A stretch of DNA of 64,000 nt from Diphasiastrum complanatum (Eukaryota > Streptophyta > Lycopodiopsida > Lycopodiales > Lycopodiaceae). The notes under the pieces were generated by a model that ran no database searches, was not told the origin of the DNA, and saw nothing but the letters and a program-made list of their open reading frames with translations. The stretch covers positions 42,090,597 to 42,154,596 of the forward strand of contig CM055099.1 of the NCBI GenBank assembly GCA_029204225.1, written 5' to 3'. This document shows, in pieces, positions 1-64,000 of the stretch; within the stretch, counting starts at the first letter, position 1; every line of letters begins with the position of its first letter. The position numbers were made by a program, and so were the translations under genes.

Positions 1-664
1 GATAACCTCCTACACCATCACCTTGTTGTTCATAGAAAAAGTACACCGTACTACCCTAGATGTAATGGCCAGGCTGAACCAACTAACAAGACGATATGTA
101 AAATTTTGACGAAGATAGTTAAAACCAGTCGCTCTGATTGGGAAACAAAACTTTTCTCAACTGTTTGGGCTTACCGCACCACCCCGAAGAAAGCCACTGG
201 GTGGGTTACCCCTTTCCACTTAGTATATGGTCAAGAGGCGGTAATGCCAGTAGAATTCTTAGTCCCATCATTACGAGTCATGGAAGCTTTTTCAACATAT
301 CTCTGTGAAAAAGCTGCAATCGAACAACAACTCAAAACCAGGCTATTTACGTCAACCCAGTTATGCGAGACAAGACTTATATCTTACCACACACAACTGG
401 TTAACAAACGACGCCAAAAGGCGTGGCATGACCATCACCTACGCAATAAAGATCTACATTTAGGTGACCAGGTGCTTTTTTACATCCAAGAAGCACCCCG
501 ACAAATTGAAATTCAGAAGTGAGGGGCCGTATGTTATTAATAAAATCTTTCCTAATGGTGCAGTCCAGTTGCAAACACCTGACGAAATCCTCCTAGACAC
601 TGTCGTAAACGGTGGTCGTCTAAGGCGGTATTACGAAGAGTTGTTTTTTGTTGACCCAAATTAA
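1..664 (+). pseudogene. Ty3/gypsy integrase, C-terminal part (broken)
   Basis: This is the end of a gypsy pol polyprotein, whose integrase would insert element cDNA into the chromosome. The frame is open from base 1, so the upstream part lies outside the window. Early residues read STPYYPRCNGQAE, the segment around the integrase catalytic glutamate, followed by the WAYRTTPKKATGWVTPF block and a basic region. The first frame stops at 522. The conserved C-terminal block (KFRSEGPYVI, then VNGGRLRRYYEE) continues in another frame to 664, so there is a frameshift near 485-505. No chromodomain is visible. It belongs with the 3' LTR at 5913-6879. Family assignment is secure; the gene is dead. Confidence 0.88.
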
Positions 665-1059
665 CATCTTTTCCCTAGTATATATTTTAATTTTTTTATT
701 CTTTCTTTCTATTTTTCTTATGTTCTTGCTTGTAGTTCTAGTTTTGCATGCCTATTTTTCACCTCGTTCCTTGTTTATACTTCATACCATTACTTATGTA
801 CTTTCTATGCATTCTCTTCTTCCTGTACATACTCATGGGTCATGGATGTTCTAGATCAACAAATGATAGGCTACACCATCGGAAATGATTCTCACATTGT
901 AGCCACCTCATCTCTGTCTAACTGGTATCTCAGGCATACAAGCATTCCTGGGGATACATTCTTTTCATAAGAACTTCTACTCTGGGCCACAGTCATATTT
1001 TTCCCTTGAAGTTCTTTACTTGCATCACATGATCCATTCCTTCATATTGGGATTTTGTC
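665..1059. other. Gene-less stretch after integrase
   Basis: T-rich sequence between the end of integrase and the first minisatellite. No gene, RNA or LTR boundary is recognisable. Confidence 0.5.
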
Positions 1060-1410
1060 AAATCTCAACCGACAGGATCCATTCAAATCTCAACCGACAG
1101 GATCCGCTCAAATCTCAACCGATGGAATCCACTCAAATCTCAACCGACGGGATCCGCTCAAATCTCAACTGACGGGATCCACTCAAATCTCAACCGACGG
1201 GATCTACTCAAATCTTCTACCGACAAGATCCGCTCAAATCTCAACCGACGGGATCTGCTCAGATCTCAACCAATGGATTTTTATCAGATCTTGACCGACG
1301 CGACTCTCTCAGATCTCGACCGACGCGACTCTCTCAGATTTCGACCGACGCGATTCTCTCAGATTTCGACCGACGTGACTCCATCAAATCTCGACTGACG
1401 CTTCTCATTC
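1060..1410 (+). repeat. 25-bp minisatellite A, about 14 units
   Basis: Fourteen head-to-tail units of about 25 bp share the core AATCTCAACCGACG. Units drift from a GGATCC-containing form on the left to a GCGACTCTC form on the right, so it aged as a gradient. It lies between the integrase and the extra ORF of the gypsy element. The core recurs at 2044-2290 and, inverted, at 11120-11590. Confidence 0.9.
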
Positions 1411-2043
1411 AAAATCCAACGAACAGACACGTCCCATCATGTCTGAACCCAGCCGACGTTGTCCATAAATGCCATCCCCTCGATGCCATTCGCACCTCAA
1501 CGAAGTGCGAACTTTGGAGCTCTCTGGCGACGATCTACTGGCAATTTCTAGCTCTCCTACACGATCCTGGCGCTCTCTCGTTCTGTGCATCAGTGGTTGC
1601 TTCCACACCATCTCCACCCAATATCAGCCATCCTAGTGTGTTTCCCATTGAGAACGCCACCACAAACAGTCTCCAAACCTTATATCGCCAGTGGAGAACA
1701 AAGCATTTGAAACATTTCGCATGCTGAGGGGTAGTGTCATGCAAGCATTCCATATGCTTCCATTACAATATTGAGTATCACCTTTTAATCATACACACTT
1801 TTCTTTCATCATCTCCAAACACCCATTTTCACCAAAAGCTACTTCCTTTACATCTCCCAATATCTTCATTCTTTCCACTTAGTCACAAACATATACCGAC
1901 ATCTTTTTTTTTGAAACTTCTACCTTCCATTGTTCACATCATACTTCGTTTACCACACATCCTCCATACCCTTCTATCCACAACACCTCCACTTTCACAC
2001 ACCTTCCTTCCCAACCTCAGTTCCTCACAGACCATTCCTTTCC
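1411..2043. other. Gene-less stretch between minisatellites
   Basis: Non-coding by eye, with pyrimidine-rich sequence towards the right. Short overlapping frames here show no recognisable family. Confidence 0.5.
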
Positions 2044-2290
2044 ATTACATCTCAACCGACGCCCTCCGCTCACATCTCAGCCGACGCCCTCCGCTTACAA
2101 CTCAGCCGATGCCCTCTGCTCACATCTCAACCGACGCCATCCACTCACATCTCAACTGACGCCCTCCGCTCACATCTCAACCGGCGCCCTCCGCTCACAT
2201 CTCCACCACTCACATCTCAGTTGATGCCATCCGCTCACATCTCAATCGACACCCTCCGCTCACATCTCAACTGACACCCTTTTTCCAGAT
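2044..2290 (+). repeat. 25-bp minisatellite B, about 10 units
   Basis: About ten units of 25 bp with core CACATCTCAACCGACGCC; one unit is cut to 15 bp. Period and core match minisatellite A, so the arrays are probably related. It ends about 25 bases before the ATG that opens the extra ORF region. Confidence 0.88.
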
Positions 2291-2313
2291 TCTTATTTCC
2301 CAATTATTTCATC

Positions 2314-3085
2314 ATGTCTACCAACCCTGCCTCCAGTTTTGATGACCCTGATGCCAATAAGCTCGACATCCAATTGTCCAAATTGGATATTACTGAAATG
2401 CAACACTGGTACCAACATGCAGCATCCTTCTTTCAAGCCATTGAGTTCCAGATGCCAGTCCTGATGGGGTATCAAAGCCCGTACCTCGTGCATATGATAT
2501 ATGCCAACTACAATGCTGCAACAAGGTCGTGCCAGCTAATAGTTCCTCTTGTGAAAAACTATGTTTACAACATATCATTTGCACCGGCCGACTTGCAACC
2601 TTTTGGGTTCCCAAGAGGACCCAATGCTATCACCAGGACACTTAAAAAAATTGAGCAGACAACATATTTCAAATTCATTGACCCATCCGTGGCCAAGTGG
2701 GAAAACAAGGACGGGTATCGATTCAAAGCAATCAATGACCCACAACCACAAGCAGCATGTGCACACTTGAAAAGTGCACACAACGACCAAGAACCAAGTT
2801 GTAGAGGGTACCCATGTCCCTGCTTCACATGATGGCAGATTCACGACTACATGCCCAGAACCTCTATGATTGGGCACAATTTGTTTTGAACTGCCTTCAT
2901 GAGTGCATTAAGAACAAGCAGCCGATAACAATACTCGGATATCTCTTGACAGATATCACCCTCCACCAAGTCCAGAACGGGCCAAAGCTTCAACAACACT
3001 AGCAGCTTGCGGACAAGGCATGGGAAATTCCCATTGAGTCAACAAAGTCCAAGTGTACATGATCAAGAGCCACTTCACCATCGGG
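2314..3085 (+). pseudogene. Extra ORF of gypsy element, N-terminal part (broken)
   Basis: A reading frame opens with ATG at 2314 (MSTNPASSFDDPDANK) and reads about 170 plausible residues, including FQAIEFQMPVLMGYQ and LQPFGFPRGPNAI. It shifts frame near 2800 and continues as LHAQNLYDWAQFVLNCLHECI, with a stop at 3000-3002. Composition looks like a real globular protein. No Gag, protease, RT, RNase H or integrase motif is present, and I do not recognise the family. Position between integrase and 3' LTR is where envelope-like or other extra ORFs sit in some plant gypsy lineages, but no signal peptide or membrane segment supports an envelope role. Confidence 0.5.
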
Positions 3086-3124
3086 ATCCCAGGCTAAATG
3101 AGTAAACACCAGTATTCTCCTTCT

Positions 3125-3508
3125 GGTACAGAATGAAAGAAGCCCACAACCGGACCCACAAGCAGCTGCAACCTCGGAGTGCAAGAGGCCGACCTCCAAG
3201 GCCCAGTTGCCAGACACAAGGCAACAAAGGATGCAAAAGAAGTTTCAAGCTAGAAGCACATCACCAGTGGGATCAGTTTCAGATGGTTCCACCTCAAATG
3301 ATGGAAGCTCATCCACGGCCTCACAACAACACTCATCACCCTCACATGTCATCGATAGGGTGATGGAGCAACTACCTCTACACCAGCACCTGACATGACA
3401 ATATCTCAAGTCATCGGTCAGCCAGATCAAGTCACCACCCCACCCACACTGATTACTACACCAACGCACCAACATCACCACCGGCACAAGTTTTGGAGGG
3501 GGTGAGGA
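3125..3508 (+). pseudogene. Extra ORF, frameshifted linker segment
   Basis: Short open stretches in different frames encode polar low-complexity sequence rich in Ser, Thr, Gln and Pro (for example STSPVGSVSDGSTSNDGSSS). It bridges the globular-looking part and the coiled-coil part of the extra ORF. Exact frame changes cannot be fixed by eye. Confidence 0.4.
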
Positions 3509-5233
3509 GTGGGGATATCCATTTCCCAGGTCACCGAAGCGGTCCAACAACCACAGGCCCATCAAGTCCACACATTGGACACATCGCAATATTTTGATGC
3601 TGCGGACCTGATGGAAATAAGCGACGACGAGCCAGAGAAGGAGAAGCAGCCAGAGAGAAGTTTGACCCCTCCACTAACCACCACCACCACCACAATAGTT
3701 AGTAACATCATTCCTCCGCTACCTCCACCTCCACCTCCATCTTCAGCTCTAACACCACGTTTATTTTTTAGTTTAGCCTCACCTTCCCACACTTCAGATC
3801 AGTGCCCAACCCTCACTAACCCTAATAAGCTCACCGAAGCAGCCAAATGCTCAATGATCGGCCTATCCGAAACGAGCTATCATATGCATTGGTTGGTTAG
3901 CCAATATCAAATGCTCGAGAGCAAGGTCCAGCATCAAGACCATGAAACTACACATTATCAGAGGCTGGCCAAAGAAAAAGAAAGAGAGACAGTGGAAATA
4001 AAATCCATGATGGCCGGGTAGAAGACCACTCAGGAAGAGGTACAGCAGCAACTGAAGCATCAAATGGTCCAAATCGACCAAGTACGAGATGGATCATCGG
4101 GTGCAATGACAGTCGATGCTCCTCTAGTCAAGCCCGAGGATATTCAATTCCAGGCCCCACAGGCCTCAACCATCTGGATCGAAAAATATGTAAGGCAAAT
4201 CCAAGAACGAGAGGCCAAAAAGAAATATTTTGAAAACATTGTGGCCAAGCAAGAAAAGATCATCCTGGAAACCCAGAAGCAGCTGGAAGATACCACGAAG
4301 ACCCTACAGCAAGTCTTGGACAAGGTGAACCAACTATGTGACACGACGTGCAAGGCCCAACTAGGCACTCAATCAATGAAGCCAGGGGACGATGATGGAA
4401 ATGATGGAGCAGAAAATCAGGACAGGCAAACCCAATCTTCAGACGATAGTTCAGGATCGGGTGGCCAGAGAGCCGATGCTGCTTCCAGAACTTTTTCCCG
4501 ACCCCCTCCCACCTTTAATCCCTCCTCCTACTCTGCATTTAAATTTTCCAAAACATTTATTCCAACTTACCCGATTCTTTCATCTTCCCTCTCTCCATCA
4601 ACTCCTAGCAAAATAATGGGCCCATCAAAAGGTCCAGCTGACACATACAAGGCCCGACGGGATGAGTTCCTCCAACAACTCCACTCCCTCGGTGCGGCGT
4701 ATAATTTGTTAAACCCACCCCGTTCGAAACCTGTCGTTCCTGCACCCCTCTCTCCAGATCATTCCATCCCTGACCTTCCAGAAACTAACACCGACATGGG
4801 ACGTGATGATGACTTCTTGGTAGATCAACCAGAGACAAGAAGGTTCTTGCCCAGACAAGATACGGGCGCAGTTGAGCCATCGACAAGCAAGAAAGCCAAA
4901 GAAAAAGAAACGGGCACCGAGGCCCTAGATGATTATCTGGTGAGGCCATTCCATCCGCGTAGGACAACTTCCCCTACTAGGCCTAGAGGCAAATTGGCTG
5001 ACACAAGAGAGTCAGAAAAGTTTGAGAGGAAATACCCTCCCAACATGAGGGGAGGCAAAGATGACGTAGATCAAAGTCAATACTCCACCAGGGCCGAGAT
5101 CATCGCAGCACTACAACCATAACCAGAGTGGCGGAATAAAGTCCTGAAGGATAGCAGGCAACTCCAAGAGTATCTGAAGGCACCGACATGGAAGCGAGTG
5201 GATCCCTTCTACATGCCACTCAAATGCAACTAA
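3509..5233 (+). pseudogene. Extra ORF, coiled-coil and low-complexity part
   Basis: One frame runs about 575 codons with only two internal stops, TAG at 4019-4021 and TAA at 5120-5122, and resumes with coherent sequence after each. It starts acidic (DLMEISDDEPEKEKQ), has a Pro-rich tract, a first heptad-like stretch near 3840-4060, and a stronger coiled coil near 4170-4345 (REAKKKYFENIVAKQEKIIL). A disordered Ser/Pro-rich region and a basic C-terminal region (FHPRRTTSPTRPRGKL) follow. No known domain is recognised. The layout could suit a structural or RNA-binding protein, but function is unknown. It is decayed, but much less so than neutral sequence of the age implied by the integrase would suggest. 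Confidence 0.5.
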
Positions 5234-5900
5234 ATGCATGGCCGGTAGAAAAGCCATGAGTGGAGTTGGTAAACTAGCCAGTCATTCCAAGAATTTCAGA
5301 GAGAACCTTTGCGGATGATCTGAGGCTGCAGTTACTTGACTTCGGGCACAAGTACAAAATAAGTGCCGATCTTGGCGTGCAAGAAAGTGCCGAATATTGT
5401 AGATCTATGGCCTTTCTGATGTAGCAAGATTGTTTCTGGGATCGAGGCCTGGATCCCATTAAGATCAACCCGAATGTAGCCCTCCAGTCGGAAGAAGACC
5501 ATGAAATGATGGCTAGGCTATACTACAGAGCGGCCTTCATGTCGGCGCATTATGTGACCATGGTGGAGGACTAGCAAGAAATGGGCTTTGTGGAGAAGAT
5601 AAGAGAATACATGGGGCCTCTCAATTTCGGAAGTAAGATTTGCTTCCAAGTTTTTGAAGCCTTGGGATGAAAGACGAGCGAGAGAAAGCAAATGGCACGA
5701 TGACAAGGCGAGCAAGACTCGCAAAAAGTTCTCAAGAAGGTTGGAATGTAGCTGCCAATTGAGAGACTTCCAATTTTGAAAAAAAAAAAAGTTTGCAGAT
5801 AATAAGCACCTGGTTTTACGGAAGCGATCGAAGATCCATGCTTTTCCAAGTGCCAAGCAAAAAGACATCACCGATGTTGCAGTGGGTCCTGCAACAGATT
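5234..5900 (+). pseudogene. Extra ORF, degenerate 3' tail
   Basis: Coding-like fragments continue (FADDLRLQLLDFGHKYK, then MARLYYRAAFMSAHYV near 5510-5560), interrupted by TAG stops near 5421 and 5571. After about 5700 no coding signal is visible up to the polypurine tract. No family is recognised. Confidence 0.35.
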
Positions 5901-5912
5901 AGGGGTAGATAA
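5901..5912 (+). other. Polypurine tract of gypsy element
   Basis: AGGGGTAGATAA lies immediately before the TG that begins the LTR, the expected primer site for plus-strand DNA synthesis. Confidence 0.55.
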
Positions 5913-6879
5913 TGCTAGCAGATTTCAGAGAATCCCCAGATGCCGAGCCAAGCCGAAGACACAAAATACCTCTCACCCATGACCGAGGAGGTCTCAGAAG
6001 GAGGAGACTCAGAAGAAGCTGAGAGCCGAGCATGAGAGCCAAGAACTTACTTGCTAGGATGATAGTGAAATATCTATGTGAGCCTACATGGTGTATCCTA
6101 GAGAAGGAACGACCATGTAGGAGCTAGTCATATTTCCTAGGCTTTGTAAATAAATGTAGACCCCCTTTAAATTAGTTAGAGTGAGCCACCTTTTGATGGT
6201 GAATTTTAGTGGAAGGGCAAATTCCACATGTAATTTCTAATTTGGTGGAATTGCCACTTGGGCTCTACATGGGCAGCCTTCTTGCTTATTTAAGGGCTCC
6301 CCTCTCTTGTGAGGGAGCTTTAAATGTATTGTCAAGTTCTCTTGAGCAAATAAAGAAGATCCTCCATGAGTTCTTGATAATTGCTAAGCTCCTTGTTCAT
6401 GGCAATGTTCTTGAGTGAAGTTTCTATGAGCATGCTTGATTTCCTTGCATTGTAAATTTAACTAGTTTCTTGCTTAGTTGTGGATTAGGATTCATTTCTT
6501 GTTTGTGGAATAAGGTAGGAATCAGCACTCAAGTAAACTAAATAGGCTGGAATAGTAGATCTTGCATACTTTCTTACATTCCAGTTCTTGATTGTTCTTG
6601 AGAAATCTAGGCATCAAGAAATGACTGTTTCTTGATTCTTAGACTGTTAAAATGTTGTTAGGAATCTAGTTACTTGTTTCTTGTTCCTTGTTTCAGTAGT
6701 TAATCTTGTTCTTGATCGCTTTCTGATTTAGTAGATAGTGGTAGGATTGCTCACTATTTCAGAACGTTGATCTTCTTGAGCTATGTCTGGTTACATGGCT
6801 AGTTAATGCATGTAGCTGAGTATCGGATCCGTGACTCCCACTGACAGGCTGGGAAATACACGCTGCAACCTGAGTAACA
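5913..6879 (+). mobile_element. Gypsy 3' LTR, plus strand
   Basis: It starts with TG after a polypurine tract and aligns, in reverse complement, with 12231-13245. Shared landmarks include ACCGAGGAGGTCT, GAGCCGAG and a TATTTAAG promoter box near 6287-6295, plus the stretch around TAAACTAAATAGGCTGG. The right end is placed at GTAACA near 6879 by matching the other copy and may be off by tens of bases. Divergence is substantial, so both insertions are old. It is the 3' LTR of the element whose integrase starts the window. Confidence 0.65.
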
Positions 6880-9040
6880 CTTCTGTTTAGTAACTGTTCT
6901 AATAAGAAGAAGATCCGTAAGAACCATTACTACAGAAGAATGAAAAAGTAAAGAAACACAATAAATTTGTGTTCACAGAGTCAGAGAATCTGCGAACACC
7001 TCCATATTGCTTCTGGACGTTTCCGCAATTCTTCTCTCAGTCAAAGTTCCAGTCTTGTCGATGCTCTTTCCTGATAGGTAGCACAAATCTTGGTTATCAG
7101 TCTTCAAGGAAACGGGCTCATTCACACATTGGTGGTAGAAACAGATTGGACGAATGGTTGGTGACAGCAAGGAAACATGATGAAGGCTTGGTGGCAAGGT
7201 GAAGGAACTGATAGTTCTACAGTTGCAACCTTGGACCCTTGCAATGTCGAGCTTTGACCACCACTTGCTGGGTGAGGAGCTCACTTTATTTTGCAGGTTC
7301 ACGGTTGTGTTCATCTTTCTTTTTCTGCAGCTCTTTCTTTTTATCCATTACTTTGGACCTCTTTGGGCTTCATAAGAGGAGATTCAGCTATCATTGCTCT
7401 AGAGAGTTTCTTTCGAACAAGATTGCTCTAACTCATCTGTTGCTTAAGTTTTGTCCTGTCCTCCTCCGTTTCTTTGCTTAATTTCTTATGTCTTCTAGCT
7501 GCTTCGTATGCTTCTTAGATCTTCATTTGGCTAATCATCCATTGTAGGTGGCAGGTAGTCTCCACAAGACCCTTGCAATGATCTATCAACTGCTTCGATA
7601 AGACTATAAAAAACTGGGAATTTTTTAGAGGAATAGTGAACTGATAATAAATAGACAGATGGAAGGTAGGGTGGAGGTGGTGACATCGATAGATGGCATG
7701 GACGATAGGCATGAGGATGGGTGCAGAAGTATGGCAAGAGGCCGGTTAAAAAAGGAGATTGATTTCCCAATGTTTGTGTTTTCCTTTTCTGAAGGATCTT
7801 CGTCATGATTGGAATACTTCTTCTGATTGAGTCGCTTTGGATTGCCCATCTGTCCTCTTAGCCTTGTCGTTTTTATATTTGACTTGTGACCTTGGCTGTC
7901 GATCTTGCTGATGTTGTTGCTGGCAGCGTAACTGCTCAAGTGGATCCAAGCAAATCCACTCTACCCCTCCAAAAAAAATCTGTTGGTGGGGATATTGTTG
8001 CTGGTAACTGTTCATGCTCAAGATTTGATCGGCTTGTGGAACACGTAGTTGAAAACACGTTGAACATGTGACTGGACTAAAGATTGAACAAATTTTAACT
8101 AAATTTGTTTCGATCTTGCTGACTCAAAGATGAATTTGGAAATGAGATACATGAATTAACTCTGATGTGATCTGTACTTCGCAGATTTGGAATATGCTCA
8201 AAAATTCGAAACTCTGTATAAGGTGATTTGAAGATTGGTTGAGGAATGACAAGTTATTCTTGAGATATGCTACATGATGTCTCTTGTTAAATGGCTATCC
8301 TTGATGAACTAAAAACAAATTTAGAAAAAGATATGCAATTAGAAGAAATTACCAAATCACAAAACTATAAAAAATAAACAAGAAAGATACCAATGCTACA
8401 GAGAGTGAAAGTTGTAGAGCACTCGTCAAACAAAAAATCATTCATCAACATGTATAATTCACCTTGACAATTGCAATATTCCATTGGTTTTGTAGAGTAG
8501 TGAGACTTACTCTGACATGCCCTTGTCAAAACAAGGCAGGGTTGGTGACACTAAAATCTACCATCATTGATAGCAGAGGTTGTAAGATATAGTGTGAGAT
8601 GCAGGTATGAGTGAGGAACTATGTCCTGAGTACCTCTCTGAGCAAGAGATTCAGAACCGAATCTCTGTCTAGATTTCCGAATCTTAGATTTATTGTATAT
8701 TGGCACATTGGATATCTTATTAGCATGTGGGAAGACAAATACATTTGAGGTTGTAGAAGGGGAGAAAAACTGTCAATTTGCTATGGAGGTTGCTCTTGGT
8801 TGGACATTGTAGCAGATGACAGAATATCAGTTTCGCTTTCCTCCTACAAGGACTCATGTCATATCAGTGTCTTTTGCATTATGGAGTTGGTGAATTGCGT
8901 GGTAATGTAGAACTTTGCAAGAAACTTCTTGAGTGAACAGCAGGTTTAACTGTTGGGTGCTATGGTGCTCGTGTTGTGTTGTCGTGACGATCCTATCGGG
9001 AGTCATAACTAACGTGTTGGGAAGGTAGAATCTTGTTGGG
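6880..9040. other. Unassigned stretch between two gypsy fragments
   Basis: By position this could be the pol side of the minus-strand gypsy element whose gag is at 9041-10329, but no protease, RT or integrase motif could be found. Short minus-strand basic, charged stretches near 7320-7480 might be remnants of a gag-pol linker. No functional gene is supported. Confidence 0.45.
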
Positions 9041-10329
9041 CTATTTTGGATAGTCTTTGAAACTATGTTTATTGAAACAATCGGTACACTTGGCGTGATA
9101 CTTGGTCTTGACTGGGCAATCAACCATAAAATGGCCGGTTTCACCACCACAAATGAAACATCTGTTGTTGAATGGCCCTTGTCTAATGGCATAGCCATCT
9201 TGTATGGCTAATGGTTTTGGATTTTCTAGTGGGTATTCATAATAATGCAAGGAATATCCAGATTGTAATGGTTGTTCTTCATATCGTTGGACTGTATGTG
9301 CTTAGATAGGCTGATATGAAGGACAAGCATCACCATGATGCGTAGCCCGACAGTGTGGGCACCATATTGGTTTTCGTCTATAAGGTACCTATGCAGGATT
9401 TGGCTAACTAGGCAAACTGCTTTGGATAGACGTCCGGGTAGTTTGAAACTCATTGGTGAGTTTCTTCATTTGTAGTTGATGTTGTTTATTAAGCAACTCC
9501 AACTGGAATTTCTAAAGCTGATCTCGGATACCTCCGATAAGCTTCGACTCATGGACAGGAGCACGTGGTGCTCTCCTTTCCCTAGATGCGTCAACATCTG
9601 ATCCCTCATCTTCTTCTTTGATGGCATCAGACATAGCTAACTTTAGGCTCATATATTCATCATTGGATTTAAGCTCGCATCTAATCCATCTTGGAAGGCC
9701 GACTAAAAATCAGATGATGAGCATCTGTTCGGTGGATTGTTCTTGTACTTGACTTTCGAGGCGTTTGAAACATTTGATATAGTCTCGTACATGTTCGTCT
9801 TTTGCCATCTTGATGTTACTCAATTTGAAAAAAAGGCTCTCGATCAAGCGAAAGGGCTTAAAATGCTTGATAAAGGACTCTTTCGAAACTGACCAGTCTG
9901 TCTTATCTTCATGATCAAGGTTGAAAAACCAATCACTTGCTTTAGCAATCATGGTCATCGAAAACAGTTGGACCATAGCATCGGGAGATGTTTCATCATA
10001 CACATCACATGCATTCTCAAAGATTTGCAAAAATCTTTGAGAGTCCGAAGTATCGTCAAACTTTGGTAGATCTAGCTTGGGTGTACGTCTCTCTAGATGA
10101 GCTCCATGAGTGGCAGAAGTACCATTAAGGTTGGTTCAGACCTAGGAGGGTTCAACACCAAAATAATGGGCTCGTGCTCGTGAACACTCAGCTCTATCAG
10201 GTTTTTGTCTCTCAAATGGATTTGTAGATGGCTCGTGGTGTTCGAACCACATTCAGTAGAACCTCTGACGTCTAGTTTGTTCAGCTGTAGGAGGCTTGAT
10301 CTCGTATGGATAATATTCTGGTAGTTCAA
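9041..10329 (-). pseudogene. Ty3/gypsy gag with zinc knuckles (decayed)
   Basis: Reading leftwards, this is a gypsy Gag, the capsid and nucleocapsid protein that packages element RNA. A central part (10030-9710) has the retrotransposon-gag pattern, with motifs such as AKASDWFFNL, FIKHFKPF and VRDYIKCFKRLESQ. It continues past a stop as LPRWIRCELKSNDEYMSLKLA, then a linker with a cysteine/histidine cluster (CPHCRATHHGDAC). A canonical CX2CX4HX4C knuckle (CFICGGETGHFMVDC) lies near 9120-9165. Several in-frame stops and shifts kill it. It belongs with the minisatellite at 11120-11590 and the LTR at 12231-13245. Confidence 0.82.
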
Positions 10330-10379
10330 AATCTGTATGTGGGTCCATTTGATGAGATCTTGTTTTTGTGATTTTTTGG

Positions 10380-11110
10380 GTTTAGTTTTTTTTTTTTTTT
10401 TGTATGGGGTCGAAAATTTGTCTGGATCAGAAAAAAAGATGACGTCAAAAAAAAAAAGTATCGAAAAAATAGAGGACTCGAAAAAACAAATGAATCAAAA
10501 AAATAGAAGGATGGAAAAAATTGTATTGAAAAAATAGAGGACTAGAAACCTGACTCAAAAAATAGAAGGCTCAAAAAACCTGTGTCAAAAAAATATAGGA
10601 CTCGAAAAACAGATGACTCTAGAAAATAGAAGACTCGAAAAAATTGTATCGAAAATTATGCTGTTGAATCTTAAAAAATTGTATGGAAAATTATGTAGGT
10701 GACTCGAAAAAAGATATCGAAAAACTGTGTAGGTGACTCGAACAAAGTGTATCGAAAATGATGGCTCGAAATTTTTTTGGTGACTCAAAAACAATGTATC
10801 AAAAATGATGGCTCGAAAACTTTTTTTTGTGACTCGAAAAAAATGTATTAAAAAGTAATGGCTCAATATCTTTTTAGTGACTCGAAAAAAAATGTATCAA
10901 AAAATAATGGCTCAAAATTTTTTTAGTGACTCAAAAAAAATGTATCGAAAAATAATGGCTCAAAATTTTTTTTAGTGACTCAAAAGAAATGTATCAAAAA
11001 ATTAGGACTCGAAAAAATAGAACTCGAAAAAAAATATGGGAAGTATCAAACTTTTTTAACAAAGGCTCGAAAAAATATAACTCAAAAAAATAAAGGGGTA
11101 TCAAAAAATT
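10380..11110. repeat. AT-rich tandem repeat, about 50-bp unit
   Basis: From about 10690 to 11000 there are six to seven units of about 48-50 bp built on GTGACTCGAAAAAA, ATGTATC and ATGGCTC blocks. To the left (10430-10690) simpler irregular forms of the same words occur. It lies in the leader of the minus-strand gypsy element, between LTR and gag. No coding potential. Confidence 0.8.
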
Positions 11111-11119
11111 AAGCTTGCA

Positions 11120-11590
11120 GTTCCGGTCGAAATTTGATAGATGGCTTTGGTCGAGATTTGACAAATGGGCTCCGGTTGAGATTTAATAGACGGCTCCAGT
11201 TGAGATTTGACAAATGGGCTCCGGTTGAGATTTGATAGAGTGGTTCGGTCAAGAATTAACAAGAGTCCGTCGGTTGAGATTTAAAGCAGGTGCTTCGGTT
11301 GAGATTTCACAAGATGCATCGATTGAGATTTGACTCAGGTGCTTCGGTTAAGATTTGACAGATGGCTCCGTCGGTTGAGATTTGATAAATTGCTCCAGCT
11401 GAGAATTTGATAGATTGGCCTGCGGTTGAGATTTAATAGAATGGCCTCCGGTTGAGATTTAATAGATCACTCCGGTTGAGATTTGAACGATCCGGTTGAG
11501 ATTGAATAGATCACTCTGATTGAGATTTGAACGATTAGCCTCCGGTTGAGAGTTGAACGATGGGCTCCGGTCGAGATGGGAGAAAGGTTT
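11120..11590 (-). repeat. Inverted copy of the ATCTCAACCG minisatellite
   Basis: About 17 degenerate units of 24-27 bp carry CGGTTGAGATTTGA on the plus strand, the reverse complement of the TCAAATCTCAACCG core of minisatellites A and B. Units are more divergent than in A. Here the array sits between LTR and gag, not after integrase. Confidence 0.82.
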
Positions 11591-12230
11591 GGTCAGGAAG
11601 AGAGACAGGGTGAGGTGCGTGGAAGGCAGGGTGAGGTGCGTGGTCGTGAAGAGAACTTGGTCTTGTGAGGAGTGCATGGAGAGCTGGGCTTGTGCAAATG
11701 GTGAGGAAGACTACGTGTGGGCTCGGGCTTGAAAGAAGAATGCGTATTGGCTCTCTTAGAATGGAGCTGTCAGGTCGTTCGGTTAAGTTCTGAGGAAGAG
11801 GTGTGTGTGGATGCAAGAGGAGTGCGTTGGCTCAGTCCAGTCAGATGAGGAGGTGTGTGGGCGGATATGTGGTTGGGGAACTGTATGGTTGCAAAACAAC
11901 AGTTGATGCCAAGGGATTTGGTGTTTTTTTGACTGAGTTGGATCAGAGTAGTTAATACACAATCGTAGAGATAGGATGACTCTGTCCAAGAACGGCCTTG
12001 TAATGTTGTTATTCAAGAACGTGGCAGATTGTAAGTATCATACTGCAGATGATGGCAAATCCAGATATGTATGATGTTGTTTATGGAGCTGATCATGAAA
12101 GAACATTGAAACATGGATAGATTGAAGATGTGCATGTGTTCAAGTGACAACTAGCGTCAAATGTTTAAAGATTCTACACTCTAGAATCTGTTACTAGGCT
12201 CATTTGGCATTATTTGGCTGTTTTCTTGTT
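11591..12230. other. Leader stretch of minus-strand gypsy, gene-less
   Basis: Non-coding sequence between the minisatellite and the LTR end. I could not identify a convincing primer-binding site. Nothing else is supported. Confidence 0.4.
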
Positions 12231-13245
12231 TGTTACAATGCCCAAGCTAGGCTAAAAGGGACAGATTCACGTTGTAGTATTTTGTTCTGTCTGTCAGAGG
12301 ACACCTCAGGGTCGTTCTTTTTGAAAGCACTCACGTTCAAATAGAGATGCTACAGCCCAAATGAACATTCAATAGTTTTTACAGCTTCCTACTCAAAAAA
12401 TGAACTGAATCAGATCCTACACATTACTAAAACTGAGCTACACCTGGATTATTCCACAAAGCTGAAACCAAAAATTAATCTACAACATTTTAGAAGTCCA
12501 AGAATCAAGAAACTAACCAGTCTTTTGATTCTTGGACATTCCAAAAACATCAAGAACAGGGATGTAAGGAGATATGCAAGAGCTACACCACAAACCCAGC
12601 CTATTTAGTTTACTTGAATGCTGATTTCTACCTTAATCCACAAACAAGAAATGAAAACTAATCCACTCTAGGAAAGCAGGAAATCTAATCCACTCTACAA
12701 TCCACAACCACACTCATAGGAGGGAAGGGCAAGATCATAAATGCATTCACTCAAGAAACAATCATGATCAAGGAGCTCAATGGATGCACCAAAACTCGTG
12801 GAGGCTCTTCTCATTTCAGCATGGAGTAGATACATTTCACAAAAAGCTCCTCTTCACAAAGCGGGAGTCTCTTAAATAAGCAAGAGAGCTCCTTAGATGG
12901 CATCCTAGTGGCATTTTCACATTACACAAATTACAAGTGGAATAATGCTCTCCACTAGAAGTCACCATCAGAAGGTGGCTCACTCTACTTTCTGTAAGAG
13001 GGGTCTACTTGCATTTATTACTTTAGCCTAGAAATACTAGTTCCTATATGGTCAATCCATCTTTCGGGATTCACCACGAGGCTTACATAGTTCTTGCTTG
13101 TCATTACTACTAGTACTCCTCGACTCTCATACTCGGCTCTCAGTCATTCGTCTCGTCTTCTCAAAGACCTCCTCGGTCTAAGGTGAGAGGTGCTCTTGGG
13201 TAGCTCCATCCGAGTATCTTGGGGATTCGTCAAAATCAGCCAACA
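12231..13245 (-). mobile_element. Gypsy 5' LTR, minus strand
   Basis: Reverse-complement homologue of the LTR at 5913-6879, sharing the TTATTTAAG promoter box (near 12871-12880), the GACCGAGGAGGTCT block and the start TGTTGGCTGATTTTG. It is the 5' LTR of the element whose gag lies to the left. The left end, at TGTTACAATG on the plus strand, is approximate. The right end at 13245 is set by the TG of the LTR start. Confidence 0.65.
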
Positions 13246-13966
13246 TTGTGTTTTTACACATGTTTTTGTGACAGGCAAAAAAGGCGACACTGCCTTACAA
13301 AATGCCAAAGGTGCTCTAGGAAACAAAGGCACCCTGTAAATCAAAGCCTATGGCATTTCATCAGAGTGACGCATTTTTTGCATCTTCACCAACGTTCACT
13401 TCAGCAAAGGCTGATGTCGCACCCTTTTCACGCTCACCCCATCAACTGTGCTAACAAACTTGACAATGACTGCAGCCACCCACGATCTCCTACAGACAAC
13501 ACATCCACTTTGTACTTTCTTCATCTGCACACTTGTAACATTGTGTATATATACTGAATACCATTTGCCTATTCAGATTGATTAAGCGATTGAAGACCAA
13601 GTGTGTGTAAATTTAGCATTAGAAGCTTATCAGAGATAGACAAAATAGATGCCTTGTGCATTGATTCTTTATTGTCAGTAATAGGTCTCATTCCTTAACA
13701 AATTGAATTAGCTTTGTAGAGCACGTGGTTTCGTCCGCTATTGACTTGTGCCCTACCACATTATTGACATGTATATTTTGCTATACTTAATTTGATAACA
13801 GCTCCTTTGTTCTGTGTTCAGATTTATGTCAATATTGCTATGCTTACTTTTCATTTTGTCTGAATTCCTAATTGCTCAATCTGGTAATCTGTTTTAGTGA
13901 GTTAATATTAGTCTAGCTATTGACAACTAATATTTAGTCTTGTCTTTCACGAATCATTTGCGACTG
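13246..13966 (+). other. Possible old gypsy LTR/leader, left host half
   Basis: A TATATATACTGAATA box at about 13543-13557 and a following R/U5-like stretch suggest an LTR, truncated on the left by the minus-strand gypsy. It becomes contiguous with 45540 onward once the copia array is removed, where a gypsy pol remnant follows in the same orientation. This assignment is inference from position. Confidence 0.35.
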
Positions 13967-13971
13967 ATTAT
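13967..13971. other. Target-site duplication ATTAT, left
   Basis: ATTAT directly precedes the first LTR and matches the five bases directly after the last LTR at 45535-45539. This is the 5-bp duplication typical of copia integrases. Confidence 0.88.
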
Positions 13972-14627
13972 TGTGAAAATTGTCAACATTTCCTAGCTAG
14001 TTTGAGGCCTAAATTGGCTAAAATTGTAAATAGTTTTGGTTCTGGAGTTTCACACGTGTGAACCAGGCCACAATGTTTTTATTTACTGTATTTTTTCAGT
14101 ATGATGAAGTGTCAAACTTCATACCCTTCAAAATGAGACCATTTTGATGTATTTTGGTCATATAAGCCATTTTTAGCTATTTTTCCTATATAGGGAATAT
14201 CTAGGGTCAAGTACCTTCTAGAGAGAGGAGAGAGAGTCATCTTCCTCATCCATAAATAGTAGGGAAGTCGTGGAGAACAGGTTGGAGAAACCTTTTGTAT
14301 GCTTCATTGAGATCAATAGATCATTGTCATTGTTTCTTCCTCCATTGAGAGCATTGTTGTGTGTATTGTCTTCAAGCTATTGTGTATGATCTTAGGTGCT
14401 TTCCAAAAGTGGTAGGCTGATGTATTATGGACTGTATAATGCTATTTTGGGCCGCACTTGATGTTTATGGAAGTTTCCATTTGTGATAAATGTATTTTTG
14501 ATCAAGTTCTTTGCATTCTAGGTAGCATAGAATGTGTTGCCAATTCCTAGCTTATGTAGTTTGGAGTGCAAGCATTCAAGCCAATGATCTTGGAGTTTAG
14601 ATCCACTTAGGATCTGTATTTTTCACA
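13972..14627 (+). mobile_element. Copia copy 1, 5' LTR (656 bp)
   Basis: TGTGAAAA...TTTTCACA, with 8-bp terminal inverted ends. It contains a perfect 14-bp palindrome TTCACACGTGTGAA (14049-14062, G-box/ABRE-like core ACACGTGT) and a TATATAG box at 14187-14193. By eye it is identical to the 3' LTRs of copies 1 and 3. It differs from the 5' LTRs of copies 2 and 3 at offsets near 140, 303 and 521. Confidence 0.95.
14187..14193 (+). promoter_or_regulatory. TATA box of copia LTR
   Basis: TATATAG in the middle of the LTR, a likely promoter defining the U3/R border. The same box occurs in all six LTRs of the array. Confidence 0.55.
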
Positions 14628-14639
14628 TGGTATCAGAGC
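14628..14639 (+). other. Primer-binding site, copy 1
   Basis: TGGTATCAGAGC abuts the LTR and is complementary to the 3' end of plant initiator tRNA-Met, the usual copia primer. Confidence 0.93.
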
Positions 14640-15800
14640 TGGTTGGCTTCTATTTACAGTAAGTATTCCATTTTTGGTGATATTTGGATGTTTGATCAAG
14701 TTCTAGCATGATTTTGCATTGCTTTGTTGATCAAATCTTACTAACCTTTGTTTTGTGAGTTGAACTTGTGGATCAAAAGCATATTTCAGGTCTATTGAAG
14801 ATCAGAGGCTGAAAAGAAACTATTTTGGATCAGATCATAACACCTAATCATTTGTTATTGTGAGGCTTGTGCATATTCAATACTAACAATGTTCTTTTCA
14901 ATCCTATTGTTGACAATCTCCATTCTTGGATGAACACTCTCCTTAAGTGGATGAAACTTCTCCTTAAGTGGATGACAAATGCTCTTTTGAGTGAGTTGTA
15001 ATTCTCCTAAAGGCTGAGCAAAGCTCCCATTTGGATGAAAGATCCCCTTTTTTGGGTGAACATATTGTAAGCTCCATTGTGAAGAGCATATTGTAAAGAT
15101 TGTCATCAATTTTGGCATAATTTTTTGGTGTACTTTGTTGAGCATGTAAGTAACTCTCCTTATGTAATTTGATTGGAGCATTTGCTGGAAGGTGTTAACC
15201 ATTATGCAAGTGTGTTTTCAGGTTCTTAACAGGTTGAGGAACATTCTCATGTGAAGTGATCTTAGATCTACATCTAAACACCAAGATTTGACAAGATAGT
15301 GAAGCTAGTCTTGTGATTCACTAAGTGTGCTCATTCATTCACCTCTAAATCTTGTATTTATCACTTGCTGGAGTTTATAAACTTTTAGAAGTGTGGTTTA
15401 CATGTGGTTTTACAGGTTGAATCAATATCTTAGTGTGTTGATCATATGTTGATCAAGTTTGTTCATTACTAGGTAATCTTGGCATCCTAGTTTTGGGTAT
15501 TTTCTAAGAATGCAAGTAACTCTTCACACCATAACTTGATTTGGTCACTTGCTGGAAAGTTTGAGAGCTTAAGCAAGAGTGTGTTCAGGTTGGTTTGATT
15601 TTGTAATCCATTCTTAGTGTGTGCAAAGTGTTGCATGTGTTTCAATCTTCCTTTCTATGCTTGGAAACCATCTAGGTTCAAGATAGAAGTGTTTTAGGGT
15701 CCTAAATCTTCATAGATCTCTTTATCTATCATTTGTTGAGAGAAAAGTGAGTGCTAAGTGCTTTAGGACAAAACCTAAAAGTTGAAGAAACATTAGAATC
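14640..15800 (+). other. Copia leader, copy 1, with degenerate repeats
   Basis: A 1.16-kb untranslated leader. A strong 5' splice-site-like ACAGTAAGTAT (GT at 14659) lies just after the primer site. Three related modules carry CTTGCTGGA followed by acceptor-like ends TTTTCAG (15221), TTTACAG (15415) and GTTCAG (15588), each followed by GTT. Blocks built on TTAAGTGGATGA repeat near 14930-14990. A leader intron is possible but unproven. Confidence 0.6.
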
Positions 15801-18800
15801 ATGGCTTCCAATGGTGGGATCATGCTAGAGTCTAGTGAAAGGTTGAGTTCATCAAACTACTCTACTTGGAAAGTGAGGATGGAGTCCTTACTTGAGTTGA
15901 ATGAACTCATGGACATAGTTGCAGAAATTGAAGAGAGACCTCTCACACTTCAAGAGCAACAAAGGTTTGATAAGAAGGCCAAAAGGGCTCTTCATATCAT
16001 TAAAATGAATGTTACAAATGAACTTCTCAAGGAAGTTGGAAAGTGTCAAAGTGCAAGTGAGGCATGGAATGCCTTAAAGAAGCTCTTTGAATCAAAGTCC
16101 ACATCTAGGGTATTGACCCTAAGGAGACAAATATTTTCTAGTAGACAAAGAGAGGGTGAAAGTGCTCATGCATTTATCTTGAGAGTTAAGTCCCTAAGTG
16201 ATGATTTAGCATGCATTGATGAGAACATAAAAGATGGTGAAATAGTCCAAGTTATGTTGAATGGTTTGCTAAATGAACATGCTAACCTTGTGCAAAGTTT
16301 TGCCATTCAAAGAGTCTTTCCAAGTGTGGTTGACTTGCAAGAAATCTTATTGGATGAAGAACATAGGTTGCAATCAAAGCTTGATGGTGCATCCTTGCAA
16401 GGTGGAGGTGAAGAGGCTTTCTTCACAAAAGGCAAATTCAAGGGCAAAGGTAAAGGCAAAGGGAAATGGTCCAAAGGTGGTAACTTTGATCATGATGATC
16501 ACTCTTCCTCTTCCTCTTCTACTAAGAACAATAAGTCAAAGTTCAAGTGCTTTTATTGTGGGATAAAAGGTCATTTTGCAAATGAATGTTATAAGAAGAA
16601 AAGAGAGCAAGGAGAGAGGCAAGGAAATCTTACAATAGATGAGGAAGAACATAACACATGTGAATCACTTGTTATGACTTCAAGTTTGTTAGCCAACATA
16701 GATGATAATGATCCTTGGTGGATTGATAGTGGAGCCTCATCTCACATGACAAGACATAAGGAATACTTTACATCCTTATTGTCTTATGAGGGAGAAGGTA
16801 ACATCATCTACACTGCAAATGATGGTCAATGTGACATCAAAGGCATAGGCACTATTCCTATTTCCCTTTCAACAAATAGGAAAGCAAATCTTGAAAATGT
16901 TTTGTACATTCCTTCAATCACTAAGAATTTGCTTAGTGTAAGTCAAATGATTGACAAAGGACTTGATGTGGAGTTCATTGGAGATGCATGTTTGATAAGT
17001 AAATGTGGATCCTTGATTGCTCAAGGTAGGAGGCATGGTAAACTTTTCAAGCTTGATGCATGTGTGATCTCTAATCATGAAGGATGTATGGCTAGGGAGC
17101 AATTGACAAACCAAGAAGTTTGGCACAAGAGGTTGGGCCATCCCAACTTCAAATCTTTGGAGGTAATGGCAAAGAAAGAGCTTGTTCTTGGTCTCCCTAA
17201 AAGTCTTGTTGCAAACAATAGTGTTTGTGAACATTGTGCCTTGTCCAAATCTCATAGACTTGCTTATTCTAGATCTACTTCTAGATCTAAAGAAGCTTTT
17301 CAACTTGTGCATTCTGATATTCATTCTTCTAGTACAACTAGCAATGGTGGGGCAAAGATGTATGCAACTTTCATTGATGACTTTAGTAGGTATACTTGGA
17401 TCTATCTTCTTAAAAGTAAGGATGAAGTGTTTGCTGCATTTGTCAAGTTCAAGAATGAAATGGAAAACCAATTCAATACAAAGATCAAATGCTTAAGATC
17501 TGATAATGGAGGGGAATACACCTCAAATAGGTTCAAAGACTTTTGTATAGCACATGGGATTAAGAGGGAGATGTCTAGTCCTAGGACTCCACAACAGAAT
17601 GGAGTGGCCGAGAGGAAGAATAGAACCCTTTGTGAATGTGCCAAGGCAATGAGACTACATGCTAATCTTGCTAAGTCTTTTTGGGGGGAAGCTTTAGCAT
17701 GTGCTAACTATCTATGTAATAGATGGACAAGTGCTCCTTGGATGGTAAAACTCCTCATGAGGTTCTTTATGGTAGAAGGCCGAGTGTCAAGCATTGTAGG
17801 ATCTTTGGATGTACATGTTTTGTCAATATCACACTTGATGATAGAACTAAAGAAGATCCTTCATCAAAGAAGGGTGTGTTTGTTGGCTATAGTGAAGTAA
17901 GCAAGGCTTACAAAGTGTACATTCCTTCTACAAAGAAAGTTGTCATAAGTAGGGATGTCATCTTTCATGAAGAGAATGTTTCCAATGTTGTTGATGTTGA
18001 TGTTGATGTGCCTACTAATCATCATGATGTGCAAGATGTCTTGGATGAAGATGGAGATGCCACTCCAAAGCAAACTTCAAGGAAGACTCAAAGGCAAAGG
18101 GCTAAGCCATCAAGGCTAACCTATGATGAAAAAGGAAAGCAAGTGGTGGACAACTCTAACTTTGCTTTTCTTACCTCTTTTGATGAACCAACTTGTGTAG
18201 GTGAAGCAATTCAAAAGAAGGAATGGATCCAAGCCATGGATCATGAGCATCAAGCACTCATCAAAAGCAACACATGGAGGTTGGTAAAGCTTCCAAAGGA
18301 CAAGAAGGCAATTGGTTGTAAGTGGATCTTCAAGATCAAGACAAATCAAGATGGATCAATCAACAAGTACAAGGCAAGGTTGGTGGCAAAGGGGTATGCT
18401 CAAGAATATGGTATTGACTATGATGAGACCTTTGCACCCGTGGCAAAGATGGTAACTATTCGAATCCTAATCTCTCTTGCAACTCTTTATGATTGGGATA
18501 TGTGGCAAATGGATGTTACTAATGCCTTCTTGAATGGTGATCTTGAAGAAGATATTTACATGGAGCAACCCGAGGGCTATGTTTCACATGATGAGCCTAA
18601 TCATGTGTGCTATCTCCAAAAGAGTTTGTATGGGCTAAAGCAAGCACCAAGGAGTTGGTATGCTAAGCTCAATTCCTTCTTACTTTCTCAAAACTTTGTT
18701 ATGAGTGAGTATGATCATTCTCTCTACTTTAGATTGAATGAAAATGATATCACTTTACTTTTGATCTATGTTGATGACATTATCTTAAGTGGTGGTAACA

Positions 18801-19753
18801 TTTTAGATATAGATGAAATCAAGATGGCACTCAAAAGAGAGTTTGAAATTCAAGATCTTGGTAAACTTCATTATATCTTAGGAATAGAGATTATTAGAAC
18901 TTCTAAATCTACATTCATATGTCAAGAAAAGTATGTTAACTCTATTCTAAAAAGGTTTCATATGGAAGATTGTAAAGTTGTTTCTACTCCTATGGAATCA
19001 AATGTAAAGCTAACTACAAGAAGTAATGAAAGATCCTTCAAGGACATTACTCTCTATAGAAAGCTAATAGGATCTCTTATATGGTTAACCATCACAAGAC
19101 CTGATCTAAGCTTTGTGGTTGGTAAACTAAGTCAATTTATGCAAGATCCTAGTGAGGCTCATTGGAAGCTAGGAAAGAGAGTACTTAGATACATCTCGGG
19201 ATCTAGAGATTTTGGCATCTTGTATGGAGGTACTACACCTAACCTTTGTGGATTTTCAGATTCAGATTTTGCAGGTGATAAAATGGATAGGAAGTCAACA
19301 AGTGCCTTTGCAATCTATCTTGGAGATGGAGTGGTCTCATGGCTATCAAAGAAGCAACCAACTATCTCTCTATCTTCCACCGAAGCCGAGTACAAGGCAT
19401 TAACAACATGCACCAAGGAGATTCTTTGGATCAAGAGGATGTTATTGGATCTTCACTTGCTGGAACCAGAGAAGACTCCAATCATACTTTGTGATAACCT
19501 TTCAGCCCAAAGCTTGGCAAGCAATCCTGTTTTTCATGCAAGGAGCAAGCACATTGAGATTGCTCACCATTTTGTGAGAGATCAAGTCATTGCCAAAGAG
19601 GTGGAGCTTCAACATGTCTCTTCAAAGGAGTGTGTGGCTGATATCTTCACCAAACCATTGGGAAAGGACCTATATTTAATGCATAGATCTAATCTTGGAA
19701 TGTGCTCAAAGACTATGTTGAAACTAGCATCCAATGTTGAAGAGGGAGTGTGA
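15801..19753 (+). pseudogene. Copia Gag-Pol, copy 1 (one-base frameshift)
   Basis: Same polyprotein as copy 2: Gag, CCHC knuckle (CFYCGIKGHFANEC), protease WIDSGASSH, integrase, RT with YVDD, RNase H. One T is missing near 17735 (TGCTCC where copies 2 and 3 have TGCTTCC), after the integrase catalytic core. The first frame therefore ends at 17900 after 699 residues, and RT/RNase H continue in the second frame to 19753. A Phe replaces Leu near 16314. Apart from the lesion the sequence is almost identical to copy 2, so inactivation is recent. The final stop lies inside the 3' LTR. Confidence 0.95.
19739..19748 (+). other. Polypurine tract, copy 1
   Basis: GAAGAGGGAG directly precedes the 3' LTR. 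It also encodes the last residues of Pol. Confidence 0.8.
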
Positions 19754-20404
19754 AAATTGTCAACATTTCCTAGCTAGTTTGAGGCCTAAATTGGCTAAAA
19801 TTGTAAATAGTTTTGGTTCTGGAGTTTCACACGTGTGAACCAGGCCACAATGTTTTTATTTACTGTATTTTTTCAGTATGATGAAGTGTCAAACTTCATA
19901 CCCTTCAAAATGAGACCATTTTGATGTATTTTGGTCATATAAGCCATTTTTAGCTATTTTTCCTATATAGGGAATATCTAGGGTCAAGTACCTTCTAGAG
20001 AGAGGAGAGAGAGTCATCTTCCTCATCCATAAATAGTAGGGAAGTCGTGGAGAACAGGTTGGAGAAACCTTTTGTATGCTTCATTGAGATCAATAGATCA
20101 TTGTCATTGTTTCTTCCTCCATTGAGAGCATTGTTGTGTGTATTGTCTTCAAGCTATTGTGTATGATCTTAGGTGCTTTCCAAAAGTGGTAGGCTGATGT
20201 ATTATGGACTGTATAATGCTATTTTGGGCCGCACTTGATGTTTATGGAAGTTTCCATTTGTGATAAATGTATTTTTGATCAAGTTCTTTGCATTCTAGGT
20301 AGCATAGAATGTGTTGCCAATTCCTAGCTTATGTAGTTTGGAGTGCAAGCATTCAAGCCAATGATCTTGGAGTTTAGATCCACTTAGGATCTGTATTTTT
20401 CACA
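19749..20404 (+). mobile_element. Copia copy 1, 3' LTR (656 bp)
   Basis: Same haplotype as the 5' LTR of copy 1, TGTGAAAA...TTTTCACA. It is followed by ATAGG, not by the ATTAT that precedes the 5' LTR, so this element is chimaeric or rearranged. Confidence 0.95.
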
Positions 20405-21776
20405 ATAGGTGCCTTCTAGCCTTAGTTAGGCCCAAAACCATTTTTGCCTTGCAAAATTGAACTGGTTCTTCAATGTGAAGTTTCTTGATGAAGAATTGCA
20501 TTTCATGCACTTCGGGTCCAATCTCCATCTCAAAATGAAGATTTTAAAGAAATCGAAGGCCCAATGGCCCTTCAGACCCCTTCAACCTTTCATGGATCCC
20601 TTCACTTGCCATCTAATGGCTTACCCACATCGAATGGATCACATTGGTATTCAATAGCCCGATCATGACCATCCATCCTTTTGGGACCTCATCCAACGAT
20701 GCCTATGCCATCTGCGTGCCTAATGCCTTTCATGCAGCCACTATTCACTTTAGCATGCTTTGGCCTGGCGTGAGTGAGGGCATGCGTTGGCCCGCAGCCC
20801 CTCTTGCCTTCTTTTTTGACTTCTCTCTTCTTGAAAGCTGCAAGAAATAAGCCACTTGGAAATGTGCTTCATTTTCACAAATATCAACTCCTCTGTTCCA
20901 TGGCCATCAGCGGCCCTTTGACATCCTCCAATATATACTAGGGTGACCTACTGTGTAAATGTGCTCTACATGAAAAGATTTATCTCTTCCCTGCTAGAAA
21001 CCCTAGTCTTTAAAAAAATGGTTGTCTCAAAGAGCTGACTATTGCACATCCAAATTTCCATGGCTGGCCACGGCCATCTAGCCTCAGTTCAATCATGCTT
21101 GGGTGCCAATCCCTAGCCACTAATAGCTCCAAAACTGGGGTTGTGTGGAGAAAGATCCACCATTTTTCACTTCCAAACCCTAGTTGTCCTTTCTCTTCCA
21201 TAGCTGAGAAGATGGACAATTGCTCCTTCTGTGCTTCATGGATGACTCTATCCTTTTGAGATAAGCTTGGCCAAAGTAGAATGATTTTGGATAAAATTTT
21301 ACAGTGCCCAATTCTGTCAAGTACAGAGAAAGATCCGTGACTTTCCGTTTTTCTTCAACTAGGCTACCTTTTGGCAATTGACAAAACTGCTCCTTTCTCC
21401 TCACACTATAAATGGATTTCAAAATCCTCTCAGCCCAGAGTTGCCACTACCTTGCTCCACCTTTTGATCTACTTCACTCAGTAGTTGAAGGACTACCGAA
21501 GAAGTTCTAGCCAATTTTCTGTCACAACCGTTTTCTGAAGCAACCCACCGTTTTGAGAAATTTCTTCATGAATTCTCCACGCAATCCACCTACGACGATC
21601 GTTCTGATCTTCCCCGAAGCTCCAATTGAAGGAACTTTGCTGTCTCTAGCCATACGGACTACCGATACCCCCCTGTACGAGGTCCTCTCTCCTGAGACAC
21701 TTTGAGTGTTATTTTTCCTAGTGAAAGACACTATCCCATAGCTTCACCAGATCATACATTCCTGAATTACTCTAAC

Positions 21777-21788
21777 GCTTTGATATCA
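21777..21788 (-). other. Possible copia primer-binding site in spacer 1
   Basis: The minus strand reads TGATATCAAAGC, matching 10 of 12 bases of the initiator tRNA-Met site, preceded by a TTTCAAC LTR-end-like sequence. It may mark an old minus-strand LTR to its right. No pol is found to support it. The same site lies in spacer 2. Confidence 0.3.
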
Positions 21789-22352
21789 AGTTGAAATTTT
21801 GATAGGATCTAGTGCAGTATGCAAATCACATCACACAATCACCATAGCCACTCCTCACAAGCTCTCATAGACAACACAACAAAAGTTAATGATTACAAAG
21901 AGAAAACTGTACATATAGCAAAAGCTCCAACATGCATGGGCTCGACAAGTGTCAACTCACTGAAATAGGGACTTGTCTAACCAATAGGCCCAACATGGGC
22001 TAAAAGACTGACAAACTCAAGACATGCCCTTGAGTATAGCAAGTGCCGTAAAAAATATATTGTACAGGCTAATTTCTCTACGTGTGGCTACTCGGCTAAT
22101 CCAAGTAGCCGTCTACGGGATCAGTGCCCGATCAATATATCCTAACGGGTCACGTCCCAATCACAACCATATACAGTAAACCAAATAAACTGTACAATAA
22201 TTACATCATCATATTTAGAGCTTATACTAATGAATCCGATTAGAATTGATTTCTAACTAATTTCATATTTAGTTGCAGTGGCAGAGTGTTCTCCACCCAA
22301 GCTACTTCCAACTGGAGAAATGGACTTAGAAATCATAGATTAGCATGACTCA

Positions 22353-22378
22353 CAACTTGAGAAATGATTCTCAAGTTG
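22353..22378. repeat. Perfect inverted repeat in spacer
   Basis: Arms CAACTTGAGAA and TTCTCAAGTTG (11 bp) with a 4-base loop ATGA; the same hairpin is in spacer 2 near 34918-34943. Function unknown. Confidence 0.7.
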
Positions 22379-25300
22379 ATATTGATAAAAAATTGGTCTC
22401 CCTTGATGTGGATGAGACACATGTACAAATTTTTTTAATGGAAATATATTTATAGTTTTCTATGGTTGTTCTTACATGTTTTTTTTCCTATTATTAATCC
22501 AGGTTATTATTGATTCATTTTCAATTGCTATGGTGTTCCTACATGTTTGTTTTTCATAGCCTTGGTCTGCCTTGCCTTTACCTTGGTTTTTTGAATAGGT
22601 TTAGAAGGTGATCTCAGTGAATCTTTGCCACAACCAATCCAAACATGCGACATATGTTCACACAGATTTGCTATAGTAAAGCTTTATTGAGATCATCTTC
22701 TAAACAAGGGCAAGCGTCAATTCGATATCTAATTGTAGTGGTCACTGAAGTTCAAGTGCCCGAAGATCTCCCCAATGGAGATAATGCATTTCCTGCAGGA
22801 GACAATGAATCTTGTTATCGAAAACTCATGTTATCTAGTTGCAATTACATTGTGTTCTACACCATGGAAATGGAGATCATAGAAATGAAAGAGCCTCATA
22901 GAAAAAGTGGTTCATATATTTTTAAAAATGATGTATACAAAAAATTGTATTACATAATACAAAATTCCATTGTTCATAATCTATGGATCTTCAATTTCGA
23001 TGGATGTTCCAATGTCTTTGCACTTTATATGCTCTTCCTGCCTTACTCTTACACGCACAAGAAAAATTGTTTTAGTTAATATATACTTTAAAACTGATTC
23101 ACTTAGAATAAGAAAAGAAGGAATATTTTCATATGGCATAACGTACCTTTACACCATTCAATTGAAATTGATAGTATTGAGGTAGATCGAATTACAACAT
23201 GTCTAGTTCTGATCGAATGTGATTGAGACACCAATGATCTTCCTCAACCTCAACCATTGCAAGAATGTTGTCATTCCTTTTCACTGTTATTTGAAGTTGC
23301 TCTTGAGGGTTTATACCAAAATCTTGATCAAGTGGCTTCCAAACATTTTTGCATTTAATCCATCTTCTATAATACAGCAGCAAAGTGAGCATTTGTTTTT
23401 TGATGTGATATCTAAATGTCATTGATGAGTAACATACTCTGCACTCAACTTGCTGATTTTGCTTTGTATCCCAATCATCTATAAAAGAAACAATTTAGAA
23501 TGGAAATGAGCACAAAGGAATTGCGGATCAAAGCCACGTGTTATGAGCTATCTCTGAGTAACTGTAACTCTGCCTGAATCAAACACTTCTGCTAATAAGC
23601 AGTAAGCACAATAGCAAACCCTAAATCAATCCTAACGAACTGAGCTAGAATGCTCAAGAGTGTTCAAGCTTGAAAGCTTTAGAGAGATGCTAACTATGCT
23701 TCAATACTTGATCATTCAAAAACGATCTAAGATGATCTAAGATGATAACAACCTATAACAAGATTCCCTCACGTCCAAGCATATCCAACTATCCAATAAG
23801 TCCTGAAAGCTGATCCCCATTCATTTTCCATGCTTCAAGCACAAGAGTCTACCAAGGACTTAATGAATGAATGTACACAAACTCACCATAGGCTATACTT
23901 GAGTAGCTTGCCATCTCCCAGAGATACTGATGATGATTTGCCTCTCCTACACCTCATGCAGGCTCAACTTCCCATGCTTGACATTGCCAACTCTGATTTG
24001 ACCAGTATATAGGCCTCCCACCAAAGGAGCCTATCTCCCCAACACATCCATCATGTCAATCCAAACCAAAGCAAATGCAAACTGGATCCACTATCGTGAT
24101 GAACAACTCACCCACGATCCATAGCATATAAGGTCGGATAGCTCCTGAACCCTGTACCCTATACCATCTGATTACCAAGTATCCATTATCCACTGATAGC
24201 TCCCCAAGAATCTGTCCACCTGTAGTGCAACTAGACTAGAACTGGATCTAACCAAAAGCTACATCTTGCTTACCAAATAATGATGGATAGAAACAACATG
24301 TGATGCCAACCTGGAGATCACTGTGCATATAACCATGCACCTCACCTGATACTCGCCAAAGTATTAGCTGTCACTCCTTGAGCAACCATCTCCATCCTTG
24401 CTGGCTCACAACCATGGGCATGTTGGACCCACATCATCCTGTAATGCACTCCATGCCCTCAGGATATTTACCACCCCAGGTACACTCCATGGCCACCTAT
24501 CTCCAAGTAGGCTTGACTCGTCCCTAGGTCACCACACATGATGCACCAGCTAAAGAACATCATCTATACATCAAATGACATATCATACCTAAGCAACTGT
24601 AGCATCTCCTTGAGTGCCACCCCAATGGACTCGTCATCCACATATTATGCTCACCTGATGTCTTTGATCTTGGTCACCATCCTGCTAGATAAGCCGAACT
24701 CCAAAGCCTCACTAGCTCCACCTAACTCCTAGCATCTGCTTGCTCTCCCTGGCTATGTGCCACTCGACACCATGCCAATGCAAGCTCATCCATGAGTCAC
24801 CGTTCATGGGATCCCGAGACCACCATCTCCCTAATCGTACTGAGGTATATGGCTCTGAGTGACTTCCTCTAGGCTTATCCCTGATCTCACCATCTGAGAA
24901 TCTGCACCATGTAAATTCTAACACGTGTGTCAAGCTAGACTCCTGTAAATATAGCCAAATGCATGAAAGCTATAGATAGATTATCCACGCTCGTGATGTA
25001 GATGCCTCCCCATCGATGCCAATGTCCAAAACTGCCCCCCTGCTGTAATGCCAGCCTGTACTCCCAAATGAGCACACCGTGAAGTCCTCGCCATTAGTGT
25101 CTCCTGTAGTAGATCGCTAGCAAAACACTCACCATAGTGTTTGCCCTCCGATCACACCCCGTGCGATTATCATCAACTGGCTGTCAAAGCTTCATGCTTT
25201 GCCCATTTGCTTTTGCAGTGTTCTGATTCCATCATGAATTCCACCTGTAAGTCCTGTCCATCAAATGACTCTAAGTTCAATATGAAATAGCTACCCCCTG

Positions 25301-26536
25301 ATGATCATCCCATGTCATCCTATAGTCCTATCCCTATCAGGTATCCCAATGCCATCCCTGATCACAAAGATCTAAGGATCTACCCTATAGTGCCCCACCT
25401 GTATTCCCCCAAGCTAGCTCCAAAGCTGCTCTTGTGAATGATTCCAAACAACTCCCTTAGAATACACTAAGATGTGAACTCCAAAGCCACCATCAAGTCC
25501 CTCACATGATGTGACATGCCGATATCCCTCCAAGTGAACCTGTGAGATCTTTCAAGGCCCAAACCAAATGATCTGCACCCTGTCATCATTGGAATCTTCA
25601 TCCCTGATGCAATACTGATACGACAAATTGACTTGACTTACTCAGAACATGCAGTTGAAGTGTATCTCCTCGATGACAAACCTGATACACTGCTCCACAA
25701 CTAATTTTATTTGATCAAAATTGACTTACCTACTACAAAACCGCAAAATCATCACACTTACCACTCTCCAAGAGTCTCCAAAGTGTGATCCTTGACCCTT
25801 TCTTCATCCTCTGCATGTCCCACACACAGCTCATCCAATGCAAGTCCGCTATCTTGCCCAATGGCTTCCAACTGGCACCACCTCACACTTCCATCACCCG
25901 TGACCGTCAAAATGTGTGTAGCTCCAAGCTAGCCCATATTTCCCTCCGAACAAAAAATTTCCAGGCTACCGATGCGTGTGTCGATGCAATTATCACCTGA
26001 CTAGACAATGTCACTGCTGATCATACCTGTGAGAGCGTTCCTCCAAAATGCCACTTGACATTGGTCGATTCTAACCCCAAGAGTTGAACCTCATCATGAG
26101 AATTTTTTATCCGTAACTGCATATCATGCCTACCTCTCACTTGTGATTGCTTGCCCTCTCAAAATTGTTGCCAATGATGAGTAGTCATGCCGCCAAACTG
26201 CATTTCCGTCCCCAATACTAGCTTTCTCCACAATTTCGCTGCCATTCATTCCCATGCTGCATTTACCGCTTCCAATCACCCTGTTACCCTGTCAGGACTA
26301 AGTAATAATGACTTAGAATTGATTATGGTACGATCTTGTAGTAGGTTTCACCAGCCAAACATTGCTCCAAATTTGGCCCTACGGTACCCAAATAGCAAAT
26401 GTAGCCCATCACTAGTCACCCGCACTCCGCTCAACTCCTCAAAATACTTTCTCCCTACTTTGTGACGTTGCTCTGTCCGTTGGCTTTGAGCAGCCAGTTT
26501 CAGGGGTCATTTTGGCCCAAGGATGGCCAAAATAGG

Positions 26537-27191
26537 TGTGAAAATTGTCAACATTTCCTAGCTAGTTTGAGGCCTAAATTGGCTAAAATTGTAAATAGTT
26601 TTGGTTCTGGAGTTTCACACGTGTGAACCAGGCCACAATGTTTTTATTTACTGTATTTTTTCAGTATGATGAAGTGACAAACTTCATACCCTTCAAAATG
26701 AGACCATTTTGATGTATTTTGGTCATATAAGCCATTTTTAGCTATTTTTCCTATATAGGGAATATCTAGGGTCAAGTACCTTCTAGAGAGAGGAGAGAGA
26801 GTCATCTTCCTCATCCATAAATAGTAGGGAAGTCGTGGAAAACAGGTTGGAGAAACCTTTTGTATGCTTCATTGAGATCAATAGATCATTGTCATTGTTT
26901 CTTCCTCCATTGAGAGCATTGTTGTGTGTATTGTCTTCAAGCTATTGTGTATGATCTTAGGTGCTTTCCAAAAGTGGTAGGCTGATGTATTATGGACTGT
27001 ATAATGCTATTTTGGGCCGCACTTGATGTTTATGGAAGTTTCCATTTGTGATAAATGCTTTTTGATCAAGTTCTTTGCATTCTAGGTAGCATAGAATGTG
27101 TTGCCAATTCCTAGCTTATGTAGTTTGGAGTGCAAGCATTCAAGCCAATGATCTTGGAGTTTAGATCCACTTAGGATCTGTATTTTTCACA
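26537..27191 (+). mobile_element. Copia copy 2, 5' LTR (655 bp)
   Basis: Carries the second LTR haplotype (GTGACAAAC, GGAAAACAGG, AAATGCTTTTT), one base shorter than the other form. It is shared with the 5' LTR of copy 3 only, and preceded by ATAGG. Confidence 0.95.
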
Positions 27192-27203
27192 TGGTATCAG
27201 AGC
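27192..27203 (+). other. Primer-binding site, copy 2
   Basis: TGGTATCAGAGC directly after the LTR, complementary to initiator tRNA-Met. Confidence 0.93.
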
Positions 27204-28364
27204 TGGTTGGCTTCTATTTACAGTAAGTATTCCATTTTTGGTGATATTTGGATGTTTGATCAAGTTCTAGCATGATTTTGCATTGCTTTGTTGATCAAAT
27301 CTTACTAACCTTTGTTTTGTGAGTTGAACTTGTGGATCAAAAGCATATTTCAGGTCTATTGAAGATCAGAGGCTGAAAAGAAACTATTTTGGATCAGATC
27401 ATAACACCTAATCATTTGTGATTGTGAGGCTTGTGCATATTCAATACTAACAATGTTCTTTTCAATCCTATTGTTGACAATCTCCATTCTTGGATGAACA
27501 CTCTCCTTAAGTGGATGAAACTTCTCCTTAAGTGGATGACAAATGCTCTTTTGAGTGAGTTGTAATTCTCCTAAAGGCTGAGCAAAGCTCCCATTTGGAT
27601 GAAAGATCCCCTTTTTTGGGTGAACATATTGTAAGCTCCATTGTGAAGAGCATATTGTAAAGATTGTCATCAATTTTGGCATAATTTTTTGGTGTACTTT
27701 GTTGAGCATGTAAGTAACTCTCCTTATGTAATTTGATTGGAGCATTTGCTGGAAGGTGTTAACCATTATGCAAGTGTGTTTTCAGGTTCTTAACAGGTTG
27801 AGGAACATTCTCATGTGAAGTGATCTTAGATCTACATCTAAACACCAAGATTTGACAAGATAGTGAAGCTAGTCTTGTGATTCACTAAGTGTGCTCATTC
27901 ATTCACCTCTAAATCTTGTATTTATCACTTGCTGGAGTTTATAAACTTTTAGAAGTGTGGTTTACATGTGGTTTTACAGGTTGAATCAATATCTTAGTGT
28001 GTTGATCATATGTTGATCAAGTTTGTTCATTACTAGGTAATCTTGGCATCCTAGTTTTGGGTATTTTCTAAGAATGCAAGTAACTCTTCACACCATAACT
28101 TGATTTGGTCACTTGCTGGAAAGTTTGAGAGCTTAAGCAAGAGTGTGTTCAGGTTGGTTTGATTTTGTAATCCATTCTTAGTGTGTGCAAAGTGTTGCAT
28201 GTGTTTCAATCTTCCTTTCTATGCTTGGAAACCATCTAGGTTCAAGATAGAAGTGTTTTAGGGTCCTAAATCTTCATAGATCTCTTTATCTATCATTTGT
28301 TGAGAGAAAAGTGAGTGCTAAGTGCTTTAGGACAAAACCTAAAAGTTGAAGAAACATTAGAATC
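27204..28364 (+). other. Copia leader, copy 2
   Basis: Same leader as copy 1, with the donor-like site and three acceptor-like modules. It carries TTTGTGATTG where copy 1 has TTTGTTATTG, a difference shared with copy 3. Confidence 0.7.
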
Positions 28365-31300
28365 ATGGCTTCCAATGGTGGGATCATGCTAGAGTCTAGT
28401 GAAAGGTTGAGTTCATCAAACTACTCTACTTGGAAAGTGAGGATGGAGTCCTTACTTGAGTTGAATGAACTCATGGACATAGTTGCAGAAATTGAAGAGA
28501 GACCTCTCACACTTCAAGAGCAACAAAGGTTTGATAAGAAGGCCAAAAGGGCTCTTCATATCATTAAAATGAATGTTACAAATGAACTTCTCAAGGAAGT
28601 TGGAAAGTGTCAAAGTGCAAGTGAGGCATGGAATGCCTTAAAGAAGCTCTTTGAATCAAAGTCCACATCTAGGGTATTGACCCTAAGGAGACAAATATTT
28701 TCTAGTAGACAAAGAGAGGGTGAAAGTGCTCATGCATTTATCTTGAGAGTTAAGTCCCTAAGTGATGATTTAGCATGCATTGATGAGAACATAAAAGATG
28801 GTGAAATAGTCCAAGTTATGTTGAATGGTTTGCTAAATGAACATGCTAACCTTGTGCAAAGTTTTGCCATTCAAAGAGTCTTGCCAAGTGTGGTTGACTT
28901 GCAAGAAATCTTATTGGATGAAGAACATAGGTTGCAATCAAAGCTTGATGGTGCATCCTTGCAAGGTGGAGGTGAAGAGGCTTTCTTCACAAAAGGCAAA
29001 TTCAAGGGCAAAGGTAAAGGCAAAGGGAAATGGTCCAAAGGTGGTAACTTTGATCATGATGATCACTCTTCCTCTTCCTCTTCTACTAAGAACAATAAGT
29101 CAAAGTTCAAGTGCTTTTGTTGTGGGATAAAAGGTCATTTTGCAAATGAATGTTATAAGAAGAAAAGAGAGCAAGGAGAGAGGCAAGGAAATCTTACAAT
29201 AGATGAGGAAGAACATAACACATGTGAATCACTTGTTATGACTTCAAGTTTGTTAGCCAACATAGATGATAATGATCCTTGGTGGATTGATAGTGGAGCC
29301 TCATCTCACATGACAAGACATAAGGAATACTTTACATCCTTATTGTCTTATGAGGGAGAAGGTAACATCATCTACACTGCAAATGATGGTCAATGTGACA
29401 TCAAAGGCATAGGCACTATTCCTATTTCCCTTTCAACAAATAGGAAAGCAAATCTTGAAAATGTTTTGTACATTCCTTCAATCACTAAGAATTTGCTTAG
29501 TGTAAGTCAAATGATTGACAAAGGACTTGATGTGGAGTTCATTGGAGATGCATGTTTGATAAGTAAATGTGGATCCTTGATTGCTCAAGGTAGGAGGCAT
29601 GGTAAACTTTTCAAGCTTGATGCATGTGTGATCTCTAATCATGAAGGATGTATGGCTAGGGAGCAATTGACAAACCAAGAAGTTTGGCACAAGAGGTTGG
29701 GCCATCCCAACTTCAAATCTTTGGAGGTAATGGCAAAGAAAGAGCTTGTTCTTGGTCTCCCTAAAAGTCTTGTTGCAAACAATAGTGTTTGTGAACATTG
29801 TGCCTTGTCCAAATCTCATAGACTTGCTTATTCTAGATCTACTTCTAGATCTAAAGAAGCTTTTCAACTTGTGCATTCTGATATTCATTCTTCTAGTACA
29901 ACTAGCAATGGTGGGGCAAAGATGTATGCAACTTTCATTGATGACTTTAGTAGGTATACTTGGATCTATCTTCTTAAAAGTAAGGATGAAGTGTTTGCTG
30001 CATTTGTCAAGTTCAAGAATGAAATGGAAAACCAATTCAATACAAAGATCAAATGCTTAAGATCTGATAATGGAGGGGAATACACCTCAAATAGGTTCAA
30101 AGACTTTTGTATAGCACATGGGATTAAGAGGGAGATGTCTAGTCCTAGGACTCCACAACAGAATGGAGTGGCCGAGAGGAAGAATAGAACCCTTTGTGAA
30201 TGTGCCAAGGCAATGAGACTACATGCTAATCTTGCTAAGTCTTTTTGGGGGGAAGCTTTAGCATGTGCTAACTATCTATGTAATAGATGGACAAGTGCTT
30301 CCTTGGATGGTAAAACTCCTCATGAGGTTCTTTATGGTAGAAGGCCGAGTGTCAAGCATTGTAGGATCTTTGGATGTACATGTTTTGTCAATATCACACT
30401 TGATGATAGAACTAAAGAAGATCCTTCATCAAAGAAGGGTGTGTTTGTTGGCTATAGTGAAGTAAGCAAGGCTTACAAAGTGTACATTCCTTCTACAAAG
30501 AAAGTTGTCATAAGTAGGGATGTCATCTTTCATGAAGAGAATGTTTCCAATGTTGTTGATGTTGATGTTGATGTGCCTACTAATCATCATGATGTGCAAG
30601 ATGTCTTGGATGAAGATGGAGATGCCACTCCAAAGCAAACTTCAAGGAAGACTCAAAGGCAAAGGGCTAAGCCATCAAGGCTAACCTATGATGAAAAAGG
30701 AAAGCAAGTGGTGGACAACTCTAACTTTGCTTTTCTTACCTCTTTTGATGAACCAACTTGTGTAGGTGAAGCAATTCAAAAGAAGGAATGGATCCAAGCC
30801 ATGGATCATGAGCATCAGGCACTCATCAAAAGCAACACATGGAGGTTGGTAAAGCTTCCAAAGGACAAGAAGGCAATTGGTTGTAAGTGGATCTTCAAGA
30901 TCAAGACAAATCAAGATGGATCAATCAACAAGTACAAGGCAAGGTTGGTGGCAAAGGGGTATGCTCAAGAATATGGTATTGACTATGATGAGACCTTTGC
31001 ACCCGTGGCAAAGATGGTAACTATTCGAATCCTAATCTCTCTTGCAACTCTTTATGATTGGGATATGTGGCAAATGGATGTTACTAATGCCTTCTTGAAT
31101 GGTGATCTTGAAGAAGATATTTACATGGAGCAACCCGAGGGCTATGTTTCACATGATGAGCCTAATCATGTGTGCTATCTCCAAAAGAGTTTGTATGGGC
31201 TAAAGCAAGCACCAAGGAGTTGGTATGCTAAGCTCAATTCCTTCTTACTTTCTCAAAACTTTGTTATGAGTGAGTATGATCATTCTCTCTACTTTAGATT

Positions 31301-32318
31301 GAATGAAAATGATATCACTTTACTTTTGATCTATGTTGATGACATTATCTTAAGTGGTGGTAACATTTTAGATATAGATGAAATCAAGATGGCACTCAAA
31401 AGAGAGTTTGAAATTCAAGATCTTGGTAAACTTCATTATATCTTAGGAATAGAGATTATTAGAACTTCTAAATCTACATTCATATGTCAAGAAAAGTATG
31501 TTAACTCTATTCTAAAAAGGTTTCATATGGAAGATTGTAAAGTTGTTTCTACTCCTATGGAATCAAATGTAAAGCTAACTACAAGAAGTAATGAAAGATC
31601 CTTCAAGGACATTACTCTCTATAGAAAGCTAATAGGATCTCTTATATGGTTAACCATCACAAGACCTGATCTAAGCTTTGTGGTTGGTAAACTAAGTCAA
31701 TTTATGCAAGATCCTAGTGAGGCTCATTGGAAGCTAGGAAAGAGAGTACTTAGATACATCTCGGGATCTAGAGATTTTGGCATCTTGTATGGAGGTACTA
31801 CACCTAACCTTTGTGGATTTTCAGATTCAGATTTTGCAGGTGATAAAATGGATAGGAAGTCAACAAGTGCCTTTGCAATCTATCTTGGAGATGGAGTGGT
31901 CTCATGGCTATCAAAGAAGCAACCAACTATCTCTCTATCTTCCACCGAAGCCGAGTACAAGGCATTAACAACATGCACCAAGGAGATTCTTTGGATCAAG
32001 AGGATGTTATTGGATCTTCACTTGATGGAACCAGAGAAGACTCCAATCATACTTTGTGATAACCTTTCAGCCCAAAGCTTGGCAAGCAATCCTGTTTTTC
32101 ATGCAAGGAGCAAGCACATTGAGATTGCTCACCATTTTGTGAGAGATCAAGTCATTGCCAAAGAGGTGGAGCTTCAACATGTCTCTTCAAAGGAGTGTGT
32201 GGCTGATATGTTCACCAAACCATTGGGAAAGGACCTATATTTAATGCATAGATCTAATCTTGGAATGTGCTCAAAGACTATGTTGAACCTAGCATCCAAT
32301 GTTGAAGAGGGAGTGTGA
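28365..32318 (+). CDS. Copia Gag-Pol polyprotein, intact (1317 aa)
   Basis: A single open frame encodes all proteins for copia replication in a virus-like particle. Gag (about 1-240) ends with a Lys/Gly-rich tract and a CCHC knuckle (C250, C253, H258, C263), which binds element RNA. Protease has DSG at D309-G311. The GAG-pre-integrase zinc motif starts at H442/H447. Integrase shows D506, D568 and E604 with 35 residues between the last two (DD35E). RT has D905 and Y990-V-D992-D993. RNase H includes the FSDSDFAGD and LSSTEAEYKAL motifs. Length is usual for plant copia. The ATG is preceded by a long leader without a better start. A Tyr-to-Cys change at residue 252 sits inside the knuckle and gives it an extra cysteine. 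The element has both LTRs, primer site and polypurine tract, so it may be autonomous; activity is untested. Confidence 0.97.
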   Translation: MASNGGIMLESSERLSSSNYSTWKVRMESLLELNELMDIVAEIEERPLTLQEQQRFDKKAKRALHIIKMNVTNELLKEVGKCQSASEAWNALKKLFESKSTSRVLTLRRQIFSSRQREGESAHAFILRVKSLSDDLACIDENIKDGEIVQVMLNGLLNEHANLVQSFAIQRVLPSVVDLQEILLDEEHRLQSKLDGASLQGGGEEAFFTKGKFKGKGKGKGKWSKGGNFDHDDHSSSSSSTKNNKSKFKCFCCGIKGHFANECYKKKREQGERQGNLTIDEEEHNTCESLVMTSSLLANIDDNDPWWIDSGASSHMTRHKEYFTSLLSYEGEGNIIYTANDGQCDIKGIGTIPISLSTNRKANLENVLYIPSITKNLLSVSQMIDKGLDVEFIGDACLISKCGSLIAQGRRHGKLFKLDACVISNHEGCMAREQLTNQEVWHKRLGHPNFKSLEVMAKKELVLGLPKSLVANNSVCEHCALSKSHRLAYSRSTSRSKEAFQLVHSDIHSSSTTSNGGAKMYATFIDDFSRYTWIYLLKSKDEVFAAFVKFKNEMENQFNTKIKCLRSDNGGEYTSNRFKDFCIAHGIKREMSSPRTPQQNGVAERKNRTLCECAKAMRLHANLAKSFWGEALACANYLCNRWTSASLDGKTPHEVLYGRRPSVKHCRIFGCTCFVNITLDDRTKEDPSSKKGVFVGYSEVSKAYKVYIPSTKKVVISRDVIFHEENVSNVVDVDVDVPTNHHDVQDVLDEDGDATPKQTSRKTQRQRAKPSRLTYDEKGKQVVDNSNFAFLTSFDEPTCVGEAIQKKEWIQAMDHEHQALIKSNTWRLVKLPKDKKAIGCKWIFKIKTNQDGSINKYKARLVAKGYAQEYGIDYDETFAPVAKMVTIRILISLATLYDWDMWQMDVTNAFLNGDLEEDIYMEQPEGYVSHDEPNHVCYLQKSLYGLKQAPRSWYAKLNSFLLSQNFVMSEYDHSLYFRLNENDITLLLIYVDDIILSGGNILDIDEIKMALKREFEIQDLGKLHYILGIEIIRTSKSTFICQEKYVNSILKRFHMEDCKVVSTPMESNVKLTTRSNERSFKDITLYRKLIGSLIWLTITRPDLSFVVGKLSQFMQDPSEAHWKLGKRVLRYISGSRDFGILYGGTTPNLCGFSDSDFAGDKMDRKSTSAFAIYLGDGVVSWLSKKQPTISLSSTEAEYKALTTCTKEILWIKRMLLDLHLMEPEKTPIILCDNLSAQSLASNPVFHARSKHIEIAHHFVRDQVIAKEVELQHVSSKECVADMFTKPLGKDLYLMHRSNLGMCSKTMLNLASNVEEGV
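32304..32313 (+). other. Polypurine tract, copy 2
   Basis: GAAGAGGGAG immediately before the 3' LTR. Confidence 0.8.
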
Positions 32319-32969
32319 AAATTGTCAACATTTCCTAGCTAGTTTGAGGCCTAAATTGGCTAAAATTGTAAATAGTTTTGGTTCTGGAGTTTCACACGTG
32401 TGAACCAGGCCACAATGTTTTTATTTACTGTATTTTTTCAGTATGATGAAGTGTCAAACTTCATACCCTTCAAAATGAGTCCATTTTGATGTATTTTGGT
32501 CATATAAGCCATTTTTAGCTATTTTTCCTATATAGGGAATATCTAGGGTCAAGTACCTTCTAGAGAGAGGAGAGAGAGTCATCTTCCTCATCCATAAATA
32601 GTAGGGAAGTCGTGGAGAACAGGTTGGAGAAACCTTTTGTATGCTTCATTGAGATCAATAGATCATTGTCATTGTTTCTTCCTCCATTGAGAGCATTGTT
32701 GTGTGTATTGTCTTCAAGCTATTGTGTATGATCTTAGGTGCTTTCCAAAAGTGGTAGGCTGATGTATTATGGACTGTATAATGCTATTTTGGGCCGCACT
32801 TGATGTTTATGGAAGTTTCCATTTGTGATAAATGTATTTTTGATCAAGTTCTTTGCATTCTAGGTAGCATAGAATGTGTTGCCAATTCCTAGCTTATGTA
32901 GTTTGGAGTGCAAGCATTCAAGCCAATGATCTTGGAGTTTAGATCCACTTAGGATCTGTATTTTTCACA
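32314..32969 (+). mobile_element. Copia copy 2, 3' LTR (656 bp)
   Basis: First-type haplotype with one private change (GAGTCC where others have GAGACC). Followed by ATAGG at 32970-32974, matching the ATAGG before this copy's 5' LTR. Copy 2 is thus the only element whose own two flanks agree. Confidence 0.95.
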
Positions 32970-35900
32970 ATAGGTGCCTTCTAGCCTTAGTTAGGCCCAA
33001 AACCATTTTTGCCTTGCAAAATTGAACTGGTTCTTCAATGTGAAGTTTCTTGATGAAGAATTGCATTTCATGCACTTCGGGTCCAATCTCCATCTCAAAA
33101 TGAAGATTTTAAAGAAATCGAAGGCCCAATGGCCCTTCAGACCCCTTCAACCTTTCATGGATCCCTTCACTTGCCATCTAATGGCTTACCCACATCGAAT
33201 GGATCACATTGGTATTCAATAGCCCGATCATGACCATCCATCCTTTTGGGACCTCATCCAACGATGCCTATGCCATCTGCGTGCCTAATGCCTTTCATGC
33301 AGCCACTATTCACTTTAGCATGCTTTGGCCTGGCGTGAGTGAGGGCATGCGTTGGCCCGCAGCCCCTCTTGCCTTCTTTTTTGACTTCTCTCTTCTTGAA
33401 AGCTGCAAGAAATAAGCCACTTGGAAATGTGCTTCATTTTCACAAATATCAACTCCTCTGTTCCATGGCCATCAGCGGCCCTTTGACATCCTCCAATATA
33501 TACTAGGGTGACCTACTGTGTAAATGTGCTCTACATGAAAAGATTTATCTCTTCCCTGCTAGAAACCCTAGTCTTTAAAAAAATGGTTGTCTCAAAGAGC
33601 TGACTATTGCACATCCAAATTTCCATGGCTGGCCACGGCCATCTAGCCTCAGTTCAATCATGCTTGGGTGCCAATCCCTAGCCACTAATAGCTCCAAAAC
33701 TGGGGTTGTGTGGAGAAAGATCCACCATTTTTCACTTCCAAACCCTAGTTGTCCTTTCTCTTCCATAGCTGAGAAGATGGACAATTGCTCCTTCTGTGCT
33801 TCATGGATGACTCTATCCTTTTGAGATAAGCTTGGCCAAAGTAGAATGATTTTGGATAAAATTTTACAGTGCCCAATTCTGTCAAGTACAGAGAAAGATC
33901 CGTGACTTTCCGTTTTTCTTCAACTAGGCTACCTTTTGGCAATTGACAAAACTGCTCCTTTCTCCTCACACTATAAATGGATTTCAAAATCCTCTCAGCC
34001 CAGAGTTGCCACTACCTTGCTCCACCTTTTGATCTACTTCACTCAGTAGTTGAAGGACTACCGAAGAAGTTCTAGCCAATTTTCTGTCACAACCGTTTTC
34101 TGAAGCAACCCACCGTTTTGAGAAATTTCTTCATGAATTCTCCACGCAATCCACCTACGACGATCGTTCTGATCTTCCCCGAAGCTCCAATTGAAGGAAC
34201 TTTGCTGTCTCTAGCCATACGGACTACCGATACCCCCTTGTACGAGGTCCTCTCTCCTGAGACACTTTGAGTGTTATTTTTCCTAGTGAAAGACACTATC
34301 CCATAGCTTCACCAGATCATACATTCCTGAATTACTCTAACGCTTTGATATCAAGTTGAAATTTTGATAGGATCTAGTGCAGTATGCAAATCACATCACA
34401 CAATCACCATAGCCACTCCTCACAAGCTCTCATAGACAACACAACAAAAGTTAATGATTACAAAGAGAAAACTGTACATATAGCAAAAGCTCCAACATGC
34501 ATGGGCTCGACAAGTGTCAACTCACTGAAATAGGGACTTGTCTAACCAATAGGCCCAACATGGGCTAAAAGACTGACAAACTCAAGACATGCCCTTGAGT
34601 ATAGCAAGTGCCGTAAAAAATATATTGTACAGGCTAATTTCTCTACGTGTGGCTACTCGGCTAATCCAAGTAGCCGTCTACGGGATCAGTGCCCGATCAA
34701 TATATCCTAACGGGTCACGTCCCAATCACAACCATATACAGTAAACCAAATAAACTGTACAATAATTACATCATCATATTTAGAGCTTATACTAATGAAT
34801 CCGATTAGAATTGATTTCTAACTAATTTCATATTTAGTTGCAGTGGCAGAGTGTTCTCCACCCAAGCTACTTCCAACTGGAGAAATGGACTTAGAAATCA
34901 TAGATTAGCATGACTCACAACTTGAGAAATGATTCTCAAGTTGATATTGATAAAAAATTGGTCTCCCTTGATGTGGATGAGACACATGTACAAATTTTTT
35001 TAATGAAAATATATTTATAGTTTTCTATGGTTGTTCTTACATGTTTTTTTTCCTATTATTAATCCAGGTTATTATTGATTCATTTTCAATTGCTATGGTG
35101 TTCCTACATGTTTGTTTTTCATAGCCTTGGTCTGCCTTGCCTTTACCTTGGTTTTTTGAATAGGTTTAGAAGGTGATCTCAGTGAATCTTTGCCACAACC
35201 AATCCAAACATGCGACATATGTTCACACAGATTTGCTATAGTAAAGCTTTATTGAGATCATCTTCTAAACAAGGGCAAGCGTCAATTCGATATCTAATTG
35301 TAGTGGTCACTGAAGTTCAAGTGCCCGAAGATCTCCCCAATGGAGATAATGCATTTCCTGCAGGAGACAATGAATCTTGTTATCGAAAACTCATGTTATC
35401 TAGTTGCAATTACATTGTGTTCTACACCATGGAAATGGAGATCATAGAAATGAAAGAGCCTCATAGAAAAAGTGGTTCATATATTTTTAAAAATGATGTA
35501 TACAAAAAATTGTATTACATAATACAAAATTCCATTGTTCATAATCTATGGATCTTCAATTTCGATGGATGTTCCAATGTCTTTGCACTTTATATGCTCT
35601 TCCTGCCTTACTCTTACACGCACAAGAAAAATTGTTTTAGTTAATATATATTTTAAAACTGATTCACTTAGAATAAGAAAAGAAGGAATATTTTCATATG
35701 GCATAACGTACCTTTACACCATTCAATTGAAATTGATAGTATTGAGGTAGATCGAATTACAACATGTCTAGTTCTGATCGAATGTGATTGAGACACCAAT
35801 GATCTTCCTCAACCTCAACCATTGCAAGAATGTTGTCATTCCTTTTCACTGTTATTTGAAGTTGCTCTTGAGGGTTTATACCAAAATCTTGATCAAGTGG

Positions 35901-38900
35901 CTTCCAAACATTTTTGCATTTAATCCATCTTCTATAATACAGCAGCAAAGTGAGCATTTGTTTTTTGATGTGATATCTAAATGTCTTTGATGAGTAACAT
36001 ACTCTGCACTCAACTTGCTGATTTTGCTTTGTATCCCAATCATCTATAAAAGAAACAATTTAGAATGGAAATGAGCACAAAGGAATTGCGGATCAAAGCC
36101 ACGTGTTATGAGCTATCTCTGAGTAACTGTAACTCTGCCTGAATCAAACACTTCTGCTAATAAGCAGTAAGCACAATAGCAAACCCTAAATCAATCCTAA
36201 CGAACTGAGCTAGAATGCTCAAGAGTGTTCAAGCTTGAAAGCTTTAGAGAGATGCTAACTATGCTTCAATACTTGATCATTCAAAAACGATCTAAGATGA
36301 TCTAAGATGATAACAACCTATAACAAGATTCCCTCACGTCCAAGCATATCCAACTATCCAATAAGTCCTGAAAGCTGATCCCCATTCATTTTCCATGCTT
36401 CAAGCACAAGAGTCTACCAAGGACTTAATGAATGAATGTACACAAACTCACCATAGGCTATACTTGAGTAGCTTGCCATCTCCCAGAGATACTGATGATG
36501 ATTTGCCTCTCCTACACCTCATGCAGGCTCAACTTCCCATGCTTGACATTGCCAACTCTGATTTGACCAGTATATAGGCCTCCCACCAAAGGAGCCTATC
36601 TCCCCAACACATCCATCATGTCAATCCAAACCAAAGCAAATGCAAACTGGATCCACTATCGTGATGAACAACTCACCCACGATCCATAGCATATAAGGTC
36701 GGATAGCTCCTGAACCCTGTACCCTATACCATCTGATTACCAAGTATCCATTATCCACTGATAGCTCCCCAAGAATCTGTCCACCTGTAGTGCAACTAGA
36801 CTAGAACTGGATCTAACCAAAAGCTACATCTTGCTTACCAAATAATGATGGATAGAAACAACATGTGATGCCAACCTGGAGATCACTGTGCATATAACCA
36901 TGCACCTCACCTGATACTCGCCAAAGTATTAGCTGTCACTCCTTGAGCAACCATCTCCATCCTTGCTGGCTCACAACCATGGGCATGTTGGACCCACATC
37001 ATCCTGTAATGCACTCCATGCCCTCAGGATATTTACCACCCCAGGTACACTCCATGGCCACCTATCTCCAAGTAGGCTTGACTCGTCCCTAGGTCACCAC
37101 ACATGATGCACCAGCTAAAGAACATCATCTATACATCAAATGACATATCATACCTAAGCAACTGTAGCATCTCCTTGAGTGCCACCCCAATGGACTCGTC
37201 ATCCACATATTATGCTCACCTGATGTCTTTGATCTTGGTCACCATCCTGCTAGATAAGCCGAACTCCAAAGCCTCACTAGCTCCACCTAACTCCTAGCAT
37301 CTGCTTGCTCTCCCTGGCTATGTGCCACTCGACACCATGCCAATGCAAGCTCATCCATGAGTCACCGTTCATGGGATCCCGAGACCACCATCTCCCTAAT
37401 CGTACTGAGGTATATGGCTCTGAGTGACTTCCTCTAGGCTTATCCCTGATCTCACCATCTGAGAATCTGCACCATGTAAATTCTAACACGTGTGTCAAGC
37501 TAGACTCCTGTAAATATAGCCAAATGCATGAAAGCTATAGATAGATTATCCACGCTCGTGATGTAGATGCCTCCCCATCGATGCCAATGTCCAAAACTGC
37601 CCCCCTGCTGTAATGCCAGCCTGTACTCCCAAATGAGCACACCGTGAAGTCCTCGCCATTAGTGTCTCCTGTAGTAGATCGCTAGCAAAACACTCACCAT
37701 AGTGTTTGCCCTCCGATCACACCCCGTGCGATTATCATCAACTGGCTGTCAAAGCTTCATGCTTTGCCCATTTGCTTTTGCAGTGTTCTGATTCCATCAT
37801 GAATTCCACCTGTAAGTCCTGTCCATCAAATGACTCTAAGTTCAATATGAAATAGCTACCCCCTGATGATCATCCCATGTCATCCTATAGTCCTATCCCT
37901 ATCAGGTATCCCAATGCCATCCCTGATCACAAAGATCTAAGGATCTACCCTATAGTGCCCCACCTGTATTCCCCCAAGCTAGCTCCAAAGCTGCTCTTGT
38001 GAATGATTCCAAACAACTCCCTTAGAATACACTAAGATGTGAACTCCAAAGCCACCATCAAGTCCCTCACATGATGTGACATGCCGATATCCCTCCAAGT
38101 GAACCTGTGAGATCTTTCAAGGCCCAAACCAAATGATCTGCACCCTGTCATCATTGGAATCTTCATCCCTGATGCAATACTGATACGACAAATTGACTTG
38201 ACTTACTCAGAACATGCAGTTGAAGTGTATCTCCTCGATGACAAACCTGATACACTGCTCCACAACTAATTTTATTTGATCAAAATTGACTTACCTACTA
38301 CAAAACCGCAAAATCATCACACTTACCACTCTCCAAGAGTCTCCAAAGTGTGATCCTTGACCCTTTCTTCATCCTCTGCATGTCCCACACACAGCTCATC
38401 CAATGCAAGTCCGCTATCTTGCCCAATGGCTTCCAACTGGCACCACCTCACACTTCCATCACCCGTGACCGTCAAAATGTGTGTAGCTCCAAGCTAGCCC
38501 ATATTTCCCTCCGAACAAAAAATTTCCAGGCTACCGATGCGTGTGTCGATGCAATTATCACCTGACTAGACAATGTCACTGCTGATCATACCTGTGAGAG
38601 CGTTCCTCCAAAATGCCACTTGACATTGGTCGATTCTAACCCCAAGAGTTGAACCTCATCATGAGAATTTTTTATCCGTAACTGCATATCATGCCTACCT
38701 CTCACTTGTGATTGCTTGCCCTCTCAAAATTGTTGCCAATGATGAGTAGTCATGCCGCCAAACTGCATTTCCGTCCCCAATACTAGCTTTCTCCACAATT
38801 TCGCTGCCATTCATTCCCATGCTGCATTTACCGCTTCCAATCACCCTGTTACCCTGTCAGGACTAAGTAATAATGACTTAGAATTGATTATGGTACGATC

Positions 38901-39101
38901 TTGTAGTAGGTTTCACCAGCCAAACATTGCTCCAAATTTGGCCCTACGGTACCCAAATAGCAAATGTAGCCCATCACTAGTCACCCGCACTCCGCTCAAC
39001 TCCTCAAAATACTTTCTCCCTACTTTGTGACGTTGCTCTGTCCGTTGGCTTTGAGCAGCCAGTTTCAGGGGTCATTTTGGCCCAAGGATGGCCAAAATAG
39101 G
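32970..39101. repeat. Spacer 2 (6,132 bp), flanked by ATAGG
   Basis: Second copy of spacer 1, the same length to the base, starting and ending with ATAGG (39097-39101). It contains the same 144-codon unassigned frame (35210-35644), hairpin and LTR-like traces. No gene is recognised. Confidence 0.9.
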
Positions 39102-39756
39102 TGTGAAAATTGTCAACATTTCCTAGCTAGTTTGAGGCCTAAATTGGCTAAAATTGTAAATAGTTTTGGTTCTGGAGTTTCACACGTGTGAACCAGGCCA
39201 CAATGTTTTTATTTACTGTATTTTTTCAGTATGATGAAGTGACAAACTTCATACCCTTCAAAATGAGACCATTTTGATGTATTTTGGTCATATAAGCCAT
39301 TTTTAGCTATTTTTCCTATATAGGGAATATCTAGGGTCAAGTACCTTCTAGAGAGAGGAGAGAGAGTCATCTTCCTCATCCATAAATAGTAGGGAAGTCG
39401 TGGAAAACAGGTTGGAGAAACCTTTTGTATGCTTCATTGAGATCAATAGATCATTGTCATTGTTTCTTCCTCCATTGAGAGCATTGTTGTGTGTATTGTC
39501 TTCAAGCTATTGTGTATGATCTTAGGTGCTTTCCAAAAGTGGTAGGCTGATGTATTATGGACTGTATAATGCTATTTTGGGCCGCACTTGATGTTTATGG
39601 AAGTTTCCATTTGTGATAAATGCTTTTTGATCAAGTTCTTTGCATTCTAGGTAGCATAGAATGTGTTGCCAATTCCTAGCTTATGTAGTTTGGAGTGCAA
39701 GCATTCAAGCCAATGATCTTGGAGTTTAGATCCACTTAGGATCTGTATTTTTCACA
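39102..39756 (+). mobile_element. Copia copy 3, 5' LTR (655 bp)
   Basis: Same haplotype as the 5' LTR of copy 2, including the one-base shortening. Preceded by ATAGG although the 3' end of this copy is followed by ATTAT. Confidence 0.95.
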
Positions 39757-39768
39757 TGGTATCAGAGC
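39757..39768 (+). other. Primer-binding site, copy 3
   Basis: TGGTATCAGAGC directly after the LTR. Confidence 0.93.
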
Positions 39769-40929
39769 TGGTTGGCTTCTATTTACAGTAAGTATTCCAT
39801 TTTTGGTGATATTTGGATGTTTGATCAAGTTCTAGCATGATTTTGCATTGCTTTGTTGATCAAATCTTACTAACCTTTGTTTTGTGAGTTGAACTTGTGG
39901 ATCAAAAGCATATTTCAGGTCTATTGAAGATCAGAGGCTGAAAAGAAACTATTTTGGATCAGATCATAACACCTAATCATTTGTGATTGTGAGGCTTGTG
40001 CATATTCAATACTAACAATGTTCTTTTCAATCCTATTGTTGACAATCTCCATTCTTGGATGAACACTCTCCTTAAGTGGATGAAACTTCTCCTTAAGTGG
40101 ATGACAAATGCTCTTTTGAGTGAGTTGTAATTCTCCTAAAGGCTGAGCAAAGCTCCCATTTGGATGAAAGATCCCCTTTTTTGGGTGAACATATTGTAAG
40201 CTCCATTGTGAAGAGCATATTGTAAAGATTGTCATCAATTTTGGCATAATTTTTTGGTGTACTTTGTTGAGCATGTAAGTAACTCTCCTTATGTAATTTG
40301 ATTGGAGCATTTGCTGGAAGGTGTTAACCATTATGCAAGTGTGTTTTCAGGTTCTTAACAGGTTGAGGAACATTCTCATGTGAAGTGATCTTAGATCTAC
40401 ATCTAAACACCAAGATTTGACAAGATAGTGAAGCTAGTCTTGTGATTCACTAAGTGTGCTCATTCATTCACCTCTAAATCTTGTATTTATCACTTGCTGG
40501 AGTTTATAAACTTTTAGAAGTGTGGTTTACATGTGGTTTTACAGGTTGAATCAATATCTTAGTGTGTTGATCATATGTTGATCAAGTTTGTTCATTACTA
40601 GGTAATCTTGGCATCCTAGTTTTGGGTATTTTCTAAGAATGCAAGTAACTCTTCACACCATAACTTGATTTGGTCACTTGCTGGAAAGTTTGAGAGCTTA
40701 AGCAAGAGTGTGTTCAGGTTGGTTTGATTTTGTAATCCATTCTTAGTGTGTGCAAAGTGTTGCATGTGTTTCAATCTTCCTTTCTATGCTTGGAAACCAT
40801 CTAGGTTCAAGATAGAAGTGTTTTAGGGTCCTAAATCTTCATAGATCTCTTTATCTATCATTTGTTGAGAGAAAAGTGAGTGCTAAGTGCTTTAGGACAA
40901 AACCTAAAAGTTGAAGAAACATTAGAATC
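39769..40929 (+). other. Copia leader, copy 3
   Basis: Same leader as copy 2, including TTTGTGATTG. Confidence 0.7.
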
Positions 40930-43900
40930 ATGGCTTCCAATGGTGGGATCATGCTAGAGTCTAGTGAAAGGTTGAGTTCATCAAACTACTCTACTTGGAA
41001 AGTGAGGATGGAGTCCTTACTTGAGTTGAATGAACTCATGGACATAGTTGCAGAAATTGAAGAGAGACCTCTCACACTTCAAGAGCAACAAAGGTTTGAT
41101 AAGAAGGCCAAAAGGGCTCTTCATATCATTAAAATGAATGTTACAAATGAACTTCTCAAGGAAGTTGGAAAGTGTCAAAGTGCAAGTGAGGCATGGAATG
41201 CCTTAAAGAAGCTCTTTGAATCAAAGTCCACATCTAGGGTATTGACCCTAAGGAGACAAATATTTTCTAGTAGACAAAGAGAGGGTGAAAGTGCTCATGC
41301 ATTTATCTTGAGAGTTAAGTCCCTAAGTGATGATTTAGCATGCATTGATGAGAACATAAAAGATGGTGAAATAGTCCAAGTTATGTTGAATGGTTTGCTA
41401 AATGAACATGCTAACCTTGTGCAAAGTTTTGCCATTCAAAGAGTCTTGCCAAGTGTGGTTGACTTGCAAGAAATCTTATTGGATGAAGAACATAGGTTGC
41501 AATCAAAGCTTGATGGTGCATCCTTGCAAGGTGGAGGTGAAGAGGCTTTCTTCACAAAAGGCAAATTCAAGGGCAAAGGTAAAGGCAAAGGGAAATGGTC
41601 CAAAGGTGGTAACTTTGATCATGATGATCACTCTTCCTCTTCCTCTTCTACTAAGAACAATAAGTCAAAGTTCAAGTGCTTTTATTGTGGGATAAAAGGT
41701 CATTTTGCAAATGAATGTTATAAGAAGAAAAGAGAGCAAGGAGAGAGGCAAGGAAATCTTACAATAGATGAGGAAGAACATAACACATGTGAATCACTTG
41801 TTATGACTTCAAGTTTGTTAGCCAACATAGATGATAATGATCCTTGGTGGATTGATAGTGGAGCCTCATCTCACATGACAAGACATAAGGAATACTTTAC
41901 ATCCTTATTGTCTTATGAGGGAGAAGGTAACATCATCTACACTGCAAATGATGGTCAATGTGACATCAAAGGCATAGGCACTATTCCTATTTCCCTTTCA
42001 ACAAATAGGAAAGCAAATCTTGAAAATGTTTTGTACATTCCTTCAATCACTAAGAATTTGCTTAGTGTAAGTCAAATGATTGACAAAGGACTTGATGTGG
42101 AGTTCATTGGAGATGCATGTTTGATAAGTAAATGTGGATCCTTGATTGCTCAAGGTAGGAGGCATGGTAAACTTTTCAAGCTTGATGCATGTGTGATCTC
42201 TAATCATGAAGGATGTATGGCTAGGGAGCAATTGACAAACCAAGAAGTTTGGCACAAGAGGTTGGGCCATCCCAACTTCAAATCTTTGGAGGTAATGGCA
42301 AAGAAAGAGCTTGTTCTTGGTCTCCCTAAAAGTCTTGTTGCAAACAATAGTGTTTGTGAACATTGTGCCTTGTCCAAATCTCATAGACTTGCTTATTCTA
42401 GATCTACTTCTAGATCTAAAGAAGCTTTTCAACTTGTGCATTCTGATATTCATTCTTCTAGTACAACTAGCAATGGTGGGGCAAAGATGTATGCAACTTT
42501 CATTGATGACTTTAGTAGGTATACTTGGATCTATCTTCTTAAAAGTAAGGATGAAGTGTTTGCTGCATTTGTCAAGTTCAAGAATGAAATGGAAAACCAA
42601 TTCAATACAAAGATCAAATGATTAAGATCTGATAATGGAGGGGAATACACCTCAAATAGGTTCAAAGACTTTTGTATAGCACATGGGATTAAGAGGGAGA
42701 TGTCTAGTCCTAGGACTCCACAACAGAATGGAGTGGCCGAGAGGAAGAATAGAACCCTTTGTGAATGTGCCAAGGCAATGAGACTACATGCTAATCTTGC
42801 TAAGTCTTTTTGGGGGGAAGCTTTAGCATGTGCTAACTATCTATGTAATAGATGGACAAGTGCTTCCTTGGATGGTAAAACTCCTCATGAGGTTCTTTAT
42901 GGTAGAAGGCCGAGTGTCAAGCATTGTAGGATCTTTGGATGTACATGTTTTGTCAATATCACACTTGATGATAGAACTAAAGAAGATCCTTCATCAAAGA
43001 AGGGTGTGTTTGTTGGCTATAGTGAAGTAAGCAAGGCTTACAAAGTGTACATTCCTTCTACAAAGAAAGTTGTCATAAGTAGGGATGTCATCTTTCATGA
43101 AGAGAATGTTTCCAATGTTGTTGATGTTGATGTTGATGTGCCTACTAATCATCATGATGTGCAAGATGTCTTGGATGAAGATGGAGATGCCACTCCAAAG
43201 CAAACTTCAAGGAAGACTCAAAGGCAAAGGGCTAAGCCATCAAGGCTAACCTATGATGAAAAAGGAAAGCAAGTGGTGGACAACTCTAACTTTGCTTTTC
43301 TTACCTCTTTTGATGAACCAACTTGTGTAGGTGAAGCAATTCAAAAGAAGGAATGGATCCAAGCCATGGATCATGAGCATCAAGCACTCATCAAAAGCAA
43401 CACATGGAGGTTGGTAAAGCTTCCAAAGGACAAGAAGGCAATTGGTTGTAAGTGGATCTTCAAGATCAAGACAAATCAAGATGGATCAATCAACAAGTAC
43501 AAGGCAAGGTTGGTGGCAAAGGGGTATGCTCAAGAATATGGTATTGACTACGATGAGACCTTTGCACCCGTGGCAAAGATGGTAACTATTCGAATCCTAA
43601 TCTCTCTTGCAACTCTTTATGATTGGGATATGTGGCAAATGGATGTTACTAATGCCTTCTTGAATGGTGATCTTGAAGAAGATATTTACATGGAGCAACC
43701 CGAGGGCTATGTTTCACATGATGAGCCTAATCATGTGTGCTATCTCCAAAAGAGTTTGTATGGGCTAAAGCAAGCACCAAGGAGTTGGTATGCTAAGCTC
43801 AATTCCTTCTTACTTTCTCAAAACTTTGTTATGAGTGAGTATGATCATTCTCTCTACTTTAGATTGAATGAAAATGATATCACTTTACTTTTGATCTATG

Positions 43901-44883
43901 TTGATGACATTATCTTAAGTGGTGGTAACATTTTAGATATAGATGAAATCAAGATGGCACTCAAAAGAGAGTTTGAAATTCAAGATCTTGGTAAACTTCA
44001 TTATATCTTAGGAATAGAGATTATTAGAACTTCTAAATCTACATTCATATGTCAAGAAAAGTATGTTAACTCTATTCTAAAAAGGTTTCATATGGAAGAT
44101 TGTAAAGTTGTTTCTACTCCTATGGAATCAAATGTAAAGCTAACTACAAGAAGTAATGAAAGATCCTTCAAGGACATTACTCTCTATAGAAAGCTAATAG
44201 GATCTCTTATATGGTTAACCATCACAAGACCTGATCTAAGCTTTGTGGTTGGTAAACTAAGTCAATTTATGCAAGATCCTAGTGAGGCTCATTGGAAGCT
44301 AGGAAAGAGAGTACTTAGATACATCTCGGGATCTAGAGATTTTGGCATCTTGTATGGAGGTACTACACCTAACCTTTGTGGATTTTCAGATTCAGATTTT
44401 GCAGGTGATAAAATGGATAGGAAGTCAACAAGTGCCTTTGCAATCTATCTTGGAGATGGAGTGGTCTCATGGCTATCAAAGAAGCAACCAACTATCTCTC
44501 TATCTTCCACCGAAGCCGAGTACAAGGCATTAACAACATGCACCAAGGAGATTCTTTGGATCAAGAGGATGTTATTGGATCTTCACTTGCTGGAACCAGA
44601 GAAGACTCCAATCATACTTTGTGATAACCTTTCAGCCCAAAGCTTGGCAAGCAATCCTGTTTTTCATGCAAGGAGCAAGCACATTGAGATTGCTCACCAT
44701 TTTGTGAGAGATCAAGTCATTGCCAAAGAGGTGGAGCTTCAACATGTCTCTTCAAAGGAGTGTGTGGCTGATATCTTCACCAAACCATTGGGAAAGGACC
44801 TATATTTAATGCATAGATCTAATCTTGGAATGTGCTCAAAGACTATGTTGAAACTAGCATCCAATGTTGAAGAGGGAGTGTGA
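40930..44883 (+). pseudogene. Copia Gag-Pol, copy 3 (one nonsense codon)
   Basis: Identical architecture to copy 2 but with TGA at 42619-42621 where the other copies have TGC (Cys). Translation stops at residue 563, just before the second catalytic Asp of integrase (RSDNGGEY). RT and RNase H remain open downstream, to 44883, in the same frame. Gag and protease could still be made, so the copy might act as a Gag donor. The Gag knuckle has the common CFYC form. The 3' third matches copy 1 more closely than copy 2. Confidence 0.95.
44869..44878 (+). other. Polypurine tract, copy 3
   Basis: GAAGAGGGAG immediately before the 3' LTR. Confidence 0.8.
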
Positions 44884-45534
44884 AAATTGTCAACATTTCC
44901 TAGCTAGTTTGAGGCCTAAATTGGCTAAAATTGTAAATAGTTTTGGTTCTGGAGTTTCACACGTGTGAACCAGGCCACAATGTTTTTATTTACTGTATTT
45001 TTTCAGTATGATGAAGTGTCAAACTTCATACCCTTCAAAATGAGACCATTTTGATGTATTTTGGTCATATAAGCCATTTTTAGCTATTTTTCCTATATAG
45101 GGAATATCTAGGGTCAAGTACCTTCTAGAGAGAGGAGAGAGAGTCATCTTCCTCATCCATAAATAGTAGGGAAGTCGTGGAGAACAGGTTGGAGAAACCT
45201 TTTGTATGCTTCATTGAGATCAATAGATCATTGTCATTGTTTCTTCCTCCATTGAGAGCATTGTTGTGTGTATTGTCTTCAAGCTATTGTGTATGATCTT
45301 AGGTGCTTTCCAAAAGTGGTAGGCTGATGTATTATGGACTGTATAATGCTATTTTGGGCCGCACTTGATGTTTATGGAAGTTTCCATTTGTGATAAATGT
45401 ATTTTTGATCAAGTTCTTTGCATTCTAGGTAGCATAGAATGTGTTGCCAATTCCTAGCTTATGTAGTTTGGAGTGCAAGCATTCAAGCCAATGATCTTGG
45501 AGTTTAGATCCACTTAGGATCTGTATTTTTCACA
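44879..45534 (+). mobile_element. Copia copy 3, 3' LTR (656 bp)
   Basis: By eye identical to the 5' LTR of copy 1, which carries the matching ATTAT. Those two LTRs are therefore the likely original pair of one resident insertion. Confidence 0.95.
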
Positions 45535-45539
45535 ATTAT
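45535..45539. other. Target-site duplication ATTAT, right
   Basis: Matches 13967-13971 across 31.6 kb. Confidence 0.88.
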
Positions 45540-46012
45540 TAGTTGAGCTAAGTCTAGCTCTTCGCAAATCATTCGCGACAGATAATTTGTCTAGTTGTTC
45601 GCGACAAATTATTCCTCTGGTGTTTTATTAACGTTTGGCTACATAATCAGAATGACCGTGATTGCTATCACTAACATTCTGTTCGTTTCTGATAGGCGTA
45701 GTCATGGTTAGGGAAAGAGTCAGATAGCTCATTTTGCTACGCACAAACACTTTCCGTTCGAGTTCGTTTCTCGTTCGCTTCTTTTTGAGGTATTTTCATT
45801 TCTCACATACGACACACCCTCTTTCTCCAACAGGGTGTGCTGACAACTTCCATTGCAATGATGGTCATGGTTGACATGTACAATATAATTCTCCATTATA
45901 CATGTATAGATTTCCTTGAAACAACTAAAATGCACATGTTTATTCGTTTCTACGTTCACACTACTATACATACACACCACATGGTGGCCCCCATAGTTTT
46001 GCCAATGCATCT
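45540..46012. other. Host stretch right of array, possible gypsy leader
   Basis: Continues the sequence broken at 13966. Degenerate repeats of CATTCGCGACAGAT lie near 45566-45615, and a related unit sits just left of the array. No gene; the leader of the gypsy remnant that follows is plausible. Confidence 0.35.
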
Positions 46013-46830
46013 TTGTCTGCATTTGAATTTTACCTAGAACGTAAGAAACTCATGGCTCAAGTTATTGAGATGTCAGGTAATCAGAATAAGAAACTAGAAA
46101 CTAATCTAATTTATTGTGAGTGCAAATATTCCTTCAATACTAGTGATATATTCAAGTTGAAAGGCAGAATAAAAAATCAAGAAGTACTAGGTATTCTAGT
46201 GGCAATGGATCAACTCATAGTATTATTTATTCTCTGCTTGTGCATAAATTTAGCCTAGAAATATATCTAGCTTCAAGAGTAAACTTGGAGACTTTCGAAG
46301 TCAAAGTATTATAGCTCCCAATAGTGATTCAAAATTATAGAGAATTAGTTGATTTAGATTTAGCACAAATTGATGTAATTCTAGGCTATGAATGGTTGTT
46401 TAAAAAATCTCCTGATATCAATTTCAAGGAGCATGTGCTCTCATTCAAGAAAGGGAATAGAGTAGTTACTCTTTATGGAGATAGATATGTATATCCATTT
46501 GAGATGGATTCAATGATAGGTAACGAAAATTTTTGATATATAGTTCACAATATGAAAATTATTCTTTGTTTGCAATGCCCATTTTGGATTTCTTTGGAAT
46601 GTATCTAATAGTTGTGAATTTATAAATCTCTTAGTGGATTGCAAACTAAATAAGATCATAAATAAATTCCAAGATGTTTTTCTAGTTGAATTACCTCATG
46701 GTTTATATCACCTTCTACGTTAGTAGATCACAAAATTGAGTTTATTCCAAGCAATTGTCCTATCTCTAGATAACATATTGGTTTTCTCAAAAAGAAGACG
46801 TAGAGATTATTAATCAGATTGAAATTTATC
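46013..46830 (+). pseudogene. Ty3/gypsy protease/pre-RT remnant
   Basis: Decayed gypsy pol. The block VDLDLAQIDVILGYEWL (about 46350-46400) followed by FKKGNRVVTLYGDR matches the C-terminal side of the retropepsin and the linker to RT. Further right, NKFQDVFLVELPHGL and DHKIEFIPSNCPISR (about 46655-46770) correspond to the region just before RT. Stops and shifts are frequent and RT proper is absent. Order and orientation fit the LTR-like sequence at 13246-13966 once the copia array is removed. Confidence 0.65.
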
Positions 46831-47743
46831 TTAAGATGAGACACTCACAATTTTGAAGTGTTTCTCTTCTATTCTCTCTCTTCTTGAGAGCTAGCTCTCT
46901 CCTTTTCTTTCTACCATAGAGCAAGGGCTCTCTCTCACTCTTTGTATGTGTGTGGGACTTATCTTTTTCCTTGCTAAGTGTTTGGTTTGAGTGAGAAAGT
47001 GTGGATGATCATTAATAAATGCTTGTGTGCTCCTGTCTTGAAAATTGTCTAGGAAGATTGCTTGTACAATCAAGTGATAGTTTCTTGTACAATCACACCC
47101 ACCTTAGAAGATCAAACACTACAACATTTTGGAAGTTTTCCGACCCTATTACTAAGGGTTTTATGAAGAATTTGTTTTTTTTTTGAAAAAAGATCCCAAA
47201 CCTTGGTATATATCATGGTGTATACCTCGAAAAGAGATCCTTGATAATTACCTAGGTAATCGAGGCTTCTTCATTCATTTTTGCTTTGTTTATAGCATGT
47301 ATAAACTGAGTGATATATTGAGGGACCTCGATATATCCCTCTAAAAAGGCTGTTGGTGGAATATCTATTTTGAGGGATATACCAAGATATATCCCTTGGT
47401 ATATCCCTCTTAAATAGGTACCCTATTCCGAGGTGCATTCCGAGGTTGCGAAATGGGAAATCCATCCCAATCAATTTCCACTCCTCGTCTCATTGCCTAC
47501 CTCTTGTTGTTGCTTGAAATGATCTAGATTTAAAAAAAAAAAATTATTTCCAAACCATGGTATGGCCTAGATTTGCCAGCTCTCCCCACATCTCAGATCT
47601 CCGATTTGTGGTGGCTCATCATGGCGTGACATCCAGACTCGATCAAATTCCAAATCAGGGGAGGGGACTGGAAACTCTCTATACAACTGGTCAACGACAT
47701 AATTCTTTTTGTCATTACTTTGTTTGCGCCAATCCTTGAAATG
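46831..47743. other. Gene-less stretch with palindromes
   Basis: AT-rich, non-coding. Repeated GGTATATATC/GATATATCC words form several inverted repeats between 47190 and 47410, including a perfect 15-bp hairpin. Confidence 0.5.
47372..47409. repeat. Perfect 15-bp inverted repeat
   Basis: Arms GAGGGATATACCAAG (47372-47386) and CTTGGTATATCCCTC (47395-47409) with an 8-base loop. It could be the tip of a small inverted-repeat element; no flanking duplication was found. Confidence 0.75.
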
Positions 47744-48046
47744 TGTGAAAAAAGTGGACCTTGAATGGATCTAAGATCCCAAATGTTCTGGCTAAGATCT
47801 TTGCACAACAAGCTACAAAAGCTAGAAATGTCAAAACATTCTAATGCTATCTTTGATGCACAAGAACTTGAACAAGCATTCTAAGAACTCAAGAAACTAT
47901 TCAAAGGTACTGAGGGTGGCCAAAAGTAGCAGCATACCAGCCCTACAATAGCAGCCTACCACTTTTGAAAAGCACCTAAGATCATACACAAGAGCTTGAA
48001 GACGTTACACACAACAATGCTCACAGTGGAGGAAGAAAACAATGAT
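47744..48046 (-). mobile_element. Truncated copia 3' LTR, minus strand
   Basis: The reverse complement matches the R/U5 half of the array LTR (AGATCATTG, TTCTTCCTCCA, TTCAAGCT, GTATGATCTTAGGTGCTTT) and ends TTTTTTCACA. It is a diverged relative of the array family. The U3 part is missing where it meets pol at 48047. Confidence 0.8.
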
Positions 48047-49690
48047 CTATTCCAACGGCTTGCACACCCTCGGTCTCTTTGGTGGTGTCATAGCTAGAAG
48101 AAATACCCAATCAGAACAATGCTTAATTAACTCTAAGAGTCCCTCACACAATACAATGCTAGCTGGTGAAACGTGATAGCCAAGATTAGACCTCATCTTG
48201 ACAAATATATTCTTGAGCAATGGCTTGGTGAGAAGATCTGCAACACAATTTGAAGATTCAACATGCTCCAATAAGATCTCTCTCCCACCAACGTTTCCTC
48301 TTACAAAATGATGTGCTACCTTGATGTGTTTGCTCCTTGCATGAAACACAGATTGTTTGCAAGAGCCTAAGCCGAGATGTTATCATTTTTTATAATTGGA
48401 AGGTCTTCATCTCCATAACACTTTAGCTCCAAGAGTAGCCTTTTGTTCCATAAAACTTCCTTTGTTGTGGTTGTAAGAGATTTGTACTTAGCTTCACAGG
48501 ATGATAAGGATGTAGATGCTTGCTTCTTTGATAACCAAGAAACTAGATTCCCTCCAAGAAGAATTGTGTAAGCACTTGTAGATTTCCTATCCAACTTGTC
48601 TCCTACAAAATCTAAATATGAAAAAGCAACCAAAGTTAGATCTTCTCCTTTGTAGATCAATCCATACTCTAAGGTAGAAGATACATATCTCAAGATTCTT
48701 TTAGCCAACTTCCAATAATATGGATCCTGCATGTGTTGGCTTAGCTTATGCACACTAACTTGCTTAGATCAGGCCTTGAAGCATGTAAGTGAGCCAATAA
48801 GACTCCTATAAAGAGTGATGTCCTCGAAGGATCTTTCATCATCTTTTATAGGAGCTTTTACAATGCCTTTACAGTTTTCCATTTGGAATTTCTTAAGCAT
48901 GGAAAGTGCATATCTACTTTAACTTATGAAGGCATGATTTTTCCAAAAGTCAATTTCAAGGTTTAAAATGTAGTGAAGAGCTCCTAGATCTTGCATCTTA
49001 AATTCACTACCAAGTGCATGTTTGGTTTCTTCAACTAGCTCCTCATTATTTCCACTAAGAATGATATCATCTACATAGATGAGAAGAATAACTACAAAGT
49101 TATTTACAAACTTAATGTACAATGAAGGGTCATATTCACTAAGATGAAATCCGAGTGATATGAGAAAGGAGTTGAGCCTTGCATACCAAGACCTTGGTGT
49201 TTGTTTTAGTCCATAGAGACTTTTGAACAAAAGACAAACTTTTGATTCTTCACCTTCTTTCACAAATCCAAGTGGTTTCTCCATGTAAATCTCCTCCTCA
49301 AGGTAACCATTGAGAAAGGCATTAGAAACATCAAGCTGAAACATCCTCCATAACATGCAAGAGAAATGAGAATTCTTATAGTTACCATTTTTGCAATAGG
49401 TGCAAAAGTGTCTTCATAGTCAAGACCTTTGATTTGAGAGTAGCCTTTGGCACAAGGTATTGCTTTGAATTTATTGATGGATCCATCATTGTTGTACTTG
49501 ATCCTGAATACCCACTTACATCCAATGACATGCAATCTGTTTGGTGGTCCTACAAGCTCCCATGTGTTGTTTGACATCAAGGCTTCGAACTCAAGGGTCA
49601 TTGCTTCAACCCATTTCTCAGATTGAAGTGCTTCTTGGACATCTTTAGGCTCTTCATCTAATATGAAGAATGCATGAAAGTTTCACCTTC
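48047..49690 (-). pseudogene. Ty1/copia RT-RNase H remnant (decayed)
   Basis: Minus-strand fragments, right to left, are the RT start (WKWVFRIKYNN-like, 49601-49260), the RT core with QLDVSNAFLNG and LLIYVDDIILSG (49356-48919), RNase H with DFVGDKLDRKSTSAY and SWLSKKQ (48753-48367), and the tail MFHARSKHIKVAHHFV (48349-48047). RNase H has EAKY where the family has EAEY, losing an acidic residue. Frameshifts separate the pieces. It is related to, but clearly diverged from, the array elements, and shares an LTR relative at 47744-48046. Confidence 0.88.
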
Positions 49691-49799
49691 CACTTGCCTT
49701 CCTCCCTCATCATAAGTGAGCTTTCTTGGCTTGGATCTTTCTCTTGTGGATCTTCTTGGTGTAGGTGCTTGAAGTTGCTCCTCCTTAAGCCTCGGCCTC

Positions 49800-49804
49800 A
49801 CCAC
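49800..49804. other. Target-site duplication ACCAC, left
   Basis: Matches 50487-50491 on the other side of the solo LTR. Confidence 0.85.
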
Positions 49805-50486
49805 TGTAAAAATTACAGCAAATAAGGATCCTTAAACACTTGAAATGATGAGGGAAACAATAGATTATGATTTCATAAGATTAGCACAAGTTGAACCATC
49901 AAAATCCATCAAAAATCTATGCTTGAACCTCACTAAATGGCCCAAATCCTTGAAGAAGGCTTCACACGTGTGAAAGTACGGCCTCCCACAATCTGAGTAC
50001 TGTACACCAGACCTACATTCAATCCTATAATCATTAGTAATCACAAGTAATCAAACAATTATGAACATAGAGAGCAATTGCACCATTATGAGAGAAAAAT
50101 CATGAAATTGCTTGATTGATTTTGGTGAGATATCATCACCTATATATACATGATCCATCACGGTTTTGGGCAGGTATGAGTAGCCCTAAACCTATCCCTA
50201 ATTCTAATTTTGGTGGATCTTTCATCCCTACCAAGTTAGGGTTGGAATCTTGGAGATCCCTCAACAATGCAAAAATTACCAAAAATAGCTCCTATTTTTT
50301 CTCCCTTGTATCTAAGCATAATTTGGACTCATTCAAAAGGTTCTAACACTTAGGTCTACTTGAGAACATCCTTATGAATGGAATCCTATGCTATTTGGCA
50401 CGTGTGACAAGCCACATCATGACCATCTAACTATTTACAAGTCATATGACCAAAACTAGTCAAGCTAGAATTGTGAATTTTTAACA
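49805..50486 (-). mobile_element. Solo LTR (682 bp), minus strand
   Basis: TGTTAAAAATTCACA...TGTAATTTTTACA on the minus strand, flanked by perfect 5-bp ACCAC duplications, with no internal region. It carries a TGTATATATA promoter box at 50150-50141 and the same 14-bp palindrome TTCACACGTGTGAA (49961-49974) found in the array LTRs. It arose by LTR-LTR recombination of a once complete element of a different family from the array. It inserted at the right end of the decayed copia. Confidence 0.88.
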
Positions 50487-53428
50487 ACCACTTCTTTGAG
50501 CAGTATCAAGATTTGTTGAAGGTTCCCTCCACCAGAGGATCTGTTTACTAGGGTACTTTTGCTTGCTTCTTCTTCTACCTATCAACAGAGATGGTGGGCT
50601 CTTGCTTACAAATGTTCTTTCTTGTTTAAAGCCCAAAATCAGGCAGAAGGGACAGATTATCTTTGTAGTATTGTGTCCTGCCTGTCAGAGGACAACCAGA
50701 TGGGTCTCTCTTGATAGAAACATAAAGCTCTAAGCAGTCCGCATCAAAAATACACTCATTATTACAGAGATCAAGTTTGAAAGTTGAAGAAATTCTATTT
50801 TAATCATAGTCTAAAATCTATCCACAATTTCTTGCAAATAATAGTGCCTCTTGGTACAAATATTCTCAAAATATTCAAATATTCTAAAATACAACAATTC
50901 AAACAACCAAAATTTCTAAGAGATCTAGGAGATTCATTAAGTCTCAGACAACTATAACTCAATCCTAAGTACTGTAGTTACTCTAATGAGTTAATAGTCC
51001 TATTTCTAACATATTATGCAAGAAATCAATAATCCATTTGAATCTCATTAGATTAATATGTCTCTTACAAATTCGGAGATCTAGATTGAACCTCATACAC
51101 AAGCACTTATAGACTACAATTTTGTAAATCAGAGAAATTCGATACTGTAGTGGAATTGAAGAGTAGGTGAATAAAGATCGGAAGCATAACAGTTATCAAC
51201 AAACATTCAAGATGAAAAACCAATTTAGAAATAGCAATAGAACATTCATGTAGACATAATTTTGCACTCTAATTAATTGCAAAATGAGTACAATAGTTTG
51301 AAGTTGGCTACAAAATAAAAGGGCGCTCAATTTCAGCAAAGATGCTAATGGCTAGAAATAAAAAACTCATCTCTACTCTCATCATCAATCGAGTGAACAT
51401 GTCTACAACACTATGATTATGGATCCACAAGAAAGTACGAGTGCAAGATTTGACAAGCGATCCCTAATTCACACTGATTCTACATCCGCCTAATTGATAT
51501 CTGAAAACTCGTTGGAAAAGTTTTCTACACATCTTTCCACAATTGGCCTATCATCCTAGATTTTGCGAACCTTCATACTTTTGGTAGTTTTTTATTTTTT
51601 GAATGAATGTAAACAACAATTTTCAAGATGCTCATTAACAAATCGGATTGCTCTTTGAGCATGAATTCCAACACTCTCTCTTTAAGTGAATCCTGAAAAT
51701 TTTAAATTTTCAAGTTTAACATATTGTTAAATCTGAGATGCATCACTTGCAAGATATGAGGATATTTCATGCACAAATGTAGAATGTTAATTTAACTATG
51801 AAGCACAAAGCTTCAAACATGTCAATGAAGGGACATGTGGGGTTTGAGCATGCATTAGCATGGCAAAATTTCCCTCTTATCCTACTCACCCTATTGTCCT
51901 TGACACGACCTAAAATCTATATATATTTTCATTACTCCATCCACCTTTGAACCATGCATATATGTAAAGGAAAAAACAAAATCATTAAAGCTTTCACATT
52001 TTTAGAAATTTAAGCATAGGTATGTATACATTTCATGCACGTGTGCAAAAAAGTAGGGCTTTTCCGTAACGAGACTCTTGGCAAATGTGATTACTTAATT
52101 TTTTTATCCATACAAAAAGTTGGGCATGATTTAAGATTCACGAATGGCACATTTCAAGTGTATTTAGTTCCTCAACATCATGCTTGTGATTATTGGAATT
52201 GGCATTTTGTAACTGTTAGCAACCATGAATTGATTGCATGGTCTTGTTGCAATCAGAACAAATGATCTCCTAAGACTTGGTGATTGCACAAAGATCAAGC
52301 ATAGATTGATAATCAAGATCTATTTTTAAAAACTAAGGCAAGAGCACTTGATTACATGCATATATCAATCAAACAAGTACATACACACGTGTGGAGATTT
52401 GTACTTGAAAAAACTAAGTATGGAAAAAAGCCTTGCTTTCGAATACAGAGAGAAACCAATTATCAAGCCTCGGGTAGAGAGAGAATCCAATATGACACAA
52501 AAATATAGAAATCTCATTAACTCCAAAAAACTCGAGTACAAATGAACTAATCATGTCTTCTAATAGGATTTCGAGGTAGAGGATGCTTGATTCTCATTGG
52601 ACCCCTTTTTTTCCTCCTCTAGATGTGATTGGTTGAGTGACTTATGTGTCCTCAAATTTGATTGGCCCAAATTGATGGATATCTCTCTTTTGATTGGTCA
52701 CTAATGTCATGCCAACACATAGGAATGAATCACACATCCAACCTAATCATGACACTTGTAGCAAGCCTAACTAGCTCGAGCCACATCACAAGTTACTTTT
52801 GGCCTAATCATGGAATTACAAGTGTACTTCCTTGAGTTGCCTCCTAAGCCAAAATTGGCCCTATCACCTACTCACACATAGATGGACATAGGAAAATTTA
52901 TCAAACCCCTAGACTCAACATAGATGACTTTTTCCATTTTTCACAAGTGTGTTTGATCATCAATTGTCGTAACTCTAGGAATAGAGAAGAAGATATTTGT
53001 GCTCCACATGGAACATATTCTCTACTTCATTTATTTCAGCTAGATTCATTGGTTGAATACAAGTCGGTCCATCATAAACTTCCTATGATTCTGGAACACT
53101 TTTTTCAGGTTTTTGATAAGCTTTTGGCAACATGATTGCCACATCATTAAAGGTACATATTTTGAATTGTTCTGGCATGTCATGTTGTACCTGATCTTCT
53201 TTTTCTTGTTCCAATGAGTTGATCTTGGTATAACTCTTTGATTCCTAACCATTGGAGATTTTGATTTCAATGATTTGTGACTCAAGTTCATGGTTTTTAA
53301 GATCTTGATCCATCATATAACATCGACCTAGATTGAAGGTAGGGCAAGGGTGAGCAATGAGAATGCCACTTCTAGGTTTCCTCATGTGTGATGATATCAA
53401 GCAGGCATGCATGTTGTGCACGTGCATG

Positions 53429-53460
<32 letters not shown>

Positions 53461-53855
53461 TCCACATCCACATCCACATCGTAAGCTACTAGGCTTGTTT
53501 TGCACTCAAGGAGCATATGACCAGGTTTTAGCTAAGGTGTAGGCTGGCATGAAATCTACAAATTAACAAACTTTGAGCATCTTGTGTAGTACAATAGTTT
53601 TTGCCTAAAGCATAAAGCCTACAGTAATAAGCCTCATGGCCTAATGGAATGGAGTGTAGAACCTTCGATCCTGAGAAAGCTTATTGCATTTGATCGGCAG
53701 CATCAGAGTTTACGTTTAGTTGAGAGGAATGTTTTTCGCAATACAATCAGATATCTGCCTTACGAATCTCTAAATCCTAGTGCTTTACTATCCTTTCATT
53801 CCCTTTCATTCTGCAGCAGATAGATCCAGTTGCTCGGCTAGAAAAAAACTGTAAG
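50487..53855. other. Intergenic region upstream of P450
   Basis: AT-rich with no convincing gene. About 50620-50760 resembles the U5 end of the gypsy LTR at 12231-12340 (CAGAAGGGACAGATT and GTCCTGCCTGTCAGAGGACA). The last few hundred bases should contain the P450 promoter, but no clear TATA box could be assigned. Confidence 0.5.
53430..53480. repeat. (CA)n microsatellite with (CCACAT)n tail
   Basis: About 15 CA units, followed by a few CCACAT repeats, roughly 380 bases upstream of the P450 start codon. Confidence 0.85.
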
Positions 53856-54959
53856 ATGCTTCTGTACTGTTTGGCAGTAGTACTGGGAGCATTACTTTTG
53901 GTGACTGTGTCAAAGCTTGTGAGAAATCTTTGGTGGAGGCCATTATGTGTAAGGAGCGTTCTGGAGGCACAGGGAGTGAAAGGGCCACCACCCAAACTGC
54001 TCGTTGGAAATCAGCCTGCTGTGAAACAAATGCTCCAAGAAGTCAGCTCCACTCCACTCAGATCAATATCGCATGACATTGTGCCTTGGATTTTGCCGCA
54101 TTATGAAAGATGGTCTAAAATCTATGGTAAGGCTCACTGGACATGTCCCTTTTTTCCTTAGGATTCTTCTGTTCAACTTGTATGATCACGAAATGTTTTC
54201 ATTGTTGATTTGTGTTTTGTATATCGATTGTAGGAGAAACGTTCTTGTTTTGGTGGGGTATGGAGCCAAGATTGACGATCTCTGACCCTGACCTGATAAA
54301 GGAGATCCTCTCCATCAAGTTTGGGCATTTTCCAAAGCTACCAATGACTTCTGCTTCTAAGGACTTGTTTGGAGATGGCTTAGTCACGTCCAACGGAGAG
54401 AGGTGGGCACAGGAAAGACGACTCCTCAACCAAGCGTTCCATGCTGAAAGACTAAAGGTTTCCTGTCATATTATCTCGTAAATAACTATTGTAAAGGCTT
54501 GATCTATGTTCTTTGGATATAAGATTAAACGCCTATAGTTTGAGGCTTGAGCTGCTTGAGTGCAGGATATGGCTGAGACAATGACATCTCTTACTGTGAA
54601 GATGCTGAACGCATGGAAAAACATGCTCGGAGATGCCCAAAGCTCTATCGGAGTTGAAATTGAAATTCAGAAACAGTACACCAATTTGACTGCTGACATA
54701 ATTGCTCACACAGCTTTCGGCACTAGCTATGAAGTTGGAAAGGTTGTCTTCAGTTTGCAATACGAACAGTCAAGATTTTCTCAAGAAGCTAACCGCTCCT
54801 TACGTTGGCCAGGCCAAAGGTTTTAATCCGATATCGCTCTTGTCATTATTGTCGCTAGCTGCAAAAGCTTCCGTATGAAACAAATTATCCCGTAGGGTGG
54901 CCAGGAGAAGATCCACTTTCTGTGTGTTCTTATTGTCGATCTGTGTGTGAGTGTGCGTG

Positions 54960-55032
<73 letters not shown>

Positions 55033-56097
55033 TCATATTCACATGTGAGAAGCTGAATATTTGATCGAAACCAAACAGCTTTCTTCCAACAGCGAAGAAT
55101 CGTTACCGTTGGAAGATTAGAAAACGGATCGAAGAAAAACTGCACCAAATGATTCAAATACGGCTGGAAAAGGATTACAAGACCGGAGAGAATGCGCAGG
55201 ACCTACTTGGGCTGATGGTTTCTGCATACAGAGGTTTACAGCAAGGCAACAGTCAAAGGCATCTCAGAATGAGCACTCAGAACATCGTAGACCAGTGTAA
55301 AACATTCTTCTTCGCTGGGCATGAGACAACTGCAGCGCTACTGACATGGACAACACTGCTACTTGCTATCAACCCCGAATGGCAAGAGCGGCTACGCACA
55401 GAAATCTTTGCAGTCTGCGGATCTAAACCTCCCAACTCAGACATGCTCAACAGCCTTAAACTCGTAGTACACTAATCCTTTGTACTCTGATCTCTGAAGT
55501 ACATGTTTCTTCTTTCTTGTTAAATTAAGAAATATTGTCTACTGACTTCTCCAGTATCTTTTAGTCCGGCTAGCTGCTGTATTATGTTTTCTTGCTGTCT
55601 TATGTTTTCTTCAAATTAGTCGCGAATGAGTGTAGCTAACTATTGCACTCACTGCTTCCTATGTACAGGTTGCTATGGTGCTGTATGAGGCATTACGCTT
55701 GTATCCAGCAGCAACAACGCTTCTGAGGTGCACATGCACAGATCTGAAGCTGGGAAAGCTGCTCATACCCAAAGGGACCACTCTCTTCCTGCCCGTTGTA
55801 GCGGTGCTCCACAGCAAAGAAATGTGGGGTGAGGATGCAAACGAGTTCAAGCCAGAGAGGTTCTGCGACGGCATAGCCAACGCAGTCAAGAATCAGTCGG
55901 CATATCTGCCTTTCTCGCTAGGACCACGCAATTGCATAGGTCAAGGATTTGCTCTCATGGAAGCAAAGATTGTGCTTGCTCTTCTCTTGCAAAGCTTCCG
56001 TTTTGAATTGTCTCCTAGCTATGTGCATGCACCTAGTCAGGTGGGTATCGTCAAGCCACTTTATGGCATGCAAATACTTCTACAACCATACCCTTGA
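53856..56097 (+). CDS. Cytochrome P450, CYP72 clan, 5 exons (~520 aa)
   Basis: A heme-thiolate monooxygenase, expected on the ER membrane. Proposed exons are 53856-54126, 54234-54457, 54566-54819, 55079-55463 and 55669-56097. All introns are GT-AG and phases join to an open 520-codon frame of usual P450 length. An N-terminal hydrophobic anchor is followed by RNLWWRP, then HDIVPWILPHYERWSKIYG. The I-helix reads FFFAGHETTAALLTW, the K-helix EALR, then FKPERF and the heme loop FSLGPRNCIGQG with the Cys ligand. The text resembles CYP709/CYP735-type members, a group that includes cytokinin and other hormone or lipid hydroxylases, but the substrate cannot be told. The exon 3/4 join (AG|C, giving SFLPT where relatives have RFLPT) is the least certain. 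It is the only clearly functional non-transposon gene here. Confidence 0.9.
54963..55027. repeat. (GA)n microsatellite in P450 intron 3
   Basis: About 32 GA units inside the 259-bp intron 54820-55078, preceded by GT-rich sequence. Likely length-polymorphic; it does not touch the splice sites. Confidence 0.93.
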
Positions 56098-56828
56098 TGT
56101 TTCTTGTACAATTGTATATCACATTTCTTGTGAGGGTCACATTCTTCTTGGTATGTTGGAGGAGATTTGCTAAGTGTTATTTAGATTGATCTTGCACACT
56201 CCACAAGTCATGATTTTTGTCCTCTTGATCAAAACCATGTGATAGTGAGTTTGTTATTACGGAAACCCAAAAACACTTAATGTATAAGATTCATTCAATA
56301 GGGTTGCCTCAGTTGGTTACCTTGGCATCCAAAGTTTATTTGGTCCCAAAGTTTTAGCCCCCCTTGTAAACCAAGATGCATATAGATCAAGATTCTTGGT
56401 GAAAATCAACATCATACTCTATTGGATTGAGAGGTTCCCACCAAACATGTAGACAATCAAATGGCCTCAAGAAATCACCACTAGATCCATGCATAAGCAA
56501 GCCAATCTAGCACGCCCTTGCTTACCACTATCATTCACATAACCACCATCACAAGCACAAACATACTCAAGATCCTACCCCCATCTAAGTCTCATACCAA
56601 AGATGGAGATCCTCACAAGAGTTAGCTAACAACGAAAAATGCTCTGTACACTCTAGCCTCCACACCAGTGAATAGAAACAAGCACACCACAAGAAAACAC
56701 CCTTCCTTTGGGTGCCTCTCCCTCTCTTATAGATTGGAAATGACACCCTTCAAGCACTGTGTTTCTATAGCTCCAATTTTACAAATTGTCGATCCTAGCC
56801 AACCCTTGTGGTGGATGTAGATGCTAGT
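56098..56828. other. Downstream of P450, gene-less
   Basis: Presumed 3' UTR followed by intergenic DNA. No gene or element boundary recognised. Confidence 0.5.
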
Positions 56829-57192
56829 TGTTACATACCTATGTAACTAGCAGTACTTCAGTGACCCCTATGTGCTCATTTAGTATCTCGGGGACTAAAT
56901 GGCGTTTCACCCTTGGATAAGGGTAGGTGCATTTGGATTAAGGTATGTAAGTCCTTGGGCATGGAGGTGTCTATGCCTTGGATGGAGGTATGAAACCTTG
57001 TGAGGTGTTAGGACATCACCATGGGTATTGGTCATTTTCCTAACCTTGGGCCTCAACCTTAAGCCATCTTCACATAATTGGCCTTGGGCCAAAGTTTGCC
57101 AACACATATGGGTCATTGGGACCTAGTAGGAAGGCACACCTACTATGGACCCTTGATGTCCCCAGAGCATCCAAGATCACCACTTTTCAACA
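56829..57192 (+). mobile_element. Possible copia 5' LTR (364 bp)
   Basis: Begins TGTTACATACC and ends TTTTCAACA, directly followed by a primer-binding site. The right end is well supported by that site. The left end is a guess from the TGTT/AACA pairing, and no clear TATA box is seen. Confidence 0.45.
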
Positions 57193-57204
57193 TGGTATCA
57201 AAGC
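57193..57204 (+). other. Copia primer-binding site
   Basis: TGGTATCAAAGC, one mismatch from the initiator tRNA-Met complement, after CAACA. Confidence 0.75.
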
Positions 57205-57436
57205 TCTAGTATATAATATCATAGCGTACATTCATGATATCAGAGCAATATGTTATATCTTGAGGGCTCTAGTACTTGATATCTTTCACGATATCAAATC
57301 GATATCATTTGATACTTCACAATATCATATTCTTTAATTTGTAATATTAAATTTCAGTATCAGATAGTTGCTTTCCAATTGTAGCACAGTATCTCTCTCT
57401 TAACGTCATCAATATATCGACAGACTAAAGTTTCAA

Positions 57437-58092
57437 ATGGATTCTCAGAGTGAAGCCAGTCTTATTACAGACAAGCTAAATGGATCCAATTACTACTTGT
57501 AAGCCATTTTGGAATCAAGCCTTGTTGTGTGCTAATTTCTTGTGCAATAGGTGGCCGAGTGTTATTTTGGATGGAAGGACACCTTTTGAGATGTTATTCA
57601 AGAGGAGGCCGAGTGTCAACTTTCTTAAAACTTTTGGATGCACATGCTATGTCAACATAACTGATGATAGGACCAAGGAGGATCTATCTTCAAAGAAAGG
57701 TATATTTGTTGGATATAATGAGGTGAGTAAATCCTACAAGGTTTACATTCCTACTACTAACAAAGTGATTGTTGGTAGAGATGTCATTTTTTTATTAGGG
57801 AAACATTCCAAAAGTATTTTCAAGTATTATTGATGATGATGTAGATGGATCTAACATTCTTGATGATGATGTTATGAATCCTACTTTGGACGGTGATGAT
57901 GAAGGACCTTCATCTAGTCAAAAGCCAAGGAGGACATCAAGCCAAAGGCAACCACCTTCAAGTCTCACTTATGATAAAAAGGGTAAGCAAGTAGTTGTTG
58001 GAACTAACTATGCTTTCAGGCTTCAATCACTTCTTGCCTTCCCAAATGTGGTTCAGACTGAACGCCCCAGATTTGATAAGAAAAAGGCCTAA
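57437..58092 (+). pseudogene. Copia remnant: gag start fused to integrase tail
   Basis: A Gag start (MDSQSEASLITDKLNGSNYY) runs only 21 codons. It then joins, near 57497 and out of frame, the C-terminal part of integrase (FWNQALLCANFLCNRW, then FGCTCYVNITDDRTKEDLSSKKGIFVGY). Roughly 1.8 kb is missing relative to an intact copia. After another shift near 57800 a linker resembling the array element (SSLTYDKKGKQVV) reads to about 58020, and RT is absent. It is a different lineage from the array, judged by divergence. Confidence 0.85.
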
Positions 58093-59440
58093 ACTTTAAT
58101 CAGTAGAATTTCTATCTACTGGTAATTCAAATTGTTTCAATTGTTCATTAGGTAATTGCAGCACTCAACGACTGGCAAATCTACACATAGATTGGTATAG
58201 AAACCATTCCAATAAGACTTACGTTATTCTTGGCATTATTGATCACATAGACCAGAAATTGCTCTATCTAGTTGACTGATCCCAATATCTTCAACCAAAA
58301 GTGAAAAGTACTTTGATCTTTTAACTGACTGATTTTATATTAGTAAGGTCATTCACTTTATAAGCTATTTCTACTTGATTAAAACCTGACGAATTTGAAC
58401 AAAATCAAAACATTCATGGTTCTTTCAAAATTTTACGTAACTGGGATTCTCAAACTCCATTCGACTTGGACCAAAACTGTGAAAATCGATTTATCGCATC
58501 AACTTGGCAGTTCCCATTTTGAACTAATGTCGAAACGTCCAACATGCATTAGACAAAACATGTAGATTTATCCAGAAAAATCAAAATTATTTACGTAAAT
58601 TGCAACAATTGGAAAATTTGCTACTTAACTAGTTTTTAGTAATGCACTTTACAACTTTACCTACTTGCATGCAATCAGAACATTACGGAAATTTTGCAAA
58701 TTTTACTCTAAAAACTACCAAACTTTCGACGAGTATAACTTGTACTATAGGACTCCGATTTGGTCGCTGTAAATCACAATACGGAGGGAGATGGGTTCGC
58801 TAGCTTATTGCCACATTACCCCGCCACGTGGACTTCACACATGCGAGCTATATCAACCCAAAAAAATAGTAGGAGGGCACACTTTCTCAAGGGGATATCG
58901 TCAAAAATTCAACTCCAGTCCCACATGCATACCAGTTTGATCCGCATACGAACTATCTCTTTGCATTTGTTTGATGCACCATGTCCGTCGCGCAAAACTT
59001 GACTTTCAAAATTCCATCATTGGTCAGTTGCCTCACAGTCAAAACAAGAAGTATACATCGAGCTTGGCTTCAAGTAGCTCTCTTTGAATCAGACACATGC
59101 ACCCAGCGTTTGCACTAGTCCGATCTCAACGTGAACCATCCCTTAGCGTCCGTTCGAAATACCAAGTCTCTCATGCAAGACTCAAATTTCACAGTTCCTT
59201 CATTGATCAGCTGTCTTACACATAACACAAGCCAGCGTACTCATATGTTTCCTCATCATTGCTGGTCCAGAGAAAGCCTATAACAAGCTTTCCTTTCCAC
59301 AACAAAAACTTGTCAACTTATTAGGTCCAAAGTTCGCCAGTCTCCTCGTGTGAGTATGGCTAGGTCACCTTGAATTTGCCCCCATTTTGATAAACTTTCA
59401 TTCAAAACTTGCCCCAAGAGAGAGGTATGTGTTATAGTTC
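58093..59440. other. Gene-less stretch with a degenerate duplication
   Basis: AT-rich, then more balanced sequence. About 58987-59050 and 59165-59230 are degenerate copies of one segment (CAAAATTCCATCATTGGTCAG versus its diverged partner), about 179 bp apart, upstream of a TATA box. Confidence 0.45.
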
Positions 59441-59450
59441 CCCTCCACTT

Positions 59451-59457
59451 ATAAAAT
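59451..59457 (+). promoter_or_regulatory. TATA box candidate
   Basis: TATAAAA in a C-rich context, about 80 bases before the ATG of a short open frame. Confidence 0.4.
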
Positions 59458-59532
59458 CAGCTGATCGGACTTAGAGTAGAGTTCTTCAGACAAAAAGCCA
59501 TTCCAACACTTTGCTTCCCATCTGCTAGGATT

Positions 59533-59697
59533 ATGGCTCGATCCAACTTGTTGCCAATCTCTGAAGAGGATCCCAGTATTTCCCCTTTGAGGAAAAACCC
59601 AACTGATACTGGATATCACCCATGCTCAGTGAGTTTCAGTTTCGAAGGTGGCCGTCCCAAAATGAAGACCAACTGCTCCATAGAAGATCTCCCCTGA
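59533..59697 (+). CDS. Candidate small ORF, 54 aa, unknown
   Basis: ATG at 59533 follows the TATA box with a plausible 5' UTR, and the frame is open for 54 codons to TGA at 59695-59697. The product is polar (MARSNLLPISEEDPSISPL at its start), with two Cys and no signal peptide or membrane segment. No family is recognised. A donor-like CTCAGTGAGT lies inside at about 59625-59634, so it may instead be a first exon. It could equally be chance in a transposon-rich region. Confidence 0.3.
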   Translation: MARSNLLPISEEDPSISPLRKNPTDTGYHPCSVSFSFEGGRPKMKTNCSIEDLP

Positions 59698-60700
59698 AAT
59701 TGCCCTTTCCAACTTTTGACTTCCTGCTTGCGTCTGGTGGGCATTGTCGCAAATGAAACTAACCCAAGAAACAGGCTAGCCATCCATCCTTTGCAAACAT
59801 TGAGTCGTTTCGTTGTCGTTCACGTGCGAGTACTTGAACTGCAAATCTGCCCCACAGATTCTGTAGTCCTCTTTGTTTGATGGTATTAGCCTTCAAAAGA
59901 AAGGTTCCTTCTCGAGCCATCAGCTCCTTGTATCACAAGCAATCATGCAAACCAGGCAAAGCACGAGTACTAAGACTCACCACGAATACATTCAAGTAAG
60001 ACACTCAGGCAGGTTTACTAACAAGTAACAAAGACAAGGTCCCCCTTTGAGATGGTCCTGCCAACGGACCTTTGCCTGGTCGCGCCCATACAAATCGATC
60101 ACAGAATCAGCTCACATAGGACACCCCTCCAACTATCCGTGCTTTCACCACTAAGCAGCACATTGCCTTAGTCACGCCCCACCACTTTTTGGTCGATAGC
60201 CCTTATAGCTAAACGATCGGCAGCTATCCCGCACCGGCAGCTAACCACCCGTGCTTTACACCCGAATTCGAGCAACATCTCTATATCAATGGTTAACCCG
60301 TACAGTTCGAATATGTCGCCCCGCACCCCACAAGGCACAGACCGTGCTTACACCAACCTAATGGCAGCACACTGCCTCATCTGTCCTACGTGCAGACAGC
60401 GCCACGTCCGAACCGCGAGAACTGACCGTGCTCAGCACCTTGACTCATCAAGTCCCCCATTCTGTCGACCACCCCGACCGTGGACGCACCCGTGCTTACA
60501 CTGTGGGCAACACCTTGCACAACAGTTGTCTTGATGAACCCCAAACCGTGGCCATTTCCGTGAAATCCGCATAGCTGACCGGCCAGTCGGCTCTGGTACC
60601 ACATGTAGCGCAGGCATCCCAAAGGGAGCCGGGAACCACGACTTAGCTTCCCAGCCTTCAACTCTTGCCATCCAAACCCACTTGACATACAAGCAGCCAA
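59698..60700. other. Gene-less GC-richer stretch
   Basis: C-rich on the plus strand with no recognised domain in any frame. It contains a minus-strand primer-site-like TGGTACCAGAGC at 60601-60590. Confidence 0.45.
60590..60601 (-). other. Primer-site-like sequence
   Basis: The minus strand reads TGGTACCAGAGC, one mismatch from the standard copia/gypsy tRNA-Met site. No LTR end with CA is obvious beside it. Confidence 0.25.
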
Positions 60701-60713
60701 CTCGCCAACAGCG

Positions 60714-61025
60714 ATCAGACTTAACCAACTTGAAGTTCCAAAAACCAACACTGAGATCCAACCTGGCGCTATGCCAGATCGAGGGTCCCGATGTAGGTGA
60801 CTTCCCTCCAAGCAAGTCGCCCGACATACATCAAACTTAACCAGCTCGAAGCTTCGTTACAAACGAGTAACATCCATTCCAAGCAAGCGATCTAACTTAG
60901 ATCAGACTTAACCAACTGAAAGCTTCGTCATGAGCGCTGGAAGCCAACCTGGTGCCACGCCAGACTGGACATCCATAAACAGGTAACTTCCACCCAAGCA
61001 AGCCATCCAACTCAGCCGACAGGTT
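60714..61025. repeat. Degenerate direct repeat, ~186-bp offset
   Basis: The block around ATCAGACTTAACCAAC at 60716 recurs at 60902. Shared words follow (CCAACCTGG, GCCAGA, TAACTTCCACCCAAGCAAG in the second), so two diverged copies lie in tandem. Confidence 0.65.
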
Positions 61026-61124
61026 AGAGCCCGTTCCCCAAGAGCTTAACCCATTCACGTTCATGCAAGGAACACTCAGAACCACAAGCCGCGACAGATA
61101 TGGAGACAACCAGTTCCTGGACCA

Positions 61125-61198
61125 AATGGTCCCGACAGCATACCGCTGGCGCCGCGGACTGAATGGTCCCGACGGCATACCGCTGGCGTCCCGGGATA
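61125..61198. repeat. 37-bp tandem duplication
   Basis: Two adjacent copies starting AATGGTCCCGAC at 61125 and 61162, with few differences. Confidence 0.85.
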
Positions 61199-63239
61199 CG
61201 ACCCTCAACTATGACAGCTCGCCATGACAACATTCCAACAAGGGAGGCTGAGACTTGGTTGGAGATCTCCTTGAGTCGCAACCCGCACTCCCCTATAGTA
61301 TTGGTGGGATTCGGCACCCCCCTCATACCAAGCACTCTACCCAAGCCGGTAAAGCACATTTTTCTCTCTCTAGTTTTTCTCTTTCTAGAAAGTCAATTTC
61401 TCTCTCTAGATTTTATTGATCCCCAAGCTTCCTTTAATCATGCCTAGATCGTGTGAGGTGATTGCACATCGATCTGAGCTCTCTGGACTTCGCTAGAACC
61501 GATCAAAGGTTTTCAGCCATAGGAAGTTGGCGACGGGAGCAGCAGGGGCACTGCTGGCACCGGGGACAATGCTGGCGCCAGTGGCGCCGGAAGAAAGCTT
61601 ATGAAGATAGCTTTACAACACTCCAGATCAAGCAAAACTAGCTTCTATGGGCGCCAACAAGCAAAACTCCGGATAGATGGTGCCTAAGCCTCCCATCACC
61701 AAATTGGGTGAATGAGGGCTCAAATCATAGGAAATTCTACCTATATTTCAGCTTGGATGAAGGTTTAGAGGTTTCAGATCCCATGTCGAGAGTTATTCCC
61801 ACTCAAAAATCACCAAAAATACACTAATTTTTGACTTTTTGAGACCCTTAATGGTGTTTTATCCCTAGAAAACTTTCAGACAACCCCTGGACATCTTCAT
61901 TACACATCTGAGAATGTGCATGAAAAATTTTGTTCAATAATTTTGAGAAAACCTCCCAAAATAGTAAAAAAAATCCATAAAAAAACCATGTTTTTTTTCT
62001 TTTTTTCAACTTTTTTGACATGAACAAGTGGATCTAATCCACATGAAAGTGAAATAAGACCTGATATAATGTAATTTAATCACATGCAAACCCAAAAAGT
62101 TCTGATTTAGATCAATCATGGTTCATATACCCCATTTCTAGTCCAAAAACACCAAATTTTGACCAAAAATCACTATCTAGATCCAATTTTGATCATTACT
62201 CTGGCATGCAATCATCAGTGAATGTAAAACATGAAGTACAAACCTTGAAAACATTTAAGAATATTAGATTTTATAAATTTCAAGCCAAAACAGTGAATTT
62301 AGCTCAAAAACCATAAAAAATCAGTGAATTTCCATCATTTTCTATTGAAAATATCCATAACAATGATCATTAGGCTAAAAGCAAACCAAAATCAAAGAAC
62401 ACTTACTTGGGGGTCAGTTTCACCTTCAAGAAGTAAAAAGTAAGGAGATCCAATCAAAAAGCTGGGAAAAAGCAAAAGCAACTTCACCTTCTGATCAATG
62501 CAAAACCTTGCTCTGGTACCACTATAAGGATGGGCAAGTGAAGATCCTCTAAATTATGTTGCATGCACCAAAAGAACTAATATGGAGCCAAACCACCCAA
62601 CCAACATGAAGTCGAAAGTTAATCCCCAATCAGCTTCTTCCCCAAGCCATGAGATACGATACAAGTGTAGAGAGAGAAAACCGGTAATGAAATCTCACAA
62701 AGAGAATGGTAGGAGGACGAGTTCCTACAAGCATATATGGATCCAAGCCTCATTTGTGCATGTGCCGATGCAAACCAAGAATATTCCAAATGCTCTTTTC
62801 ATTACTATTGATACTCTACACATGCATATAGCAGTGCTAACCCATGCACTAGCTCCATATGTCCTATTTAGAGCATCTAGGTCTTATTAATTACATAACA
62901 GGCCTATAGTCCGGAATTATGTGGCATAATTAATAAACTCGCACACTGGAGTATCGAATATCCAAGTCTAGAATTATGTCGAATCCTATGTGCAGGACAT
63001 GGATGTAACACCTTGCCCTTATGAGACAAGATCCCATTTTGTATAGCAAAATCCATTTTTCCATAATTTGAGAATCAATCCTAGAAAGTACTTAGTTCCA
63101 ATACTTTCCTAAAAATGGATCAGACGCATAAAGTCACTAGAGAGATTGAAACAATTTTGGTTTGGGTTCACGAACCTGTGGACTGTATTCTTGGACCATT
63201 TTGGTCAATTTCAAATGTTTTTAGGTCTCAACCAACGAA
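61199..63239. other. Unassigned stretch
   Basis: Contains a CTCTCTCTAG-rich tract at about 61350-61420, as often seen near LTR U5 ends, then AT-rich DNA. A minus-strand primer-site-like TGGTACCAGAGC lies near 62522-62511. No gene is recognised. Confidence 0.4.
62511..62522 (-). other. Primer-site-like sequence, second
   Basis: A second minus-strand TGGTACCAGAGC, with leader-like sequence on its left. It could mark the 5' end of the minus-strand gypsy whose RT lies to the right only if rearranged, since order is otherwise wrong. Confidence 0.25.
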
Positions 63240-63329
63240 GTGTCCCTGAAGCCCTGTTTAACGTCGAACTTTGGACACGTTCTAGGCATTTTTTCAGCTA
63301 ATGCTCCAAACAAACCCAATATACACAGT

Positions 63330-64000
63330 TTAAATGTATGCAACACAAGTGCTACTTTGATATTGAATCTGCAAATTGTATCGTGCAATGCCTATCCCAC
63401 AATGAGGAAATACACTCTCGATCTTGCTGTTTTTGAGTTCTGCATTATTCAACCCATCTTGCTTGCCTCCCCTTCAAATCTATGGAATCATAGAAGTGTT
63501 GAAGAGTTTGATGATCGGTCAACACTTAAAATTTTATTCCATACAGATAATGTCACCAAATTTTTAAAGCATGAACAATCACATAAAGCTCCTTTTCATT
63601 GATACAATACCCAGATTGAGTTTCTTGCTTTCAAAAGCAACAAGATGTCCATCCTACATGAAGACAGCTCCAATCACATAGTCACTAGCATAGGTTCTAA
63701 CTAGGAATGGTTTAGTAGGATCGCCAATGATCAAGGTTGGTGTTGATGTCATGCTTTTCTTAAGCAACTCAAAACTATTGTTCATATCCTATGTCCATGC
63801 CACTTGTGGACTCTTAGTCCTCCGACTAAGCTTTTTAAAGTCTCTCTCAAAGCTTGGGTGAGAGGAAATATCATTGTAGCAAACTAGGGTATATGTCTAT
63901 GGAGAAACCCAACAAAATTCAAGAGAGACTTGATTTTGTGCACTGCAGTAGGAGTAGGCCATTTAATAACCTTCCAGATACGATCAGCTTCAATATCCAC
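63330..64000 (-). pseudogene. Ty3/gypsy RT-RNase H remnant
   Basis: Reading leftwards from the window edge, the frame gives VDIEADRIWKVIKWPTPTAV and then SLLNFVGFLHRHIP, the RT thumb/connection region of gypsy pol (family pattern WPTP...LGL.GFYRRFI). It is followed by stops, and FESRKLN near 63610-63640 corresponds to the RNase H AFESRKL motif. Many stops make it dead. It continues beyond the right edge. Confidence 0.75.

Follow-up and report, generated by a model that had tools for sequence, protein, structure and literature searches.

Reinsertion of circular DNA is often invoked, and to our knowledge few plant cases have been documented at the base level. The cattle translocations explained by circular intermediates reportedly involve the colour-sidedness locus, with a large segment and different chromosomes. 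These translocations had 2-bp microhomology at the fusion and a non-homologous insertion, as quoted in the available part of PMC7450558. The same part describes human segmental duplications formed through circular intermediates, in which swapped block order and microhomology at the fusion point are the signature; circle formation followed by reinsertion was also proposed in the accessible text of PMC7188851. Region B of wine yeasts is proposed to have spread by extrachromosomal circular DNA (eccDNA), circle intermediates being the explanation given for several forms of one segment (PMC3053389, in excerpt). Among LTR retrotransposons, tandem elements of rice occur as runs of several copies enclosed by a single pair of target duplications (PMC11899658, in excerpt), and chimeric EVD eccDNA of Arabidopsis mutants combines a copia element with gene DNA in one circle (PMC10462705, in excerpt).

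An array of copia elements in Diphasiastrum complanatum shares features with each of these systems. Like the human duplications it has swapped blocks and microhomology at the fusion, and in both cases the reinsertion of a circle is concluded from sequence alone; whereas the available part of PMC7450558 describes one copy with no homology at the insertion point, here the point of entry would be within a homologous LTR retrotransposon, two repeats of the copy are present, and the donor is only 35 kb away. As in the cattle case discussed in that source, the permuted copy is explained by a circle. The yeast region B, as far as the excerpt of PMC3053389 goes, differs in its little or no breakpoint similarity, its non-homologous insertions, and its horizontally acquired DNA with an autonomously replicating sequence. 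The rice tandem elements, in the excerpted text of PMC11899658, share internal LTRs and contain neither host spacer nor a second target duplication inside; whereas neighbours in the present array are separated by spacers of 6.13 kb. The EVD circles in the excerpt of PMC10462705 are small, carry a truncated element and were sequenced directly, and that text contains no reinsertion scar of this form. No prior report of such an array was found in the parts of the open-licence literature that were accessible.

The analysed window is a stretch of 64,000 nucleotides (C8:42090597-42154596) of a 1.74-Gb assembly. Self-comparison and border reading showed an array of three copia elements and two 6.13-kb spacers in the order E1-S1-E2-S2-E3, at 13972-45534 of the window, with a period of 12,565 bp. 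All elements and spacers are on the forward strand: E1 at 13972-20404, S1 at 20405-26536, E2 at 26537-32969, S2 at 32970-39101, and E3 at 39102-45534. The outer target-site duplications are ATTAT on the left (13967-13971) and on the right (45535-45539), and the four inner borders are all ATAGG (20405-20409, 26532-26536, 32970-32974 and 39097-39101). E2 is therefore flanked by a matching pair, whereas E1 (ATTAT left, ATAGG right) and E3 (ATAGG left, ATTAT right) have mismatched, reciprocal duplications, which are recombinant borders. The original prediction had placed the array at 13967-45539 with these outer and inner pentamers, and the same comparison and border reading found this exact to the base. 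A cytochrome P450 gene at 54.3-56.1 kb in the window has, as pieced together, 94% identity to Diphasiastrum complanatum O6H91_08G070500.

The repeated element belongs to the Ty1/copia group. It is 6,433 bp long, with direct LTRs of 655-656 bp that start with TG and end with CA, and is bordered by 5-bp target duplications; the flanks of seven other copies were also inspected for these features. The polyprotein domains, read on E2 only, are in the copia order: Retrotran_gag_2, gag_pre-integrs, rve (499-597) and RVT_2 (824-1066), that is, a copia-type gag with the integrase ahead of the reverse transcriptase. The polyprotein frame is uninterrupted in E2, broken by a one-base deletion in E1, and contains one in-frame stop in E3. 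Rfam and tRNA scans, and a search for repeats inside the spacer, gave nothing useful.

Both pentamers are real target duplications, because the other haplotype has one uninterrupted ATTAT and nine of ten host-repeat copies run through the ATAGG site. Contig C419 is contiguous from 6760-13971 of the window into 45535-46082, with a single ATTAT between them, and thus has an empty site. It is the sole other haplotype examined, and it is empty at ATTAT rather than occupied by a single copia. The part of the spacer around the elements belongs to a dispersed repeat, with 84-87% identity among the long matches. In 9 of the 10 copies of this host repeat examined (two of the nine might be duplicates of each other, and the alignment of the tenth stops short of the site), the end and start of the spacer are adjacent across one pentamer, which indicates that ATAGG is a true insertion duplication. 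The pentamer is exactly ATAGG in three of the nine and one or two bases off in the other six. Spacer ends lying side by side across a single ATAGG had been anticipated for an unrearranged locus, and these copies of the host repeat show an arrangement of that kind.

These observations also concern the possibility of an assembly artefact, in which reads of different copia copies or of an abundant circle were threaded through the near-identical 6.4-kb repeat. The LTR is indeed abundant (one LTR pattern had 5,487 matches), its copies are near-identical, and the borders are recombinant. However, the target duplications match exactly, and the site is cleanly empty in the other haplotype. Moreover, the repeat units are not identical: there are 4 differences between S1 and S2, and 12, 8 and 8 in the pairwise comparisons of the elements. 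A junction inside the spacer, described below, lies ~2.8-3.3 kb from the copia sequence and is thus independent of the copia repeat. An artefact is therefore regarded as quite improbable. The elements carry singletons (three in E1, six in E2 and two in E3), which together with the four spacer differences fit later mutation, with a possible mild excess in E2. The six differences found only in E2 were considered as marks of the body of the element from the ATAGG site; this was dropped, as each is a singleton that none of the other copies read shares.

The genome was searched with S1, and the best 40 of 11,907 candidates were scored. Besides S1 and S2, an identity of at least 99% was found among these 40 only at C8:42064708-42069226, here called locus D, and on contig C419. 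Locus D carries spacer block 3347-5651 (99.09% identity) followed directly by block 1137-3354 (99.59%), which is the reverse of the order in the spacer; the spacer is thus a circular permutation of D. Locus D is in the same orientation as the array and ends ~35 kb before the start of E1. C419 carries 3347-5673 and then 2839-3354, a swapped order of the same kind. Because it aligns to C8:42057683-42074637 at 98.4-99.1%, it is regarded as the region's other haplotype. An unrearranged counterpart of the spacer had been predicted to exist elsewhere in the genome, and D, with its blocks swapped and its ends fused in the array at a 5-bp microhomology, corresponds to it. The observation that would have contradicted the circle, the same spacer order between two copia elements at a separate locus, was absent among the best 40 candidates scored.

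Within the spacer, the right end of D (...AACA) is joined to its left end (TAACAAG...) across ACCTA. This junction is at 23751-23755 in S1 and at the same position of the spacer in S2 (36316-36320), both on the forward strand, and the two spacers are identical here. ACCTA is found at both ends of D with differing flanking bases; the donor ends are fused with little homology, namely these 5 bp. On a 10-kb stretch holding D, identity of at least 5 bp occurred at 0.63% of 200,000 random position pairs, and at ~0.7% when pairs less than 500 bases apart were excluded. By alignment, the ACCTA junction represents the predicted breakpoint at which array and locus diverge. The assembled alleles of D are not the exact source of the spacer, since the two differ by 0.4-0.9%. 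Over 2,301 aligned bases there were 12 private differences in D, 7 in C419 and 5 in the spacer, with one site where all three differ; over 504 further bases the numbers were 0, 0 and 1. The spacer is evidently a third allele of D. The ATAGG site has been deleted in both D haplotypes by different deletions (spacer 5652-1136 in C8 and 5674-2838 in C419), and the insertion at this site is therefore not visible in place.

The ACCTA junction itself is equally produced by a circle or by a tandem duplication. The ATAGG insertion and its flanks might first have been duplicated in tandem at D, with ACCTA as the junction, and then copied into the copia element at ATTAT by long-tract ectopic gene conversion. 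Such a history would give the same permuted spacer as a circle, and the donor and the array are close. However, no tandem was found at D in either haplotype (C8 and C419), and a conversion tract of 12-25 kb would be required, which makes this explanation improbable.

The three elements of the array were compared with seven other copies, two of which are one insertion on two contigs. Private states were found in all three array bodies at ~1154 (a poly-T length difference), 2173, 2382, 4830, 4832 and 5309, and the last five held after three copies of the common LTR type were added over 1300-5770. An exact 31-base pattern with 4830T and 4832T occurred at three places genome-wide, namely E1, E2 and E3, although such an exact search would miss any copy in which another of these bases had changed. 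The confinement of these body markers to the array indicates that all three bodies came from one copy.

Among the LTRs, sites 141, 304 and 522 set the 5' LTRs of E2 and E3 apart from the four remaining ones of the array. At LTR 522 there is C in the 5' LTRs of E2 and E3, and TA in the 5' LTR of E1 and in all three 3' LTRs. A pattern over this site had 5,487 matches genome-wide; among 100 matches listed, all within the first 37 Mb of contig C1, there were 93 C, 7 T and no TA. The match pairs listed were mostly ~5.78 kb apart, as in this element, and some were ~4.9 kb apart, which indicates that more than one element type is included in the LTR count. Four copies, picked from the list for carrying C at 522, have C in both LTRs, and 141T and 304G in the 5' LTR. 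The states 141A and 304A were absent from every other copy read. It is thus supported, but not proven, that E2 and E3 begin with an LTR of the common type with two private changes, and that the other four array LTRs are of the TA type. The polarity suggested by a first outgroup set was misleading, as its copies had been fetched with the E1 LTR as query and all carried T at 522; C is the common state.

The divergence between the two LTRs of one element was compared as well. Between 5' and 3' LTR there are 0-2 substitutions in each of the seven comparison copies (one also with 2 indel columns), 4 substitutions and one indel in E2, and 3 and one in E3. These comparisons suggest that two insertions recombined in the array, an element A from the ATTAT site and an insertion B from the ATAGG site. 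The elements are hybrids that combine the target duplications and the markers of the two, with the LTR types separated mainly by one site. The B edge is tied to the common LTR type by site 522 only, which borders a T run and might have changed recurrently. The bodies alone do not separate the C and T types; over 1300-5770 only site 1799 did, where the array has the state shared by the C type and one of six T copies. In the simplest reading of the sequences, B seems to have given only the LTR edges and A every body. The B-type markers (LTR 141, 304 and 522) cover 26537-27058 in E2 and 39102-39623 in E3, both on the forward strand.

The same markers bear on a composite retrotransposition, in which a circle or tandem of copia and spacer gave rise to read-through RNA, whose reverse transcript was integrated at ATTAT in one event. 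The 5' LTR of E1 is identical to the 3' LTR of E3, as when outer LTRs are regenerated; the private variants are common to all three bodies, and the other haplotype is empty. Nevertheless, LTRs of two types in E2 are unexpected after reverse transcription, unless a parallel change at site 522 produced the common state. The template of 31.5 kb would be very long, and a chance landing within 35 kb of the donor is expected at ~4 in 100,000 (70 kb of 1.74 Gb). We consider such an origin highly improbable.

The positions at which the two types are exchanged differ among the elements. The switch from A to B in E1 and E2 falls within the final ~133 bp of the 3' LTR; in E1, type-A sequence would yield to the right edge of the ATAGG insertion within 20271-20404 of the forward strand, as the last A-type marker is at element position 6300. 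The switch from B to A in E2 and E3 is between element positions 522 and ~1150. A single crossover of a full copia circle predicts an equal switch point in E1 and E3, and these are different. The dimer of such a circle was rejected as well, for it predicts an E2 wholly of the circle type, and the LTRs of E2 are of two types. Unequal crossing over between two neighbouring copia insertions was rejected because it gives the wrong spacer ends. The original prediction, that a circle of copia and flank recombined with a resident copia, is thus consistent with the permutation, the junction and the recombinant borders; its simplest form, in which a full copia circle enters by one crossover or as a dimer, is contradicted by the differing switch points. 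These would instead call for gap repair, for template switching, or for a circle that carried a solo LTR.

Template switching could also have proceeded without a free circle. A break or stalled fork in A would have been extended on B at D and through its right flank, switched at ACCTA to the left flank, and passed through B again and back to A by a break-induced or microhomology-mediated process; unequal crossing over would then make the second spacer. No gap repair is then needed to explain why E1 and E3 switch at independent points, and this pathway is in keeping with the short donor distance and the single microhomology. It demands, however, three switches in one event, with the outgoing and the returning switch both inside copia, and is judged unlikely. 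Template switching and the circle would otherwise end in the same sequence.

The preferred explanation, based on the sequence evidence, is the circle. It is probable that permuted D sequence and copia entered at ATTAT after a circle had closed at ACCTA and recombined homologously into the resident copia A, and that the spacer was then duplicated. The starting state would be the Ty1/copia element A at the ATTAT site and, ~35 kb upstream, an allele of D in which another repeat was interrupted at ATAGG by B, either a copia insertion or a solo LTR. Judged from the matches listed, elements with paired LTRs number no more than about one per 0.6 Mb (two LTRs per element being assumed and several element types pooled), so that a resident copy within 35 kb is not remarkable. 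The D segment containing B would have closed on itself at ACCTA, most simply as an extrachromosomal circle of ~12.6 kb, or of 6.8 kb if B was a solo LTR. Such a free circle is likely, judging from the arrangement of the sequences. It would have entered A by homologous recombination in the copia sequence. Because B seems to give only the LTR edges next to the spacer, the entry may have been by gap repair of the opened circle on A, or by exchanges inside the LTRs with B as a solo LTR, giving A-spacer-A. The second spacer might come from unequal crossing over between E1 and E3, which would give an E2 with the observed ends, or from a further round. We infer both the detail of gap repair or solo LTR and the order of the duplication.

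One assembly suffices to read the donor 35 kb away, the junction of its fused ends, the two target duplications, the empty allele and the hybrid LTRs. The array may, with our confidence evenly divided, represent the scar left in a lycophyte germline when an extrachromosomal circle returned locally to the chromosome through homologous recombination, an abundant LTR retrotransposon serving as the landing pad; the swapped duplications would then be a general barcode of such events genome-wide. Any assembly could be scanned for LTR elements with mismatched target duplications, and the rate of homology-driven circle reinsertion might thereby become measurable.

The deletions at the donor locus of the permuted spacer (locus D, C8:42064708-42069226) differ between the two haplotypes, and the ATAGG insertion site lies inside both of them. 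The junction in the C8 haplotype is at C8:42067009/42067010, with no clear microhomology; the junction in the other haplotype (contig C419) is at C419:86490-86496, with a short microhomology. The ATAGG site may have been a point of repeated breakage.

The sequence to the left of the copia array includes a 25-bp minisatellite with a CTCAACCG-like core, which forms two arrays and an inverted occurrence about 9 kb off (window 1058-1400, 2047-2280, and 11122-11577). A stretch of 780 bp on C8 (window 5980-6759) is missing in the C419 haplotype; its inverted related copy (72%) is located at window 12482-13191. This side also contains a retrotransposon gag protein fragment (PF03732, window 9713-10135, minus strand). 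Degraded copia remnants lie to the right of the array at window 47744-49777 (minus strand) and 57411-58071 (plus strand), the former of which contains an LTR piece with about 74% identity to the array LTR. A multi-exon cytochrome P450 gene is located on the plus strand (window 54300-56100), and a (GA)n repeat sits between two of its exon matches; this gene served to assign the genome to Diphasiastrum complanatum.

The genome-wide search with one LTR pattern revealed 5,487 matching places. Among the matches listed, which are all in the first 37 Mb of contig C1, the LTRs of a pair were separated mostly by about 5.78 kb, with some pairs at about 4.9 kb, and three same-strand matches at C1:34709267-34720827 were each spaced by 5,766 bp. 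The latter spacing is that expected for two tandem copia elements with a common LTR. The two pair spacings, together with the number of matches, indicate that this copia group is very abundant in the clubmoss and comprises elements of at least two sizes.
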